Shown here piece by piece: positions 1 through 64,000 of a DNA stretch of 64,000 nt. Position 1 is the stretch's first letter; every line of letters starts with the position of its first letter. The notes below the pieces were generated by a model. That model was given only the letters and a program-made list of their open reading frames with translations. It searched no databases and was not told where the DNA came from. Source of the DNA: Oligoflexales bacterium (GTDB lineage: Bacteria; Bdellovibrionota_B; Oligoflexia; Oligoflexales; RGVZ01); assembly GCA_947494335.1 (NCBI GenBank), contig CANLUT010000001.1, forward strand, positions 1,233,649-1,297,648, given 5' to 3'. A program made the translations under genes and the position numbers.

Positions 1-3000
1 ACGTCGTCGTCGCACCATTTGGTGCAGCTGTATGCGCCGACCATGTATAAGATTGATTATTTAAGTCAGTATCGATACCGGTAGCTATGTTGTTACCATA
101 GTCATATGCCACGAGATTGAACGTGTCAGCCACGCCGGCCTCATTGATAGGGCTAAAGTTTTCTAGTGCATAGTAGTAAACCATGTCCTTATGCGCTGAA
201 TAGTTGTGGAAGGTCTGCGTATAGTACCCTGCATGGGTATGCCCTTTCACCTCGTACTCAATCACATGGTTACCACTGCGGTGGAACATGTTGGACATCG
301 TCGTACCACCAGATTGATTGGTGTCAACTGAGAAAATTTTGTTTGTCACGAGCAAGGTCACAGGATTCTGCTCGAGGAAACCAGCATTTGTCGCTGTACC
401 GGAAACATACTTAGGCTCTACTGTGGATGATGACTGTCCCGACGCCTTAGGGTTGCGATACTGATCATAGGCCTGGATCACCAGGTTGAACTTATCCGAC
501 GCTGACGCCACTACTGGGGCTGGTGAGCCAGCTGCGCCCGTACAATTAGTAGTAGGATTAGAAACCTTGGTGCAAGTAATCGAATACTTCAGAGTGGTGC
601 CTGGCGCCACTGTGGTTGCGTTGGTTGTATTTGCCGACTGCAATACTGGGGACTGATCGTCCTTGATATTCAAGTAAAGATTTGACTCAGCCTTGGTAAA
701 TCTCAAGGTTGCCAAAGACGTACCAGCTGCAAAAGATAGCTTTGGACCAGCTAAGGTTGGAGCCGAGGAGTCGGGGGCAAGATGAGCCGTCGACATCGCC
801 AAGCCCGCGCCGTCAATCCATGTGAAGTTAAGATTACTCAAATCCGCATCAGCACCAACGACTGTTGCATTGGCACTATCGCGAGCAAACACCTGCACCA
901 CAAAGTCCTGACCTGCCACCACGTTGTTCGGAGCGGTTACAACGTAGTTTTTAACAGTCTTGCGGGAGCCTTCCGCGTACAATAGCGTGGAAACCGGTGC
1001 TGGAAGAATGGATTTTGTTCCATCCGTCACTTTCACATAGAAACTTGATCCACCGAAGTCGACGGCTAAATTGTTAACTGTGACGCTGTTCGCCCCACTT
1101 AGACTCTTAGAGAGGCACGATGCATCATTGCCAGGAGCCTCGCAAATCAATTGACGCGATATCGCCGTAGAAGCGTCGGCCGCGACTAAACTAAGAGTCA
1201 GACTCTTCGTGACGCTGATATCATTACCATGCACGTCTCGGGCTTTGACGGTGATGTTGAATCGATTCCCACCAGCACTAGCGAGAACATTCGTCGTGCC
1301 TGGGTCCGCCCAGCCGCGGGTACTATTTGGCTGAGGAGTATTGGCCACGCCCGATGCGATCGAGGCATAGTGATGCAACGCGCCGGCTGTTACGGTGAAT
1401 CGGTCAAGGCCTTGACCAGAAATCATTCTACCGCTCTGCATGTTGTCCTGGTAAGAAAGCTGCACGATTGAGTTCGATATGTATGACCCAGCGCTCTTCA
1501 CTTTCGCGTAAATATTTGCACAACCAGACGTAAACTGGATGGTCTTAAATCCAAACCCAAATAACTTACCTGACGTCTCAAAATCCGCACCAGTCCCTGT
1601 CGAGAAATCAACAGTGCGGCCTTCGGCATTCGCCTGAATTCCAAGAGACGTAAAGTTAATAGACAGAGCGGCATTAGGATCGGTGATAACCACATCGTCA
1701 CTTGTCGTCACCGTGCCTTTATCGTCAATCACCTGCTCAGTAATCACACTTTGACCGGAGTCTACCATACAAATCTTAACCGGAATTTCATCACCAGCAT
1801 TGAGGGCTGTGATTGGAGAAAACGGCAAGCTTGTTGATGAGACATCAAATCGAGCCAGCGGCGAAGCTTTGATTGTGATTAGATCGCTGACGCCAGTAAT
1901 TCCGTCCTTAACTGCTTGAATCTTAAACGAGCCAGCACGCTTTGGACGCCAAAGGAGATAGTTTTCAAGGTTAAAAGGCACCTCGAGCAACCCACTTCGC
2001 GAGGCATTAACAAAAGAAAACACATTTCCTTTATCACAGTTACCAATATTACCGAGAATGTCAAAGTTACAAGCGTATGTGAAGATGTCACGATTTAGAT
2101 CCGGCAGCAAAGGATACACCTGCCCGCGAGCTGGATCAGAATCAAAGATCGCTGGGAAGTTCGATGTTGTATATGGAAGAGATGCTTGACTCTGTCCAGC
2201 CATCACTTTAGTCACAACCGATGGGCCAGTAGCCGTTGTAATGTCTAGTGTTTGACTGATAACCTGTACACCAGTGGTTGGACAATTGCCGGACGTCTGA
2301 CACCAAGCGATAGAAGCATTGTCAACCATTTTTAAATTCAATGTATTTTTTACATTTGCGAGCGGAAGTCGCGATCTTTCGGCCTCAAGAATATTCGATA
2401 TAGTATTTGTGGCGGGGTACCTATTAGGCACCAAAGGAATGGTTCTTGAGATAGCCGTAGCCTCAGAATTGTGAACCCCCCCAGTGTCACCGACAAACGT
2501 TGGCTGAGTGCCATCTGGGGCATTACCAGGGGTTGCTGACCAATAAAGTTTGAGAGTTCTACTTACCGGATAATACTTGCCATCTCCTGTTTCATTACCA
2601 AATTGATCAACCAGGGTCACAATAAAACCAAAGTAACTGAGGGCCGTGGAATTTGCATCGCCCGTGCGGGTTATATTCAAACGGTGGCCCACACCCGGAA
2701 CACCATACATAAATAAGGCGCCACTGGTCTCGGGATTATTGACCTGAAGATGGTGTTGACCTGCAGTCCTTGCCAATGGCTCATTATAAACGTTGATAGA
2801 TGCTGAGCCGAGAGCACCGGGGGTGCCCTTCACGACCTGAACAGCCGGCAAAGTTGCGGATGACACTCCAAATCCGTCGGCAGAGCCAGGCTTAATATAG
2901 TTGTGGGCGTAATCGTGCGTGTGCCAATAAAAGGTCTGTTTGCCGCATAGACCGCCAAATTGAGCCGATGGTATCGTCGGAACAATACATTGATCGGTTA

Positions 3001-6000
3001 CGCCAATCTCTAGTTGAACAAAAAACGGATCTGATACGACAAATTCTGGGTTAAAAACATTGTCGGCCTTGACGGCGTGCAAGTGACTAATACCATTCCT
3101 GTAGCTCGTAAAATAATCTTGGTGCGTATGCGCGGTCGCAACACTTCCAATGGTTGCATTGTTTGGACCAACAAATCGAACTCCTGCACCGCGAGAGACC
3201 ATTAACGGATGGTTTTGGCCGTCGATGGTTTTAGCGGGGAGTTCGACCTGAAGATATCGGTCTGTGCTCGGATTCTGAGTGTTATAGTTCGACGCTGTTT
3301 GACCAACGAATAGACACACGTCACCCGGCATGACAAGCTCTCCGGACGCAATGGACACATTGCCGTACCACCAATCTTTCAACGAATTTCCATTACCTGA
3401 AGCATCAGTAGAGTTATTGAAACCTCCACCTTCAGCGGCAGTTGCATTAGCAATTTTGAATGCGGGAGTATAAGGGCCCGGGAGATCTGGCTTATTATGG
3501 TTTATGTAGTAGCCACTCGATTGTTGCCCCAACTGCATAGACGTCAGGAAGCTAAAATCTCCCGCCTTATCGTCAGCCATACCAGAGGGGCTTGACGCGT
3601 CTGGCTTAATCAGCTTGAGGGCCGCTTTTGCGACTGTAGAGTAGCTTTCGATCTGGTTATGCTTGCGATCATGCAAGAATACGCGCACTTTGTTACACTC
3701 ACCAGCAGCTACATTCGCATTATTGCGCGCCGGATTGGTCGTGCTAGACAAAACAACCTCAGTATGCTCTACAAGTCCGGCTCGCAAATCGATGTAAGGC
3801 GATGGCCATCCAATCAGTCCACTGTTCGTCGCAGACTTAACGACAGCATATCCAGTCCCGACGCGATTTTGCGGAACAAACACGGTTGTATAAAGAGTCG
3901 TGCTGCGATTTGCACCAATGTCAATAGAACTTGATTCGCTCGCTGGATCATAAAACTTCTTGGCGGTCGGCAACAGTCCATCACTTGGATTTGAATTCGC
4001 TACGAACATATTAGACACAGGATAAGCGGTCGCCGTCCACTCACCCGTTTGATCGTTAAAATAAGTTGAATAAACGCGGTCCGTGGAAATAAACCCATCG
4101 TAAACCAATTGATCATACGCTGCTGCGTCCCGGATAAAATTACCAGCCACGTCCGTAATCGCTATACCGAAAGGAACTTCCTGGTCCGCCGTCATGGTGT
4201 AGCCCGCTGGCAATGATAACGGTGTTTGAACAACAGCGCTCACACACGACGGATTCACCGGAGACACTGGGCACGGACCACCCTTTTTGTTCGCAAAGAA
4301 TATTCTCTTCTCTGTACCAATCGCCGCAGGAACCAGCTTCGCCCATGCACCGGTGATCTCACCAGCTGGCGTCAGCTGCTCCACTGAAATAGACGCTGAT
4401 GCACGAACATCAGTTAATTTGTAGGTCGATGGCAGAACGCATAGACCACTGGCAAAGGTGCATGACAGTGTTCCGTTTGGCAATGCGGGCGTCAAGCCGG
4501 CCCAACTTGGAGCCGCCGAACTGACCACGTCAAAGGATTTCGCGCCTGTATATGTGGGAACAACTGTGTTGGTTGCATCAAGCGCCTGCAACTGGATCTT
4601 GAACTCAAGTCCAGCCATAATGGGCGGTGTCAAAACTGAATTGTCTGTTGCATTCAGGAAGGCTAGGCCGAATTTGATCGCCGCACCTGAAGTAAATTGT
4701 AAGGCAGGACTTAGGGCTGCTTTCACGTTGGCTAGAGGCTGCTGAGCGACTGTGTCATAGGGGATCGCTAAAATGCGTCCATATCCCGCAACACCAACAG
4801 ACTGCAACTTACTTGATGTTCCAAGCTTGTTTGACAGGCCGCGGTTAAACCCGCAGAACACTTCGTTTTTGTCGGCCGTGATTGGCTGATTCGAGCGATC
4901 AGTGTTCGGTGCTGGACAGGTTGTGCCATCGTTGTAGCTTGATGGATTAGCTGCACCAAGCACTGTCAAAGCCGCGGTAAGTCCAGAGCTTGTTGAAGTT
5001 GCTGCAGAGGTGTCATCAAACGAATCCCTGACACCCCAGAATTTAGCCTGAACTTCTCCTGTATAGTTTGCGCCCGCATCATAGCCAGCAACAAAGAAGT
5101 CATAGCGCTGGTCGTTACTGAGCGACAAATCCGCTCCCGTCTTATCTTTCCAATTTGTACCAAATCCACCGGCAGCTTCACGCAGGATTGTCTGAGTCAC
5201 ATCACCGTTAACAATCGAAACGGGTTTAGGAGCGCGCATAACCAGATTTGCATTAGATGCAGAGACGAAGTTAATCTTTGGCTGACTTTCACCAATTTGC
5301 AGGTTTGGCACCTTACGGACGCGGAATGTACCGACCGTCGTTGCAACACCATTTGTAAAGGCGAGAGGCGTTGTGACATGGTCGATCGTCGTGACATCAC
5401 TAGCCAGTACCGACAGGCCGGTTTGCAAAATCGGTGAGTAAACAGGACCGATTGTCAATGACATCGGCAATGAACCGTTAAATTCGTTACATTGATTATA
5501 CTTGGCGTCAAACACCGTGACCACGGACTTGAAATCCGACGCCGCTTTTTCACTGCCGATTGTTGAATAGTTCTGGGAAACGGCTTCGATAATCTTCGGA
5601 GCACCGGCCTTCGCTGTCATCGTCACGCTACCAGTAAAGGACTGTTTTCCAGAGCCATCGACATTAGGACAGTTGGTTGGGCTTGCTGCACAGAATGACA
5701 TCGCCGCTTTATCTTCCAATAGGAAGTTCAGTGTTGCGACCTCGTTCGCCTTTGCGATACGCGTGTAATCACCTGATTGGGAGTTACTCAAACTAATCTG
5801 TAAATTTTGAGACCCAGACAACGTGATGGTTCTGGCCACAGGTGATGCTGCTACATAATCTCCACCGCCTTCCCCAGCCGTCACAGGCTCAATTCCATCT
5901 GGTGATGGAGAGATCGCTGAAGACCAGTAAATCTTCAAATTTCGTTCAACTGGGTAATACTGATAATTACCGGTCAAGTTGTTGTATTGGTCCTCAAGAC

Positions 6001-9000
6001 GAATATCAAATCCAGAGCTCGTATCGGTGGTAAGAGGTGTCGCGCCAGTACGTGTGACAACCATATGATGACCTGGCCCTGGAATGCCGCTAAAGTAGAA
6101 GACTGAGCCCGGTTTTTGCGCCGCTGCTAGCTCATTGTTTGTAGCCGTGACTGCATGATCGCCTGCGGTGCGACTTAAGGAGCTGGAGTAGAGGTCAACG
6201 GTTCCAAACCCACTGGATGATCCAACAGTGAATTCCGTTGATGGTAAGCTTGCAGACGATGAAATTCCGAATCCTAATGGGTTACCTGGTCGCAGATAGT
6301 TGTGAGCCTCGTCATGAGTATGCCAGTAGATCTTCTGGGTACCGCAAATGGACAACGGACATGCCTGTGACACACCCATTGCCACTCTGTTGCTCGCGCT
6401 ATTGACGTTTGCCACCAAGTTCGGTGTCGCAGCACTGGATGCAAAGGCTGGGTGCAAGTGATGAATAGTTCCACGCTTAATGATCAATTTGTCAGACGTA
6501 TGGGCATGTGGAGTGGCGCGACTTACGATATCGCCCAATGGACCCGTAAATGTCAGACCCGAACCGCGAGACGCTATAGCAGGCTGTTGTGTACCAATAG
6601 CCTTCAAGTCAACCTGCAAGAATCTCCAGTCTTGAGGGTTGCCCGAACTAAATGTATCTGTATTTTGACCAGAGTAGAGGCATAACTGTCCAGGAACGTC
6701 GATGACACCGCCAGAGGTCAACATCAACTTGGAATACCAATCCTTGATCGGCAGACCAGAGCCGGACCCATCATCGTATGCGTAGCCACCACCATCGCTA
6801 GCAACTGCTCCAGGGATCACAAAGGATGGACTGTATGGACCTGGATAATCAGGCTTGTTGTGATTTAGGTAATAATCACGTGACTGCATGCCTTCTGCCA
6901 TAGCTGTGATGAAATCGAAATCCATTGCTTTTAAGTCTGCAACACCGGATGGATTCGCATTATTTGCTTTAATGAGTTTTAAAGCGACGATGTTTGAGCT
7001 TGGATAATTGCTCACCAAATTGTGCTTGCGGTCGTGGAGGAAAATCTTGACCTTATTACACACTCCAGCCGTAATGTTTGAATTATTTACCGTAGCATCT
7101 GACGCATTATAAACTTTTGTCTCAACGTGTTCGACCAAACCCGGCACGATTTGGAACCACGGTGAAGGCCAGCTAATCCATGCTGGATTGTTTTGCGAAC
7201 GAACCACTGCATATCCCTGTCCCACGCGATTTTGCGGCACATAAACCGCTGTATAGAGAAACGGTGTTGCCTTGAATGCTGAGGTTTCGATGATTGATGC
7301 ATCAGTGGCATCTTTCGGATTGTAGAATTTCTTAGGCGTAGCCAACAAGCCTGCCGCTGGTGATGCGTTCGCAACAAACAAATCATCCACAGCATAGGAG
7401 TATCCCGAAGCCCAGTTTCCGATTTCTTGATCGTAAATTCCCTCAAGGCTATTGCTGCTGTTGCTAAATCCTTCAAAAATCAGCTGATCGTTCGTGATAT
7501 CAGCATTGCGCAGATAGTTTCCAGCAATGTCGGTTACGGCTACTGCAAGAGCGATTTCCTCGGTAGCTTTCTTTTCCCCAAATCCAGTCGGACGTTTTGT
7601 GGCCGTCTCTACAACAGCCCCTTGTGTCGGTCCACCTATCTTACTTGCAAAGAACAGGCGCGCCGCCACCGTATCTGCAACGACATCAAATATTTGATTA
7701 TTCGACGACAACCCGCCCTCACCAGGCAGCACAACTGCCATGGTAGGTTCCGATAAGGCGTCGGTGAAATAATAGTCGTTTGGAAGTGAACAGACACCCT
7801 CATTGAATGTACACGTGAAGGTTCCGTTGGGCACGCTTGCTTTGACATAGCCCCAGCTGCGCTCTGCTGCAGTTGTAAACGTCAAACTTCGAGCACCTGA
7901 ATAAGTACGAGAGTCTACCCCTGCATCATCAACAGCATGGACAAACACCTTAAATGTCTTACCTGCGGTGACGGCAGCTGGTATAGTTGTGATACCGTTC
8001 GACTCACGAAGCTCAATAACAAATCTCGTTGCAATACCTGAAAGGAAAGAAATCTCGGGAGACAGTGCCGTGCTAATCGCAATTGAATCAGGAATTGCCA
8101 ACACGCGACCAGTGCCAGAGATACCAGCTGACTTCAAGATTGTGCTTGCTCCTGCTTTAGTCTGCAAGCTTCTATGAGTTCCGCAATATAACCGGTTACC
8201 CACAGGCTGATTCGTTGGTCCAACGTCAGGCACTGGACAATCCTGTGCTGTTGCGTAAGAAGACGTCTCAGCCCTTAAAAGATCAATCGCTGCTGTCAGT
8301 CCAGATCCGGCTGCGTCTGCATCATTGAAGGACGATCTGACACCCCAGAACTTCGATGGAATATCGGCTGTGTAGTTAGCACCCGCATCGTATCCTGCGA
8401 CAAAAAACGAATACTGCTGGTCATTGGATAGCTCTTGAGGCGACGTTAAAGACTTCCAAATGGTTCCTTTTCCACCGGCCTCCTGACGGAGTAATGACTG
8501 CGACGTTGGGCCTGGGACAATCGTTAACTGTATTGGTTTGCGCATATTGAGAGCGCCGTCTGTATCACTAACCAACATAATCTTCGGATGAAGTTCAGCT
8601 GGGCCTGCTGTCACATCAGGAACTTTAGAGACCACAAAAGATCCTGGGGTCGTACCCGTTCCGTTCGTGATAGTCATGCCCGTCGATGTATAATCCAAGG
8701 TCTTAACGATCGTAACGGAATTTGTTACGCCTACAGGCGGAGCTGGCGTGTAGGTGTTATCCAACTCAAGCTTAACTTTAATCGTTCCTGAGAAACTATT
8801 GACTGGATTGTATTTGTCGTCGAATAAGCTGACAAGCCCCTTAAATGGCACTGTCGCCTGCTCAACCATTACCGTGCCAACGGCGTGCTCTGGCTTGACT
8901 TCGATGACTGCGGGCACACCGTGCAGCGCGGTCAGATTCAATGTTGCACTCACCGACTGAACACCAGATCCCGCTGGCGAGGCACATGCATTTGCCAAAC

Positions 9001-12000
9001 CACAGATTGGCATCGTAGATGTGTCTGTTAGCTTGAATGTGATACTTACTGCCTCATCTGACTTGACAATCTTTGTGTGATCACTCGCCATGGTTGGACT
9101 TAGAGTATAATCAAAGTCGCTACTACCTGTAAGAGCGACCAACCTCTTCGCTGCATTCGCCACGGTCGTGCGGTTCGTTCCAGCAAAACCCATCAACGTA
9201 GGAACCGTTCCATCTGGCGAGTTACTTGGAGATACTGACTCATTGGTCTTTGTCCAGTACAATGCCAACTCGCGGTCAGCTGGGTAATAATCCTTGTTCC
9301 CGGTGATGTTGCCATACTGATCACGAAGCTTGACCGTAAAGCCGATTGAGTCGTCTGTCGTGAAATTTGGCTTAGCAGGATCAACGATCCTTGCCACATC
9401 CAAAGTTTTGCCCGGACCTGGAATTCCGGTGAAATACAAGGCACTCGTTCCCATGGCCACCTGGTCATTGGCGATGGTAACACTCTGAGTACCCGACGTG
9501 CGAATGGACGCATCATAGATTTTTGTCGCCAGAGAACGCAGTGTTGTAGTGTTATTCGTAACTTGTGTAATCTGTCCAGATGGCAGCGAGCTATTTAAAG
9601 TAATTCCGGACGCCGATCCTGGAGAAATGTAGTTATGAGCGGAGTCGTGTGTATGCCAGTAAACAGTTTGGATGCCGCAACGGCCAATTCCTGTGTGACA
9701 AACGTTTTCAACACCAATTTTGACAGGAGCCTTTTGAGCATCGTTATAGTTTGCGACGAGATCAGGCGTCATCATGTCGTTATCAGTAAATGTCGCATGC
9801 AAGTGGTGTTTTGCACCACGAAGAATCGTAAACTTATCACCATGGCTATGCGCTGTCGCAACACTGCCGCGGTCCGCATTTCCTGGACCCTTATAGACAA
9901 TGCCTGCACCACGGGACGTCAGTGCTGGGAAGTTACCGGCGGTAAATGCATTACTTGGCAGGTCAACCTGAAGAATCCGCTGCGTCGATGGATTTAGCTG
10001 CGGCTGATTGGCCGCTGTCTGGCCCGAATAGAGACAAACTGAGCCAGGCATGACGATCTCACCAGCAGATGCCGCCACTTGACCAGACCACCAGTCTTTG
10101 ATCTCTAGACCCGTGAATGCAGGATGTGTGAATATGAAATTACCACCGGAATTGGCGGCAGCACCGACAATCTTAAACGCGGAGTTGAAAGGACCTGGGA
10201 TTTCCGGAGCGTTACGTGTTTTGTAATAGTCACGAGCAGCATCATCACCCGATTGCATGGTCGAGATATACGAGAAATCACCGGCATAGGGGTCATCCAT
10301 GCCCGTTGGATTCGCCGCGTCTATTTTGAAAAGTTTCAATCCAACTTGTGTGGTGCCGGTATAATCAGTTCGCAAGTTATGCTTTTTATCATGCACGAAC
10401 ACACGCACTTTGTTACATTCGCCAGCAACAACGTTACCGTTATTGCGGGCCGCATTGTTTGGATCAAATAAAACCGTCTCAACGTGCTCAATAGCACCCG
10501 CAGTCACTGTTATCAAAGGAGATGGCCAGGTTTTGAGAGTTCCTGACTTCACGACAGCGAAACCGCTGCCGATTCTATTTTGAGGGACATAAACTGTATT
10601 GTACGCTCCAGTGACCTTAAATGCAGCAGTTGCTATCGATGCCCCCTCGGTCGACGGATCGTAAAACTTCTTGGCCGTTGGCAAGAGACCAGAAAGTGGA
10701 CTTGAATTAGCCACAAAAAGATCACTCACAGTGTATGGCGTCAACCAATCTCCGGTTGCAGCGTCGAATAGACCTGAAAGATTACTGGATGACGCACTCA
10801 AGCCCTCATAGACAAGGTTGTCGTCCGATGTTGCTTCTCCGATATAGTTACCACCAGCGTCTGTAATGACGACGACGAATGCTTTCTCCTGATCCGCTGT
10901 TAAGGAAATACCACCAGGCACGGTGCCAGGCGTTTGAACTTTAGCTCCTGCGTTCGGACCACCATTCTTATCCGCAAAATAAATTCGTGCGGCAGCCGAC
11001 GCAGTGGCAGGAACTGCTGTCGAGGCAGAAGGAATCGTGGTTGTGGGGCTAGTCTGGGTCACCCGCACCGTTGCATCGTTCACGACGGGGGTTACGGTTG
11101 TATTTTTTATAGTCGTAACGACATAACTGCCTGGCAGCGTACAAACACCACTTGCGAATGTACAACTAAGAGATCCAGTTGGCAGCGTCGGTGAAAGTTG
11201 ACCAAAACTCTGCGGTCCAGAGGATTCGACATTGAATGTCTTCGAACCCGTATAAGTCACAGCAATGGTCTCTGTGCTATCGCGCGCCTGAATGCGAATA
11301 TTAAACGGCGTACCGGCTGGAATTCCACTTGCATAAATTGAATCTGTCGTCGCATCGCGGAACTCAAAGGTGAAATGATCAGCGGCACCAGCCTCAAAGC
11401 TCATCAATGGAGACAGCGTGGCTTTCGCGCCACTATTAGGAATAGCGATGATTTTACCCGGGCCAAAGTTTCCTACTGACTTGAACTGGGACATAGTACC
11501 GGTGCTTGTCAACAATCCACGATGGATGCCACAGAAAATCGTCGCAAACAGAGCCGCAGGCTCGCCAGGATCGGGGCATTCTTCAGGCGTTAAATAATTT
11601 CCTGGTACTTTTCCGCTCAGCAACGTGACCGCAGCATTGAAGCCCGACCCGACTGGGTCATTGTCATCGAGATTTTGATTCACACCAAAGAATTTACCCT
11701 CGACATCTTGTTTGAAGTTTGCAGCTGCGTCGTAGCCGGCCAAATACCAACGGTAGTTCGCGTCATTGTTAATTGTTATCTGTCCCAAATCTTTCAGGAT
11801 TGATCCCTGACCACTCCCTGCGTCTCGCAGGACCGTCTGTGTCACTGGACCTGGAACGATGGTCACTATTGTTGGATTTCTTAGGGTTAGGCCTGCCGAC
11901 ACGTTTCCAAGAACAATCTTCGGATGCTGTTCGCCTGCACCAGCATTAGGAACTTTAAGAACCGTGAACTCTTGTGTGGTTGTACCCTGGCCGCCTGCAA

Positions 12001-15000
12001 TTGTGATCGGCGTACCGGTGTGATCAAGCTCAGAATTAGCCGTGGCAGTAACGCTAAGACCCGTTGGAGGTACAGGTGTGTAAATCTGGTCGAGCTTAAT
12101 CTTCACGCTAAGCGGATCATTGTAGGCGTCTGCTAAATTGTACTTCTCATCAAATAGGGCCACCTTAACTTTGAATGGAACTGTCGCCTCCTCGATGGCA
12201 ATTGCTCCATTGATATGCTCGGGCTTCAGCTCGACCACACTTGGCACACCGTGCTTAGCCGTTAGCGCGATCGATGTGGACACTGCCATCACTCCACCAC
12301 TTGGAGCCGATGGACATGCGTTAGCCGTTGAACACAGAGTGACGGCTGCCGAATCGGTCAACTTGAAGTTCAAAGTGACTGGCTCATTTGTTTTCGCCAA
12401 CTGCGTTGCATCACCGGCAACGGTGCCGCTGAGAGTGTAATCAAACTCAAATCCCGGATCCAACGCGACAGACTTCATCACGGCATTTGAGAGTCCTGCG
12501 CGGTTACCGCCAACTTGCCCCAGCAATGTTGGCTTTGAACCGTCTGGAGAATTTGAAGGGTTTGCCGTCCAATAAGCGGCGATCGTGCGATCAACAGGGT
12601 AGTACTCTTTGTTACCAGTGATATTGCCGTATGCATCAAGCAACTCAAGTTTAAAGCCAATCTTCTCATCAGTGGTGAAGTTCGGCATCGAACCACCAAC
12701 ACGAGTCACCCTTAAGCTTGCGCCGGGTCCCGGAATACCTTTAATGTGCACGGTTCCAGGATTTGCAGTCGTTGCAGTGTTGCGCGCGGTAATCGAGTGA
12801 CTTCCAGCCGTGTGAGCTCCGCTTGTATTGTAATAAATCTCTGAATAGGGAGAACCACCGCCATTGGTTATACTTCTGAATTCTGCTGCAGGAAGAGTGC
12901 CAGGAGAGGACGTAAAGCCCAAATCCGAGGTTGCTCCAAAATAGTTGTGCGCAATATCGTGCGTATGCCAGTAGACCTTTTGGAGACCGCATTTGCCGAT
13001 TGAAGCAACGCATGGATCGGTCACACCAATTTTCAGAGGATTTTTTGCGGCATCATTGTGACTATCAACAAGCACCGCACTGACTGCATTGTCCACGAAC
13101 GTCGCGTGTAAGTGGTGGGCAGACGTGCGTTTATAGACTGTGAATTTGTCTTGATGCAGCACATGGGCGGTGGCGGTACTACCGACAGTCGCGCCATTCT
13201 TACCAACGAACGTAACGCCCGGTCCGCGAGATACTAGAGCCCGGAAGTTAACACTACCCATGGTGTTTGCTGGCAAATCAACCTGAAGGAATCGCTCAGC
13301 AAACGGCTCAGCAGCAACATAGTTAGCAGCGGTTTGGCCGTCGTATAAACAAACCGAGCCAGGAACAGCAAATTCGCCAGAGGCGACTGTTACATCACCC
13401 GACCACCAGTCTTTGATCGGTAGACTTATGAAATTTGGATGCGTGAAGATAAAGTTACCACCCGAGCTCGCTACAGCATTCGGAATATCAAATGCCGGGC
13501 TGTATGGTCCAGGTAGCTCAGGTGCGTTGTGGGTTGCATAGTAGTCGCGCGCAGCAGCGTCGCCAGCTTGCATCGCCGTGATCGCCGCAAAGTCACCAGC
13601 CTGTGCGTCAGCCACACCTGGCTTCATTAACTTGAGAGCCACTTTCGTAAGGCCCGAGTAATTTGTAAGGATGTTATGTTTGCGGTCGTGAATAATTACT
13701 TTTACTTTATTACACTCGCCAGCAAGGACGTTGGCGTTGTTTCGCGTCGCATCTGTGGCGCTGTAAAGAACGGTCTCGGTATGCTCAATCGCACCCGGGG
13801 TGACCGTGATCCGCGGTGATGGCCAAGAAATCAGTGAATTAGATTTTACTACAGCGTACCCGCTACCTAGGCGATTCTGTGGTACGTACACCGCATCATA
13901 CAGCGCACCATCTTGCAACGCTGTTGTTTGGATGGCAGGCAAATCAGCAGCGTCACTCGGGTTGTAGAACTTTTTAGGGGTCGGCACAGCACCATTGGCC
14001 GTTGATGGGTCTGCGATAAACAAGTCACTGGCCGTATAGGTACCGGTCCACTGACCTTGAATACTATCGAAGAGGGACGCGATGTTAGCTGTATCAGATT
14101 TATACCCTTCAATGCGTACGAAATCAGCCGCTGTTGCCGCGCGGAGATAGTTACCACCAATGTCCGTAACAGCGAGGGCGAAGCCCTTCTCCTCATCAGC
14201 TGTAATGGTATATCCTGCCGGAACCGTGTCTGGCGTGAGGACGGTTGCACCATCTGCAGGAGCCCCTAGCTTACTTACAAAATAAATTCGAGCGGGATCA
14301 CTCCTCTGTGTGAATATGTCAAAGGACCAGTCTCCCGGAACACCGCCCGCCGTGGATTCAGCAACGGTGATCGTTTCCTTTTGATCAAAGTTAGCCACTT
14401 TATAACCAACACCGGCAGCCGGACCAGGAATCTCACATACACCGGCGGCAAATGTACAGGTCTTCAAACCATTGGGGAGAAAAGCTTTGATTTTACCCCA
14501 GCTTGCTACTGGCGTATTTGAAAAATTGAGAACTTTGATTCCATTATAGCTAACAGCATCAGCGTTGTTTGAATCCTTCGCATGGACAATAATCCTAAAT
14601 TGCAGACCAGCAGGAATCGGAGACGACAACGCCTCACCCGTCATCTTCTTATACTCAAGAGTGAAATGAGTCGGCATACCCGTAAAGTCAAAAATTGGTG
14701 AGAGTGCAACTGCGATTGAACTTGTCGTAGGAATCGCAAGCAAACGCCCTGGGCCCTTGTCACCAATCGATACGAATTCAGCCGAGTCGCCTTCGAAATT
14801 AATCAAACTTCGGTGCACACCGCAGAACAACTGATTACTTAGCGGCTGGTTGGTTGGGTTCGAAGCTGAGTCAGGGTCAGGGCATTGAGCCAGAGGGCCA
14901 TAATATGCAGGACCGTTTGTATTACCACGCAATGACTGTGCAAAAATATTTAAGTTGGATAGCCCTGCGGAGTCGTCATTGAATGATGGGGCAATACCCC

Positions 15001-18000
15001 AGAATTTTGCGGGGACATCCGCATTGTAGTTACCTGCAGCGTCAAATCCAGCAACATAGAAACGATAGTTCGTGCTCGGAGAGATCGCTAGTCGATCACT
15101 GTTCGCAATCGACTTCAAGATGTTGCCACCATTGCGAGCAGCATTACGCAGAACGGTCTGAGTGATAGGACCTGGTACAATCGTCACGCGCGTCGGGTTG
15201 AGTAGTGTGTAGCCGGCCGTCACATCACCCAACAATATCTGTGGGTGAACTTCGTTCTGAGCTGCATTCGGAACTTTCTTCACAGTGAATTGTCCCCCGG
15301 ACAATCCATATCCATTGGATATTGTCATCGGTATCGCAGAGTGATCGATGACATCGACGAGTGAGCTGGTATCCGTGATTCCAGTGACAGACGTGAGGTT
15401 TGGCTGGTAAACTGGGTCTAACTTGAATTTGATCGCAAGACTACCCGAGTATGTCGTTGCAGGGTTATATTTCGCATCAAACACATTTACATGAACTTTG
15501 AACGGGACTGTGGCTTGCTCTTCAAACTTGCTTCCGACCCTATTCTCCGGTTGAACTTCGATAACCTTGGGCACACCGTGACCCGCATTTAGATTCAGAG
15601 ATTTTGTAAAGCTCTGTGGACCCGGGTTGTCATCAAGCTTAAAGTTTAAAGTCAGATTTTCTCCGGCCTTGGCGATTTTGGTCCAATCGGTAGATAACGT
15701 TGGACTAAGAGACAGCTCCATCAATTGACCCGTGGTCAGCACAATATTTCGCGTCACTGGCGAGCTGATGGTGTGCACGCCGCCAACCTCGCCAACCAGA
15801 ACAGGGGTTACACCGCCAGGCGAGTTTTGCGGATTGGTCGTCCAATAAGCCGAAAGTCTGCGATCGACAGAGTAATACGTTTTATCACCAGTTACGTTCT
15901 CAAACTCGTCGTAAAGCTTGATATCAAATCCCAGAGAGTGATCTGTAGTCAATGTCTCGCCTTGTGGGACACCGGTCATGACAGCATCAATGTGATGGCC
16001 GGCACCAGCAATACCCTCAAAGTAAAATTTATTTTCTTTAGCACCGAGGGCTGCATTTTTGACTGTCACATCATGCAGACCTGACTTTCTGGATGCGCCA
16101 CTATAGATGACCGTCGAGGGTGAACCAAGCACCCCAGGGGCACCCGTAGCCGCTTGTCCTGCGGGGAGACTAGTCGTTAGATTTAAAGTCCCAGCTGCGG
16201 GTCCAATTAAGTTATGGGCCTCGTCGTGACTGTGCCAGTATAGGGTCTGCGATCCGCAAATACCACCAGCTGTTGTAATTGACGCAGCACATGACTGATC
16301 AACACCAATCTTGACGCGGTGGTTGGTCGCATTGTTGTGACTATCGACCAGCTTTGGATCAGCTACATCGTCCTGGAAAGCAGCGTGCAGGTGATCTATA
16401 GCCTTTCTGAACACCTTGAATGTATCGCCGTTGTTATGCGTGTGGGCCGTCGCAGAACTTCCCATCTGCACATTACCAGCACCCGTGAAGGTCACACCTG
16501 CACCACGAGAAACCAGTTTTGAAAACGCTACCCCGTTAAGCGTCACAGCAGGTAGTTCAACCTGAAGGACCCGTTCGGTAAATGGAGAAACAGCCCCTGC
16601 TGCGTAGCTAGACTGGCCAGAGTACAAACAAACATCTCCCGGCAATTGGAGTTCACCTTCCACCACCTGGGTAGCCCCAGTCCAGAAGTCTTTTATCGGT
16701 AAAGACGTAAATGACGGATGATTGAAGATAAAGTTACCGCCCGACGATGGGTCAGGATCGACGACGCTAAAGGCGCTATTGTATGGACCAGGAACCTCAG
16801 ATTTGTTCTGGTCTGCATATAGATCACGAGCCGCAGAGGTGCTCTGCTTCAGACCGTAAATAAAATCAATGTCTCCACCTTTGGTATCAGCAGCACCAAC
16901 TTTAAAGAGTTTAAACACAACCTTTGACACTGGGGTCGTATAGGTTGTGATGACGTTGTGCTTTTTGTCGTGAAGAAAGACTTTAACCTTGCTGCATGAG
17001 CCAGCCTGGATTGCACTGTTGTTGGGTGTCGCATCCGATGGACTGGTCATCGCAATCGTCTCAATATGCTCAACATCACCAAAGTTGATCGTGATCAGTG
17101 GCGACGGCCAGGCAATGAATGTAGGATTCGCCGTCGATTTAATGACTGCAAATCCGCGACCTGTGCGATTTTGTGGAATCAAAACTGTTGAGTATAAATT
17201 TACATTTTCATAAGCTGAATTTTCGATGATCGCTTGATCGGCTGTGACGGCCGGATCATAAAACTTCTTGGGCGTCGCAGCGCCTGCCACAAACAAGTCA
17301 CTTTCTGTAAACTGAGGCACGCTATTATCGTATGCCTTCCAATCGCCTGTCAGATAGTTGAATTGATCGGCATAGGTTCCGTTTGTGGTGGCAAATCCAG
17401 AGTAGGATAGACCGTCACCGCCATCGGCGTTCCGAAGGAAGTTACCTGCGATATCCGTCACCGCAACGGCAAAAGGCATTTCCTCGGTTGTCTTCATAGA
17501 CAAGCCAGCAGCAGTCGTCTCGGGTGTCAGAGCTTTCGCGCCGGCATCTGGGCCACCTTTTTTATCGGCGAAGAAATAGCGGCCAGCCACACCAACTTGC
17601 ACAGGGACCAAGTCACTGTATGCTCCGCCCGGGGACGGGTTAACTCCAGCATCCCATGATAAAAGCTGAACCGTGACTGATGTGTCCGGCGTGGTTGGAA
17701 AGGTTGCTGCAGGGTGGCTTGCGGCCGAGAACCAGTAAGGGCCGCCCGGCAAGGTACATTTACCGTTTTCAAAGGTACATTCCAAATCACCATTGGGAAG
17801 CTTTGGCGCCATACCAGCCCAGCTCTTTGGCAAGGTGCTCACAACTTTAATTTTACGCGCCTTACCGTAGGTCGGATGAGCATCGGGATAAGAAGGAACA
17901 TCGATATTACTTCCGTCTTTTGCGTGAAGCACAATTTGGAATGCTTCACCCGCTGTGATCGGGAATCTGGCTGGTGTCGCTGTGTCTGGACGCACCGCCT

Positions 18001-20329
18001 CGCGCAACGTAGAGCTGTCTGAGGCTTTCACAAACTCGATAGCTAATTTCTCAGCGCGACCAGCTGTCGTCGAAAGTGGACGCGACACGTTCCATGCGAC
18101 GGTCGGATAAGCAAGCGGCAGGGCGATAACTCGTCCGCTACCCGCTACACCCGCGGAGTTGTAAGTTGAGTTCTTTCCTGCTTTGACGGCTAGACCAAGG
18201 TGAATGGCGCAAGCCATGACATCTGAGTTGACAGTAGCTCCATTGCCCGGACAATTACTGGTCGACGTAAAGGCTGAAGGGTTGCCAGGAATAAGTTGGG
18301 CCACGGCCGACTCGATGGCTCCATCGGGCAGAGTGTCATCGAAGACGTGTGCATCGTTCAAAGCATCGCTGATGCCCCAAAACTCACTATCCACATCTTC
18401 TTTGTAGTTTCCGCCTGCATCATAGCCGGCGTTGAAGAATGTAAATGTCTGATCGTTTGGCAGAGGCTTTACGTCGGCACCACGCCAAGTTTCGCCCTTA
18501 CCATCTGTCGCCGTTCTCAAGACGGTCTGCGTTACAGGACCAGGAGACAATGAGATCGTTAGGGGATCCCGAACTTGGACTTCAGATACTGGAGCTGACG
18601 TATTCGCTAATATGAACGAATTGTTGACAAGGTTGATCTTCGGACCTTGCTGAGGCGTTCCGAGAACTGAATCATTCACGGCGGGATCAGGAACTCTTAA
18701 CACGTTGAATTTCTCAACAGTCTGTGCCCTACCCGCAACAATGACTAATGGATTTGTATCGTGATCGATGATGCTATTGGCCTCTGCCATTACGCGCAAG
18801 CCTGCAAGAGTCATAACCTCCTTAGCGGGAGGAGCGTAAACTGGAGATAACTGCAACTTCAACTTGATATCGCCATTAAAGTTGTCGCAAAGGTTACCAT
18901 TTTTATCGTACAGCACCACGTTTGCTGCAAAGGGGACGGTCGCCTTTTCAGCGGCAACGCTTCCAACGGTATTCTCCGAGGTGATATTAATCGCTGCGGG
19001 TGAACCAGGGTAGACCATGTAAGTGATGGTCCGTTCAATAATCGGGATGGACGTGGTTTTGATAATCACTGTTCCTGGCCCAGACAAGATAGGATCGATT
19101 GTTTGCATACTTTGACGCAAATTCACCGCGCCGAGACGACCGCTTAAGCGACCGCTGTCAACCCAGTCTGTATCCATCGTGCTGACAAAGTTGCCACCCG
19201 CATCCACCAAAACAGGATAGTATTTGTAAGAGTCGCCGGAAACCATAGAGAGACACTCGCGCGACGCGTCGTTGATCTCGTTACAAACGTCTTGGATCGG
19301 CTGATCTGGTGGATTTTTAGATAAGACAATTCGCGATGCGTCACCAGTAACGACCGGAATTCTGATAGAGGCCGTCTTGACCGGCAGTTTCGGATTTGTC
19401 GGCTTGGCGGTAATCGTGATGATCGTTGGCTTTAGAACTTTGAACGGCGCACCCGGAACGAGACACTGATCGTTGAAGAAGTCACAGGAGATATCACTGC
19501 CTGTCGCTCCGCCGGGCACGATGACTAATTTGCCATCGACAACGTCGTTGACATTCTCCGTCTTGAAGTTAAAAGAAAATCCTTTTCCAACTTCTGTGTT
19601 CGGGATGCCAGGTGCCGTTAACACCACACTGAAAGGTGTGCCGGCTTTGATGACTTGTTTGCCGTCTTTGTCGTAAAGAGCAGGCAGGATCATAATGGCA
19701 GAATCGAGAGGATCGATACCGCTATTGATGAACTCTTCATTAGAGGTGATATCAATTTTGTAATACTGGATAAGATCTGAAGCGAGCGATCCCTGAGGAA
19801 CCCGCATCGCAACCGCAATTTTTGCCGCTGGCATGTTCGGAGTTGTGAAACCCACGTGGGCCTGGCCGAACTGGTTGGAAATCGCTGAGCCACCAACGAG
19901 AATACCAACACAGTTTTCGCGGTAAGCTCCCGCCATGCAGGTTGTTCCAGCTAAGGTGCCATCTGCTTGCATGACAAAATCACCGCCGTTCCAGCCGGCA
20001 AGAATTTTCTCTTTAATCACATTCTCCGGAAGACCTGCGTTGACTGCGTCTGTAATTAAGAAAGCTTTAAACTCAGCCTGTACGCCTGGAATCGCCTGTC
20101 CTGATTTACTTTTGACTGTGTAGTAAAGATTTTTCGTGAGTTTAAAATTCGGCGGATACGGATTTTGTAATTCCGTTGTCTCAGCTTTAAATTCAGAACC
20201 TGATTTTGCCTGATTTGCCGTCTTTGTTCCTTTGGAGCAGGCAGCAGATACAAACATGACCCCAGCCAACGCCGCCACAAAGGACACGCGAAGTCCTAAC
20301 ATGCTAAAGATGTTAAGTTTTTGCCCCAT
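1..20329 (-). CDS. Giant repeat-containing predicted lipoprotein/surface protein, C-terminus beyond the window
   Basis: Reading the minus strand from ATG 20329 gives at least 6776 codons with no stop up to the left edge, so the gene is cut by the window. The start is supported by AGAAGG five bases upstream. Residues 1-31 form a signal peptide ending in SAAC, a slightly atypical lipobox that would lipidate Cys31. Residues of about 32-440 are unique; about 442-6034 are five tandem units of about 1.1 kaa; from about 6034 on is a different Ig-like C-terminal region. Units begin with a filamin/Big-like segment (consensus VIEVxPE...EQATVPFKV) and contain blocks such as YVPQNRxGxGYAVVKS, PIKDWWSG and YWHTHDxAHN. 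It is most likely exported and surface-exposed, but I do not recognise a named family; an adhesin-like or structural surface protein is inference. It is transcribed divergently from the operon at 20548. Confidence 0.9.
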   Translation of the reverse strand, partial: MGQKLNIFSMLGLRVSFVAALAGVMFVSAACSKGTKTANQAKSGSEFKAETTELQNPYPPNFKLTKNLYYTVKSKSGQAIPGVQAEFKAFLITDAVNAGLPENVIKEKILAGWNGGDFVMQADGTLAGTTCMAGAYRENCVGILVGGSAISNQFGQAHVGFTTPNMPAAKIAVAMRVPQGSLASDLIQYYKIDITSNEEFINSGIDPLDSAIMILPALYDKDGKQVIKAGTPFSVVLTAPGIPNTEVGKGFSFNFKTENVNDVVDGKLVIVPGGATGSDISCDFFNDQCLVPGAPFKVLKPTIITITAKPTNPKLPVKTASIRIPVVTGDASRIVLSKNPPDQPIQDVCNEINDASRECLSMVSGDSYKYYPVLVDAGGNFVSTMDTDWVDSGRLSGRLGAVNLRQSMQTIDPILSGPGTVIIKTTSIPIIERTITYMVYPGSPAAINITSENTVGSVAAEKATVPFAANVVLYDKNGNLCDNFNGDIKLKLQLSPVYAPPAKEVMTLAGLRVMAEANSIIDHDTNPLVIVAGRAQTVEKFNVLRVPDPAVNDSVLGTPQQGPKINLVNNSFILANTSAPVSEVQVRDPLTISLSPGPVTQTVLRTATDGKGETWRGADVKPLPNDQTFTFFNAGYDAGGNYKEDVDSEFWGISDALNDAHVFDDTLPDGAIESAVAQLIPGNPSAFTSTSNCPGNGATVNSDVMACAIHLGLAVKAGKNSTYNSAGVAGSGRVIALPLAYPTVAWNVSRPLSTTAGRAEKLAIEFVKASDSSTLREAVRPDTATPARFPITAGEAFQIVLHAKDGSNIDVPSYPDAHPTYGKARKIKVVSTLPKSWAGMAPKLPNGDLECTFENGKCTLPGGPYWFSAASHPAATFPTTPDTSVTVQLLSWDAGVNPSPGGAYSDLVPVQVGVAGRYFFADKKGGPDAGAKALTPETTAAGLSMKTTEEMPFAVAVTDIAGNFLRNADGGDGLSYSGFATTNGTYADQFNYLTGDWKAYDNSVPQFTESDLFVAGAATPKKFYDPAVTADQAIIENSAYENVNLYSTVLIPQNRTGRGFAVIKSTANPTFIAWPSPLITINFGDVEHIETIAMTSPSDATPNNSAIQAGSCSKVKVFLHDKKHNVITTYTTPVSKVVFKLFKVGAADTKGGDIDFIYGLKQSTSAARDLYADQNKSEVPGPYNSAFSVVDPDPSSGGNFIFNHPSFTSLPIKDFWTGATQVVEGELQLPGDVCLYSGQSSYAAGAVSPFTERVLQVELPAVTLNGVAFSKLVSRGAGVTFTGAGNVQMGSSATAHTHNNGDTFKVFRKAIDHLHAAFQDDVADPKLVDSHNNATNHRVKIGVDQSCAASITTAGGICGSQTLYWHSHDEAHNLIGPAAGTLNLTTSLPAGQAATGAPGVLGSPSTVIYSGASRKSGLHDVTVKNAALGAKENKFYFEGIAGAGHHIDAVMTGVPQGETLTTDHSLGFDIKLYDEFENVTGDKTYYSVDRRLSAYWTTNPQNSPGGVTPVLVGEVGGVHTISSPVTRNIVLTTGQLMELSLSPTLSTDWTKIAKAGENLTLNFKLDDNPGPQSFTKSLNLNAGHGVPKVIEVQPENRVGSKFEEQATVPFKVHVNVFDAKYNPATTYSGSLAIKFKLDPVYQPNLTSVTGITDTSSLVDVIDHSAIPMTISNGYGLSGGQFTVKKVPNAAQNEVHPQILLGDVTAGYTLLNPTRVTIVPGPITQTVLRNAARNGGNILKSIANSDRLAISPSTNYRFYVAGFDAAGNYNADVPAKFWGIAPSFNDDSAGLSNLNIFAQSLRGNTNGPAYYGPLAQCPDPDSASNPTNQPLSNQLFCGVHRSLINFEGDSAEFVSIGDKGPGRLLAIPTTSSIAVALSPIFDFTGMPTHFTLEYKKMTGEALSSPIPAGLQFRIIVHAKDSNNADAVSYNGIKVLNFSNTPVASWGKIKAFLPNGLKTCTFAAGVCEIPGPAAGVGYKVANFDQKETITVAESTAGGVPGDWSFDIFTQRSDPARIYFVSKLGAPADGATVLTPDTVPAGYTITADEEKGFALAVTDIGGNYLRAATAADFVRIEGYKSDTANIASLFDSIQGQWTGTYTASDLFIADPSTANGAVPTPKKFYNPSDAADLPAIQTTALQDGALYDAVYVPQNRLGSGYAVVKSNSLISWPSPRITVTPGAIEHTETVLYSATDATRNNANVLAGECNKVKVIIHDRKHNILTNYSGLTKVALKLMKPGVADAQAGDFAAITAMQAGDAAARDYYATHNAPELPGPYSPAFDIPNAVASSGGNFIFTHPNFISLPIKDWWSGDVTVASGEFAVPGSVCLYDGQTAANYVAAEPFAERFLQVDLPANTMGSVNFRALVSRGPGVTFVGKNGATVGSTATAHVLHQDKFTVYKRTSAHHLHATFVDNAVSAVLVDSHNDAAKNPLKIGVTDPCVASIGKCGLQKVYWHTHDIAHNYFGATSDLGFTSSPGTLPAAEFRSITNGGGSPYSEIYYNTSGAHTAGSHSITARNTATTANPGTVHIKGIPGPGASLRVTRVGGSMPNFTTDEKIGFKLELLDAYGNITGNKEYYPVDRTIAAYWTANPSNSPDGSKPTLLGQVGGNRAGLSNAVMKSVALDPGFEFDYTLSGTVAGDATQLAKTNEPVTLNFKLTDSAAVTLCSTANACPSAPSGGVMAVSTSIALTAKHGVPSVVELKPEHINGAIAIEEATVPFKVKVALFDEKYNLADAYNDPLSVKIKLDQIYTPVPPTGLSVTATANSELDHTGTPITIAGGQGTTTQEFTVLKVPNAGAGEQHPKIVLGNVSAGLTLRNPTIVTIVPGPVTQTVLRDAGSGQGSILKDLGQITINNDANYRWYLAGYDAAANFKQDVEGKFFGVNQNLDDNDPVGSGFNAAVTLLSGKVPGNYLTPEECPDPGEPAALFATIFCGIHRGLLTSTGTMSQFKSVGNFGPGKIIAIPNSGAKATLSPLMSFEAGAADHFTFEFRDATTDSIYASGIPAGTPFNIRIQARDSTETIAVTYTGSKTFNVESSGPQSFGQLSPTLPTGSLSCTFASGVCTLPGSYVVTTIKNTTVTPVVNDATVRVTQTSPTTTIPSASTAVPATASAAARIYFADKNGGPNAGAKVQTPGTVPGGISLTADQEKAFVVVITDAGGNYIGEATSDDNLVYEGLSASSSNLSGLFDAATGDWLTPYTVSDLFVANSSPLSGLLPTAKKFYDPSTEGASIATAAFKVTGAYNTVYVPQNRIGSGFAVVKSGTLKTWPSPLITVTAGAIEHVETVLFDPNNAARNNGNVVAGECNKVRVFVHDKKHNLRTDYTGTTQVGLKLFKIDAANPTGMDDPYAGDFSYISTMQSGDDAARDYYKTRNAPEIPGPFNSAFKIVGAAANSGGNFIFTHPAFTGLEIKDWWSGQVAASAGEIVMPGSVCLYSGQTAANQPQLNPSTQRILQVDLPSNAFTAGNFPALTSRGAGIVYKGPGNADRGSVATAHSHGDKFTILRGAKHHLHATFTDNDMMTPDLVANYNDAQKAPVKIGVENVCHTGIGRCGIQTVYWHTHDSAHNYISPGSASGITLNSSLPSGQITQVTNNTTTLRSLATKIYDASIRTSGTQSVTIANDQVAMGTSALYFTGIPGPGKTLDVARIVDPAKPNFTTDDSIGFTVKLRDQYGNITGNKDYYPADRELALYWTKTNESVSPSNSPDGTVPTLMGFAGTNRTTVANAAKRLVALTGSSDFDYTLSPTMASDHTKIVKSDEAVSITFKLTDTSTMPICGLANACASPAGSGVQSVSATLNLTALHGVPAVIEVKPEHAVGTVMVEQATVPFKGLVSLFDDKYNPVNSFSGTIKVKLELDNTYTPAPPVGVTNSVTIVKTLDYTSTGMTITNGTGTTPGSFVVSKVPDVTAGPAELHPKIMLVSDTDGALNMRKPIQLTIVPGPTSQSLLRQEAGGKGTIWKSLTSPQELSNDQQYSFFVAGYDAGANYTADIPSKFWGVRSSFNDADAAGSGLTAAIDLLRAETSSYATAQDCPVPDVGPTNQPVGNRLYCGTHRSLQTKAGASTILKSAGISGTGRVLAIPDSIAISTALSPEISFLSGIATRFVIELRESNGITTIPAAVTAGKTFKVFVHAVDDAGVDSRTYSGARSLTFTTAAERSWGYVKASVPNGTFTCTFNEGVCSLPNDYYFTDALSEPTMAVVLPGEGGLSSNNQIFDVVADTVAARLFFASKIGGPTQGAVVETATKRPTGFGEKKATEEIALAVAVTDIAGNYLRNADITNDQLIFEGFSNSSNSLEGIYDQEIGNWASGYSYAVDDLFVANASPAAGLLATPKKFYNPKDATDASIIETSAFKATPFLYTAVYVPQNRVGQGYAVVRSQNNPAWISWPSPWFQIVPGLVEHVETKVYNASDATVNNSNITAGVCNKVKIFLHDRKHNLVSNYPSSNIVALKLIKANNANPSGVADLKAMDFDFITAMAEGMQSRDYYLNHNKPDYPGPYSPSFVIPGAVASDGGGYAYDDGSGSGLPIKDWYSKLMLTSGGVIDVPGQLCLYSGQNTDTFSSGNPQDWRFLQVDLKAIGTQQPAIASRGSGLTFTGPLGDIVSRATPHAHTSDKLIIKRGTIHHLHPAFASSAATPNLVANVNSASNRVAMGVSQACPLSICGTQKIYWHTHDEAHNYLRPGNPLGFGISSSASLPSTEFTVGSSSGFGTVDLYSSSLSRTAGDHAVTATNNELAAAQKPGSVFYFSGIPGPGHHMVVTRTGATPLTTDTSSGFDIRLEDQYNNLTGNYQYYPVERNLKIYWSSAISPSPDGIEPVTAGEGGGDYVAASPVARTITLSGSQNLQISLSNSQSGDYTRIAKANEVATLNFLLEDKAAMSFCAASPTNCPNVDGSGKQSFTGSVTMTAKAGAPKIIEAVSQNYSTIGSEKAASDFKSVVTVFDAKYNQCNEFNGSLPMSLTIGPVYSPILQTGLSVLASDVTTIDHVTTPLAFTNGVATTVGTFRVRKVPNLQIGESQPKINFVSASNANLVMRAPKPVSIVNGDVTQTILREAAGGFGTNWKDKTGADLSLSNDQRYDFFVAGYDAGANYTGEVQAKFWGVRDSFDDTSAATSTSSGLTAALTVLGAANPSSYNDGTTCPAPNTDRSNQPITADKNEVFCGFNRGLSNKLGTSSKLQSVGVAGYGRILAIPYDTVAQQPLANVKAALSPALQFTSGAAIKFGLAFLNATDNSVLTPPIMAGLEFKIQLQALDATNTVVPTYTGAKSFDVVSSAAPSWAGLTPALPNGTLSCTFASGLCVLPSTYKLTDVRASASISVEQLTPAGEITGAWAKLVPAAIGTEKRIFFANKKGGPCPVSPVNPSCVSAVVQTPLSLPAGYTMTADQEVPFGIAITDVAGNFIRDAAAYDQLVYDGFISTDRVYSTYFNDQTGEWTATAYPVSNMFVANSNPSDGLLPTAKKFYDPASESSSIDIGANRSTTLYTTVFVPQNRVGTGYAVVKSATNSGLIGWPSPYIDLRAGLVEHTEVVLSSTTNPARNNANVAAGECNKVRVFLHDRKHNQIESYSTVAKAALKLIKPDASSPSGMADDKAGDFSFLTSMQLGQQSSGYYINHNKPDLPGPYTPAFKIANATAAEGGGFNNSTDASGNGNSLKDWWYGNVSIASGELVMPGDVCLFVGQTASNYNTQNPSTDRYLQVELPAKTIDGQNHPLMVSRGAGVRFVGPNNATIGSVATAHTHQDYFTSYRNGISHLHAVKADNVFNPEFVVSDPFFVQLEIGVTDQCIVPTIPSAQFGGLCGKQTFYWHTHDYAHNYIKPGSADGFGVSSATLPAVQVVKGTPGALGSASINVYNEPLARTAGQHHLQVNNPETSGALFMYGVPGVGHRLNITRTGDANSTALSYFGFIVTLVDQFGNETGDGKYYPVSRTLKLYWSATPGNAPDGTQPTFVGDTGGVHNSEATAISRTIPLVPNRYPATNTISNILEAERSRLPLANVKNTLNLKMVDNASIAWCQTSGNCPTTGVQVISQTLDITTATGPSVVTKVMAGQSQASLPYTTSNFPAIFDSDPARGQVYPLLPDLNRDIFTYACNFDILGNIGNCDKGNVFSFVNASRSGLLEVPFNLENYLLWRPKRAGSFKIQAVKDGITGVSDLITIKASPLARFDVSSTSLPFSPITALNAGDEIPVKICMVDSGQSVITEQVIDDKGTVTTSDDVVITDPNAALSINFTSLGIQANAEGRTVDFSTGTGADFETSGKLFGFGFKTIQFTSGCANIYAKVKSAGSYISNSIVQLSYQDNMQSGRMISGQGLDRFTVTAGALHHYASIASGVANTPQPNSTRGWADPGTTNVLASAGGNRFNITVKARDVHGNDISVTKSLTLSLVAADASTAISRQLICEAPGNDASCLSKSLSGANSVTVNNLAVDFGGSSFYVKVTDGTKSILPAPVSTLLYAEGSRKTVKNYVVTAPNNVVAGQDFVVQVFARDSANATVVGADADLSNLNFTWIDGAGLAMSTAHLAPDSSAPTLAGPKLSFAAGTSLATLRFTKAESNLYLNIKDDQSPVLQSANTTNATTVAPGTTLKYSITCTKVSNPTTNCTGAAGSPAPVVASASDKFNLVIQAYDQYRNPKASGQSSSTVEPKYVSGTATNAGFLEQNPVTLLVTNKIFSVDTNQSGGTTMSNMFHRSGNHVIEYEVKGHTHAGYYTQTFHNYSAHKDMVYYYALENFSPINEAGVADTFNLVAYDYGNNIATGIDTDLNNQSYTWSAHTAAPNGATTT
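2229..5611 (-). repeat. Repeat unit 5 of the giant protein (most diverged)
   Basis: This is the last unit, about 1127 codons, beginning at AGAPKIIEAVSQ. It contains VTQTILREA near 5190, AHTHQDYF and SHLHA near 3070-3140, and YWHTHDYAHN near 2900-2940. The Ig-like segment that opens a unit is not repeated after it. At TGPSVVTKVM the protein passes into an unrelated C-terminal region. Confidence 0.8.
5612..8922 (-). repeat. Repeat unit 4 of the giant protein
   Basis: This is the fourth unit, about 1103 codons, beginning at HGVPAVIEVKPE. It contains the diverged GPTSQSLLR near 8500, PHAHTSDKL and HHLHPAF near 6440-6500, and YWHTHDEAHN near 6310-6340. Confidence 0.85.
8923..12252 (-). repeat. 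Repeat unit 3 of the giant protein
   Basis: This is the third unit, about 1110 codons, beginning at HGVPSVVELKPE. It contains GPVTQTVLR near 11838, HHLHATF near 9800 and YWHTHDSAHN near 9640. Confidence 0.85.
12253..15580 (-). repeat. Repeat unit 2 of the giant protein
   Basis: This is the second unit, about 1109 codons, beginning at HGVPKVIEVQPE. It contains GPITQTVLR near 15160, HHLHATF near 13100 and YWHTHDIAHN near 12960. The period to the next unit is about 3.33 kb. Confidence 0.85.
15581..19005 (-). repeat. Repeat unit 1 of the giant protein
   Basis: This is the first of five in-frame units, about 1140 codons. Boundaries are placed by eye at the segment reading PAAINITSEN and are good to perhaps 30 bases. 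It contains GPVTQTVLR near 18530, the AHTH...DHLHA patch near 16390-16460 and YWHSHDEAHN near 16220-16240. Its middle shows several short insertions relative to the later units. Confidence 0.85.
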
Positions 20330-20446
20330 TCTTACCTTCTGCGAGCTCCAAAACTCCTTTGACACCAGCGACTTAGAGCCTTTTCGGGCACTAATCCGCC
20401 ATGTAATGATGCTCGGTTCAGCTTTAAAGTAACTTTAGCCCGGGGG

Positions 20447-20476
20447 TTGAATTAGGGCGTAACCATGTGTTAGTAT
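20447..20476 (+). promoter_or_regulatory. Possible sigma-70 promoter of the PEGA/TPR operon
   Basis: TTGAAT (20447-20452) and TAGTAT (20471-20476) are separated by 18 bases in the 218-bp divergent region between the giant gene and the operon. The match is fair, not strong. I see no equally good promoter for the giant gene on the other strand. Confidence 0.35.
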
Positions 20477-20547
20477 TATAAAAGTTAGCAAAAAAATTTT
20501 TGGTGATTTCTAAAGTTTTTGCGGGGTTACCCGAGGGGGCGCAACCG

Positions 20548-21144
20548 ATGGCTAAGGGGTTAGTCTCAAAGTTACTTTTGCCGGCCTTTATTATTTTTGC
20601 CAACGCCTGTGCGGGCACTCTCAATGTCCGAACAAACCCGAGTGAGGCGGAACTTGTACTGGTCCAACCGGGAAAAGTCGACTCCAAGCCGCTTGGTAAA
20701 ACTCCCTACACTGCCAAAATCAGTGACCTGGGTTCTGCGGCTAATGGCGGACCCATCGTGCTGCAGGTCTCAAAAAAGGGCTTTATGCCGCAGAGCCTTT
20801 ACATACCGAATGCCGCGGGCTCAAAACTTGATTTCGATGTGAATCTTAAACCAGTCAGCCCGGGTAGCTTTGATGAGATGAATCGTATCATTAAACTGGT
20901 TTTGGCTGCCGAGCGACAAATCATGCTCAAACAAGTCGATGAAGCCATCAAGACAGCCGACGCGATCAAAGCGATCAACGACAACATTGCCATGGCCTAC
21001 GAAATTGAGGCGGCTGCTCAATTTGTCAAAGGTGATTTGCAAAAAGCACGTGTTGCTTGGAATCGGTCACTAGCGATCGACCCGGAAAATCCCGATGCAG
21101 CGCGCATGATTAAAACTATCGACGAAAAGCTTGGAACTAAATAA
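20548..21144 (+). CDS. Exported PEGA-domain and TPR protein
   Basis: The 198-residue protein starts at ATG 20548, preceded by GAGGGGG at 8 bases. An earlier in-frame start at 20500 has no comparable ribosome site. The N-terminus is a hydrophobic signal segment ending FANACAG, so the protein is either a lipoprotein or cleaved by signal peptidase I. Residues of about 24-105 resemble a PEGA domain: GTLNVRTNPSEAEL, then LGKTPYTAKISDL, then a GGPIVLQVSKKGF strand. Residues of about 110-195 are helical with a TPR-like motif (GDLQKARVAWNRSLAIDPENPDA). PEGA modules are known from surface and envelope proteins. It is the first gene of a four-gene operon divergent from the giant lipoprotein, so a role in assembling or anchoring that protein is possible but is inference only. 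Confidence 0.75.
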   Translation: MAKGLVSKLLLPAFIIFANACAGTLNVRTNPSEAELVLVQPGKVDSKPLGKTPYTAKISDLGSAANGGPIVLQVSKKGFMPQSLYIPNAAGSKLDFDVNLKPVSPGSFDEMNRIIKLVLAAERQIMLKQVDEAIKTADAIKAINDNIAMAYEIEAAAQFVKGDLQKARVAWNRSLAIDPENPDAARMIKTIDEKLGTK

Positions 21145-21162
21145 TTCAGCTAAGGTCATGAC

Positions 21163-21813
21163 GTGAGTTATACCCATAAAAACTGCCGAAAGATTGCGAT
21201 TCGTGCTCTTGTGAGCTTTTCGGTCGCAACGGCGCTTATCACAGCTCGCCCCTCTATGGCTGCAAGTTTGGTGGGAGAATTCCACGACTCCCATGGGACA
21301 CTCCGCTTTGGAACAATGAGCTACACTGTCACAGACGGCGCAACTCCCAAAGCCGGTGGGGGTATGGCCCTGAACTATGAATACTCCAGACAGCTCAATA
21401 TGAGTTCAGCACTCATCGTTGGATGGCGTCAGGTCACTGACTCTGCTAGTCAGCGCGACGGGCATCACGCGGCCTACGCTGGCATGCGGATATTCCCGCT
21501 GGGACTAGGAATACCGCTCACGTCGTCAATTGGTGACGCAACAATCAGTATGGACAGCAGTTACAAATATTACGGAGAAGCCTCTCTGGGGCTTGGTCGC
21601 CTGCTCTATGAGCCCCAGGGCTCAGCTGATTTGTCGGGTGAAAGCCTTTCAATCACTTTTGGCGGCGGAGTATTAATGCACTTCTTCTCGCGGTGGGGTG
21701 TGGATTTACAAGTTTTATACCACATAATTCAGGGCCGCGGAGGAACCGCAGAATCGATAGCTGTTTCCGGTAGTGGCATATCGATTTTGATCGGAAACAG
21801 TTATTTGTTTTAG
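21163..21813 (+). CDS. Outer-membrane beta-barrel-like protein
   Basis: The 216-residue protein starts with GTG 18 bases after the PEGA/TPR stop. It has a signal peptide with likely cleavage after SMA (about residue 33). The mature part is rich in glycine and alternating aromatic/hydrophobic strands (GGGMALNYEYSRQL, YYGEASLGLGRLLYE, SITFGGGVLMHFFSRWGVDLQVLYHII) and ends in a terminal phenylalanine. That end is the usual recognition signal for BAM-dependent outer-membrane insertion. The size suits an 8-stranded barrel of the OmpA/OmpW type, but I cannot assign a family. It lies between an exported PEGA/TPR protein and a membrane-anchored carbonic-anhydrase-like protein in one operon. Confidence 0.65.
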   Translation: MSYTHKNCRKIAIRALVSFSVATALITARPSMAASLVGEFHDSHGTLRFGTMSYTVTDGATPKAGGGMALNYEYSRQLNMSSALIVGWRQVTDSASQRDGHHAAYAGMRIFPLGLGIPLTSSIGDATISMDSSYKYYGEASLGLGRLLYEPQGSADLSGESLSITFGGGVLMHFFSRWGVDLQVLYHIIQGRGGTAESIAVSGSGISILIGNSYLF

Positions 21814-21828
21814 GAGAGTAGGTTTCCC

Positions 21829-22782
21829 GTGGATATTAAGTTTAAAGGCTTCGATCAAATCACAGCCTGGGTGGGCGGAATCGGTATTTCCGCACTAATT
21901 TTCACGGGGATTTGGTACACCGGAAAAAATATTGCAAAGAACATCACCGCATCCGAAGAGAAACGACTTGAAAACGTGCAGAAAGATCTCGAGAAGCTTT
22001 CACTTGAACAGCAAAAGGCTGATACAGAAAAGTTAGAAACATCCGAGGCCAATTCTGAGAATAAATCAACGTCACACCTCACCCCCGGTCAACCCATTGC
22101 TACCGAGGATAGGTGGGGATACAGCGGCAACCTAGCGCCATGGTACTGGGCCTCGATAAATCCCGAGTGGTCCAATTGTGGCTCAAAAGTAAACCAGTCA
22201 CCAATTGATATCAGCGGCTCAAGGCTGGACGAAAAGCTCAAGACACTGAAGTTCAATTACAATCATGGTGAGGCCAGCCTCACATTACGTAACGCTACAG
22301 TTCAAGGCGACATTCAATCTGGAAGCTTCATAGAGTGGGATGGTGAGCGATTTGATCTCACGAGAGTCTTTTTCCGAACTCCCTCTGAACACAGGGTTAA
22401 TGGACTCCCATGGGAAATGGAAATTCAGCTTGAGCACAAATCAGCGCGCGATCAATTGCTCATGGTTTCCGTGCTCGTCACAACCGGCAAGTCCTCTTCG
22501 ATAATTGCAAACGTTGCGGGCAACCTCCCCCGCTTTCGAGATGACATCAAGGACTTTTCCCAACTAAATTGGCATGATTTGCTACCCGGAAAAAAAACCT
22601 ACTGGAAATACCTCGGAACCTCGACAACGCCTCCTTGCGACCCCAATGTCACATGGGTGGTCATGACCGAACCTGTCACCACAAAAGCCAGCGACATCGA
22701 CCGATTCGTTAAAATACAGAAGTCAAATGTTCGTCCTGTTTTCTCTCTCGGTAAGCGCGCGCTCGGGCGAAGTAACCGCTGA
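21829..22782 (+). CDS. Membrane-anchored alpha-carbonic-anhydrase-like protein lacking the zinc ligands
   Basis: The 317-residue protein starts with GTG; AGGAGA overlaps the previous stop codon. One transmembrane helix (about 13-31) is followed by a charged helical stalk (35-72) and an alpha-CA fold (about 94-312). WGYSGNLAPWYW, QSPIDI, TPSEH, the TTPPC motif (Thr266-Thr267) and the Cys117/Cys270 pair are conserved. The three zinc histidines of the family (His94, His96, His119 in human CA II numbering) are replaced by Phe181, Arg183 and Gln200. I checked these codons directly. By analogy with animal carbonic-anhydrase-related proteins, it should not hydrate CO2 and may act as a binding domain. 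It is coupled by a 1-base overlap to the EamA gene. Confidence 0.85.
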   Translation: MDIKFKGFDQITAWVGGIGISALIFTGIWYTGKNIAKNITASEEKRLENVQKDLEKLSLEQQKADTEKLETSEANSENKSTSHLTPGQPIATEDRWGYSGNLAPWYWASINPEWSNCGSKVNQSPIDISGSRLDEKLKTLKFNYNHGEASLTLRNATVQGDIQSGSFIEWDGERFDLTRVFFRTPSEHRVNGLPWEMEIQLEHKSARDQLLMVSVLVTTGKSSSIIANVAGNLPRFRDDIKDFSQLNWHDLLPGKKTYWKYLGTSTTPPCDPNVTWVVMTEPVTTKASDIDRFVKIQKSNVRPVFSLGKRALGRSNR

Positions 22783-23645
22783 TGGGAATCGCCTACCTTC
22801 TCTGCGCAGCCTGCCTTTGGGGCATGATCGGCCCCATCAGTAAAGTCGTTTTTGCCGCTGGGTTTACACCCCTTGAGACAGCATTTTGGCGCGGAGTGAT
22901 CGCTGGAATTGCATTCATCGTTCATTGGTTGTTTAAGCGTTATGACGTACCAACGGATCGTAAGCAAATTTTTGGTATCACCGTCTTTGGGATCTTCGGC
23001 GTGGCGTTGCTCGAGGGCAGCTATGTTTATGCTGTACACTACGGCGGCGCTGCTTTGGCGTCGGTGCTGCTCTACAGTGCCCCCATCTGGGTGAATTTAG
23101 CGTCATGGCTCATCTTCAAAGAATCAATCCCCGCCAGGCGATGGATGGCACTCTCGATTACAATGCTCGGGGTGATTGGAGTTTGCTTTTGGGGCGCGAC
23201 CGCAAAATTTTCAAGCGAGGCCATTTTTTGGGGGCTGATGTCTGGACTTAGTTACGCAGGTTTTTATCTAGCGGGAAAAATATACTTTGACCGCACCAAT
23301 CCAGTTGTCGTTTATATGATTGCCTTTCCAGTAGGATCCATTGCTATTTGGCCATTTATGACGTCCGTTGCTGGATTATCAACAGCAGGTCTTCTTGGTA
23401 ATGTTGCTAACGCCGAACCTAGCACCGTCGGCGCACTAACCGCGATCGGACTTCTCTGTACCTATGTGGCGTACTGGCTTTACAGTAAAGGCCTACAGTT
23501 GGTTGACGCCGGTAAAGCCGCCATTATCACCATGATTGAACCGCTGGTTTCTGTGACTTTAGCTGCCATTATGTTCGGCGAAATGTTTTCGATTGCAGGC
23601 TACTTTTTTGCTGCGATGGTCATCTTGGGCGTCACCCTGGCGTGA
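22782..23645 (+). CDS. EamA/DMT-family transporter
   Basis: The 287-residue integral membrane protein has about ten hydrophobic helices and two EamA-type halves. Each half opens with a characteristic pattern (LLCAACLWGMIGPISKVVF; FWGLMSGLSYAGFYLAGKIY), and the C-terminal half has AAIITMIEPLVSVTLAAIMFGE, typical of drug/metabolite transporters. The ATG overlaps the stop of the carbonic-anhydrase-like gene (TGATG), which implies translational coupling. It is the last gene of the operon and lies convergent with the oxygenase gene 3 bases away. The substrate cannot be told from sequence. The family exports amino acids, nucleobases and other small metabolites. Confidence 0.85.
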   Translation: MGIAYLLCAACLWGMIGPISKVVFAAGFTPLETAFWRGVIAGIAFIVHWLFKRYDVPTDRKQIFGITVFGIFGVALLEGSYVYAVHYGGAALASVLLYSAPIWVNLASWLIFKESIPARRWMALSITMLGVIGVCFWGATAKFSSEAIFWGLMSGLSYAGFYLAGKIYFDRTNPVVVYMIAFPVGSIAIWPFMTSVAGLSTAGLLGNVANAEPSTVGALTAIGLLCTYVAYWLYSKGLQLVDAGKAAIITMIEPLVSVTLAAIMFGEMFSIAGYFFAAMVILGVTLA

Positions 23646-23648
23646 CAA

Positions 23649-24254
23649 CTATTTAAACCAGCCTGTAAAACTTCTACGCTCAGCATGCGCCAATAAAACT
23701 TCATGCTCGAAATCCCGGGAACGAAAAAGCACGATCGTCCCCCCTAATGGCTCCAAGTCGACTCGACTCGATGTGGTCGTATATAACCGCAGGGCACCTC
23801 CATCTGCCGAAGACCACGATGGATTTAAATATAGTATCAGCGACATACTACGAGCATCGTCATCGCGAAATGTATCAATATGCCGGTGATAAAAACCGCC
23901 AGGAGGATAGACTGCAAAATGCCCCTCAAACTCTGATACTGCGGCAAAAAGCTCACGATTCAGGGTGACACGAATGTGATCCACGAGCTCACTTACAAAG
24001 GGAGGGCCGCTGTTCGACTCTTCTCCTTCAAGCCATAAAATCTTGTCACCGCGAATCTCGATATTCGTTTGCTGACGCCCACCCCGACCGATCCCAGCTT
24101 GATGAAAATCACCTTGCCGCTGATCAATCCAACTATTTATTTGGTCAATAATCTCGGCGTCGATGACCTGTTGGCCGCAGTACCAGCCTTGTTCGGCCAA
24201 GGCATGGGCCGCGTCTTTGAGCCATTTCCACCGCTGTGCGGGAAGAGATCCCAA
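23649..24254 (-). CDS. 2-oxoglutarate/Fe(II)-dependent dioxygenase, prolyl-4-hydroxylase type
   Basis: The 201-residue protein has the double-stranded beta-helix pattern of SM-20/EGLN-like oxygenases. The iron-binding HxD is His125/Asp127 in FYHRHIDTF, the distal histidine is His184 in DFEHEV, and the 2-oxoglutarate arginine is Arg194 in RRSFTGWF. GGFYHRHID, SLILYLN and DGGALRLY fit small bacterial prolyl-hydroxylase relatives. Some of these modify elongation factors or ribosomal proteins, but the substrate here is unknown. The likely start is TTG, 4 bases after the stop of the MsrB-MsrA gene, so the two should be co-transcribed. A later internal start cannot be excluded. Confidence 0.85.
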   Translation of the reverse strand: MGSLPAQRWKWLKDAAHALAEQGWYCGQQVIDAEIIDQINSWIDQRQGDFHQAGIGRGGRQQTNIEIRGDKILWLEGEESNSGPPFVSELVDHIRVTLNRELFAAVSEFEGHFAVYPPGGFYHRHIDTFRDDDARSMSLILYLNPSWSSADGGALRLYTTTSSRVDLEPLGGTIVLFRSRDFEHEVLLAHAERRSFTGWFK

Positions 24255-24258
24255 TTAT

Positions 24259-25380
24259 TTAGTCTCTCAAAAAATGGCAGGTATAACCGTTCGGATTTTT
24301 CTGCAGATAGTCTTGGTGATAGTCTTCCGCAGGCCAAAAGGTACCGGCCTTTTCAATCGCGGTCACGACAGGCTTTTTCCATTTACCGCTTTTATCTGTG
24401 AGCTCGATACGACGTTCGGCAACTTTTTTCTGAACGTCATCATAAAAGAAAACAGCAGAGCGATACTGGGTGCCTATATCATTACCTTGGCGATTCATGG
24501 TCGTTGGATCGTGCATGCGGAAAAAGAAGATCAGCAGATCGTCGTAACTGGTTTTTTGGGGATCAAATAAAATTTGCACAGCCTCAGCGTGACCGGTGCG
24601 GCCAGTTTTTACGTCTTCGTAACGAGGAGATGTACCAGAGCCCCCGGTGTATCCCACCTGAGTCTGAACAACCCCCTTAATGCCGCGAATTATTTCTTCC
24701 ATGCCCCAGAAGCAGCCACCTGCAAGCGTTGCCACCTCCAGTCCCGCGGGAATTTTTTTAGCAAAATCACCGATGACGTTGTTTGACACTTCAGACCTCT
24801 CTTTCTTAATCGGTTCCACCGACATAAACAGCTTTTTATAGTCTCCGTAACCTTCCGCGTCTAGTTTTTCAGTCGGGATGAAGCGGAGTGATGCCGAGTT
24901 CACACAGTAACGCCTGCCCGTGGGCTTCGGTCCATCATCAAAAAGGTGTCCTAAGTGCGACTCACCATGCTTGCTGCGAATCTCGGTTCTAACCATGCCG
25001 TGGGAGCGATCCGGTCGGGTCACAATGTTGTTATCAACCAAAGGCCTGGTAAAGCTTGGCCACCCCGATCCTGAATCAAATTTATCGAGGCTAGAAAATA
25101 ACGGTTCACCGGAAACTATGTCGACATAAATTCCTGGTCGTTTGTTGTTCCAATATTCATTTTCAAAGGGGCGCTCTGTAGCACCGTCCTGGGTCACCTG
25201 ACACTGTAAGGGGGAAAGCTTTTTTTCGATTTCTGCGCGCGACGGCTTTTTCCATGCAGATCCACCAGCGAACGCAACCGAGCCCATAATTGCCCACAAG
25301 ATTATGCCTAAATGAATCACGGCCAGACCTCCTTGATGTCCCATCAAAGATTTCATGGCCGAGATCAGTTTGCAAACCAA
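24259..25380 (-). CDS. msrBA: Periplasmic MsrB-MsrA methionine sulfoxide reductase fusion
   Basis: The 373-residue protein has a signal/anchor helix (about 20-38), a MsrB domain (about 47-187) and a MsrA domain (about 212-372). MsrB has the catalytic Cys159 in [12 protein letters not shown] and the SGWPSF and HLGHLF motifs, but lacks the two CxxC zinc pairs of many MsrB enzymes. MsrA has the catalytic Cys223 in GGCFWGMEE, and GYTGG and YHQDY follow. MsrA reduces the S and MsrB the R epimer of methionine sulfoxide in proteins. Export suggests repair of oxidised envelope proteins. The B-then-A order differs from the A-then-B order of Neisseria/Streptococcus fusions. The gene sits 12 bases downstream of a small secreted protein and upstream of an oxygenase. 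Start codons at residues 9 or 13 are alternatives. Confidence 0.92.
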
Positions 25381-25392
25381 AATAAGGCCTAA

Positions 25393-25842
25393 TTAATATA
25401 GAACTCGACTGGTTTCGCAAGTCACGGGGGTAAACTTGTTTCCCTCAACAACCCGCGGCATCTCTGCATTTGGGGGAATAAACCCTGCCACCATGCTGCG
25501 GACTAGCATACCGGTAGCCGAAAGCATGGGCTTGTTATCGTTCAAAACAACATGGGGCACGATTAAGGTGTATTTCAATGTGGCATCAGCAATTTCAACA
25601 AATTCACCGGTCACCTGGTAGCCCATGGCTGTCTCAATAACATCAATCTTTTCAAGTCGACCACCGGGAGTGTTTTCAGACTCTGTGGTGGTCGCGTCAA
25701 CCTTAAGTGCTGGCTGACCAGAAAAGCTTGAAAGGGTCAGCCGCACGGAAACCCCTTCGCCTTTGCACTTGTAAATGTTGGCTTCAGCCGCCATGAGAGC
25801 GGGGGCGATGAGAAACATTGCTACTGATATAAATTTAATCAT
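25393..25842 (-). CDS. Small secreted protein of unknown function
   Basis: The 149-residue protein has a clear signal peptide (MIKFISVAMFLIAPALMAAEA, cleaved near residue 19). The mature part is predicted to be beta-rich with two cysteines (YKCKGEG near the N-terminus and VTCETS near the C-terminus) that could form a disulfide. A possible ribosome site (AGGAGAACC) lies just upstream of the ATG. It is first in a minus-strand group with the MsrB-MsrA fusion and the oxygenase, so it may be part of the same envelope stress response. I do not recognise a family. Confidence 0.7.
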   Translation of the reverse strand: MIKFISVAMFLIAPALMAAEANIYKCKGEGVSVRLTLSSFSGQPALKVDATTTESENTPGGRLEKIDVIETAMGYQVTGEFVEIADATLKYTLIVPHVVLNDNKPMLSATGMLVRSMVAGFIPPNAEMPRVVEGNKFTPVTCETSRVLY

Positions 25843-25962
25843 GATCGGTTCTCCTTACTGTAGAATATTATTAGAACCTTAAGAAACGAGGCTTAGTATC
25901 AAAAATAGTTAATAGATTCCATAGGTCTTTTCTTTAAATAAGCTCCCCCAACCATGTATGGA

Positions 25963-25990
25963 TCGACAAGGGGAAAATAAGGTGTAATAT
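25963..25990 (+). promoter_or_regulatory. Possible promoter of the aldo/keto reductase gene
   Basis: TCGACA (25963-25968) and TAATAT (25985-25990) are spaced 16 bases apart and end 10 bases before ATG 26001. They lie in the 158-bp divergent region shared with the msrBA group. If used, the leader would be very short. Confidence 0.3.
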
Positions 25991-26000
25991 ACTGAAATTA

Positions 26001-26870
26001 ATGAATTTATCTCAAAGGATGGCTGCGCCTATGTCCTCGTCCCTCGTCCCAGGACCCCGCTTTATGTACGGAACAGCCTGGAAAGATCAGCAAACAAAAG
26101 ACCTGACACTGATGGCTTTAAAGGCTGGGTGCCGCGCCATAGATACGGCAAATCAAAGAAAACACTACTTTGAAGCTGGTGTTGGGGAAGCATTATGCGA
26201 GGCATACGAAACAAATCTTGTGCGTCGTGAGGACCTGTTTCTGCAGACCAAGTTTACATACCAACGTGGACAGGATCATCGACTTCCCTATGACCCAACA
26301 AAACCAATCGACGTTCAGGTTGAACAATCATTTGCAAGCTCTCTGGAGCATTTGCGCACAGATCTGATTGACTCCTACGTTCTCCATGGACCAGCATCAG
26401 GCTATGGCTTAAGTGCAGATGATCACATCGTTTGGCGCACGATGGAATCTCTCCACAAGAGGAACTGCGTGCGTTTTATTGGACTCAGCAACGTCAGCCT
26501 TGCTCAGCTAAAAGGGTTTTACGAGTTCGCGAGCGTCAAGCCATCGTTTGTTCAAAACCGTTGCTACGCCAGCACCAAGTGGGACTATGACATCCGTCAA
26601 TTCTGCCGCGACAATAACATCACATATCAGGGATTTTCTCTTCTAACCGCAAATATAGAATACTTGGGCCACCCTGCCGTCAAAGCTTTAGCCGAAGCAA
26701 AACACTGCACAATTGCGCAGCTTGTGTTTCGCTTCTCTCAACTTGTAGGCATGCTACCATTGACAGGGACCACAAATGCGAAACATCTCGCCAGTGATCT
26801 GAACGCAGCCACGATTGACCTTGAAGAGGGCGACCTTCACTTAATGGAAAACATCGCTTGGCTAGCGTAA
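26001..26870 (+). CDS. Aldo/keto reductase
   Basis: The 289-residue protein matches the TIM-barrel NAD(P)H-dependent aldo/keto reductases. The catalytic tetrad is complete: Asp48 and Tyr56 in AIDTANQRKHYFEAGVGEAL, Lys84 in LQTKFT and His129 in YVLHGP. IGLSN and a late LPLTGTTNAKH segment match the cofactor-binding region. The DTANQRKHY form of the active-site loop, rather than DTAxxYGNE, is one I associate with a subgroup common in eukaryotes. The natural substrate is unknown. It is transcribed alone, divergently from the msrBA group and 45 bases ahead of ppa. ATG 26031 is a possible later start. Confidence 0.88.
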   Translation: MNLSQRMAAPMSSSLVPGPRFMYGTAWKDQQTKDLTLMALKAGCRAIDTANQRKHYFEAGVGEALCEAYETNLVRREDLFLQTKFTYQRGQDHRLPYDPTKPIDVQVEQSFASSLEHLRTDLIDSYVLHGPASGYGLSADDHIVWRTMESLHKRNCVRFIGLSNVSLAQLKGFYEFASVKPSFVQNRCYASTKWDYDIRQFCRDNNITYQGFSLLTANIEYLGHPAVKALAEAKHCTIAQLVFRFSQLVGMLPLTGTTNAKHLASDLNAATIDLEEGDLHLMENIAWLA

Positions 26871-26915
26871 TTTCTTCGTAAATGACCAGTAGAACAAGAC
26901 AACTAGGAGTAACCG

Positions 26916-27461
26916 ATGAATCCATGGCATGACGTGACAATTGGGGACAAAGCACCAGAAGAATTCTCCGCCATTATCGAAATCCCAAAGGGCTCAAAAG
27001 TAAAATATGAACTCGACAAGGCCAGCGGGTTAATCAAAGTTGACCGCATCCTCTACTCCAGCGTCCATTATCCTGCAAATTATGGCTTTATTCCCCAAAC
27101 CTACTGCGAAGATAAGGACCCATTGGATGTTTTAGTCCTTGGCCAGGAGATCTTTGTGCCCCTCTGCATTGCGCAAGCCAAACCAATTGGGGTTATGCGT
27201 ATGCTTGATCAGGGCGAAGCCGATGATAAAATCATCGCCGTTCACGCCAATGATCCAGAATTTAGCCATTTAAATTCTATCAAGGAACTGCCACCTCACC
27301 GCATGCGGGAGATTAAGCGCTTCTTCGAAGATTACAAAACCCTTGAAAACAAAAAGGTCACGATCGAAGACTTTCACGATCGTGACCTGGCCTTAAAAAT
27401 AATTTCTGAGGCCATAGATTTTTACAAAAAGAATAAAAGCACGCTCATCAGCAAAAAATAG
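26916..27461 (+). CDS. ppa: Inorganic pyrophosphatase, family I
   Basis: The 181-residue cytoplasmic enzyme hydrolyses diphosphate to two phosphates, which pulls biosynthetic reactions forward. [32 protein letters not shown] and the metal-binding [11 protein letters not shown] motif (Asp residues near 66-71) are diagnostic of family I. The length is that of the bacterial hexameric type. AGGAG stands 7 bases before the ATG. It ends convergent with the von Willebrand factor lipoprotein gene, with 20 bases between the stops and no obvious terminator hairpin. Confidence 0.95.
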
Positions 27462-27481
27462 TTCCTCTAAGTAACGCTAAA

Positions 27482-29461
27482 TCACTCAACAGTAAACGGA
27501 ACTGATCCCAAAGCTACATCCTTAAGACACGCATCGAACTTTCCAGCTTTAGCTGCTGCCTTGGAAAAGCAGCAATTGGATACCATAATCTGTGCTGGAC
27601 CCGCTTCCAGTGCGGCATATTGGTCATCCGACAACGTTTTAGCAATCACCTGAGACTGACCAGACTCGAGAAGGCGAAAGCTACCCGCGTAGTCGCTCAA
27701 GTTGTGTGTAAACATTTCTGACCCATCGACAGTCAATGTGGCCTTGGTATTCAAACAAGCAAGTTCAATATCAGGATTGACGCGCTCCAGCATCGCAACC
27801 ACATCATTGACCAAATTTTTATTGGCAAATGGCCACGCAATAAGGCCTCCGCGGGCCGCTACAGTCGATTCTGCTTGTAAGACCTTAGACAACAATGTTG
27901 ACATCTGTATGGATCCATTCGCAAACCCACTACACGGTGAACCCGTTGTCGGTGTTGAATAGAACAACTTGAACGTCTTTTGTTCCTCATTTGTTAAGAC
28001 TGAAAACTGGCCGACAATTGAGTCCAAAGCACAATCAGTCGTGCTACCACCATTGTGTCCCGGTTGATCCGTCACCAACATAATGATTTTGATCGCGTCA
28101 GGTCTCTGGTCGCCGTTGCGCAGAGCTGTCATTGCAGATCGAATCGCACCTAAAGACGCTTCGTTAGCATCACCACCACCACTGGCTCTGAGCGTTCCGA
28201 CAAATCTTTTAACATCCTCTACGTTGTCGGTCAGTTCAAGTCGTCCTTCTGGCACATCGCCAAGGGCGCTGCCCTCAGGCACTTTGTCCCTGAATGGTAT
28301 AACTCCAATTTTTGGCGCAAATCCCCTGGTGTGAAGCTGGGTAACAAAATCTTGAACGCCATCTTTTACGGTCTGAATTTGACCAGCCATACTACCGGTT
28401 ACGTCCAGGGCAAACATGATAGACACGGGGCGAATTGTTTTATTACCAGCAATCTTGTCATAGTACCCAGCACCAAAGCTAAACCTCGTCTGGTACTGAA
28501 GCGCAATATTTACTGCTGAGGCGGCATTATTTCCAATGGCATCTTTACAGATGGCTTCCAGCCGTTGTGACTTGAGGACAGTGTGGTTTAAGGCGCCAGA
28601 CAATCCAGCCGCAAGTTTAACCCCATTGGTTAACAACTCGCACTGCTCTGCATTCTCACTGGTCCACCTTACATCGATAGATGTATGGCCATTAAGAGTT
28701 AAATTATCACGTGATGAGTTAGCGACAAGATCCACCCGAGGCCGTGTCACGGTCACTCGCACATCATCACGTATGTCGTCAACACCATCTGCAACGCAAA
28801 TTGCCGAGATCTGTTGATTTTCCGTCACTCTTACATCAATAGTGCCGCTAATTCGTCGATCAAGTTCACGATTATTAATAATAAGCCTGCAACTCTCAAC
28901 ATCCTGTGAATCCCAGGTGACTTGCAGATTCTTACCAGCCGGAGATTTTAGTGAGCCATCCAACACACCATCAATCTTAAGTGTCACTTTCGGATCTTTC
29001 GCAACAAATGGTGCGTTGATCTTGACATCTGCTAAGCCAGACGCCTTGTAATAAACTGCTTTTACACCAATCGTTCCTGACGCGACCGCTTTTAAATAAC
29101 CACTTTTACTAACCTCTGCTTTGCTTACATCATTCACACTCCACACTGCTTGTGACGTCACATCAAAGGAACGACCATCCGAAAGCAGCAAGACGGCCTT
29201 TAGGGTCCTTGCGTCACCGACTGTAAGTTCGCTGACAGATGGCTCAACTGATAACTGAGCCTTGAAGATCATGCACTGGGTTGGCAAAGCCTCCGCAGAG
29301 GCACTCGCCAATGCATCACAGGATTCAGCAGTTAAATCGTCTGAACCCATGAGCGCGGACGTTAAATCCTTCTCAACAAACTGTGGATCTTGCGAACAGG
29401 CCGACAGTGACACCACAACCGTGGCGACCCATGTCGGCATTCCTCTAAATGTGCCGAGCAT
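27482..29461 (-). CDS. Lipoprotein with Big-like and von Willebrand factor A domains
   Basis: The 659-residue protein is preceded by a near-perfect AGGAGG five bases before the ATG. The signal peptide ends in LSAC, which would lipidate Cys22. Residues of about 72-150 resemble a bacterial Ig-like (Big2) domain (VSELTVGDARTLKAVLLLSDG). About 155-320 hold two Ig-like modules with paired cysteines (VTWDSQDVESC; VRWTSENAEQC). About 345-560 form a VWA domain with a MIDAS motif DVTGS (353-357) and a TDQPGHNGG segment. VWA domains bind ligands through a divalent metal. An adhesion or envelope protein-protein role is likely, but the partner is unknown. Confidence 0.85.
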   Translation of the reverse strand: MLGTFRGMPTWVATVVVSLSACSQDPQFVEKDLTSALMGSDDLTAESCDALASASAEALPTQCMIFKAQLSVEPSVSELTVGDARTLKAVLLLSDGRSFDVTSQAVWSVNDVSKAEVSKSGYLKAVASGTIGVKAVYYKASGLADVKINAPFVAKDPKVTLKIDGVLDGSLKSPAGKNLQVTWDSQDVESCRLIINNRELDRRISGTIDVRVTENQQISAICVADGVDDIRDDVRVTVTRPRVDLVANSSRDNLTLNGHTSIDVRWTSENAEQCELLTNGVKLAAGLSGALNHTVLKSQRLEAICKDAIGNNAASAVNIALQYQTRFSFGAGYYDKIAGNKTIRPVSIMFALDVTGSMAGQIQTVKDGVQDFVTQLHTRGFAPKIGVIPFRDKVPEGSALGDVPEGRLELTDNVEDVKRFVGTLRASGGGDANEASLGAIRSAMTALRNGDQRPDAIKIIMLVTDQPGHNGGSTTDCALDSIVGQFSVLTNEEQKTFKLFYSTPTTGSPCSGFANGSIQMSTLLSKVLQAESTVAARGGLIAWPFANKNLVNDVVAMLERVNPDIELACLNTKATLTVDGSEMFTHNLSDYAGSFRLLESGQSQVIAKTLSDDQYAALEAGPAQIMVSNCCFSKAAAKAGKFDACLKDVALGSVPFTVE

Positions 29462-29601
29462 AAAAACCTCCTGATGCTGGATTTCTCCCCAGCTGGTTCA
29501 AGAAGTCTCGTCGACAACGTGGCTGGCCACTTTTAGAGATTTTAATCTATCAACACAAGTAATTGGAATATCATAGAAATATCGATGAGACGCGTAGATG
29601 A

Positions 29602-31149
29602 TTAAGATGCTGCCTTGTCCGCCTCATGCCCCTGGCGAATGATTGCGCGGAATGTGTCAACCAACTCGTCCTTCTGTTGTGAACTAAGGTTGGTGATCAT
29701 TAAACCATGCAGATAACCTTGAGCAACAGCACGCCCCCAGCGGACCTCAGCATGGATGACCAGAGTAGGACCAATGGAAGGGCTCTGCAAAGTGGCTGGA
29801 ATCATTAGCACCAGATCGAGACCAACACCGTTGCCAATGTACATGGGCAATAAAGCGCTTAGACCGGAGACACTAAAATCATTTAATCGCGCTCGCCCAT
29901 AACGCGAATCAAGATAAATCGCAACATCGACGGGTACTGGCCAGCGAGAGTCTTTTCGTTCGATACCCAAAGACTTCCTGAATGCTTCTGTCACTGCACG
30001 AACATCACTCTGACGATCTTCAAAGGGCTCACACTCATAGGCTTCGTACGGAGCTTCGCTGTGCTTTATTGGAATCAGCTTGCGCGTCAGTTTTGCATGC
30101 AATCCCTCTCGCGCGACGAGAAGATCATACGTACTTGCACCTATCATGACAGAGTAGTGCTGACAAGAAGCCTCAAATCTCTTGGCAAGATTCACACCAT
30201 TACCAATGACTGTAAAATCAAAATAGTCATGGTCACCGACGTTACCAATAAACACTGCAGATGTGTTAATTCCTATTCGTAACGGATAGATCGCCTTGCC
30301 CTCTTTGGCGGAGACCAGATTGCGCTCGAGAATTCCTTTCTGAATACTAATGCCGCACATCAGGGCAGCATCTGCGTGAGCGCGCGATGACTCGATCCCG
30401 TCAATACCATATCCAAAATAGGCCAGCATCCCGTCTCCGAGAGTCTTATCGACCATACCGCCGTACTTAATGACCTCAGAGCGCATCAGATCAAATAATG
30501 ATTTCAAATCCATAAACGCTTGGTGAGGAGTTAGGCGCTCGGATATCTGAGAAAAGCCGACAATGTCTAAAAACATGATCGATACGACCTTACCTGAAGG
30601 CACGGCGTCAAGAACACGGGGATTCTGAACAATCCAATCAATTCTTTTTCTTTCCATACGACCGGACAACGCAACGCGCAACGCCAGTAACCGTTCCCGA
30701 TCGACACTGAGTCGATACCAAAACGTCAAAAGACCGCCAAACAGTATGTTACAGCCCAAAACAGTCCATGGGCCATTCCAAGTAAAGATTAGGCCGACGC
30801 ATTGCATAAAAACTACGGCGAAAATCGCTGCGGCGATTAAGCTAACGGGAACTACGCTCATCGCGATAAACGACGCAAATATCGCACCGATCAGGCCACC
30901 CAGAAAGCCAAGGATTCCTAGAAATCCAGCAGACGCTGTATGGTCAATCGACCCCATCACGTCTCGATATCCAGAAATATCTCCGACCCAGTTCAAAACT
31001 GAACTTCGCAACCCGTGATCCAGCGGTGTTAGAGCACCACTCATAGCGAAATATGCGCCACACGCAGATAAGAAAACCCCGACCGCCATGGTACGTTTCC
31101 ACGTCGGATCAAAAGCTCTTTTGACACTCATTTCACTGGTCGGACCCAT
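29602..31149 (-). CDS. Membrane adenylate cyclase (class III) with C-terminal PilZ domain
   Basis: The 515-residue protein has a membrane region with four or five helices (about 20-147), a class III cyclase domain (about 185-375) and a PilZ-like domain (about 405-510). Both metal aspartates are present (Asp195 in FLDIVGFS, Asp239 in KTLGDGML). The adenine-selecting pair looks like Lys235 and Thr313, and the transition-state residues are Asn320 and Arg324, so it should make cAMP. The PilZ segment has RARLNDFSVSGLS, close to the (D/N)xSxxG core, but only part of the RxxxR arm is visible. Cyclic-di-GMP binding is therefore plausible but unproven. Such a protein could tie c-di-GMP to cAMP signalling. 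Confidence 0.88.
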   Translation of the reverse strand: MGPTSEMSVKRAFDPTWKRTMAVGVFLSACGAYFAMSGALTPLDHGLRSSVLNWVGDISGYRDVMGSIDHTASAGFLGILGFLGGLIGAIFASFIAMSVVPVSLIAAAIFAVVFMQCVGLIFTWNGPWTVLGCNILFGGLLTFWYRLSVDRERLLALRVALSGRMERKRIDWIVQNPRVLDAVPSGKVVSIMFLDIVGFSQISERLTPHQAFMDLKSLFDLMRSEVIKYGGMVDKTLGDGMLAYFGYGIDGIESSRAHADAALMCGISIQKGILERNLVSAKEGKAIYPLRIGINTSAVFIGNVGDHDYFDFTVIGNGVNLAKRFEASCQHYSVMIGASTYDLLVAREGLHAKLTRKLIPIKHSEAPYEAYECEPFEDRQSDVRAVTEAFRKSLGIERKDSRWPVPVDVAIYLDSRYGRARLNDFSVSGLSALLPMYIGNGVGLDLVLMIPATLQSPSIGPTLVIHAEVRWGRAVAQGYLHGLMITNLSSQQKDELVDTFRAIIRQGHEADKAAS

Positions 31150-31278
31150 GAAGCTCCGTGTGCTAGTAAGACAACCTTTAGCATCACAATAGTTTCGGCA
31201 ATTCTGCGGTTTCTATGAGTCCCCGCTCTCAGGAGCGTCAAGCTGAAAATAGCCGTTGGAAAGATGGAGGATGCATAT

Positions 31279-31308
31279 ATTTCACAATAAAAATAATTTT
31301 TTTGTCAA
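31279..31308 (-). promoter_or_regulatory. Possible promoter of the adenylate cyclase gene
   Basis: On the minus strand TTGACA (31308-31303) is followed after 18 bases by TGAAAT (31284-31279). It sits in the AT-rich 280-bp gap between the HEAT gene and the cyclase. The leader to ATG 31149 would be about 120 bases. Nothing else was recognised in this gap. Confidence 0.4.
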
Positions 31309-31429
31309 AGATCCCAATAGACTATGAGAGCAATCATCAATCGAATGACTCTCAGGGCAAAACTTAAATCTCACTGGATTGACTCGTTAAATGTTCACTT
31401 TTTTGAGTAACCGAGAAATAATTACAAAA

Positions 31430-34186
31430 TCAGGCTAGCTGCAAATGGCTATCCAGGTCATTGAGCACCGCAGCGCAAAGAGCGCGCATTTCACCCATGT
31501 TTCGCATCTCTAAAATTGTGCCTCTGTGAGCTGCCCTGTTTCTAACATCCTGCAAATCATTCATAGCTCGTGCAATTCTTGCAATGGAATCGCTATGTGG
31601 TTTGCTGATTGGAAAAAGAGGTTCCATAAGCTGTCCTCTAAACTTAAATGATCTCCCGAAAATCAGAAGCAAGAGCGCCCATGCACGGAGACCGTCGACA
31701 ACTTTGTACTGGTCTTTCATGATCATCCCTGTCATCACGGATCGACAAACTAAAGCCAGTTTATGCGCAGGGAACGAGTCGCGCGAAAAATAAAGACTAC
31801 AGTCAAGATCGGTCACTAAATCGGGACCGAATCCCGAGTCCTCATCAAGCTCGAGGCGGACAACGCGTGACTGCATCTTCTGTAAAAAGTCAGCGCCCTG
31901 CCCTAAGAACATTTGTGAACCAATTTTCTCCTGCAACAGAAGGTCAATTGATTTGACGTACTGAACCAATACGGTGCTCTTATCAACTCTCGCGTCAAAC
32001 AGCTCCGGATGCCGCCATGTCACCTCACCGCTGCGCAATACAGACTTGATGACTTCCGAATATCGACCATACCCTTTTAGGTCGCGTATCAAAGTCTCAT
32101 CAATCGCATGATTTTCGGGAATCTGTATACCACCTTTGCGCGAGCTGATTCCTGTGCCTACACCCGTCACAACAAACACCATCAGATTATCACGTAAATT
32201 AATTGCCGACTGCAGGACCTCCGGATGCTTCATTGCCCCTGGTTTATCTGCAATAAGCTTATCCACCAAGGCCGTCACCGCTTCGTATGAATCACCCAGC
32301 CTTGGCGTCAGGCTACGGAACACTTTCCGACAGAAAGCTTCATCTGAAATCCTGCCGCTGATATCTTTGAATAAACGGATATGCTCGTCGAGTCCACCGC
32401 TGGTCGTTATCGTGTCCAAAGCTCGACCAGATATGCTGGCATTCGGATGATCCAGTAATCCAAACAATTGATTCCACACATCCTGAGTGGCATGAGTTTT
32501 AGCGGCAACAATAGCCAGAATGCGAGTCTGGAAGTCCTGCTCCGAAATTGATTGCGATATGAACGCTCGCCATTCCGGAACTGTCGAACCACAGAGAATC
32601 TTCAACAGCGCTGGTTTTAGCTCTATCTTCATGTCGTCTGGTAACTGATTAAGACAGGATGCATCGCTAACAACGTCACACTTAGCCAAGGCCCGAATAG
32701 CACTGGCGACTTCAAGACGATGCTCGGGTAGCGTGATGATCTGTCGCAAACGTTTACAGATGATTTTCGTCCCTTCATCTGAATTGCAAAGAGCCAAAGC
32801 CGCATAAGCAGCGTCCGTGACTGCACTTGGCGCCTTCAAACACTCACGTAAAAAATTAGCAGCATCAGGACCCAGGTAGCGAATTTGGCCCAAAGCACGC
32901 ACCATCCGAGCTTTAACAGGCTCATGGCTCTCAGCCTCGATCAGCCGTACCAGTCGCTTGCCATATGACGTGCGAACGTCAGGTGCCATTGGCTGAATGG
33001 CAATGAAACTGACACCCTGCATCAGTGATTGCGCCACTAGAGCATTTACAGCTGCAAAGCGAATGTCATTAGTAACACCTTTATCCGCCAGCATTGGGAA
33101 TAAAATCTCATCTGCCTTTTCTAAACGCACACAGCTCAAAACACGAACCAGAAATTGTGCGCCTTGTGCGGAAACGGTTTTAACAAACTCATCACGAGGA
33201 TGACTCATTGAATATTCTCGAAGAACACCTGCAAATATTTCTAGGGGAATATTTGCAAAGTGCTTGGCAAGAAACGCAATGTCGTCTTGAAAAGCTTCCT
33301 TTCTGAAACAAACGAGACGTTCCATCGCATAAAATGCAGGTGTTGCATCCGTAGCGAGAACCTGAATCGCCTCTTTGCGGGAATCCTCGGAGAATGAAGA
33401 AAGAATCTGCCACGCCTGACGCATCGCATGTGGACTAGCCGCATTGAGTGCTGCACCTACGGCGTCTTCAATCGTGAATCCTAGTCGCAATCTGATGTGT
33501 TCGATAGCCGACAGCTTGAGTTGGTGTGCAAACGCTCTATAACGTGTATCAAGTCTTTCAAGTGCACTGAGAGTATCGGCGTTTCCCAATCGACCCAAGG
33601 CCATCACCGCGGTATTGAACATCGGTCCGGATGGCTCTGTAAACGCGGTTTCTGTGATCATCTTAAGGCAGCGTCGATACCCTCGAAGACCTGCAGCGAT
33701 CACAGCACTTTGAATGACAGAAACCGGAATGTTCTGGCGCTTACCGGTGAGAAAACTTGCCACTTCTGCTTCGCATGGAAAAAAATTCATATTACCAAGG
33801 GCTGCCAACGCTTCACGCAAAAGTGGATGGTCAGGTGTTCTGATGATGGCGCACAAAAACTCGCCTGCAACCGGGTCATCAGACTGGCCCATTGCGAGAA
33901 CAGCTTCGGCAGCCATCGCAAAATCATCGATAGCCATCGCTGTCTGGCATAAAAACTCGGTTGCGCGATCGTGACGGACTTTTCCGAGGGCCTGAATGAT
34001 CGAAATCTTCGTTGTTCGCCACATTGTCCGATCAAATGTTTCAATCAGGATTCTAGCCGCGTTCATACCTCCACGGTCGGCGAGATCAAAAATAGCAACC
34101 CTACGGCGTTCCTCTTCATCGCAAGACTCCAGAATGTTCAGGAGCTTCAACGTTTCTTGGTCGAGTTGATATCGCTTGATCGCCAT
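31430..34186 (-). CDS. Large HEAT-repeat protein with C-terminal HEPN-like domain
   Basis: The 918-residue protein lacks a signal peptide, so it is probably cytoplasmic. Residues 1 to about 640 are a run of helical pairs typical of HEAT/PBS-type repeats (WRTTKISIIQALGKVRHDRA, EPVKARMVRALGQIRYLG, DHPLLREALAALGNM). The last about 200 residues are a separate helical region that ends with NDLQDVRNRAAHRG. There Arg882 and His887 make an RxxxxH motif in the right setting for HEPN domains, which in many prokaryotic proteins are RNases. The HEPN call rests on this motif only. HEAT arrays usually bind proteins or nucleic acid. It is transcribed alone, divergent from the CAP lipoprotein. A role in RNA processing or defence is possible but not shown. 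Confidence 0.7.
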   Translation of the reverse strand: MAIKRYQLDQETLKLLNILESCDEEERRRVAIFDLADRGGMNAARILIETFDRTMWRTTKISIIQALGKVRHDRATEFLCQTAMAIDDFAMAAEAVLAMGQSDDPVAGEFLCAIIRTPDHPLLREALAALGNMNFFPCEAEVASFLTGKRQNIPVSVIQSAVIAAGLRGYRRCLKMITETAFTEPSGPMFNTAVMALGRLGNADTLSALERLDTRYRAFAHQLKLSAIEHIRLRLGFTIEDAVGAALNAASPHAMRQAWQILSSFSEDSRKEAIQVLATDATPAFYAMERLVCFRKEAFQDDIAFLAKHFANIPLEIFAGVLREYSMSHPRDEFVKTVSAQGAQFLVRVLSCVRLEKADEILFPMLADKGVTNDIRFAAVNALVAQSLMQGVSFIAIQPMAPDVRTSYGKRLVRLIEAESHEPVKARMVRALGQIRYLGPDAANFLRECLKAPSAVTDAAYAALALCNSDEGTKIICKRLRQIITLPEHRLEVASAIRALAKCDVVSDASCLNQLPDDMKIELKPALLKILCGSTVPEWRAFISQSISEQDFQTRILAIVAAKTHATQDVWNQLFGLLDHPNASISGRALDTITTSGGLDEHIRLFKDISGRISDEAFCRKVFRSLTPRLGDSYEAVTALVDKLIADKPGAMKHPEVLQSAINLRDNLMVFVVTGVGTGISSRKGGIQIPENHAIDETLIRDLKGYGRYSEVIKSVLRSGEVTWRHPELFDARVDKSTVLVQYVKSIDLLLQEKIGSQMFLGQGADFLQKMQSRVVRLELDEDSGFGPDLVTDLDCSLYFSRDSFPAHKLALVCRSVMTGMIMKDQYKVVDGLRAWALLLLIFGRSFKFRGQLMEPLFPISKPHSDSIARIARAMNDLQDVRNRAAHRGTILEMRNMGEMRALCAAVLNDLDSHLQLA

Positions 34187-34470
34187 GGGAGCCTGTGATG
34201 GTTGGGGTGTGTGGTCCTAATATCCTATCATGACAGGCAAATTCTGGTGAAAGCTCGACGGTTATGGTTAGTTTCACTGACCTCAGCTAGAGGGAACAAT
34301 CAGCAAAACATCCGAACGGCTAGAGATTTGATTTACAAATGCTGCACGAGGGGGCATGCCAAGCCTCGAATATGACGATTTTTTTTCGGTGGTTTGTAAC
34401 GTCCTTCGAAATAATTCAAGAATTTGCTCAAAAACTCCGATACCCGAGTACTTATGTGGAGAACGAGTCC

Positions 34471-36171
34471 ATGCACAACGATTCATTGAGACTGATCGTA
34501 GGTTTACTCATTGGTCTGAGCATCTCCGGATGCCGCGAGCCTGGACCAAACTCATCGCTCAGAACTCTCGATAACATCGCTACTGCAAGGCCACAATTTG
34601 AGGCCTGCACTGGCTCCGGCGACGTGCATCGCAAAGTCGACCCGACAATACCATCCCATCTGCGCCTAGCACTTGCAGCCGTTCCCATACAGATTCAAAA
34701 CGCCTTTTTCGATGACCTTGGAGGAAAAATCCGCGTCGTTGATGATCCATCACTCAAGGACTGTGGCCCTTTAGGCGCGCGCACTGACGATCGACTTTCA
34801 TGTTGGCGCAGACTACCGAACCAAACATCATCAATCGAAATCATCGTCAAAAAAAGCAACGCAACCATAGAACAATATGCTCTGGTCCGCACATTTGGTT
34901 TTGTTTATGGAGATATCCTCATTCATCGAGTGATGCCTGCTAGTCTCAATGCTCCTGTGCTTATCAGCGAACGTCCACAGGGCCATTTAAAGGACTATAA
35001 GGCACATTTAGCCTCAGTGTTTTTAGGTGACCTCATAGCGACGGCTAGTGGTCAGCAGGAGAAAGAAGCGATTGAAACGCTTGCTGAGCTCGGGATTCCT
35101 AAATCCGTAGCATCTGAGCCAAACTTTGAAAAACGCTGGCTGGAGTTTTCAAGGTTACCTGTATCAACTCAAGACAGCTTTTCATCCAGAGTCTTTGCCG
35201 AGGCATTTCATAGTCAGTTCTGTTCTGAAAAATCTGCGGAGCGAGCCTGCAAACTCTTTGGACAAACCATGCGCGCGTTTGCTCCTTTTGCAGAAGATGT
35301 AACCTCCAAGTCTTGGATGCAAAAACATGCCACCTGCGCTGTCAACAGTACAAGTCTTGCTGCGCCGACGGCATCAGCGTCTTCCAGTCGCAAAGAATGG
35401 TTTGCCAGCCATAGAGGCACTATAAACGAAAGGCAAAACCGAGGACTTGAAAATGGAACTCTCGTGAATGCAAAAATTGCCGAATACGCACTGAGTGCAA
35501 CGAATCAAGCAAGACAAGGGACCCAAACATCAGCATTTAATTTATCTGGCGACCTTCTCTCTATGCTCCAAAATCTTTTATCTGGCGGACTGTCTCTAGG
35601 GGGCGGTGGCGGTGGTCTCGGAGGAGTTTTGAATCAAATCCTCGGCGGCATCGGTGGCGGCGGCGGCGGACTTGGAGGTCTATCGGGTCTTCTATCAAAC
35701 TTGGGTCTTGGTGGACCCATGGGAAACAACCTTGGCGGTGGTGCTGGAGGGGGAGAGCCGATCAATAACACGCCTCCTCAAACGACACCGATCGACGCTG
35801 GCGGAAATAATGCGCCTGGGCCCTCAGGAGGCTCTGGAAGTGGGATCGCATCCGCAGAGGAAAAGGCCGGCATGGACGCCACAAATCGCTATCGCCAAAG
35901 CCAGGGCAAAGAACCGCTACAGATTGACGACCAGATGATCGCCGACTGCCGCAAGCAAGCACAGGCACAGGTAGCACAAGGACTGCAGCACTGGCTGGTT
36001 CCCGCGGGCATCGCTCGGGGAGAGAACATCGCGTATGGGTCCAAGTCGGGGGAATACACCGTGATGCAGCAATGGGTAAAATCACCAGGCCACCACGCAA
36101 ACATCATGGGAAATTATCGCTATATCGGCATTGGAAACGTAGGAAATCAGTGGTGTCAACGCTTTCGTTAA
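34471..36171 (+). CDS. CAP/SCP-domain lipoprotein with glycine-rich linker
   Basis: The 566-residue protein starts at ATG 34471, with GGAG 9 bases upstream and a signal peptide ending ISGC (Cys20). An in-frame start at 34339 would bury the signal sequence. Residues of about 20-375 show no family I recognise but contain several cysteines. About 390-480 is a glycine-rich linker with runs of six glycines. The C-terminal about 110 residues are a CAP (SCP/PR-1) domain: MDATNRYRQSQGKEPL, GLQHW, GENIAYG and WVKSPGHHANIM. The two CAP histidines are present. Bacterial CAP proteins are secreted and bind or cleave unknown ligands. It is divergent from the HEAT gene. Confidence 0.85.
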   Translation: MHNDSLRLIVGLLIGLSISGCREPGPNSSLRTLDNIATARPQFEACTGSGDVHRKVDPTIPSHLRLALAAVPIQIQNAFFDDLGGKIRVVDDPSLKDCGPLGARTDDRLSCWRRLPNQTSSIEIIVKKSNATIEQYALVRTFGFVYGDILIHRVMPASLNAPVLISERPQGHLKDYKAHLASVFLGDLIATASGQQEKEAIETLAELGIPKSVASEPNFEKRWLEFSRLPVSTQDSFSSRVFAEAFHSQFCSEKSAERACKLFGQTMRAFAPFAEDVTSKSWMQKHATCAVNSTSLAAPTASASSSRKEWFASHRGTINERQNRGLENGTLVNAKIAEYALSATNQARQGTQTSAFNLSGDLLSMLQNLLSGGLSLGGGGGGLGGVLNQILGGIGGGGGGLGGLSGLLSNLGLGGPMGNNLGGGAGGGEPINNTPPQTTPIDAGGNNAPGPSGGSGSGIASAEEKAGMDATNRYRQSQGKEPLQIDDQMIADCRKQAQAQVAQGLQHWLVPAGIARGENIAYGSKSGEYTVMQQWVKSPGHHANIMGNYRYIGIGNVGNQWCQRFR

Positions 36172-36261
36172 TATCCGTAGCCTGCAACTAACCCGCAAAT
36201 AAATTATTTTTAGTTTCTAGTAAAACAGAGTATCACTCACCTCGTCGTGAGGAGACTCATC

Positions 36262-37395
36262 ATGCCAAGCACATCATCCAGTCCTACATCAGCCATCGGA
36301 CTGGTTTTGTCAGGTGGCGGTGCGCGCGGAGCTTACCAGGCGGGAGTTCTAAAGGCTGTCGGTGAAATCTGTCAAATCAGAAACATTAGCTGGCCATTTA
36401 CAGTGATGACTGGACTCAGCGCAGGCGCAATCAACATCACGTATCTTGCTAGCAGTCGAACAGACCTCTATAAAACTACAAATTTACTTGCAGAAATATG
36501 GTCTGCCATCTGCTCTAGTGATGTATTTCGAACTGATCCAGCATCGTTATCCGCAATAGGTTCACGATGGATTGCATCGATGATGAGCGGCGGGTGGACG
36601 CTTTCAAGTAAGCCACAATCTTTGGTTGATACTTCACCGTTGCGCAAGCTCATTACACGCTATTTGGACACAAGTGGCATTACAGAAAACATTAAAAAAG
36701 GTAAGTTTCGCGCGGTTTCCGTTTCTGCGACCGACTATGCAACATCACGCGGGGTTTCTTTTGTTCAATCTGGTCATGATCAAACATCTTGGAACAAACC
36801 TCGAAACTACTCTGTAGCAAGCTCCTTAGGACCAGACCATGTTCTGGCGTCTTCCGCAATCCCAGTGTTATTTCCGGCGGTAAAAATCCACGGTAAATTT
36901 TATGGCGATGGTTGCCTACGTAATCTCAATCCACTCAGTCCAGCGATCCGGCTGGGAGCACAAAAACTCTTCATTATTGGTGTTAGACAAGCGCCGAGTG
37001 AACATGATGGGCTCGCGAAAGATGGTGCTACAGCCGGCCGCATTCTCAGCGTTCTGTTAAATGCTGTTTTGATGGACGGCCTTGAGTCAGACGTGGATCA
37101 TCTCCAAACTATTAATCAAATCGTTGGGAGTAGCGACCAAAAGCAAGGGCAACCAAGATTTATCCCCACTTTTGTAATGACCCCATCGAAGAACATCGCC
37201 GATCTTGCAGTCACGTTTAGCGACTCGATTTCGCCGTTTATTCATTTTCTGACTAGAGGACTCGGCCCATTCGAACAAACCGCTGAAATGATCAGTTACT
37301 TGCTGTTCGAGCCGCTATTCTGTTCAGCCCTGATTCAGCTTGGACATCAGGACGCCATGATCCGTGCCCGGGAGATTGCCGACTTTTTGACCTGA
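36262..37395 (+). CDS. Patatin-like phospholipase
   Basis: The 377-residue protein starts at ATG 36262, with TGAGGAG 7 bases upstream; GTG 36247 overlaps that site and is rejected. The patatin hallmarks are all visible: the oxyanion-hole glycine loop LSGGGARGAYQAG (17-28), the nucleophile Ser53 in GLSAG and the catalytic Asp216 in YGDGCLRN. These enzymes form a Ser-Asp dyad that hydrolyses acyl esters of phospholipids. No signal peptide is present, so it is probably a cytoplasmic or inner-leaflet enzyme of the RssA/YchK type. It follows the CAP gene by 90 bases and ends convergent with the UMF1 transporter gene (7 bases between stops). Confidence 0.92.
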   Translation: MPSTSSSPTSAIGLVLSGGGARGAYQAGVLKAVGEICQIRNISWPFTVMTGLSAGAINITYLASSRTDLYKTTNLLAEIWSAICSSDVFRTDPASLSAIGSRWIASMMSGGWTLSSKPQSLVDTSPLRKLITRYLDTSGITENIKKGKFRAVSVSATDYATSRGVSFVQSGHDQTSWNKPRNYSVASSLGPDHVLASSAIPVLFPAVKIHGKFYGDGCLRNLNPLSPAIRLGAQKLFIIGVRQAPSEHDGLAKDGATAGRILSVLLNAVLMDGLESDVDHLQTINQIVGSSDQKQGQPRFIPTFVMTPSKNIADLAVTFSDSISPFIHFLTRGLGPFEQTAEMISYLLFEPLFCSALIQLGHQDAMIRAREIADFLT

Positions 37396-37402
37396 GTACC
37401 GC

Positions 37403-38713
37403 TTAACTGCGCTGATTTTTACGGTCAGCTGTCAATGGGCTAAGATCTAGTGGCGCCACAAGCAACGCGCCCACCGCAAAAAACAGTACCAACAAAAGTA
37501 TGCTGCCGCGTCCACTTCCAGTACCCTGGGCCATCAGACCAAAGATAAGCGGGCCTAAGACTCCAGCAAACTTGGAACTAACGCTGAAGAATGAGAAAAA
37601 CTCTGCCGAACGTCCCTTTGGAATCATACCGGAAAAAATTGAGCGGCTCAGTGCCTGAGATCCCCCTTGAACGAAGGCAATCATGATTGCCAGCCCCCAA
37701 AAATGAGCTGCTGATGTCATAAAAAACGCAAGCACAGAGATTAGACTGTAGATCGCTAGTGATATTAAAAGGCCCGTTTTTGCCGAAAACCTTGATACGA
37801 TAGGACTATAGAGAAACGTAAAAGGCAAACCCAGTAGCTGCGTTGCCAGCATTGCGGCAATTAAACTTGATTGATCAATACCGATCTCACGACCATACGT
37901 GGTCGCCATTTTGATGATGGTACCAATCCCATCAGAATAAACCCAAAAAGCGATTAGAAATAACAATACACGCCTATATGACCGGATTTCACGAAACGTG
38001 ATCCTCAAGCTTTTAAATGCCGCACTGAAAGCTTCCGACCAGGTTTTAGATGCTGCATCTCCCACACTTGGCTCATCCACCCAAATGAGTAATGGCATCG
38101 TAAATACAAACCACCACACTCCTACACTGACAAATGAAGCCCTGACTGCGTCGCCTTTTCCGGCAAAGCCCCAAAACTCAGGATTCGAGATCCATGCGAG
38201 ATTTAAAGCAAGCAGGATCCCACCTCCCAAGTAACCAAGGGCATAACCCGCAAGCGACACATGATCGGACTGATCGTGATGAGTAATGTGCGGCAGTAAG
38301 CTGTCATAAAAAATCAATGCGCCTGAAAATCCAATGTTACCAAAAATATAGGCCGTCATAGCCAAAGGCCAATCACCTTCACCCACAAACCACAGTGCCG
38401 CACTCGATACACAGCCCAAAACTGTGAAGGCAAGGATAAAAAATTTCTTCTTTCCGAATGAGTCTGCAGCCGCTCCCAATAACGGAGACATTAAAGCTAC
38501 AAACAGAAGTGAGATCCCAGCGCCGTATCCCCAATAGGCCGTGCGAATATTTTCAGGAAGGTGCTTGGCCGCGACGTCAAAGAAATAAATCGGCAGCAGT
38601 ACTGCCATGATTGTTGTTGCAAAACCTGAGTTTCCAAAATCATAGAGGGCCCAAGACCAATGCTTTCTGTCACCTAAGCCAATGCGTCTCAATAATCCGG
38701 AAATTCCACTCAT
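37403..38713 (-). CDS. MFS transporter of the UMF1 (Atg22-like) family
   Basis: The 436-residue protein has about twelve membrane helices. The N-terminal motif WSWALYDFGNSGFATTI and the SFGKKKFFILAF loop are characteristic of UMF1/Atg22-like transporters. ALSRSIFSGMIPKGRSAEFFSFFSVSSKFAG is the matching second-half signature. In yeast Atg22 exports amino acids from the vacuole, but bacterial substrates are unknown. GGGAGGG stands just before the ATG. It is transcribed alone, with a 230-bp divergent region shared with the CHAP-like lipoprotein gene. Confidence 0.9.
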   Translation of the reverse strand: MSGISGLLRRIGLGDRKHWSWALYDFGNSGFATTIMAVLLPIYFFDVAAKHLPENIRTAYWGYGAGISLLFVALMSPLLGAAADSFGKKKFFILAFTVLGCVSSAALWFVGEGDWPLAMTAYIFGNIGFSGALIFYDSLLPHITHHDQSDHVSLAGYALGYLGGGILLALNLAWISNPEFWGFAGKGDAVRASFVSVGVWWFVFTMPLLIWVDEPSVGDAASKTWSEAFSAAFKSLRITFREIRSYRRVLLFLIAFWVYSDGIGTIIKMATTYGREIGIDQSSLIAAMLATQLLGLPFTFLYSPIVSRFSAKTGLLISLAIYSLISVLAFFMTSAAHFWGLAIMIAFVQGGSQALSRSIFSGMIPKGRSAEFFSFFSVSSKFAGVLGPLIFGLMAQGTGSGRGSILLLVLFFAVGALLVAPLDLSPLTADRKNQRS

Positions 38714-38945
38714 TCATCCCTCCCTGAGCGCCGAAACAAAGCTACAAGCCATTCGTCGTCGCAAGCATAGAATCTTCATACGACCGTTTAACCCATAAAC
38801 AGTGTCCAAAGTGGCAACAGGCGAACCGCTATGGAGCACCTCTATTATACTGTAATGACAGGATAAAAATAAGCTGTCCGATTGGCAAATTTCTTGCTGC
38901 ACCAAAAGGGTTACCGCCAAAAAAACCGGTCCGATCAGGTGCAGC

Positions 38946-40001
38946 ATGAATAGCCTTGGAATCTTTAGTCAGATCCAATACGCCCTTCCGGCAGTCCTAG
39001 CTCTCCTTTGGGCAACAGCGTGTGGCAGTCAAGGCACGATCCCTGACTCCGTGCGCGCACGCAAGCCTGCACAATCCCAAAATGATGGTCCACGTACTGG
39101 ATCAAGCAACTCCCAAGCAGGCGAGACGCAGACGACCAGTGCGGATCCTACGATCAAGCGCTTCGCTTATGATGCAAATCAATTACGATCTACGACGCAA
39201 AGAGTGAGTGGAATTGACTTTGATTACGCGTTCGGTATTGCCTCGATTCATCCAACCAGTCCAAACATACGAGTTAAACTAACAAACCCTGAACTCACAA
39301 AACTTGGATCTAATTTAGGCGTTGTGATTGGTGGTTACCCCATGAGCGAGTCCTCTAGTTTCATTTCATCTAATACGGCTGTTTCTCTGGATAACAATGG
39401 GCTCGCCACGATTAAAGGTGAAAACTTTAAGCCTGCTACAGTCTATAAATTGCGCATGCACTTTTTTGATTTGACCGTAATGGACCAGACTCAAAATCAA
39501 CCGAGATATCTGGGTGCGTCGACGCAGTCATACCAAATGGTCACAGACGGCGAAAATGATCCCTTAGCTTCGTCAAGAGCGCGAATGGTCATGCGCGGTT
39601 TTGGTGAAGTCCATGACTGGTCTCTTGGCCGTTATGATCGCCAGAAGGGCTATACGCAGCATTCCGGGGGTGGTTGGTGTCATATCTTTTACAATTGGGT
39701 TATCAAAAACGATTTAAAAACGAGGTCTGGTAGTCAGAATACCCACTACGACTCCAACTATTGGAGCAGCTTAAAAGCGAGAATTTCAGGAAATGAGCTG
39801 CTAAGCCTCAGCCAAAAAGAAATGATTCACGGTGACTATTTCCATGTCGGCAGTCACGCGGCTATGATTATTGCCTACGACAAATCAAGGAGCGAATTTG
39901 TAACTCTCGAGGGGAATTTTAACAATAGTGTTCAGATGTATAGGCGCCGTGCAAACGACATGTCATGGGTCGGTCATATTACAAAGGATATGCTGCGGTG
40001 A
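38946..40001 (+). CDS. Lipoprotein with a CHAP/NlpC-like cysteine peptidase domain
   Basis: The 351-residue protein has a signal peptide ending ATAC, which would lipidate Cys26. A low-complexity linker (about 30-70) and an Ig-like middle (about 90-200) follow. The last about 130 residues look like a papain-fold amidase: Cys245 in GGGWCHIFYNW, His304 in HVGSHAAMIIAYD and Asn324 in TLEGNFNN, in the order and spacing of CHAP/NlpC enzymes that cut peptidoglycan cross-bridges or amide bonds. The domain call is inference from this triad. The gene is divergent from the UMF1 transporter and convergent with the next lipoprotein. Confidence 0.7.
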   Translation: MNSLGIFSQIQYALPAVLALLWATACGSQGTIPDSVRARKPAQSQNDGPRTGSSNSQAGETQTTSADPTIKRFAYDANQLRSTTQRVSGIDFDYAFGIASIHPTSPNIRVKLTNPELTKLGSNLGVVIGGYPMSESSSFISSNTAVSLDNNGLATIKGENFKPATVYKLRMHFFDLTVMDQTQNQPRYLGASTQSYQMVTDGENDPLASSRARMVMRGFGEVHDWSLGRYDRQKGYTQHSGGGWCHIFYNWVIKNDLKTRSGSQNTHYDSNYWSSLKARISGNELLSLSQKEMIHGDYFHVGSHAAMIIAYDKSRSEFVTLEGNFNNSVQMYRRRANDMSWVGHITKDMLR

Positions 40002-40043
40002 TCCATTCGCGTATATGACCGCACATCAATCAATTGACATGTA

Positions 40044-40760
40044 CTAGTTCTTAATCAGCTTGAGCGAATGCTTACAACCTTCTTGAAGAGACTTGTAAGT
40101 TCCTGACACGGTAAACCACATCGACCAATAAGTGTGCTTATTAAAGGACTCGACGTAGAGTTCGTTAGTTCCCGCCTTCAGATGCTGACCTAGATCAAAA
40201 TTGAACTTACTTACCCTAGGGCCAGGTCCACCAGCTGTACAGTCTTTTTTCTCATTCCGATTACAGCCAATCACTTTACCATTCAGTTTCGTACATGGAT
40301 TCCAATCATCTACCCCGTACTGGGTAATCTTAACATCTATTTCTGTTGCATCACCAGGAAGGACAATCGCGTCGGGGATCGTCATCGTTTCGAGTTTGCA
40401 TCGCCAGTTTGATCCCATCAGTTTCGCGCTGACACCAACATTCGTTGGCGGGATGGTACAAACTCCATCTGTTGAGGGAGCTATCGTTGGTGTGCTCGAC
40501 GGACCGATCGATATATTGACTTTGGCTTTGCCTGCGTCATTGGTCAAAGTTCCATTTGGATCTGAGCCTTTGGTCTCACCTGTGGTCTCCGGCAAACTTT
40601 CTACAGGTTCTCCGAGCTCGAGACCTTTTTTGCAGCCCTCGTCTCCGGGTTTGCAGTCTTGTTTCTTGAAGGCACGCTGGTTGCCGGAAAAATCACCGTC
40701 GGCGCAAGCGGCGACCATCAAAACCATAACCAACGAATTGAATTTGATTGAACGCATCAT
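40044..40760 (-). CDS. Lipoprotein of unknown function with CADGDFSG N-terminus
   Basis: The 238-residue protein has a lipobox VAAC, giving lipidated Cys19. The following residues CADGDFSGNQ resemble CANSEFSGDSG of the lipoprotein at 55654. Next come a Cys-containing Pro/Thr-rich linker and a C-terminal beta-rich domain (about 95-230) with six or more cysteines (WRCKLE, WNPCTKL, VIGCNRNEKKDC, EGCKHS). GTNELYVESFNKHTYWSMWFTVSGTY suggests a carbohydrate-binding-like sandwich, but this is only an impression. Either of two adjacent ATGs after GGAGGG could be used. Confidence 0.7.
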   Translation of the reverse strand: MMRSIKFNSLVMVLMVAACADGDFSGNQRAFKKQDCKPGDEGCKKGLELGEPVESLPETTGETKGSDPNGTLTNDAGKAKVNISIGPSSTPTIAPSTDGVCTIPPTNVGVSAKLMGSNWRCKLETMTIPDAIVLPGDATEIDVKITQYGVDDWNPCTKLNGKVIGCNRNEKKDCTAGGPGPRVSKFNFDLGQHLKAGTNELYVESFNKHTYWSMWFTVSGTYKSLQEGCKHSLKLIKN

Positions 40761-40984
40761 AGGACCCTCCGAGCCTGTCCCAAAGGAGAGCGGAAGAAAG
40801 AAGAGGAACCTTGAGGAAAACGTATATTATTCAATAAAATTAGATCTTTAAAGATGCGTCTTGGCATCCTGTCGAAACCATAAATATTCAAATCCGCCAT
40901 GTGTCGCGAGGGGGTGGTTTTTACCCAATGTAACAGCCACGATATAATCATAAATATAATAACAATGCGTTAAGGAGCTCCCAG

Positions 40985-42217
40985 ATGCGTTTGATCAGTC
41001 TCGGCATTGCGTTGGGTCTTCTGGAAGTCACCTTGGCCTGCAAACCTCGTAGTGACGCCGGCACAAAGTTGAAACACACCTTTGGACATACGTCTGTATC
41101 ACGCACCAAGGCCCCCGAACCTTGCAAGAATTCAGGCGAGGATACACCAGAGTTTCGTTACGCGAGTGCTTTGATTGACTACATTACGTCAAAAAATCCG
41201 AACACATTTACCGGCAACCTGTCTCGCAAATATCTTTGTGTTCAAATCATGAAGACTGACGGACTGAACGCTTCAATGGAGGCCGCGACCGGTACGATGC
41301 GATTTTTCAAAAAAATCCTGCATCCACTACCTGGACTTGAAAGTGACGCTGCTAAAGCAGCCACGATCGCCCATGAGCTAGCACACTTCAGCATGAGCCA
41401 CCACGAGTCCAGTCGTGACAATGCACCTCCTGGATATGATCGTGCGAAGGAGGCGAAACTGAAAACCAAGGTCGATCAAGTTCGAAAAAGATTGGACGAC
41501 GCAAACTTCAAGGCCATTCAAAGCTTCGTCAAAGCAAATAACAATGAAGTATCTAGAACTATCGATCAGGTGGTCACAAACCAAGGTATGATCGACAAAT
41601 TCAAGATGTCCTTTCCCAAGTACTTAATGGAAGCTCATCAACAATTTAGACAAGGACCAAGTCTCGAAAGCGGTGAATCCCTGTTGTTGGAGATTGATAC
41701 CTGGATTGTAGAGGCCGATAAACTTACTGCAAAAAAAGGAGGACTCATATCAGCCGACCTGGCAAAACAGATTAAGTCGGTATTGTCACGCCGAGAGTTG
41801 ATCAGAGACCCCGACTCTGGAATCAGTAATGATTTGGCTAAAGCCCAGCTGGAGTTAGAAAGACATAGACTTCCAATTCTGCAATTTGAAGAGCAGGAGG
41901 CCGATGAAGTTGGCTTTGAATTGTACCTGCGGGCTGGGTTTGACCCAGATATTTTCCCACAGTCATTTATTCACTTAGCCAAGGCCGTACGAGCCGACTA
42001 CGAGTGTGATCCAATGAACCCGTTATCGCCGGAGCCATCCAGATACCGCGAAGGAATTAGTTTTAACAAAGTGCATCCTGATATTTGCTGGCGCTATTGG
42101 GATACAAAATATATCGAACGCAGAAAACACGCTGCGGACTATAAACCGTTAATCAGCAAAAACCCGATCGTTAATCTTCCCGAACTGGATAAGCTCAGGG
42201 CAGCATTAGCTAACTGA
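40985..42217 (+). CDS. M48-type zinc metallopeptidase lipoprotein
   Basis: The 410-residue protein has a signal peptide ending TLAC (lipidated Cys19), and AAGGAG lies 7 bases before the ATG. The zinc motif HELAH is at 130-134 and a second SHHES follows. The third ligand is probably Glu305 in EEQEADEVGFELYLRAGFDP, the typical M48 sequence for the downstream glutamate. About 170 residues separate HELAH from this glutamate, longer than the gap I expect for M48 enzymes. The intervening 150-300 region is largely charged helix. Periplasmic M48 relatives such as BepA help outer-membrane protein quality control. Whether this one does is unknown. Confidence 0.85.
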   Translation: MRLISLGIALGLLEVTLACKPRSDAGTKLKHTFGHTSVSRTKAPEPCKNSGEDTPEFRYASALIDYITSKNPNTFTGNLSRKYLCVQIMKTDGLNASMEAATGTMRFFKKILHPLPGLESDAAKAATIAHELAHFSMSHHESSRDNAPPGYDRAKEAKLKTKVDQVRKRLDDANFKAIQSFVKANNNEVSRTIDQVVTNQGMIDKFKMSFPKYLMEAHQQFRQGPSLESGESLLLEIDTWIVEADKLTAKKGGLISADLAKQIKSVLSRRELIRDPDSGISNDLAKAQLELERHRLPILQFEEQEADEVGFELYLRAGFDPDIFPQSFIHLAKAVRADYECDPMNPLSPEPSRYREGISFNKVHPDICWRYWDTKYIERRKHAADYKPLISKNPIVNLPELDKLRAALAN

Positions 42218-42225
42218 AGATTGCA

Positions 42226-43203
42226 TCACCAGAAGACCCACCAAGGCTTTTGAGAGTCTTCGTGGGCTTCGACACGTTTCTTGAGTTCGTTTTCAGACAG
42301 GTTATAGATTCGAATTAAACGCGTGACGAGGCTCTCTCTGTTATCGACATTGCTGTACTCAATGACACGCTTTTGGTCCGGGCTGTGATTCCGTAGATCA
42401 CGCATTTTTTCTTCGTATCTGATCGCAGCTGCCTCGTCACCGATCGTCATGGCTCTAATCCATGCGTTGCGTACAGAAATAGCCTCACCCACAAGACGGA
42501 TCGCCGAGTTTTCGATGGGGAGAGTCGAAAGTTTGTTCTTACTCCAGGCGTACACCTCGTCCGCAGATTTACCCTCCCAGACTTTGCCAATTTTGTCGAA
42601 GTCCACAAGTTCCTTGTAAACAACGCGGGCCTTGATGGATGCCATGATGTTGGGGTCTTTGAAAAACGCGCCCGACTTCACCGCGGCGAAAATTTCCGCA
42701 GCAATGCGTGTCACATCAATACAGGTTCGCTCAATGTCCCAGTTGTTGGCTGCCAATTCATAAACGCAAAAAATCGGCTTATTTTCTTTTACGAACTTAA
42801 CGAGGTCGACATTTTCCTTAAACTTGGTGTCTGCCAAAATATTGGAGATAAACTGAAGTTCTTTGTCAGCTGCCTCAAAGTCCATAACAAAATCGATATT
42901 GATGTCACCACGAGCAGCTGCCCCACGCAACGCTTGTATCTTCTGTAAAAGAAGTTTTTTTACTTCCTGCCCCATCGTGTCATCTGTCTGAATGGCTTTT
43001 ACTGCGGCCGATAGATCCCCTTTGTGCTCTGCATAGATTGCCGCAAACGTTTGTGCGAGGGCATTACCGATAGCATCTTGGTTTTCTGGGGCTGGCGCCG
43101 TCGTGTCGTCCATCAGACGCGATGAACTTTGAGGGTCCCTGTGTTTACAACTGGCAAAAGTGCACAGAGTTAAGATCAAAAGACCTGCAACCTTTGAACG
43201 CAT
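42226..43203 (-). CDS. Lipoprotein of unknown function
   Basis: The 325-residue protein has a clear lipoprotein signal (lipobox FASC, Cys19) and an AGGGGG ribosome site. The mature protein is mostly helical and charged, with no motif I recognise. It contains repeated Lys/Glu-rich helices and ends in the aromatic KPWWVFW. It is convergent with the M48 peptidase gene, with the stops only 8 bases apart. A functional link is possible but not shown. Confidence 0.7.
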   Translation of the reverse strand: MRSKVAGLLILTLCTFASCKHRDPQSSSRLMDDTTAPAPENQDAIGNALAQTFAAIYAEHKGDLSAAVKAIQTDDTMGQEVKKLLLQKIQALRGAAARGDINIDFVMDFEAADKELQFISNILADTKFKENVDLVKFVKENKPIFCVYELAANNWDIERTCIDVTRIAAEIFAAVKSGAFFKDPNIMASIKARVVYKELVDFDKIGKVWEGKSADEVYAWSKNKLSTLPIENSAIRLVGEAISVRNAWIRAMTIGDEAAAIRYEEKMRDLRNHSPDQKRVIEYSNVDNRESLVTRLIRIYNLSENELKKRVEAHEDSQKPWWVFW

Positions 43204-43308
43204 AAGAGCCCCCTATCAACAGATTGAGTACTCTTAATAGATTAGCAGGAGACGTGGATGATTGCCAAAATCGCAGGACGCGTCAGGAAAATCCTGGTGA
43301 ACGAGGAG

Positions 43309-43391
43309 TGCTCCCGGCCAGACTTGAACTGGCACAGCTTGTGGCCGGGGGATTTTAAATCCCCTGTGTCTACCGATTCCACCACGGGAGC
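43309..43391 (-). tRNA. tRNA-Leu (anticodon UAA)
   Basis: The 83-base minus-strand sequence folds as a class II tRNA. The acceptor GCTCCCG pairs with CGGGAGC, the discriminator is A, and CCA is not encoded. The D arm contains GGTAGACAC, the anticodon stem GGGGA/TCCCC encloses loop TTTAAAA with anticodon TAA, and a long variable arm precedes the T arm GCCAG-TTCAAGT-CTGGC. The anticodon arm is nearly the same as that of E. coli leuZ. It would read UUA and, by wobble, UUG codons. Confidence 0.96.
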
Positions 43392-43401
43392 GTCCGAATG
43401 T

Positions 43402-43429
43402 TGTATAGTATTTTCTATGGAAATGTCAA
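43402..43429 (-). promoter_or_regulatory. Sigma-70 promoter of tRNA-Leu
   Basis: On the minus strand a perfect TTGACA (43429-43424) is followed after 16 bases by TATACA (43407-43402). The -10 box ends 10 bases before the tRNA 5' end. It overlaps the start region of the divergent DUF393 gene. Confidence 0.75.
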
Positions 43430-43806
43430 AAAACACTCATGATGATCAAGCGATGCAGAATTATGCAGCCGCCAGCACCAGGCCGGCGGTGGTTCGTTAT
43501 GATGCCGACTGCTCACTGTGCCGTTCGTTGGCTGACTTTATGGCAAAACGCGTACCGTCAGAGCAAATTGTCTTCGCTGCGAGTGTTGAAAATAGGCCTG
43601 CAAATCTCGAAGTCGAGGTTTCTGAAGGGGGCGCCCGCAAGACTTTGCTCGGTGCTGAGGCGTGGCAATGGCTATTAGAGCATCATCCAACCTTAGAGGA
43701 GATGAACTGGATTGCTCAAAAACTGGGCATAGCAGTTGTCGCCAGTCGATCCATGATGCGCGGAGCCGATGTTCTGAGACGGCTCTGTTTTCGCTGCCGC
43801 CGATGA
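43417..43806 (+). CDS. DUF393 (DCC1-like) thiol-disulfide oxidoreductase family protein
   Basis: The protein is about 129 residues from ATG 43417; ATG 43423 or 43453 are alternatives and none has a strong ribosome site. The pattern VVRYDADCSLCRSLADFMAKR carries the CxxC of DUF393, thioredoxin-like proteins whose N-terminal DxxCxxC motif suggests redox activity. The C-terminal part (LLEHHPTLEEMNWIAQKLGI) fits the family. An open frame continuing upstream to 43258 runs antisense through the tRNA and is not credible as coding. The 3' end overlaps the end of the convergent rlmJ gene by 114 bases. Confidence 0.75.
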   Translation: MEMSKNTHDDQAMQNYAAASTRPAVVRYDADCSLCRSLADFMAKRVPSEQIVFAASVENRPANLEVEVSEGGARKTLLGAEAWQWLLEHHPTLEEMNWIAQKLGIAVVASRSMMRGADVLRRLCFRCRR

Positions 43807-44613
43807 CCTCAAATCAAATCGACCGCCTAGCCGTTCAGCAAGACTCGCAAGCCAGCCAGATCGTTGTTGCAGAATCTTGGCAGACGCTGGATCCATCAAT
43901 AAACCGCAGCCTTTCATGACCCAGCCCGGAGCGTCCTCGGCCCACGATAGTTCAAATGATGCACCACCTGACATGGCGATTAAGGCATCGGGCTCTTGTC
44001 TGCGAAATAGCGGATACCAAACCATCCAGTGCCGAGCCATGGACTTGACCCGCGCCAGGGCGTTCATGACTTTGTCCCAGTCATCTGCTGTGCCGTCACT
44101 GCTGCGATACGGTGGATCAACTAAGACTAGATCTGCTTTTTCAACCTTCTGTAGTGCGTCATAGCCACTTTTGGGCTCGAGCGTGACCCATTGAGATAAC
44201 TGCCCCTTACGGATTGCACTTCCTGCCATCTTGAGGGTATCGGCGTTCACCTCGTGAACAGTCAGCTTGAAATTCGGATGTCCCACATTTCGTAAAAACT
44301 CTGCTGCAAGAACCCAAGAACCTTTATAGAGGAAATTGGCATTCATTGCTGGAAGCACAAGATTAAAATAATAATGATCGAGTAGCTCAGCAGTCCCATC
44401 CATAAACCTACCAATGCCGCGCCGCCAATCGCCGTTCTCGCCCAATCGAGCGTATCCAGGTCCAGCATGGGTTTCTACATAATGAAAAGACTTCGGGGAC
44501 TCAGACGACAACGTCCTGAGAGCGTCAATGAGAAGAATATGTTTCCATACATCGCCGATATTTCCGGCGTAGCGGCAGTGGTTGTAAGGTCTTCGGGCAG
44601 TGTTCTGCTGCAT
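43693..44613 (-). CDS. rlmJ: 23S rRNA (adenine-2030-N6)-methyltransferase
   Basis: From ATG 44613 the protein has 306 residues. The N-terminal YNHCRYAGNIGDVWKHILLIDAL, SFHYVETHAGPGYARL and the catalytic VLVDPPYRSSDG (an NPPY-type methyltransferase motif) are those of RlmJ, which methylates A2030 of 23S rRNA. GCGLLMDPASAKILQQRSGWLASL matches the end of the family core. A further about 40 residues have no counterpart that I recall, and part of this tail is the sequence overlapping the convergent DUF393 gene. A GTG at 44667 is an alternative start. GGAGAGGAGGG lies 13 bases upstream of the chosen ATG, which is a little far. Confidence 0.88.
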   Translation of the reverse strand: MQQNTARRPYNHCRYAGNIGDVWKHILLIDALRTLSSESPKSFHYVETHAGPGYARLGENGDWRRGIGRFMDGTAELLDHYYFNLVLPAMNANFLYKGSWVLAAEFLRNVGHPNFKLTVHEVNADTLKMAGSAIRKGQLSQWVTLEPKSGYDALQKVEKADLVLVDPPYRSSDGTADDWDKVMNALARVKSMARHWMVWYPLFRRQEPDALIAMSGGASFELSWAEDAPGWVMKGCGLLMDPASAKILQQRSGWLASLAERLGGRFDLRSSAAAKTEPSQNIGSAHHGSTGDNCYAQFLSNPVHLL

Positions 44614-44774
44614 AGGACTTCGCAAGCCCTCCTCTCCAGTGAACTGCCCGTTTAGCACAGGTCCCACCCCGTCTCAAGTCACAAAATCTTACATCTTATA
44701 GGCATAATTAACCCATTGTTATTAGCGTGTTAGAGCCGGATAATCGGAGATGAGCCTGCAGCTCGGAGGTTATT

Positions 44775-45671
44775 GTGAAACTAGCCATTTTGTCCCAAGA
44801 CGCCAGCCTTTATTCCACTTCGAGATTGAAGGCGGCTGCCGATGCGCGCGGTCACCATGTCAAGGTGGTCGACTACATGCGCTGCTACATCAACGTCTCA
44901 TCTGATGATCCGTGTGTGATGTATGCGGGTAAGCACCTCGAACACTACGATGCCATCATTCCGCGCGTCGGCGCCTCCAATACATTTTACGGCACTGCTA
45001 TAGTTCGGCAGTTTGAACTAACCAACACACTCACAGCCAATGGTTCTCAAGCCATCGCTCGGTCACGCGATAAACTGCGCTGCATGCAAATCCTGGCCAA
45101 GGAAAAAGTCGGTCTTCCCGTCACCGGATTTGCCCACAGCACACAAGATACTGACGGACTGATTAACATGGTCGGTGGCCCCCCAGTTGTCATCAAGCTA
45201 ATTGAAGGGACTCAAGGTATTGGTGTGGTTCTCGCAGAAACATATGCATCCGCCAAATCCATGATTGAGGCTTTCCGCGGTCTATCGGCGCATATTCTTG
45301 TTCAAGAATATATTCAAGAAGCTCAGGGCGAAGATATCCGCGCATTTGTCGTCGGCGACAAGGTGATTGCGGCCATGCGAAGAAAAGCAGCCAAGGGTGA
45401 ATTTAGGGCCAACATTCACCGCGGCGCAAAATCAGAAAGCGTCGAACTAACAGACGAAGAAATTCAAACCGCACTGATGGCTTGTCGCGCAGTGGGCTTG
45501 AAAGTCGCAGGCGTGGACATGCTTCGCTCTAAAAGCGGACCCAAGGTCCTTGAAATTAACTCATCACCCGGTTTGCAGGGCATCGAATCCGCGACAGGAA
45601 TCGACGTTGCAGGAGCCATCATTCATTATCTGGAGGAAAATCTTGATTCCGTCCGGGCATTTGAGGGATAG
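44775..45671 (+). CDS. rimK: RimK-family ATP-grasp glutamate ligase
   Basis: The 298-residue protein has the two RimK regions: an N-terminal domain ([33 protein letters not shown]) and an ATP-grasp domain with [33 protein letters not shown] and [14 protein letters not shown]. In E. coli RimK adds glutamates to the C-terminus of ribosomal protein S6. The start is GTG, preceded by GGAGG. It is followed after 3 bases by a succinylglutamate desuccinylase-like gene, an arrangement known from other bacteria where the partner may act on the same modification. Confidence 0.93.
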
Positions 45672-45674
45672 AGC

Positions 45675-46667
45675 ATGAGCCGGTTCAAAAGACCTTCTGA
45701 AGATAAGCCAATCAAAATCGGCTCGGAACTCATTGACCGTGGGGAACAGATACGGGTTGAAATCCCCATCACCATGCTTGCGACGCAAGGCGCCCTGAGC
45801 ATGCCGATTGAAGTTATTGCAGGAGACGAAGACGGACCCGTACTAGCCGTGACAAGCACGATTCACGGTGACGAGTTAAACGGGATTGAAATTATTCGAC
45901 AGCTTTTGCCGCTTTTATCTCCGTCAATACTTGCTGGAACTCTAATTGCAATTCCTATCGTCAACGTACCGGCATTCATGACGCAGAGCCGCTATCTTCC
46001 GGATCGTCGAGACCTCAATCGTTCCTTTCCTGGTAAAAAATCTGGGAGCCAAGCGTCACGCATTGCGTTCACTGTCATGGAAGATGTCATTAAACATTGC
46101 ACGCATCTGGTGGACATTCACTCTGCCAGTGCTCATCGCAGCAACGCACCGCAGGTACGCGCCAGTCTTAACAAACCAGAGGCTGCTGCCTGTGCGAAGT
46201 CATTTGGAGCACCATTCATTATCCACTCCGCAGAACGCGATGGGTCTCTACGCTGGGCTGCGTCAAACATCGGACTTACCAGCATCGTCTATGAAGCTGG
46301 CGATGCAGGGCGATTTGATCGTGATGCTATTGACACGGGTTTGTGGGGGTTACTCGGGGTGATGGATCATCTCGGCATGATTTCAGCGCGCGACCTCCAC
46401 ATCAAAAAACTACGTCGCCATAAACCAGAACCATCCAAGATCTATGAATCGACTAAGTGGATCCGCGCTACCAAGGGTGGACTATTTCGCAGCCAGGTGG
46501 AGACAGGTCAAACTGTTGAGCGGGATCAATTTCTGGGATTTATAGCCGACGCTTTTGGCGAGGGCATGACTGTGCTCAAAGCTCCCAGGGCTGGCTCTGT
46601 TATCGGCATTACCCGTAACCCAGTGGTCGGGCATGGAGACGCACTGGTTCATATTGCTTACAATTAA
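45675..46667 (+). CDS. Succinylglutamate desuccinylase/aspartoacylase family (M14-like) protein
   Basis: The 330-residue protein has the zinc-binding pattern HGDELNGIEIIRQL (His and Glu ligands) and a third histidine in HLVDIHSAS. PDRRDLNRSFPG and VYEAGD are also typical of the family. These enzymes hydrolyse an amide bond at an N-acyl or glutamyl group. The C-terminal part (KGGLFRSQVETGQTV to GHGDALVHI) resembles the biotinyl-like barrel found at the end of many members. It is tightly linked to rimK, with GAGGGA overlapping the rimK stop, so it probably acts in the same pathway, perhaps removing or trimming glutamates (inference). Confidence 0.88.
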   Translation: MSRFKRPSEDKPIKIGSELIDRGEQIRVEIPITMLATQGALSMPIEVIAGDEDGPVLAVTSTIHGDELNGIEIIRQLLPLLSPSILAGTLIAIPIVNVPAFMTQSRYLPDRRDLNRSFPGKKSGSQASRIAFTVMEDVIKHCTHLVDIHSASAHRSNAPQVRASLNKPEAAACAKSFGAPFIIHSAERDGSLRWAASNIGLTSIVYEAGDAGRFDRDAIDTGLWGLLGVMDHLGMISARDLHIKKLRRHKPEPSKIYESTKWIRATKGGLFRSQVETGQTVERDQFLGFIADAFGEGMTVLKAPRAGSVIGITRNPVVGHGDALVHIAYN

Positions 46668-46727
46668 GGTCGCAAGACTAGACGTCAGACCTAAACAAAC
46701 ACAAATTTAAAAAGAGCGAAACCTTCA

Positions 46728-47558
46728 CTACGTTTTTGCGACTTCAACGCGCACGGTCTGATTGGGTTGAAAACTAAGTGTCCTCTGTGGAAACGGTAAC
46801 TCGATCTTAGCTTGCTCCAGCGCCTTCTTTACAGCATCGGCTGCCGTATTTTGAGCCTCTAGCAAACGCTCACGATCAACCCAAAACTCAGCTCCTAGTA
46901 CGACAGCATTATCACCAAACGACTTAAAATGAACGATGGACGCAGGATCTTTACGCGTCAAAGGTAGAGAGCTTAGCACGTTCATGACCAATGCACGCAC
47001 ACTAGCGATATCAGCCGTATAGGGAATTCCAATTAACAACTCAACACGACGATGAGCAAACCTCGTGGTGTTCACGATTTCCGACTTCATCAAAGTCTCG
47101 TTGGGAATCCGTACCATCGTGTTCTCTGGAGTTCTCAAAATTGTTGAAAGAAGGCCTAACGATGAAACCTCACCAGTGGTGGAGCCAATCTTTATCACGT
47201 CACCAATGGTAAACGGACGCTCGAGCAGCATAAAAAGACCGCTAATCACATTGGACATGGTCGTTTGACTTGCAAAGCCGATGGCAACCGATGCGATACC
47301 AGCCGCTCCCACCAGAACGCTGAGGTTGATGCCAGCCTCATCCAGTCCCGTCAAAACACAGAGGACAAAAACTCCATAAAAAATCAGTCGCCTGGCAACA
47401 CCAATCTGATGCTGTGCCAGAGCTCTGGAGAGAGCTCGCCCGAGAGCCCTACTCGCAACATTACCCAGGAGATACCCAAACATCACACCAAGTAAGACGA
47501 TGAGAAGTTTCGTAACTGGCCCTTCTTTAACCAAGTCTGATAACATATCCATGTTCAT
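46728..47558 (-). CDS. MscS-family mechanosensitive channel
   Basis: The 276-residue protein has three membrane helices (about 17-35, 55-75, 82-105) and the pore helix signature GAAGIASVAIGFASQTTMSN, followed by ISGLFMLLERPFTIGDVIKIG of the MscS beta domain. VRIPNETLMKSEIVN and a mixed C-terminal cage domain complete the family. It should open under membrane tension to release solutes during hypo-osmotic shock. Several ATGs (47558, 47552, 47546) could serve as start. It is divergent from a small secreted protein whose start is only about 16 bases away. Confidence 0.92.
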   Translation of the reverse strand: MNMDMLSDLVKEGPVTKLLIVLLGVMFGYLLGNVASRALGRALSRALAQHQIGVARRLIFYGVFVLCVLTGLDEAGINLSVLVGAAGIASVAIGFASQTTMSNVISGLFMLLERPFTIGDVIKIGSTTGEVSSLGLLSTILRTPENTMVRIPNETLMKSEIVNTTRFAHRRVELLIGIPYTADIASVRALVMNVLSSLPLTRKDPASIVHFKSFGDNAVVLGAEFWVDRERLLEAQNTAADAVKKALEQAKIELPFPQRTLSFQPNQTVRVEVAKT

Positions 47559-47574
47559 GAACAGGATTCACCTC

Positions 47575-47910
47575 ATGCAAAAAAGCCGCTATCTGAAATT
47601 GAGAGTTTTTACTGTGGCAACAGGCGTCATGATGATGCTTGCTCAAAGCGGCATTGGTGAACTTTATGCACAGAACCAGAACGTTACAACACCAAAAGAT
47701 TGCACTGCGGAGAACCAACTTGGTAGCGCTTGCTTGAATGGCACAAAAAGCGGCAAATCAACGCGAAAAAAGCCCAAAAATAAGAACAGTAGAAAAAAGA
47801 AGATACCGAATTCGGAGTCCCAATCTCCACCGCCAGGGTCAAAACGTGAAAGCTCTACCCCTGGTGTACCAGTGGATGACTTACCGGTCCGACCTGATGA
47901 TAAGTTTTAG
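47575..47910 (+). CDS. Small basic secreted protein, unknown function
   Basis: The 111-residue protein starts at ATG 47575, with AGGA 8 bases upstream; starts at 47551 and 47557 are also in frame. The signal peptide (MQKSRYLKLRVFTVATGVMM, cleaved after about residue 28 at LYAQ) is followed by a Cys pair (KDCTAENQLGSACLNG), a Lys/Arg-rich stretch and a Pro/Ser-rich tail. No family was recognised. Its promoter would have to lie inside the mscS coding region, which makes the gene somewhat uncertain. Confidence 0.5.
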   Translation: MQKSRYLKLRVFTVATGVMMMLAQSGIGELYAQNQNVTTPKDCTAENQLGSACLNGTKSGKSTRKKPKNKNSRKKKIPNSESQSPPPGSKRESSTPGVPVDDLPVRPDDKF

Positions 47911-47935
47911 CAAGCAAACAAATAAATTTTTTTGA

Positions 47936-48472
47936 TTAGTGGCCTTCGAATTCCATGAGCCAGCTGAGATCGTAGCGTGACAAGCGGGAAGCCCCTTGGA
48001 GCTCCGGAAGGTTCACCACAAAATGACAACCCACAACCTGACCACCCATCTTTTCGACAAGAGCCGCCACAGCGCCGGCTGTACCGCCAGTCGCCAGCAG
48101 GTCATCAATCACGAGACACCGCTCGGTAGGCTCGATGGCGTCATTATGAATCTGAATGCAGTCCTTACCATACTCAAGATCATATTCGATCTCTACGGTT
48201 GCTCCCGGCAGTTTGCCTTTTTTGCGGGCTAAAACCATTCCGCAACCAAGGCGCTCCGCAACAGCAGCACCGAAAATAAATCCCCGCGACTCAATCGCAA
48301 CGATCTTCTGGGGTTTGAGTTTGAAGGCACGTTCAGCTAGCAATTCAACAGACTTTTTTAGGCCCCAAGGATCAAGGATTAAACTGCTGACATCCCGAAA
48401 CATGATTCCTTGCTTCGGAAAATGTGGAATCGTTCGGACCAGAGATTTTAAACGAACGAGATCCTGAGTCAT
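47936..48472 (-). CDS. apt: Adenine phosphoribosyltransferase
   Basis: The 178-residue cytoplasmic enzyme converts adenine and PRPP to AMP (purine salvage). HFPKQGIMFRDVSSLILDP and IVAIESRGFIFGAAVAERLG are diagnostic, and the PRPP-binding loop is CLVIDDLLATGGTAGA. AGGAGA is 6 bases before the ATG. It lies downstream of the PBP gene on the same strand with a 79-base gap and may be expressed with it or alone. Confidence 0.96.
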   Translation of the reverse strand: MTQDLVRLKSLVRTIPHFPKQGIMFRDVSSLILDPWGLKKSVELLAERAFKLKPQKIVAIESRGFIFGAAVAERLGCGMVLARKKGKLPGATVEIEYDLEYGKDCIQIHNDAIEPTERCLVIDDLLATGGTAGAVAALVEKMGGQVVGCHFVVNLPELQGASRLSRYDLSWLMEFEGH

Positions 48473-48551
48473 GGGCTCTCTCCTAGCTGAAGTTTAGAGC
48501 CCCGTTTTTGTCAGAAAAACATCTTTAGCACAAGAGTTTTGACGGCATCAC

Positions 48552-51500
48552 CTACCACAAGTCGCCGTTATCAGGCTTTCCTTGGCCATCAGTATCTGTT
48601 TTCATTTGGCCACCGCCATCGCGTGCGCCCTCATCGGGAGCCCCGTTGGCCGCCCGACCTGTTTTTGATTCATTATCTTCACCTTTAATAACGCGCCCTT
48701 CATCGTCGAGAACATCGTCTGACTGTTTGGAAAGCTCGTTAGGCTTAAGCCCAGGAAGAAGCTGCGCATTAGCTGGTCCTTCGCCCTGATCCTGCGAAAC
48801 GTTGGCCTTATCGGAGACCTCAACTTTCGTGGGTGCTGCGGGCAAAGCAGAATCCTTCAACTCAGCCTTGAAGTTAAATGGGCTATAGAGACGCGCAACT
48901 CCGCCCTTGCCATCTCCCGGAACCCTGATGATGCCGCGCACCGTGTTGCCCACCGCAAATTCATTTTCAAAAGACTCTCCAGTCTTATCGATGTTGGTGG
49001 TGGCGAACACTTCATCGCCGTTCTCATTACCAGAGAAGACAATTCCCCGCGGTAAATCGACGTTGAGGGCTGCTGCTTTGTTGTCATATTTAATTGGCCA
49101 CTCGCCTCGCTTGACGACATTGATATCCAATTCATCAAGTTGATCACGATACTTCATGATATCAATCATGCCCTTGGCGTACTCAATCCAAGCCGGCAGC
49201 GCCCCTATGGCACCTGACACCTTGATTGCCCCGCGGCGCATCATCTTGTTCAAATCGTAGCCGACATACGACGCGATCGAATGGTAATGGCTGAAATCAA
49301 GGGGAGCGCCCTTGGCGGGAGGCACCGGAAAGAACCCCGCGAAATAAGCATTTGTATAATCGTTTGTGGTCCCTGTTTTCCCAAAGGCCTGAACGCGAAC
49401 TTTGGCAGATTCCGAAGACTTCACAGGACCTTTAGCTTGAGGATCCGCTGGAGCTGCCAAATCCACGTAAAGTTCACCGCGGGCACGACGACCGGTACCG
49501 TGAGTGACAACACGCTTCAAAATTTCCCGCATTTGATCCGAATACTCTGGAATGGAAACCATAGCTTCGCGACGCTTTGGTTCAAAGACCACCTCACCGA
49601 GACGATCTTCTATACGGCGAATGAAATTGATCTGATTCGGTGGGCCATTCTCGTAGAAACGGTAAATTTTACCCTCAACAAACGTCTGATAGATCTTTGC
49701 AACTTCAGCCGCAGTAACGTCATTGGTCCCAAGAGGAAATGACTGGACGGGATCCACTTTGCTTGTGACGCCCATCGCTTTGACCATCTCCGTTAAGTAG
49801 TTTAGGCCAAGGGCTATACGGAAGTCATGATGTTCGAAATATCGATTGAGATCATATGGTGTCGCTGCGTTCATGACAGACTGAAAATGATCCTCGACAC
49901 TCTTCTCAAGTCTCGTAAAATCCGCGGCCGGGAGAGTCCCATTCAGGCGAATTTCGCCCTTCTGAACCATTTCGTTGAGCCAAATCGCCTCCACATCAAG
50001 GGCATTGAGAGCCCGACCTTGAATGGTGGCTAATTTCTCAATGTAATCAAATCGCTCGGTGACAATCTTGGGACGTTCACCCTCCAGAACTGGCAGGTAT
50101 CCCAAAGCTGGCTTACTACCTTGAGTTGGCAAAACCCGGAAATTGGACCATGCTGCTTTCAGAGTCGGATCTGCCAGCGCACCCTCAGCTCCTTTTGACT
50201 GCACCCTAGCAGCGATCGCGTCAAAATCCGCCTCTGCCATTGAAGACAGAGTTTTCATACGTAAAAAATTGTTTTTCACGAGATTGATGCGAAGCGCATT
50301 CTCTAAAGGCGGCATATCTGCAGTGCCCTGCCGTGAATGCAATGCTTGCAGCTCGCCAATGTAGCCTTTACCCCACCACATTTTTTCGAGGGCGCGGATC
50401 ACATCGTTACCGCCTTTGAAGACGAGATCAGGCGTGACGTCTTCAATGGCTCGCTTGAGTTGGAACTCCTTCACGCCATCGTTGTCCAGCTGAACTCCAG
50501 TAGCCTTGGCAACACGAAAGTGAAAATCGGGGGCGCTTTCTCCAGGCTTCGGAGCAAGGTCCATCTGCGCCATCAAGTCTTTGAATTGCTCCAAATTCAG
50601 CTTATCGACAAGGCGATTGGCCAAGGCAACAGATGCCAAGTTTTCCGACGTCGTGCCGGACCATACCATACTGGCACTTCGGTAGGGGCTGATATGATCA
50701 GGACGAGGGAAATAAAATCTAGCCTGATAAGGGAAAATTTGACGTTCGTTGTCGACGATATCCAATATGTTCCAACCAAGCTGCATCGCTGCATAGTAAA
50801 CAACTGACTTAAATACGGATCCCGGCTGACGACGAGCAAATACGGCTCGGTTAAATCCAATAGTGTCAAACCCGCTAACGGCGACCCGAACTTCTCCTTT
50901 GTCCAAAGCAACTAATCCACCATTGACCTTTGGTGTTTTCTGCAGCTCAAGGATCGCTTCGTGCTTGTCCTTGTCGTATTCTTTGACCTCAACAAAGATC
51001 ACATCGTCGCGCTTGATAGTTTGAAGTAATTTTTTGAGCTGAACTTCATGTCCTTGCTGCAATGGCAAATCCAACAACTTGGCATAACGAACCAGAGCCT
51101 CGTAAGGCACAATACCGGAGCTCAATCCGAAGGACACTTTCAGATGCGCATCCTTCTTTTCGTTTCCTTTGATCTCCTCGACCTTCCCGTAGTAGAACTG
51201 GTTGACCTCGAGATCACGCAGACGCCTGAAGTTCTCTGCCTTTTCCGGCTGAAAACCAGCTAGAATTGTCTCCAGTCGGCTCAGGTTACGCCGCATGCCA
51301 AGCTGAGCGCGCTCCTGCAATTTGCAATCGATGGTTGTGAAAATTTTTAGACCCGCATTATTAAGTTCATCCACCGTTTCAATGCCCAGGATGTCCATCA
51401 CTTCCTTCTGGCTCACCTGATTGCGAATCAAACTAACCAGCGCCACCTCACTTGAGCGAAAGCTTCCGCGATTAAACGGAACGGGCCGCTCAAAGGCCTC

Positions 51501-52286
51501 TTTGAACTCTTCTTGAGATAACCAGCCTTGTTCATACATGCGCTTTAACACGTAGTTTTTTCGATCAAAAGCGTCGCGAACCGCTTGTTCACGGCGCTCT
51601 TTCGTATACTTCAAGTACGGGTCGTACTTGGATGGGCCCTTCACGCTACCCGCAATAAAGGCCGACTCGACGACATCCAAATCTGCAACTTCCTTGTTGA
51701 AGTAGTACTTCGCCGCAATTCCGATTCCGGAGCCGTTGCCTGAGACGTGAAATTGGTTCAAATAAAACTCAAGAATTTGCTGTTTGCTGTAAAGCTTTTC
51801 TAGCTGTAGCGCTGCAATCGCCTCGTTAATTTTACGACGCAGAGAGTATTCCCAGTCATCCATAATGTTTTTAACAGTCTGCTGGGTCAGTGTTGACCCT
51901 CCGCGGAACTTTCCAGTCTTTAAGCCTTCAGCAATGGCTTTGAAAATTGCCTGTGGATCAACTCCTCCGTGGGAGAAAAAGTTTTTATCCTCTGCGGCCA
52001 CAAGAGCGTTCACCATGTGCTTAGGAATTTCTTCGATACTGACATAGCGCCGGTGCTCGTTACTGAAAAAGCTACCGATGGGTGTTGACTCATCGAGACA
52101 GTAAACTGTCGTTTCCTCATTGATGCGCGCCATAATAGTGGTCTTCTTCAGGTGCGAATCATCGCCAAACCAAACACTGAACAAAATGACTGACGTAACG
52201 CCCAGACCACCACCAATGGCCCCCACCACACCCGTGATGGCCGTCCACGCAGAAACATTTAAGAATTTGTTTTCAAAAATGCGCAT
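48552..52286 (-). CDS. Class A penicillin-binding protein with enlarged transpeptidase domain
   Basis: From ATG 52286 (GGAG 5 bases upstream) the protein has 1244 residues; a start 16 codons earlier is possible. It has a membrane anchor (about 13-40) and a GT51 glycosyltransferase domain (about 85-270) with catalytic Glu99 in AAEDKNFFSHGGVD and GGSTLTQQ. The transpeptidase domain shows SVFK (Ser490-Lys493), SEN (547-549) and KTGTT at about 970. It should polymerise and cross-link peptidoglycan. The serine-to-KTG distance is about 480 residues, while about 190 is usual, so about 290 residues are inserted. The C-terminus is a charged low-complexity tail rich in Asp, Gly and Lys. Confidence 0.93.
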   Translation of the reverse strand: MRIFENKFLNVSAWTAITGVVGAIGGGLGVTSVILFSVWFGDDSHLKKTTIMARINEETTVYCLDESTPIGSFFSNEHRRYVSIEEIPKHMVNALVAAEDKNFFSHGGVDPQAIFKAIAEGLKTGKFRGGSTLTQQTVKNIMDDWEYSLRRKINEAIAALQLEKLYSKQQILEFYLNQFHVSGNGSGIGIAAKYYFNKEVADLDVVESAFIAGSVKGPSKYDPYLKYTKERREQAVRDAFDRKNYVLKRMYEQGWLSQEEFKEAFERPVPFNRGSFRSSEVALVSLIRNQVSQKEVMDILGIETVDELNNAGLKIFTTIDCKLQERAQLGMRRNLSRLETILAGFQPEKAENFRRLRDLEVNQFYYGKVEEIKGNEKKDAHLKVSFGLSSGIVPYEALVRYAKLLDLPLQQGHEVQLKKLLQTIKRDDVIFVEVKEYDKDKHEAILELQKTPKVNGGLVALDKGEVRVAVSGFDTIGFNRAVFARRQPGSVFKSVVYYAAMQLGWNILDIVDNERQIFPYQARFYFPRPDHISPYRSASMVWSGTTSENLASVALANRLVDKLNLEQFKDLMAQMDLAPKPGESAPDFHFRVAKATGVQLDNDGVKEFQLKRAIEDVTPDLVFKGGNDVIRALEKMWWGKGYIGELQALHSRQGTADMPPLENALRINLVKNNFLRMKTLSSMAEADFDAIAARVQSKGAEGALADPTLKAAWSNFRVLPTQGSKPALGYLPVLEGERPKIVTERFDYIEKLATIQGRALNALDVEAIWLNEMVQKGEIRLNGTLPAADFTRLEKSVEDHFQSVMNAATPYDLNRYFEHHDFRIALGLNYLTEMVKAMGVTSKVDPVQSFPLGTNDVTAAEVAKIYQTFVEGKIYRFYENGPPNQINFIRRIEDRLGEVVFEPKRREAMVSIPEYSDQMREILKRVVTHGTGRRARGELYVDLAAPADPQAKGPVKSSESAKVRVQAFGKTGTTNDYTNAYFAGFFPVPPAKGAPLDFSHYHSIASYVGYDLNKMMRRGAIKVSGAIGALPAWIEYAKGMIDIMKYRDQLDELDINVVKRGEWPIKYDNKAAALNVDLPRGIVFSGNENGDEVFATTNIDKTGESFENEFAVGNTVRGIIRVPGDGKGGVARLYSPFNFKAELKDSALPAAPTKVEVSDKANVSQDQGEGPANAQLLPGLKPNELSKQSDDVLDDEGRVIKGEDNESKTGRAANGAPDEGARDGGGQMKTDTDGQGKPDNGDLW

Positions 52287-52470
52287 AGCCACTCCAAACA
52301 TGTACCCAACATTGCTCTTACATTCTATCACCACCCGCCGTGGAACTACTAGTTTCCCATCAAGAATTTCAGGGTGTTAGACCTCTTAACAAGGGCACTC
52401 CTGCCTTGATTTTGCCCTTTACGGGTGCGGCTGGTCATCGTATAAGAAGCACCTCTTTGAGGTGACTCCA

Positions 52471-53181
52471 ATGCTATTTCCAAGCCTTACAAACCGTGAG
52501 GGACGCCCATTTGATCAGGTACAGCTGACAGGCATGCTGATGAGCTGTGTGATTGGCATTTACCCATCGGAGCGAACCCGCAAGCAACCGGTAACCGTCG
52601 ATATGTGCCTATATCTCGACACCAGGCGGGCTGCCGAGAGCGCCAACATTCATGACACCATTGATTACGGCGGCGCCGTCAAAGAAATTGCTTTTATCCT
52701 TGAGTACTGCGAGTTTCAGCTTATTGAGACCGCCGTAGAGGCGGTTTGCCGGCATTTTTTGAGGACTTATCAAGCGGATCACTGCCTGCCCACGGTTGAC
52801 GCCGTAATGGTTCGAATCAGTAAGCCCAGCGCCCTGACTCACGGCATCGTCCCATCCGTACAAGTCTTGCGCCGTCGTGATGATTACCCCATGCAATCCG
52901 AGAAAGTCTCATGCGGCAGCATTTACAAGATTCACAGCGCTTCCGACTCCAGTCTGCACATGCTTTTAGCGAGTGGCGACGCCCCAATTATTGTGAGGGA
53001 TCTGCTTCCAAATGCCGAGACCATCCTGCCCTTTGGCCGATGGACCTTGGATGGCACACCCATCAAAAGCAGAACCCCTGTCACCTTAGCTGACGCTACA
53101 TCCAAAGTATTGCAAGACACCTCGGCTGGCGCCAATCAGCCACGGTTGCTACTCATTCAAGGTCGCCCCCCCGTTAGGTAG
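52471..53181 (+). CDS. Dihydroneopterin aldolase-like (FolB) protein with C-terminal extension
   Basis: The 236-residue protein starts at ATG 52471, with GAGG 8 bases upstream; GTG 52462 overlaps that site. Residues of about 14-135 match FolB: CVIGIYPSERTRKQPVTVDMCLYLD with the expected Glu34, IDYGGAVKEIAFILEYCEFQLIETAVEAVC, and VRISKPSALTHG with Lys118. FolB cleaves dihydroneopterin to hydroxymethyl-dihydropterin in folate synthesis. Residues 140-236 are an extension that I cannot assign, which the usual about 120-residue enzymes lack. It has a cupin-like feel (HMLLASGDAPIIV) but no clear motif. It is divergent from the PBP gene. Confidence 0.8.
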   Translation: MLFPSLTNREGRPFDQVQLTGMLMSCVIGIYPSERTRKQPVTVDMCLYLDTRRAAESANIHDTIDYGGAVKEIAFILEYCEFQLIETAVEAVCRHFLRTYQADHCLPTVDAVMVRISKPSALTHGIVPSVQVLRRRDDYPMQSEKVSCGSIYKIHSASDSSLHMLLASGDAPIIVRDLLPNAETILPFGRWTLDGTPIKSRTPVTLADATSKVLQDTSAGANQPRLLLIQGRPPVR

Positions 53182-53265
53182 ACTGTGCCCATTTCTGCGA
53201 AGTTTCCGGCCTTTTAAAATTTAAGAGTGAGTCACCACACTCTTGTGCAAGGCAGGACAGTCATC

Positions 53266-54357
53266 ATGCGGCAAGTTCGAACAACTTGGTTATTAGCCAT
53301 TACGGCCATCATCAATCTATTTTCCCATTCAAACATTTCTTACGCGCGAAGCTTGATCTCAGTAGCTGATATCGCAGAGCAATCCATACCAGGTGTTGTT
53401 AACATTCGGACTACGCAGTATGTCCCAAACAAGGATCCCGCTCTGGATCTCTATCAATTTTTTTTGAACGGAAGGCCGCCACAGAATCAGTCAACGCACG
53501 CCGTTGGTAGTGGTGTCATCATCAACAAGCAAGGACACGTTCTTACCAACGCACACGTTATTGAAAACGCCAGTGTCATTGAAATATTGCTGGCAAAGAA
53601 CAAGCAAAAACTTCGCGCCAAAGTGCTGGGCGTGGACCCAAAGACAGACCTAGCCCTGCTAAAAATGGACGGTAATGTCCCCGTGACGCCCCTTGATCTT
53701 GGCGATAGTGATGCCTTGCGCGTGGGTGATGCCGTAATCGCCATTGGAAATCCTTTTGGTTACTCCCACACAGTGACCTCCGGAATTATCTCGGCCAAAG
53801 GACGAGTCATTGGAACAGGCCCCTACGACAACTTTTTGCAAACGGACGCCTCTATTCACCCCGGCAATAGCGGCGGCCCACTACTGGATATTCGCGGACG
53901 CGTGATCGGTATCAATACCGCTGTCAGCAGCGAGGGATCAGGAATTGGGTTTGCCATTCCCATCAACATTGCAAAACAAATCTCGAAGGACCTTGTAGCC
54001 TATGGAAAGCCAAAGCGCCCCTGGCTTGGTATGGTCGGAAAAAATATATTATCTGCGGACGAAATCGAATCAGGTCGAGCTGGTGATGGAGGCGTCCACG
54101 GCATCATCGTCTCAAATCTTGTGGTTGATGCACCAGCTCACCGCGCAGGCCTCAGAATTGGCGATATCGTACTCAATGCAGACGACAGAAAGATTACTGA
54201 CCTCAACCAATTCCAAAGACTACTAGGCACCAAGCAACCCAACGGCAAGGTAAAGCTAAAGATTTACCGCCGTGGTAAAGGCTACCTGCATGCCACCGTC
54301 GCCCTGGAAGAAACCCCGAAGGCAGATGAGCTACCACAGGAGCGAGATTTATTTTAA
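53266..54357 (+). CDS. DegP/HtrA-like trypsin-type serine protease
   Basis: The 363-residue protein starts at ATG 53266 with AGGA upstream. It has a signal peptide (to about residue 27, YAR), a trypsin-like domain (about 30-245) with triad His97 (NAHVIENA), Asp128 (TDLALLKM) and Ser202 (GNSGGPLL), and one PDZ domain (about 265-345). A single PDZ places it with DegS/HtrA-type members. The last 15 residues are charged. It should act in the periplasm on misfolded proteins or as a regulatory protease. The next gene is a glycosyltransferase. Confidence 0.94.
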   Translation: MRQVRTTWLLAITAIINLFSHSNISYARSLISVADIAEQSIPGVVNIRTTQYVPNKDPALDLYQFFLNGRPPQNQSTHAVGSGVIINKQGHVLTNAHVIENASVIEILLAKNKQKLRAKVLGVDPKTDLALLKMDGNVPVTPLDLGDSDALRVGDAVIAIGNPFGYSHTVTSGIISAKGRVIGTGPYDNFLQTDASIHPGNSGGPLLDIRGRVIGINTAVSSEGSGIGFAIPINIAKQISKDLVAYGKPKRPWLGMVGKNILSADEIESGRAGDGGVHGIIVSNLVVDAPAHRAGLRIGDIVLNADDRKITDLNQFQRLLGTKQPNGKVKLKIYRRGKGYLHATVALEETPKADELPQERDLF

Positions 54358-54444
54358 CGAGCTGGATAAGCCAGTGCTTCACCCAAATTTTTGCGCTACA
54401 CTCCGGCCTTACATAGATGTCTGCGGAGCAAAGAGTCATTTTTC

Positions 54445-55602
54445 ATGGAAAAACCTCGAGTCGATTTTTTGGTTCAATGGCAGAGCCTTGTTGCTCCGCC
54501 CTATAGAACCATCTGGCGGCAGCTGCAAAATCACGCTGGCTGGCGCGTCACCATGATCGCACCAGAAAAATTTCGCGAAGGAGGCATGCAGGAACTCTTA
54601 TGTGCGCCTAATGACCAGCGCAATCCTCCGTTGATCACACTGCCCGTAAAACGCTGGCACACGCAGGTCGTTTGGTTTCAAGGCCTATCCGCACAGCTAA
54701 GTAAGTGGCTAAAGACACCGGCTCAGAAAAAATTATTCCTGTGTTTTGCAGAACCCTATGCTGTCACAGCATTATTTGGCTGGCTCTCGTTGGTGATGGC
54801 ACGCTTTTTCTCATTCAGCAGATCTTCGCGTCCATTGTTTTTACTGTTCGCATTTCAGAACATCTACAAACACTTTCCCTGGCCAATCCGCCTTGTTCAG
54901 TCGTTAATGTTTAGAGTCTGTGATGCTATTTTTGTACCGGGCGTAGAGCACGAGGATGTCTTGCGCAAGCACGGCTATCGCGGGCGCTGCATTCGCTTTC
55001 CGATGTGGGTTGATGAGTCTTTATATTACTCTGCTTCAAAGTCTAATGACGCAAAAATCAGGATTGGCTACGCAGGAAGTTTTCTTCCAGAAAAAGGAAT
55101 CACACAGGTTCTAGACGCTTTATTAAAGCATCCAGAAGCAATTCAAGATTGCGCATTCGACATTGCCGGCGGCGGCCAGCTGCGTGACGAAATTGTTCTA
55201 AAAGTTGATCAGCTTAAAAACGTGGGCGTTGATGCAAATTTTCTCGGCTCAGTCGCGATCGAAAAAATGCCTGATTTTTATCGCTCTCTTGATCTCCTTA
55301 TTGTCCCGAGTTTGACGGCAAGCCACTGGAAGGAACAATTTGGCCGCGTCATCATTGAAGCGATGGCTTGTGGCTGTTTAGTCATTGGCTCTAACTCAGG
55401 AGAGATACCTTTCGTCATTGCCGATGAGCGGCGGATATTTCCCGAAGGAAACATGAAAGCCATGCTCACAGTTATGCAGCGGGCTTTGCTAGATATCAAA
55501 GGAGAGCGTCATTTAATTCGCGAGCAGGTGTCAGCAATAGCGAGCAAGAAATATGGTGACTACAATGTGGCATCAGCGTTGGCTGCAAGTCTTGAGACTT
55601 AA
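54445..55602 (+). CDS. GT4-family glycosyltransferase
   Basis: The 385-residue protein starts at ATG 54445; 54391 is an alternative. The C-terminal half has the GT-B fold pattern RIGYAGSFLPEKGITQVLDALLKHP and the EQFGRVIIEAMACGCLVI motif (E-x7-E) with NSGEIPFVI, diagnostic of GT4 retaining enzymes. The N-terminal half has two hydrophobic stretches (LFGWLSLVMARFFSFS, LFLLFAFQNIYKHFPW) that may associate with the membrane. It likely transfers a nucleotide-sugar unit in polysaccharide or glycolipid synthesis. It stands outside any obvious polysaccharide cluster. Confidence 0.88.
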   Translation: MEKPRVDFLVQWQSLVAPPYRTIWRQLQNHAGWRVTMIAPEKFREGGMQELLCAPNDQRNPPLITLPVKRWHTQVVWFQGLSAQLSKWLKTPAQKKLFLCFAEPYAVTALFGWLSLVMARFFSFSRSSRPLFLLFAFQNIYKHFPWPIRLVQSLMFRVCDAIFVPGVEHEDVLRKHGYRGRCIRFPMWVDESLYYSASKSNDAKIRIGYAGSFLPEKGITQVLDALLKHPEAIQDCAFDIAGGGQLRDEIVLKVDQLKNVGVDANFLGSVAIEKMPDFYRSLDLLIVPSLTASHWKEQFGRVIIEAMACGCLVIGSNSGEIPFVIADERRIFPEGNMKAMLTVMQRALLDIKGERHLIREQVSAIASKKYGDYNVASALAASLET

Positions 55603-55613
55603 AGTAAATTTTA

Positions 55614-55644
55614 AGGGGCTACGATCCCGGATCAGGTGGCCCCT
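55614..55644. terminator. Possible bidirectional terminator hairpin
   Basis: AGGGGC and GCCCCT can pair around a 19-base loop in the short convergent gap between the glycosyltransferase and the lipoprotein gene. AT-rich sequence flanks it but there is no long T-run, so the call is weak. Confidence 0.3.
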
Positions 55645-55653
55645 ATTTCTGAA

Positions 55654-56385
55654 TCATTTAAACATCTCAATTGCAGAGCCGTCTGCTTTGCGTAGGGTCA
55701 TCGCATCCTGATCACTACATTCCCTACCTTTCTGACTAACCGATAAACTTCCCCAGGGGAAGTTCCAACAACCATCCGACCCCATTATACGTGAGCTAAT
55801 TGCACTGAATGCCGGGGGGACTTGTCCCTTTGTTGAGCAGCGTGGCGCTGATCCTTGACCACTTGCCCCGTCACCAAAGTAGCAAACACTGGCAGGCACT
55901 AACTTATATTTGGCGACGTTGATTGCACGGCAAGTCAGTTGGCCATTTTTATTACCAATCAAAATTTCGTTAGCTCCACAGCTTCCATTACGCTCTACTT
56001 CCGCTCCCTGCAAGATGTCGTTAGCTGGAAGCGGACAACACGCCATGGTACCGAAGGTGACCCTGCTGGTGGGATCGTCGATGCCAAACACGCCATAATT
56101 TTCTGGACAATTTTTGGCACCGGAAGCTCCCTCAAGAGTTTGCGCATTACACTTTTTAGGTACAAGTTGACCGGTTCCGCCACCATCACTAGTCAAGCCC
56201 GGTTGATTTGGCGGAGTTTCCCCACCAGTCGGAGGCACCCCAGTGGGAGGTGGGTCTTTTTTAGGTGGAACTTTTTTTGTGAAGTTGGAGCCCGAGTCGC
56301 CACTGAATTCCGAATTTGCACATGAATAAACTCCGGCAGACAAAAGACTTAAAGCAAGAAACATAATGTTAAATGACGGCTTCAT
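55654..56385 (-). CDS. Proline-rich-linker lipoprotein, cysteine-rich domain
   Basis: The 243-residue protein has a lipobox VYSC (Cys22) and begins its mature form as CANSEFSGDSG, close to CADGDFSG of the lipoprotein at 40044. Residues of about 35-65 are a Pro/Gly/Lys linker. The C-terminal about 160 residues hold about ten cysteines (KKCNAQ, KNCPENYG, ACCPLP, GSCGANE, LTCRAIN, VCYFGDG, PRCST, GCWNFPWG, ECSDQD), so the domain is probably disulfide-bonded. Family unknown. Confidence 0.7.
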   Translation of the reverse strand: MKPSFNIMFLALSLLSAGVYSCANSEFSGDSGSNFTKKVPPKKDPPPTGVPPTGGETPPNQPGLTSDGGGTGQLVPKKCNAQTLEGASGAKNCPENYGVFGIDDPTSRVTFGTMACCPLPANDILQGAEVERNGSCGANEILIGNKNGQLTCRAINVAKYKLVPASVCYFGDGASGQGSAPRCSTKGQVPPAFSAISSRIMGSDGCWNFPWGSLSVSQKGRECSDQDAMTLRKADGSAIEMFK

Positions 56386-56647
56386 ACGGCGTCCTCCAAC
56401 AAAACGTATCGGCAGCTACCAAGGCGTACTTGAAGAAATGTGAGGAATCCCGAATTTTCCATTAATTTTAGAAGCTTGTGAACGTATTCTGGCGCTCTTT
56501 AGCAATCAAAAGCTATCAAGTGCTTTTTTCAAGGCTGAAAACTGACGCACGCAACCAATGCCGCTTGCGCCCCCGGCGTGCGAAAGCGCTCCGGCAACCA
56601 CGCTGCCGCCACTTGCGCATCCTCAACCACCCTAGACTCACTGTAAG

Positions 56648-57424
56648 TCATGAGAACGGCATCTCGACAAACGATGTCTTTGACCCGAAGAAACCAGCCC
56701 AATCCGGCCAACTAAGACCTGAGCGATTTGTCCCATCGATGGATACCGCGGCAAGTAAGGAAAACCATTTGTAGCGCGCGTAAAGCCAGACTTGGACTGC
56801 CATCATTTCAGGGTCTGGGTGCTGAAATAGCGGGTTTGCCAGAAGGCGTCCCTTGCGACGAAAGCGTGCCCGATTAGTTACTCCGTTATAGCGCGGACTA
56901 CTGAAGTACCATGATCGTTGCATATTCGTGTCTTGCCCCCAAGCCGCTAGGGAGCCACGCCAGCTGTCATAAACAATTTGAGCGTAGGCCGACTTTCTTG
57001 CTGACGCCGGTGCTGATGTTCCGCCATTTCTAAACATCGTCGGCAGACGGGCGTTGTCTAAATCCGCAGCTATTCCTAGTTTACCATCGCATGTTTGGAT
57101 AATAAAATTCGTCATACCTTCTGGTGATAGATTGTAATCAGCTAGTAGTTGTTGGTGTGTAGCTATGGTCATCCCCAAAATCCTGGATGAGGCGTTTCCT
57201 GAACCAAAATAACTGGGACACATCGGAATATCATAGCCACCATCTGAAACCAGAGAGCCAGGATTTGAAAAATTGAGAATCCTCCCTGTGAGGGCATCTT
57301 TCTGGAATTGGTTATTTTGAAAATGTGCCAGTTTAATCCACAAGTCATTTTGCCCGCAGACCACTTGAGCAAACCATTTTTTGCCGATGGGATGTACTCT
57401 CACTAACCTGATCATCGTCGACAA
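56648..57424 (-). CDS. Unrecognised protein, possibly a gene remnant
   Basis: The frame is 258 residues from a TTG; ATG 57415 is close by. No ribosome site is clear and no signal peptide is present. The sequence has aromatic and Asn/Gly-rich stretches such as GGYDIPMCPSYFGSGNASS and WRGSLAAWGQDTNMQRSWYFS, which look like an exported domain that has lost its N-terminus. The surrounding region also holds two short overlapping frames on the same strand. I cannot name a family. A real cytoplasmic gene remains possible. Confidence 0.4.
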   Translation of the reverse strand: MSTMIRLVRVHPIGKKWFAQVVCGQNDLWIKLAHFQNNQFQKDALTGRILNFSNPGSLVSDGGYDIPMCPSYFGSGNASSRILGMTIATHQQLLADYNLSPEGMTNFIIQTCDGKLGIAADLDNARLPTMFRNGGTSAPASARKSAYAQIVYDSWRGSLAAWGQDTNMQRSWYFSSPRYNGVTNRARFRRKGRLLANPLFQHPDPEMMAVQVWLYARYKWFSLLAAVSIDGTNRSGLSWPDWAGFFGSKTSFVEMPFS

Positions 57425-57555
57425 TGAATATTTTCTTGGGGTTCACCGGGGCTCATCTCCCCTATGAATATCCCTATTATCGCATATCTTGGGGCTAGCC
57501 CTTCAAAAATCACTTCTGCAAAAAAATCAGACCTTCCATTGATTGCAACTTTCAT
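57345..57555 (-). other. Short overlapping frames upstream of the unrecognised gene
   Basis: A 47-codon frame (ATG 57555, stop 57412) starts with TTGGAG a few bases before it. A 33-codon frame (GTG 57446, stop 57345) begins NPKKIFIVDDDQVSE, which resembles the first strand and acidic pocket of a response-regulator receiver domain. The three minus-strand frames overlap in series, as a decayed, frameshifted gene would. The evidence is thin. Confidence 0.2.
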
Positions 57556-57728
57556 CTCCAACCCTTTGCAATAACAGACCATCTAAATTAAATTGATCCT
57601 ATGCAAATGACGCCCCCAAAAGCCCACCTGTCGCGTAACCCGCCATATTCCCCTTAGATTTCGAGTGCTTTTTCTTAGTTGTAAAGAAAAAAATTTATTT
57701 TCCGATATCTCCTCAGGAGGCACAGGGA
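57425..57728. other. Intergenic region, 304 bases
   Basis: Apart from the short minus-strand frames at its left end, the right part is AT-rich and leads to CTCAGGAGG, the ribosome site of the minisatellite lipoprotein gene (AGGAGG at 57715-57720, 8 bases before its ATG). I see no clear -35/-10 pair and no RNA gene. Confidence 0.5.
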
Positions 57729-59444
57729 ATGAACATGCGTATCGCCACTTTCGTTTTTATCGCACTGAGCATTCTTTCATGCGGCCGCTCGACGGATCTA
57801 CAACCCGCTTCGCGACTTTTATCGTCACCAATAGATAAGAATGGGAATCACTCTGATAACAAGAAATCTGAGCTGAATTTTATTTCGACTAATTTAACAA
57901 TTGGTGCTGAAGGTGCTGCTCTACCTGGGGACGCGCTTCATGTCGAACTTGATCTCAAGGTGGAAGGCTCCGACACTGGCTTTGAAAATTCACCTTATTT
58001 TTTGATCCACAACCAAGCTGGACAGACCTTAATTTCCGCCGTCGATCTCAAATCGCTGGTCAAAGGTAGACGACTGACGATTTCACCTGGGACGAACGAT
58101 AACGAGAAAGTTGTAACTCCTGACGACACATCCTTATCTCTTTCACTGATAAACAGCGGGCCTTCAAACTTTACAGTGACCGTATATGCCGTGAAATTAT
58201 ATGCGATTCGCCAGGGTAAACGTGTGGACATAAATTTACCCCCGCTCGCAAAGTGGTCGATGCCAGAAGGCACTGGGCTCCAAATGGATCCAGACATGGG
58301 ATATATCTTGCACGGTAAAGATACTCCATCTACCACTCCATCTACCACTCCATCTACCACTTCATCTACCACTTCATCTACCACTCCATCTACCACTCCA
58401 TCTACCACTCCATCTACCACTTCATCTACCACTTCATCTACCACTTCATCTACCACTTCATCTACCACTTCATCTACCACTTCATCTACCACTCCATCTA
58501 CCACTTCATCTACCACTTCATCTACCACTTCATCTACCACTTCATCTACCACTTCATCTACCACTTCATCTACCACTTCATCTACCACTTCATCTACCAC
58601 TTCATCTACCGCTCCATCTGGCAATGCTTTGCCAGAATGTGGAAGCATAGGAAATAGTTGTTATGACAATGCATCCGCTATGGCAGCTGGGCACGCTCGC
58701 TTAAAAGATGGTGCAAAGATATCGCTAGTGGCGACCGTCAGTGGATTTAAAGTCTGGAAGGATGATTCTAGCGACAAAATTATTAAGGCTTCCGGACTTT
58801 ATTCCACGGCAGGAGACTGGCAGAGAAAATTAAAAAAATACGGTTCAGACTATGACGACTATTTCTTAGGTTACAATTCCCTCGCTGGAAGGGCTTGCCC
58901 AGAAATGATCTTTCCGGCTGATTGGTCGACAGTGACAGAAAGCAAAGAAGACAAGTGCTTATACTACGATCGCGGGACGCGCGGCGTTCGCCTCGGTCTA
59001 GACATGCCGAGATTTAAAAACGTTGGCGTTGATAAAGTCGACTTTATGTGGATTTGGGGCTCCCCCTGGGGAGATTTTTGTCAGTTCAGATGTAGGACGC
59101 CTTTGTACTTTCAGGGCAATATCAAGACTTGCAATGTCAAAGGCATGAGGCTACCGACGATATATGAGGCCGAGGTGCAACTAGATTACGCTCCGTTCTC
59201 AAAAAAATATGGTTTACCTAAGAGGCCAGGTTACGTGGATCAATGGTTAACGCAGGGCGGGGCCACATATCCGGCTCCAGGCAAGGGCGTCCCTGCGGTA
59301 CCAGGAGGTGGCTATACTTATACCGCAAGCGGTGTGTGGCAGCCTACATTCGCCTCCCAGTACTTTGTGTACGATAATCAAAGACGTCCAGAAAAGTCCT
59401 CTTTTGATACTTTGCAGAACGTGCGCTGCGTCTTGCCACCTTAA
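57729..59444 (+). CDS. Lipoprotein with Ser/Thr/Pro minisatellite linker and C-terminal DUF1566/Lcl-like domain
   Basis: The 571-residue protein starts at ATG 57729 with AGGAGG upstream. The lipobox LSC gives Cys18. Residues of about 45-195 form an uncharacterised beta-rich domain. About 199-297 is a linker of repeated TPST/TSST tetrapeptides encoded by 12-bp units. About 305-571 has six or more cysteines and ends with CNVKGMRLPTIYEAE ... VRCVLPP. That is the pattern of DUF1566 (Lcl C-terminal)/FGE-like domains; the assignment is inference. The linker is low-complexity and may be a mucin-like stalk that sets the domain away from the membrane. Confidence 0.75.
   Translation: MNMRIATFVFIALSILSCGRSTDLQPASRLLSSPIDKNGNHSDNKKSELNFISTNLTIGAEGAALPGDALHVELDLKVEGSDTGFENSPYFLIHNQAGQTLISAVDLKSLVKGRRLTISPGTNDNEKVVTPDDTSLSLSLINSGPSNFTVTVYAVKLYAIRQGKRVDINLPPLAKWSMPEGTGLQMDPDMGYILHGKDTPSTTPSTTPSTTSSTTSSTTPSTTPSTTPSTTSSTTSSTTSSTTSSTTSSTTSSTTPSTTSSTTSSTTSSTTSSTTSSTTSSTTSSTTSSTTSSTAPSGNALPECGSIGNSCYDNASAMAAGHARLKDGAKISLVATVSGFKVWKDDSSDKIIKASGLYSTAGDWQRKLKKYGSDYDDYFLGYNSLAGRACPEMIFPADWSTVTESKEDKCLYYDRGTRGVRLGLDMPRFKNVGVDKVDFMWIWGSPWGDFCQFRCRTPLYFQGNIKTCNVKGMRLPTIYEAEVQLDYAPFSKKYGLPKRPGYVDQWLTQGGATYPAPGKGVPAVPGGGYTYTASGVWQPTFASQYFVYDNQRRPEKSSFDTLQNVRCVLPP
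58323..58610 (+). repeat. 12-bp minisatellite, 24 uninterrupted copies, in the lipoprotein gene
   Basis: The unit ACTYCATCTACC repeats 24 times in phase with the reading frame, followed by one diverged copy (58611-58622). Each unit encodes T-P/S-S-T and varies only at the fourth base (C or T). The order CCCTT CCCTT TTTTC TTTTT TTTT shows that a 60-bp block has been duplicated. Length changes by whole units keep the frame open. Confidence 0.95.
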
Positions 59445-59786
59445 GTTGACAAAAGGCTTACCCGAACGGTTTACCTCGACTTTATAAAGACCCTCAAGTG
59501 AGGTTATCAAATGACTCTCGTTAAGCTGCAAGCAACGATTGGAAAAAAATAACGCCGAAGACACCATGATCGAACAGCTCATGATTCGGTGACGATTAAG
59601 CTTTCCAGCCTGGCACCTATAGTCTTTTGCCTTGGTATTTTCAGGATAGTATCACACCTGCTGCTGAGGTCTGACAGGAAGACTGCAGGGCAGCATCGGA
59701 AACAACCCCTTTCTTTCTAACTCCACATCACAGAGTGAAGACCAAATCCGGCCAAATGAAATTGACTTACCGTTGTTATCTCAACA
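59445..59786. other. Convergent intergenic region, 342 bases
   Basis: No gene, RNA or clear terminator is visible. A small palindrome CCTCAAGTGAGG lies at 59492-59503. It is too short to call a terminator. Confidence 0.4.
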
Positions 59787-60929
59787 TTAAAAAAACAGCA
59801 CAAAATTACCTGAAATCTGCTCGTACATCCACAAGCCCGCCAGTCCGGCTGTGATCGTAGAGCCACCGATTAAGAATACGAAATAGTAAAAATTGGTCCG
59901 GCGCAATGCAAACGCCAGAGGTAGAAAAAGACCTATAATCATGATCTGCGCCAATTCAACGCCGAGATTAAAGCCAATAAGTGGTTTGGCTAATGACCAT
60001 CCCGATAGACCCAGGTCATTGAGTACAGATGCATATCCGACGCCATGGATCAGACCGAAGCAAAAACCTACGAGCCAAAAATTATGACTGACGAGTGGAC
60101 GCAAGTTGTTGATGGCGGTGAGCAGAATTGTCAGAGCCACCAAGACCTCTACCACCCTCAGCGGAGGCGGTGAAATGACGGAAAAAGAGGTTAAACAAAG
60201 AGTGATCGTATGCGCGACCGTGAATGCAGTCACCACCTTCAAAGCCGACAAAACCACATCAGTCAATTTCTCCTGCGGATGATATCTTTTGCCACGACTG
60301 ACGTACACCGCGGGAAGCACAAGAGCGACTAAAAACAACATATGGTCAATGCCGCGGAATATATGACTGATTCCCTCAGTAATGAATTGAGTGATTTTAG
60401 TCGATGCGTTTCTCGAGGCAAGGTCATACTCAAAGGTCTGACTTGATTTGGAAAAGACCGCGGACTCCGTCTTGTCGCGAAAAAAAATACTGAGCAACCC
60501 TCGATGCTGCGCGTCTTCGTCAAACATGCCAGAGTAACGAACCAATAGCTTTGAGATCGGCTTTGCGTCACATGAGGTTTCAAAAATTACACTCGCGAAT
60601 GCGCCTCCAGATAACTCGCTGACTTGCAGGTCAATCGGCATGATCGCGCAGGCTTCGTCTCCGTTACGTAGCTCAAGATGTCCGACTAAGTACGAGAAAA
60701 TTTCAGACTGGTGAGCCGTTAACTCCCCCCAGGTGATTTTTCCATCTTGGTTTTGGTCCAAGCCGATGATCACCTCAAGATCCTGCAACGCAACGTCATA
60801 TTGTCCTGATAAGGCCTGCCCTTCGATATCGAGCGCAATAAAGCCGTCACTGGTAGTGTGGGCTAATACTGCTGTAGAAGTGAGGACTGAGCACAGTGAA
60901 AGGACCAAAAAAACTAAAAACTCTTTCAT
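59787..60929 (-). CDS. HupE/UreJ-family membrane protein with EF-hand in the N-terminal region
   Basis: The 380-residue protein has a signal peptide (to about residue 24), an exported domain (about 25-180) and a C-terminal membrane domain with about six helices. The domain carries GIDHMLFLVALVLP, VTAFTVAHTITL, CFGLIHGVGYASVL and FNLGVELAQI, the signatures of HupE/UreJ-type proteins, some of which are nickel/cobalt transporters. Residues 58-69 (DQNQDGKITWGE) are a canonical EF-hand loop, pointing to calcium binding in the periplasmic part. It starts 5 bases after the stop of the TPR gene, so the two are co-translated. Confidence 0.85.
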   Translation of the reverse strand: MKEFLVFLVLSLCSVLTSTAVLAHTTSDGFIALDIEGQALSGQYDVALQDLEVIIGLDQNQDGKITWGELTAHQSEIFSYLVGHLELRNGDEACAIMPIDLQVSELSGGAFASVIFETSCDAKPISKLLVRYSGMFDEDAQHRGLLSIFFRDKTESAVFSKSSQTFEYDLASRNASTKITQFITEGISHIFRGIDHMLFLVALVLPAVYVSRGKRYHPQEKLTDVVLSALKVVTAFTVAHTITLCLTSFSVISPPPLRVVEVLVALTILLTAINNLRPLVSHNFWLVGFCFGLIHGVGYASVLNDLGLSGWSLAKPLIGFNLGVELAQIMIIGLFLPLAFALRRTNFYYFVFLIGGSTITAGLAGLWMYEQISGNFVLFF

Positions 60930-60934
60930 TATTT

Positions 60935-62191
60935 TTATACACCCTGCATTTTGTTTTTAAGCCATACAAACCGGCCGTGCAAATATCCTGTGGACTTCAT
61001 CCAATCAAGGGCGGGCTTGGCAGCCTTGAAATCTTTAGCGGCGTATGCAGACTCAAGAAGCAATCTGGCGTCAATGGGTTCACGTTGAGTGCGGAAATTC
61101 TGCTCCGCAGCAACTAAAGCCTCTTGTGGACTATCTTTTAAGTAAAGGAAAAAATACGCAGCTTCTCTTAGATGGATATTTGAGTCCCGACGACTCTCGG
61201 ATTCTCGGTCGAGTTCAATCAAGTGCATGAGCTCGCTGAATCTTAATGAATCTAGCTGACGCATAGCCCTGGCACAGCGCAAGACCGCACCTTGAATTTT
61301 TTCAAATGGACAGGCGATTTGACTAGCCTCAGTATATCGCCCTGCGTCTAGATGCAAGTCACTCAGATTAATCGCCGTAAAACGATCCTGAGGATCCCCT
61401 GCATAAAGACTCATTAATTCCGACTGACCTGCTTGAAGATCGTTCAATTGAAGCGACATGTCTGACGTCACAGTCTTGATATACTTATCAAGCTCTGAAA
61501 TCTTAGTAGAATTTTTCTGACCCGCGCTTTGCTGCGAGGACGCCGGGACGGAGTACATCGTTTTCATGATGGTGAGACTGGCTTGAGCCTCACCCAGCAT
61601 AGACCTCGCCGCGAGTTCGCAAACCGCCCTCACCACCCGCGTCTCATCATTGCTGCGCTGCGGTAGTGCCTGACATGATTCCCGTGCATCGGTGTAGCGG
61701 CCTAGGACCATAAAAATGGTCGCTTCCATGATCCTTGCGTTACCATCTTCGGGCGTCGCTTTTAAGTAAGCACCCAGATCCTGCAACGCTAGTTCAAATT
61801 GATGGTTAAACTGGTAAATATCAGCCCTTCGCAGTAGCACAGCCGTAGGCGGCGATTTTTGCGACCACCAAGGCGATAATGCCGCCTCAGCTTCGCCGTA
61901 AAATCGAGGTGCACCGGATAAGCGACCCAATTTCAAAAGTTCATCCGTTAGGGCTAAAACAGCTCGGATGTCGCTAGGATCTTTGCGCCGCTCAGCTCGA
62001 AGTTTTCGTAAATGCGCGGGAACTCTGGGATCCTCGCTGGACGCAGGAAGCGTTGCGATAATCTGGTCAGAAGATTGCGGCTTAAACGTAACCGCCAATA
62101 AGCTAGACAAGGGCGCAAGAAACAGTGCGCTCGCAATCACTAGTCGAGATAGTAAGATTGATACATCCAAAACTGCACCTCGGAGCATCAT
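60935..62191 (-). CDS. Exported TPR protein
   Basis: The 418-residue protein has an N-terminal signal/anchor (LSRLVIASALFLAPLSSLLAV, about 14-34). The rest is helical with several TPR-like pairs, for example ELALQDLGAYLKATPEDGNARIMEAT, LGRYTDARESCQALPQR and DLHLDAGRYTEASQIAC. TPRs mediate protein binding. It lies directly upstream of the HupE-like gene and should form one operon with it. A partner role for that membrane protein is plausible but not shown. Confidence 0.75.
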   Translation of the reverse strand: MMLRGAVLDVSILLSRLVIASALFLAPLSSLLAVTFKPQSSDQIIATLPASSEDPRVPAHLRKLRAERRKDPSDIRAVLALTDELLKLGRLSGAPRFYGEAEAALSPWWSQKSPPTAVLLRRADIYQFNHQFELALQDLGAYLKATPEDGNARIMEATIFMVLGRYTDARESCQALPQRSNDETRVVRAVCELAARSMLGEAQASLTIMKTMYSVPASSQQSAGQKNSTKISELDKYIKTVTSDMSLQLNDLQAGQSELMSLYAGDPQDRFTAINLSDLHLDAGRYTEASQIACPFEKIQGAVLRCARAMRQLDSLRFSELMHLIELDRESESRRDSNIHLREAAYFFLYLKDSPQEALVAAEQNFRTQREPIDARLLLESAYAAKDFKAAKPALDWMKSTGYLHGRFVWLKNKMQGV

Positions 62192-62254
62192 TTGTGGTAG
62201 CCTATCTATAAGTTTCGAGTCCCAAATTATTTACATTTTTTTTGGAGGTTGCAA

Positions 62255-62548
62255 ATGAAAATAAACTTTATTGCTGTAATCGTAGCGTTCATTGGATACG
62301 CATCACCATCTTTTGCCCATAAATCAAAAGATACCCATTCGCATTGCATTGTTGACGGCAAGGGCGTCAAGGTTTCCGGAAAGACCGATGCGGCGCGTAA
62401 AAAAGCCTGTGGCAAAATTGCAGGCTCTGCATGGGATGAGCAAAACCCAAAGCCAATTGAAACATCAGCGGCACCATCAGCGGCACCGGCAGAGACTAAG
62501 TCCCCTGACGCGAGCCAGCCAGCGCCTGCTGCTGGCGAAACTAAATAA
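62255..62548 (+). CDS. Small secreted Ala/Pro/Ser-rich protein
   Basis: The 97-residue protein starts at ATG 62255, with GGAGG 6 bases upstream; TTG 62249 is in frame but unlikely. A signal peptide ending in SFAHKS is followed by a short core with His residues and two cysteines (HSHCIVDGKGVKVSGKTDAARKKACGK), then a low-complexity tail (TSAAPSAAPAETKSPD). No family recognised. It is convergent with the peroxiredoxin gene, whose C-terminus has a similar Ala/Pro-rich tail. Confidence 0.7.
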   Translation: MKINFIAVIVAFIGYASPSFAHKSKDTHSHCIVDGKGVKVSGKTDAARKKACGKIAGSAWDEQNPKPIETSAAPSAAPAETKSPDASQPAPAAGETK

Positions 62549-62565
62549 AAATACCCGATAAATTT

Positions 62566-62599
62566 AAACCCCCGCAGTCGTTAAGAACTGCGGGGGTTT
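62566..62599. terminator. Rho-independent terminator hairpin
   Basis: AAACCCCCGCAGT pairs perfectly with ACTGCGGGGGTTT around an 8-base loop, and T-rich sequence follows. It sits between the convergent small secreted protein and peroxiredoxin genes. A-rich sequence on its left side suggests that it works in both directions. Confidence 0.9.
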
Positions 62600-62630
62600 T
62601 TCTTTGGTAACCAGAGCACAAAAACTAACT

Positions 62631-63389
62631 TTAATTAGCCGGCTTCTTTGGTTCTTTTTGCGCCTTGCCACGGGGCTTTTTGGTGGCTTTTGACGCTGGT
62701 TGATCAGTAGTCTTCTTTGGACGGTCACTAGACTTCGTCTCTGGCTCAACAGCAGCCTTGGGAGCAACCCCACTCTCAGCTGCGGGCGCTGACACAGCAG
62801 CAGGAGCTGCACTTGGCGATGGCTGCGTCACGGCCGAGCTTCCGCCCGTATCGTTCTGAAGCTCATCCAAAGTCTCAGCACTCCAGACCGCATCAAATGC
62901 AGGGTCAACATCTCTTGCAATCGAGCGGACTTTAAGTTCTGGATCAATAATAAAGGTCGTGCGACGCGCCACTCCAATCACAGGCACTTTCACGCCGTAT
63001 TTCTCCAGTGCCTCACCCTTTGGATCAGCAAGAAGATCGAATGATAAGCGATGCTTCGCGTGAAATTCTTTTTGAGTCGACTGTGTATCGGACGAAATAC
63101 CAACCAACACAGCGTTTCGCTCCTCGATCTTGCGGATCGCATCGCGAAACGCACACGCTTGCTCCGTGCATCCTGGCGAACCAGCCTTGGGGTAGAAATA
63201 CACAACTGTCCACTTGCCTTTGCGGTCAGACAGTTTGAATACCTTACCATCCTGGTTGGGAAGCTCGATGTTCGGTGCGTCCTGATTTAAAGCCACCTCA
63301 GCCGCACTGACGCTGCTGACCACAGCCTTTGGAGCGGCGCCAAGGATCAGCGCCAGCCCTGTGGTTATACCTATCACTAATTTTTTCAT
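62631..63389 (-). CDS. Secreted peroxiredoxin (Bcp/PrxQ type) with low-complexity tail
   Basis: The 252-residue protein has a signal peptide (cleaved near residue 30, SAAE) and a Bcp-type peroxiredoxin domain (about 31-180). The peroxidatic cysteine is in YPKAGSPGCTEQACAFRD, with the second cysteine five residues later, the atypical 2-Cys spacing of PrxQ. FIIDPELKVRSI fits the end of the fold. The last about 70 residues are Ala/Pro/Ser and then Lys/Pro-rich (KPRGKAQKEPKKPAN). It should reduce hydroperoxides in the periplasm or outside the cell. It is 59 bases downstream of the DUF4331-like gene on the same strand. Confidence 0.9.
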   Translation of the reverse strand: MKKLVIGITTGLALILGAAPKAVVSSVSAAEVALNQDAPNIELPNQDGKVFKLSDRKGKWTVVYFYPKAGSPGCTEQACAFRDAIRKIEERNAVLVGISSDTQSTQKEFHAKHRLSFDLLADPKGEALEKYGVKVPVIGVARRTTFIIDPELKVRSIARDVDPAFDAVWSAETLDELQNDTGGSSAVTQPSPSAAPAAVSAPAAESGVAPKAAVEPETKSSDRPKKTTDQPASKATKKPRGKAQKEPKKPAN

Positions 63390-63448
63390 GGAGTCCTCTC
63401 TTAGACTTTTATGCAGTTATGCCATCACCGTCAGCAAGTGGCGTGGAA

Positions 63449-64000
63449 TCAATCCCACGCACTCCATGGAACATCGACATAGGGGAACTTGGCTGAATCG
63501 TAAACGCCTGCGCCTCCAGTAGTAGCCGTTTCAGCACCAGCAAAACTATCCAACAAACAGTTAATAGGAACTTGTAAAGCTCTATTAGACACCGTGTGGT
63601 TTGTAAATCCAGCTGCAGCAAGGTCAACTTGACCATCTAGCGCGCCCACACCCGTACCTTCGAGAGTTTTACATTCAGCAAGGAACGTCAGCGCGGTTTT
63701 GACGACGTTGTTAGTTAGTGTACGACCATTTAGCGGCCATGCTTCCGCTGCATATCCGCGGTTCACACGCAGCATGTCGCCAGCGCCTTTTGCATCTGGG
63801 TACTGTGAAATACCCTTGATACCTGTCACAAAAACTGTGACAAGATCTGTACGGTTAGTTTTGCCGATGTCGGTAATCCCACCCTGCACTGTGAGACCAC
63901 TGCTGCCGTACAATGCATTTAGAAGAACTGCAAGCTGCGGATCGGTCACATAGGATGCGAAATTCGACACATCGTCTTTTGGCTCTGTCGCATTGAATTT
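63449..64000 (-). CDS. DUF4331-like protein, N-terminus beyond the window
   Basis: Only the C-terminal 183 residues are inside the window and the frame is open at the right edge. Segments RVNRGYAAEAWPLNGRTLTNNVVKTAL and FPYVDVPWSAWD, with the long Gly/Ala-rich stretch between them, resemble the end of DUF4331 proteins (GRxLTDDVV ... FPY). DUF4331 proteins are usually secreted and uncharacterised. I recall them near TPR and HupE/UreJ genes in other bacteria, as here, but this needs checking. GTG 63970 is not a likely start because the frame continues upstream. Confidence 0.6.
   Translation of the reverse strand, partial: KFNATEPKDDVSNFASYVTDPQLAVLLNALYGSSGLTVQGGITDIGKTNRTDLVTVFVTGIKGISQYPDAKGAGDMLRVNRGYAAEAWPLNGRTLTNNVVKTALTFLAECKTLEGTGVGALDGQVDLAAAGFTNHTVSNRALQVPINCLLDSFAGAETATTGGAGVYDSAKFPYVDVPWSAWD

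Follow-up and report, generated by a model that had tools for sequence, protein, structure and literature searches.

What does a bacterial gene encode when its reading frame fills 20.3 kb and still runs out of the DNA under study, and with which cellular machinery might its product work? The window, the whole stretch of 64,000 nucleotides analysed here, lies at positions 1,233,649-1,297,648 on a 1.31-Mb contig of an 8-contig assembly that is 97% complete (genome G000). It was compared within a set of 58 genomes of the phylum, all of one class, a make-up that would fit the Oligoflexia-type Bdellovibrionota lineage of GTDB.

Architecture of the giant lipoprotein

The minus-strand frame is open from position 20329 to the left edge of the window without an inner stop, as had been stated in the sequence-only reading, and the leftward extension that was then proposed places the stop at L002:14686, 5,315 bases left of window base 1. 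The gene spans 25.7 kb. Counted from the ATG at 20329, with AAGG six bases upstream, the product has 8,547 aa; counted from the GTG at 20365, the longest possible start, it has 8,559 aa. The former figure of at least 6776 residues is correct as a lower bound and a large underestimate of the full protein. The proposed place with the larger surface proteins of bacteria is borne out as regards size, SprB having ~6,500 aa (PMC13104615). No internal stop or frameshift is seen in the whole 8,547 codons, and the chance of so long an open frame from base composition alone is minute (log10 P ~ -186). The giant lipoprotein gene is genuine. Its features are as follows, with the residues of the units counted from GTG 20365.

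1..20329, minus strand: giant lipoprotein gene, 5' 20.3 kb, continuing 5,315 bases left of the window
20237..20329, minus strand: signal peptide MGQKLNIFSMLGLRVSFVAALAGVMFVSAA with lipidation Cys and Ser at +2; Cys-Ser invariant in six homologs
19007..20236, minus strand: N-terminal region, ~400 aa (profiles A2/A9), in 6 of 58 genomes
15578..19006, minus strand: unit 1, residues 454-1596 (self-BLAST and alignment)
12251..15577, minus strand: unit 2, residues 1597-2705 (self-BLAST and alignment)
8921..12250, minus strand: unit 3, residues 2706-3815 (self-BLAST and alignment)
5606..8920, minus strand: unit 4, residues 3816-4920 (self-BLAST and alignment)
2147..5605, minus strand: unit 5, residues 4921-6073, end more divergent (self-BLAST and alignment)
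1..2146, minus strand: start of the C-terminal repeat region, residues 6074 on, to residue ~8459 left of the window

The lipoprotein-like signal peptide noticed earlier carries the lipobox VSAAC-S, in which the lipidation Cys is residue 43 counted from the GTG. The Cys-Ser pair at its end is invariant in all six homologs, which come from two orders. A lipobox Cys is present and an Asp at +2 absent, as in outer-membrane lipoproteins, and Ser at +2 would be expected to direct sorting to the outer membrane. The N-terminal region is conserved across the same two orders and contains a 'CxFxxxxC.LPG' subdomain, copies of which are also present in the units: the C-x6-C of 'LPNGxLxCTFASGVCxLPG' is found there and once per unit. 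Cysteines elsewhere in the protein also recur at matching places, most clearly for C-x6-C, a pattern to be expected in an oxidising compartment.

Five tandem in-frame units of about 1.1 kaa had been described from the sequence. They are recovered by self-BLAST of the protein, at offsets of ~1,091-1,143 aa, and are colinear over their whole length in alignment A1. The units are 1,105-1,153 aa long, all five in frame, and pairwise identity is 39-48% for amino acids, 49-54% for nucleotides and 31-35% at third codon positions. Because third positions are almost randomised, the units are old duplications, kept in frame by selection. At this divergence they would not confuse an assembler, so that a collapsed assembly is no concern, and the long-read check of unit number once suggested is hardly needed for sequences that share only ~50% of their nucleotides. 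The array stops before the window edge, at ~base 2147. Past it and out of the window lies a different, Ig-like repeat region with weak periods near 260 and 105 aa; in all, ~2,500 residues of other repeats follow the five units and lead to a short C-terminal tip of ~100 aa after residue ~8459. Ala, Thr, Ser and Gly are abundant in the sequence.

In Pfam and NCBIfam scans the giant has no match above cut-off, whether in the units, the N-terminus or the C-terminus, and a profile of the units finds no relative among PDB sequences at E up to 5, in line with the earlier remark that no described family has this unit. The sequence family looks undescribed, being absent from Pfam, NCBIfam and PDB. Below cut-off, there is an OmpL47-type match near the C-terminus (E 7.5e-4) and a weak Lcl_C-like match of the tip (E 0.02), on which an Lcl_C/FGE-like lectin fold of the tip would be unproven. 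An AlphaFold2 model of one unit, made with six sequences, predicts an all-beta, Ig-like structure at low confidence (pLDDT 47). Its Foldseek matches are weak and scattered among multi-Ig proteins and adhesins, with E. coli alpha-2-macroglobulin at the top (probability 0.23, low TM-scores). Naming the fold beyond all-beta was abandoned, as this pLDDT is too poor. From this model and its matches, we infer that the giant may be a string of Ig-like beta-sandwich domains, about 80 of Ig size.

As a protein, it is a new family within a known kind, the giant Ig-like surface lipoproteins. Leptospiral Lig proteins are lipoproteins with Ig-like repeats of the Big_2 type, of ~90 aa. They share with the giant a lipoprotein signal and tandem Ig-like domains, whereas its unit measures ~1.1 kaa and a search of all its parts finds no Big_2 (PF02368) at E up to 1. 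Adhesins of the RTX/LapA type are likewise large and repetitive, so that size, repeats and a proposed adhesive role are common to both. However, the giant has a Sec/lipoprotein signal at its N-terminus and no type I secretion genes next door, and Pfam/NCBIfam scans find in it no RTX repeats, retention module or T1SS signal.

Relatives and gene neighbourhood

Profiles detect the N-terminal domain in only six of the 58 genomes (G000, G010, G018, G040, G047 and G048). The colinear ortholog of G010, a Lake Erken MAG (CAIMVM010000252.1), has 4,908 aa. It carries one copy of the 1.1-kaa unit against five in G000, and two copies of the block of residues 6048-6950, which G000 has once. The tips also differ, weakly BNR-like in G010 and, as above, Lcl_C-like in G000. 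In the other order, G047 encodes a relative of 6,943 aa with its own three tandem blocks of ~420 aa. The relatives in G048, G040 and G018 are cut by contig ends; a second G018 contig opens with 634 aa that resemble the G047 protein and are read as the probable C-terminal end of the G018 giant. A scan of genome contigs found only the Lake Erken MAG ortholog, and a plasmid search no relative. These comparisons show block duplication to be lineage-specific on a conserved frame.

Two plus-strand genes adjoin the giant in the window.

20500..21144, plus strand: PEGA/TPR lipoprotein gene, divergent neighbour, with orthologs in other giant-bearing genomes
21163..21813, plus strand: putative small outer-membrane beta-barrel gene, with signal peptide and C-terminal ...NSYLF

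The PEGA/TPR orthologs are linked to the giant and/or to a MotAB/FliG-like cluster (next section), and barrel orthologs adjoin PEGA in G010, G018, G047 and G048. In G047 and G048 the PEGA/barrel pair directly precedes the giant, and in G000 it lies next to it; when the 58 genomes are ranked for PEGA, the two with a giant that lie outside the PEGA profile take places 5 and 6. A gene for an FKBP-type prolyl isomerase begins on the same strand as the giant ~20 bases past its stop, which fits the export and folding of a proline-containing beta protein. Further downstream on that strand (L002:10609-13883) are genes for an SBP_bac_5-like protein and two unnamed proteins, whose orthologs adjoin the G010 giant (22-28% identity). 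The same three genes are found in the fragmented genome G002 (L043, L044), there beside pst genes too.

The window holds other genes of note. An alpha-type carbonic anhydrase (21829-22782, plus strand; PF00194, E 1e-24) comes right after the barrel gene. The product of 27482-29461 on the minus strand is a lipoprotein that combines a Big_2-like region with a von Willebrand A domain (PF25106, PF13519). An antisense ORF of VDEVVDE repeats (57995-58648, minus strand) lies inside 57729-59444 (plus strand), and is a simple tandem repeat within this gene for a 571-aa lipoprotein.

A MotA/MotB/FliG-like gene set linked to the giant

In G000 a motor cluster lies ~0.5 Mb from the giant and lacks PEGA and barrel genes.

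L099:4657-13599 (G000:C1 ~712.6-721.6 kb): non-flagellar-looking cluster of MotA, MotB and a membrane-anchored FliG-like protein, FecR-like and HAMP-SpoIIE genes included

Its proteins contain MotA_ExbB (PF01618, E 1e-20) and MotB_plug with OmpA (PF13677, E 1e-15; PF00691, E 2e-16). Like clusters are present at L075, L076, L077, L041, L042, L092 and L135, with several paralogous copies in G018. G000 has another MotA/MotB pair at L100:485-10637 (G000:C2), together with a 789-aa exported protein, a 529-aa protein and a 1,448-aa lipoprotein.

The motor protein of these clusters, of 590-820 aa, is FliG-like in its middle and C-terminal domains, the fold that it has in common with the flagellar rotor protein. 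FliG_C is above the Pfam cut-off in the proteins of G040, G047, G048 and G011; the G000 protein alone has no Pfam FliG_C match. A 12-sequence profile of the motor protein finds solved FliG in the PDB at E 2e-20, hhalign gives 97.8% against FliG paralogs, and the predicted structure of the G000 copy, whose C-terminal part has a pLDDT of ~85, is matched by Foldseek to FliG with probability 1.00 and to FliF only weakly. The two predicted membrane helices would place the FliG part in the cytoplasm and the N-terminal coiled-coil part in the periplasm. In its size, its membrane helices and this periplasmic part the protein differs from FliG, as it does in being encoded with MotA/MotB outside flagellar operons and also in flagellin-less genomes. 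G011 and G028, which are 93-96% complete, have no detected flagellin and keep the FliG-like protein, MotA and MotB.

In G028 (L140:7685-10892) a 592-aa FliG_C-containing protein is encoded directly before MotA and MotB. Most genomes of the class have about eight flagellin paralogs; none are found in 8 of the 58, which are spread over several families.

The cluster points to a MotA/MotB/FliG-like gene set outside flagella. A search of the available literature found no description of such a set, and part of the text of a 2025 survey of MotAB homologs (PMC12505986) makes no mention of it; this flagellum-like motor set and its link to the giant look undescribed. In flagellated members the MotA/MotB set could still serve the flagellum.

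A FliG-like gene is linked to the giant in four of the six giant genomes, mostly with MotA and MotB. Giant, PEGA and FliG-like genes occur together in G047, G048, G040 and G018, with barrel, MotA and MotB also present as far as the contigs reach. One 17-kb contig of G018 holds the PEGA/barrel pair, MotA, MotB, a 751-aa protein and the giant's end, and one 4.3-kb contig of G040 the giant's start, a 683-aa protein and PEGA. In G010 the PEGA/barrel pair lies within a cluster of MotA, MotB, FecR-like and HAMP-SpoIIE genes and a 764-aa protein, and the giant is on a different contig. The linkage is found in three independent lineages of five, which has a rough chance of 3e-4 under the assumption of a 3% background of nearby genes. 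A long FliG-like protein is present in all six giant genomes (hypergeometric P ~1e-3 to 6e-3, a value that is partly circular, the profile having been built with some of these genomes). The giant occurs in only 6 of the 58 genomes, against ~20-24 for the long FliG-like protein.

Other PEGA loci adjoin different large lipoproteins (FN3, FG-GAP, Big) or none. The link between giant and PEGA may therefore be loose. The pattern also looks as though one module might serve a range of fibres. Such large lipoproteins are only modestly enriched near PEGA loci relative to 20 control regions, and an initial claim of strong enrichment was reduced after this control. G042 has a different large lipoprotein in such a place (L087:10720-17313), a 2,197-aa FN3 protein with a C-terminal FGE-sulfatase-like domain, encoded divergently from a PEGA gene. 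A supposedly clean absence of the barrel-giant-500-aa block in G044 was also dropped, the flanking 369-aa genes of G047 and G044 having no BLAST similarity.

A surface fibre and its possible motor

Together, the gene linkage suggests a motor-driven adhesion machine. In the reading that we prefer, with a probability of roughly 0.5, the giant is an outer-membrane-anchored multi-Ig adhesive fibre that works with the PEGA/barrel pair and is probably served by the MotA-MotB-FliG-like motor. The protein would be exported by Sec, lipidated and sorted to the outer membrane, so as to present, from a lipid-anchored N-terminus, a long string of Ig-like domains in duplicated blocks and a lineage-specific C-terminal tip. 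On the cell surface it would form a fibre of a few hundred nanometres, adhering to surfaces or other cells through tip and repeats. The PEGA/TPR lipoprotein, the small barrel and the giant would make up an outer-membrane module, on which the ion-driven motor may act mechanically via PEGA/TPR and barrel. The motor genes lie in one cluster with those of the module in other genomes, and at a locus of their own (L099) in G000. Force transmission would be of a gliding type. Surface exposure, fibre shape, adhesion and motor coupling are all proposed from sequence. A more specific version, a non-flagellar rotary machine of a new kind in which the MotA/MotB stator turns the membrane-anchored FliG-like rotor and so acts through PEGA/TPR and barrel on the fibre, is speculative and, as it stands, rather unlikely.

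Two known systems offer parallels. The SprB-type gliding adhesins of Bacteroidota are, like the giant, thousands of residues long, rich in repeats and proposed to form a surface filament (PMC13104615). SprB is also associated with an ion-driven motor, a likeness that gene linkage suggests for the giant. However, SprB is secreted by the T9SS and its motor is GldLM, whereas the giant is lipid-anchored via a signal peptide II site and its linked motor is of the MotAB/FliG-like type. Profile searches find its unit unrelated to SprB, and Pfam/NCBIfam scans of its C-terminal 1,770 aa find no T9SS sorting domain. In the AglRQS/Glt/CglB system of Myxococcota, a MotAB-type ion-driven motor is thought to act on an outer-membrane adhesin, as proposed here. 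CglB differs in being a small VWA-domain protein, and the Agl motors are TolQR/ExbBD-like, in contrast to the MotA/MotB pair and membrane-anchored FliG-like protein.

The main rival is a passive surface adhesin or a biofilm or coat fibre, to which no force is applied, the vicinity of motor genes being mere co-location of envelope genes. Most giant surface proteins with many Ig domains are adhesins, these genomes are rich in large lipoproteins, some of them in the control regions too, and in G000 and G010 the motor genes lie far from the giant. This reading is a real possibility, if the less probable of the two: the linkage to PEGA, barrel and FliG-like genes recurs in two orders, and the presence of a long FliG-like protein in every giant genome speaks against it, with the partial circularity stated above.

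It is improbable that the giant is a periplasmic or envelope-spanning tether or trap (alpha-2-macroglobulin-like, or an elastic spacer) that is not exposed outside. A lipoprotein does remain in the periplasm if it is not flipped out, the adjacent gene encodes a periplasmic prolyl isomerase, and the top Foldseek match, though weak, is alpha-2-macroglobulin. Nevertheless, this match has a probability of only 0.23 on a poor model, the Pfam/NCBIfam scans show no alpha-2-macroglobulin family, and some 80 Ig-size domains far exceed the width of the periplasm. Still less credible is a component of the flagellum or its sheath, with the MotA/MotB/FliG-like set as a second flagellar stator and rotor. 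The eight flagellins and three FliG_C proteins of G000 would be consistent with it, but the set is kept in flagellin-less G011 and G028, and the long FliG-like protein is, unlike FliG, membrane-anchored with a periplasmic part. An assembly or gene-calling artefact (collapsed or expanded repeats, fused genes) can be dismissed, error-prone as huge repetitive genes are, given units only 49-54% identical in DNA, 8,547 codons without a stop and continuous relatives of 4,908 and 6,943 aa from independent assemblies.

With the giant, the largest bacterial lipoproteins gain a sequence family that Pfam, NCBIfam and the PDB do not contain. These proteins grow by duplication of whole 0.9-1.1-kaa blocks at places that differ between lineages, while the N-terminus and the gene neighbourhood stay. 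The gliding motor and adhesin of Bdellovibrionota have been described as unknown (PMC13104615). If the rotary machine were real, it would be a candidate for both in Bdellovibrio-like bacteria, and, if the lineage is indeed related to Bdellovibrionota, the giant and its linked genes are concrete targets for deletion and labelling.
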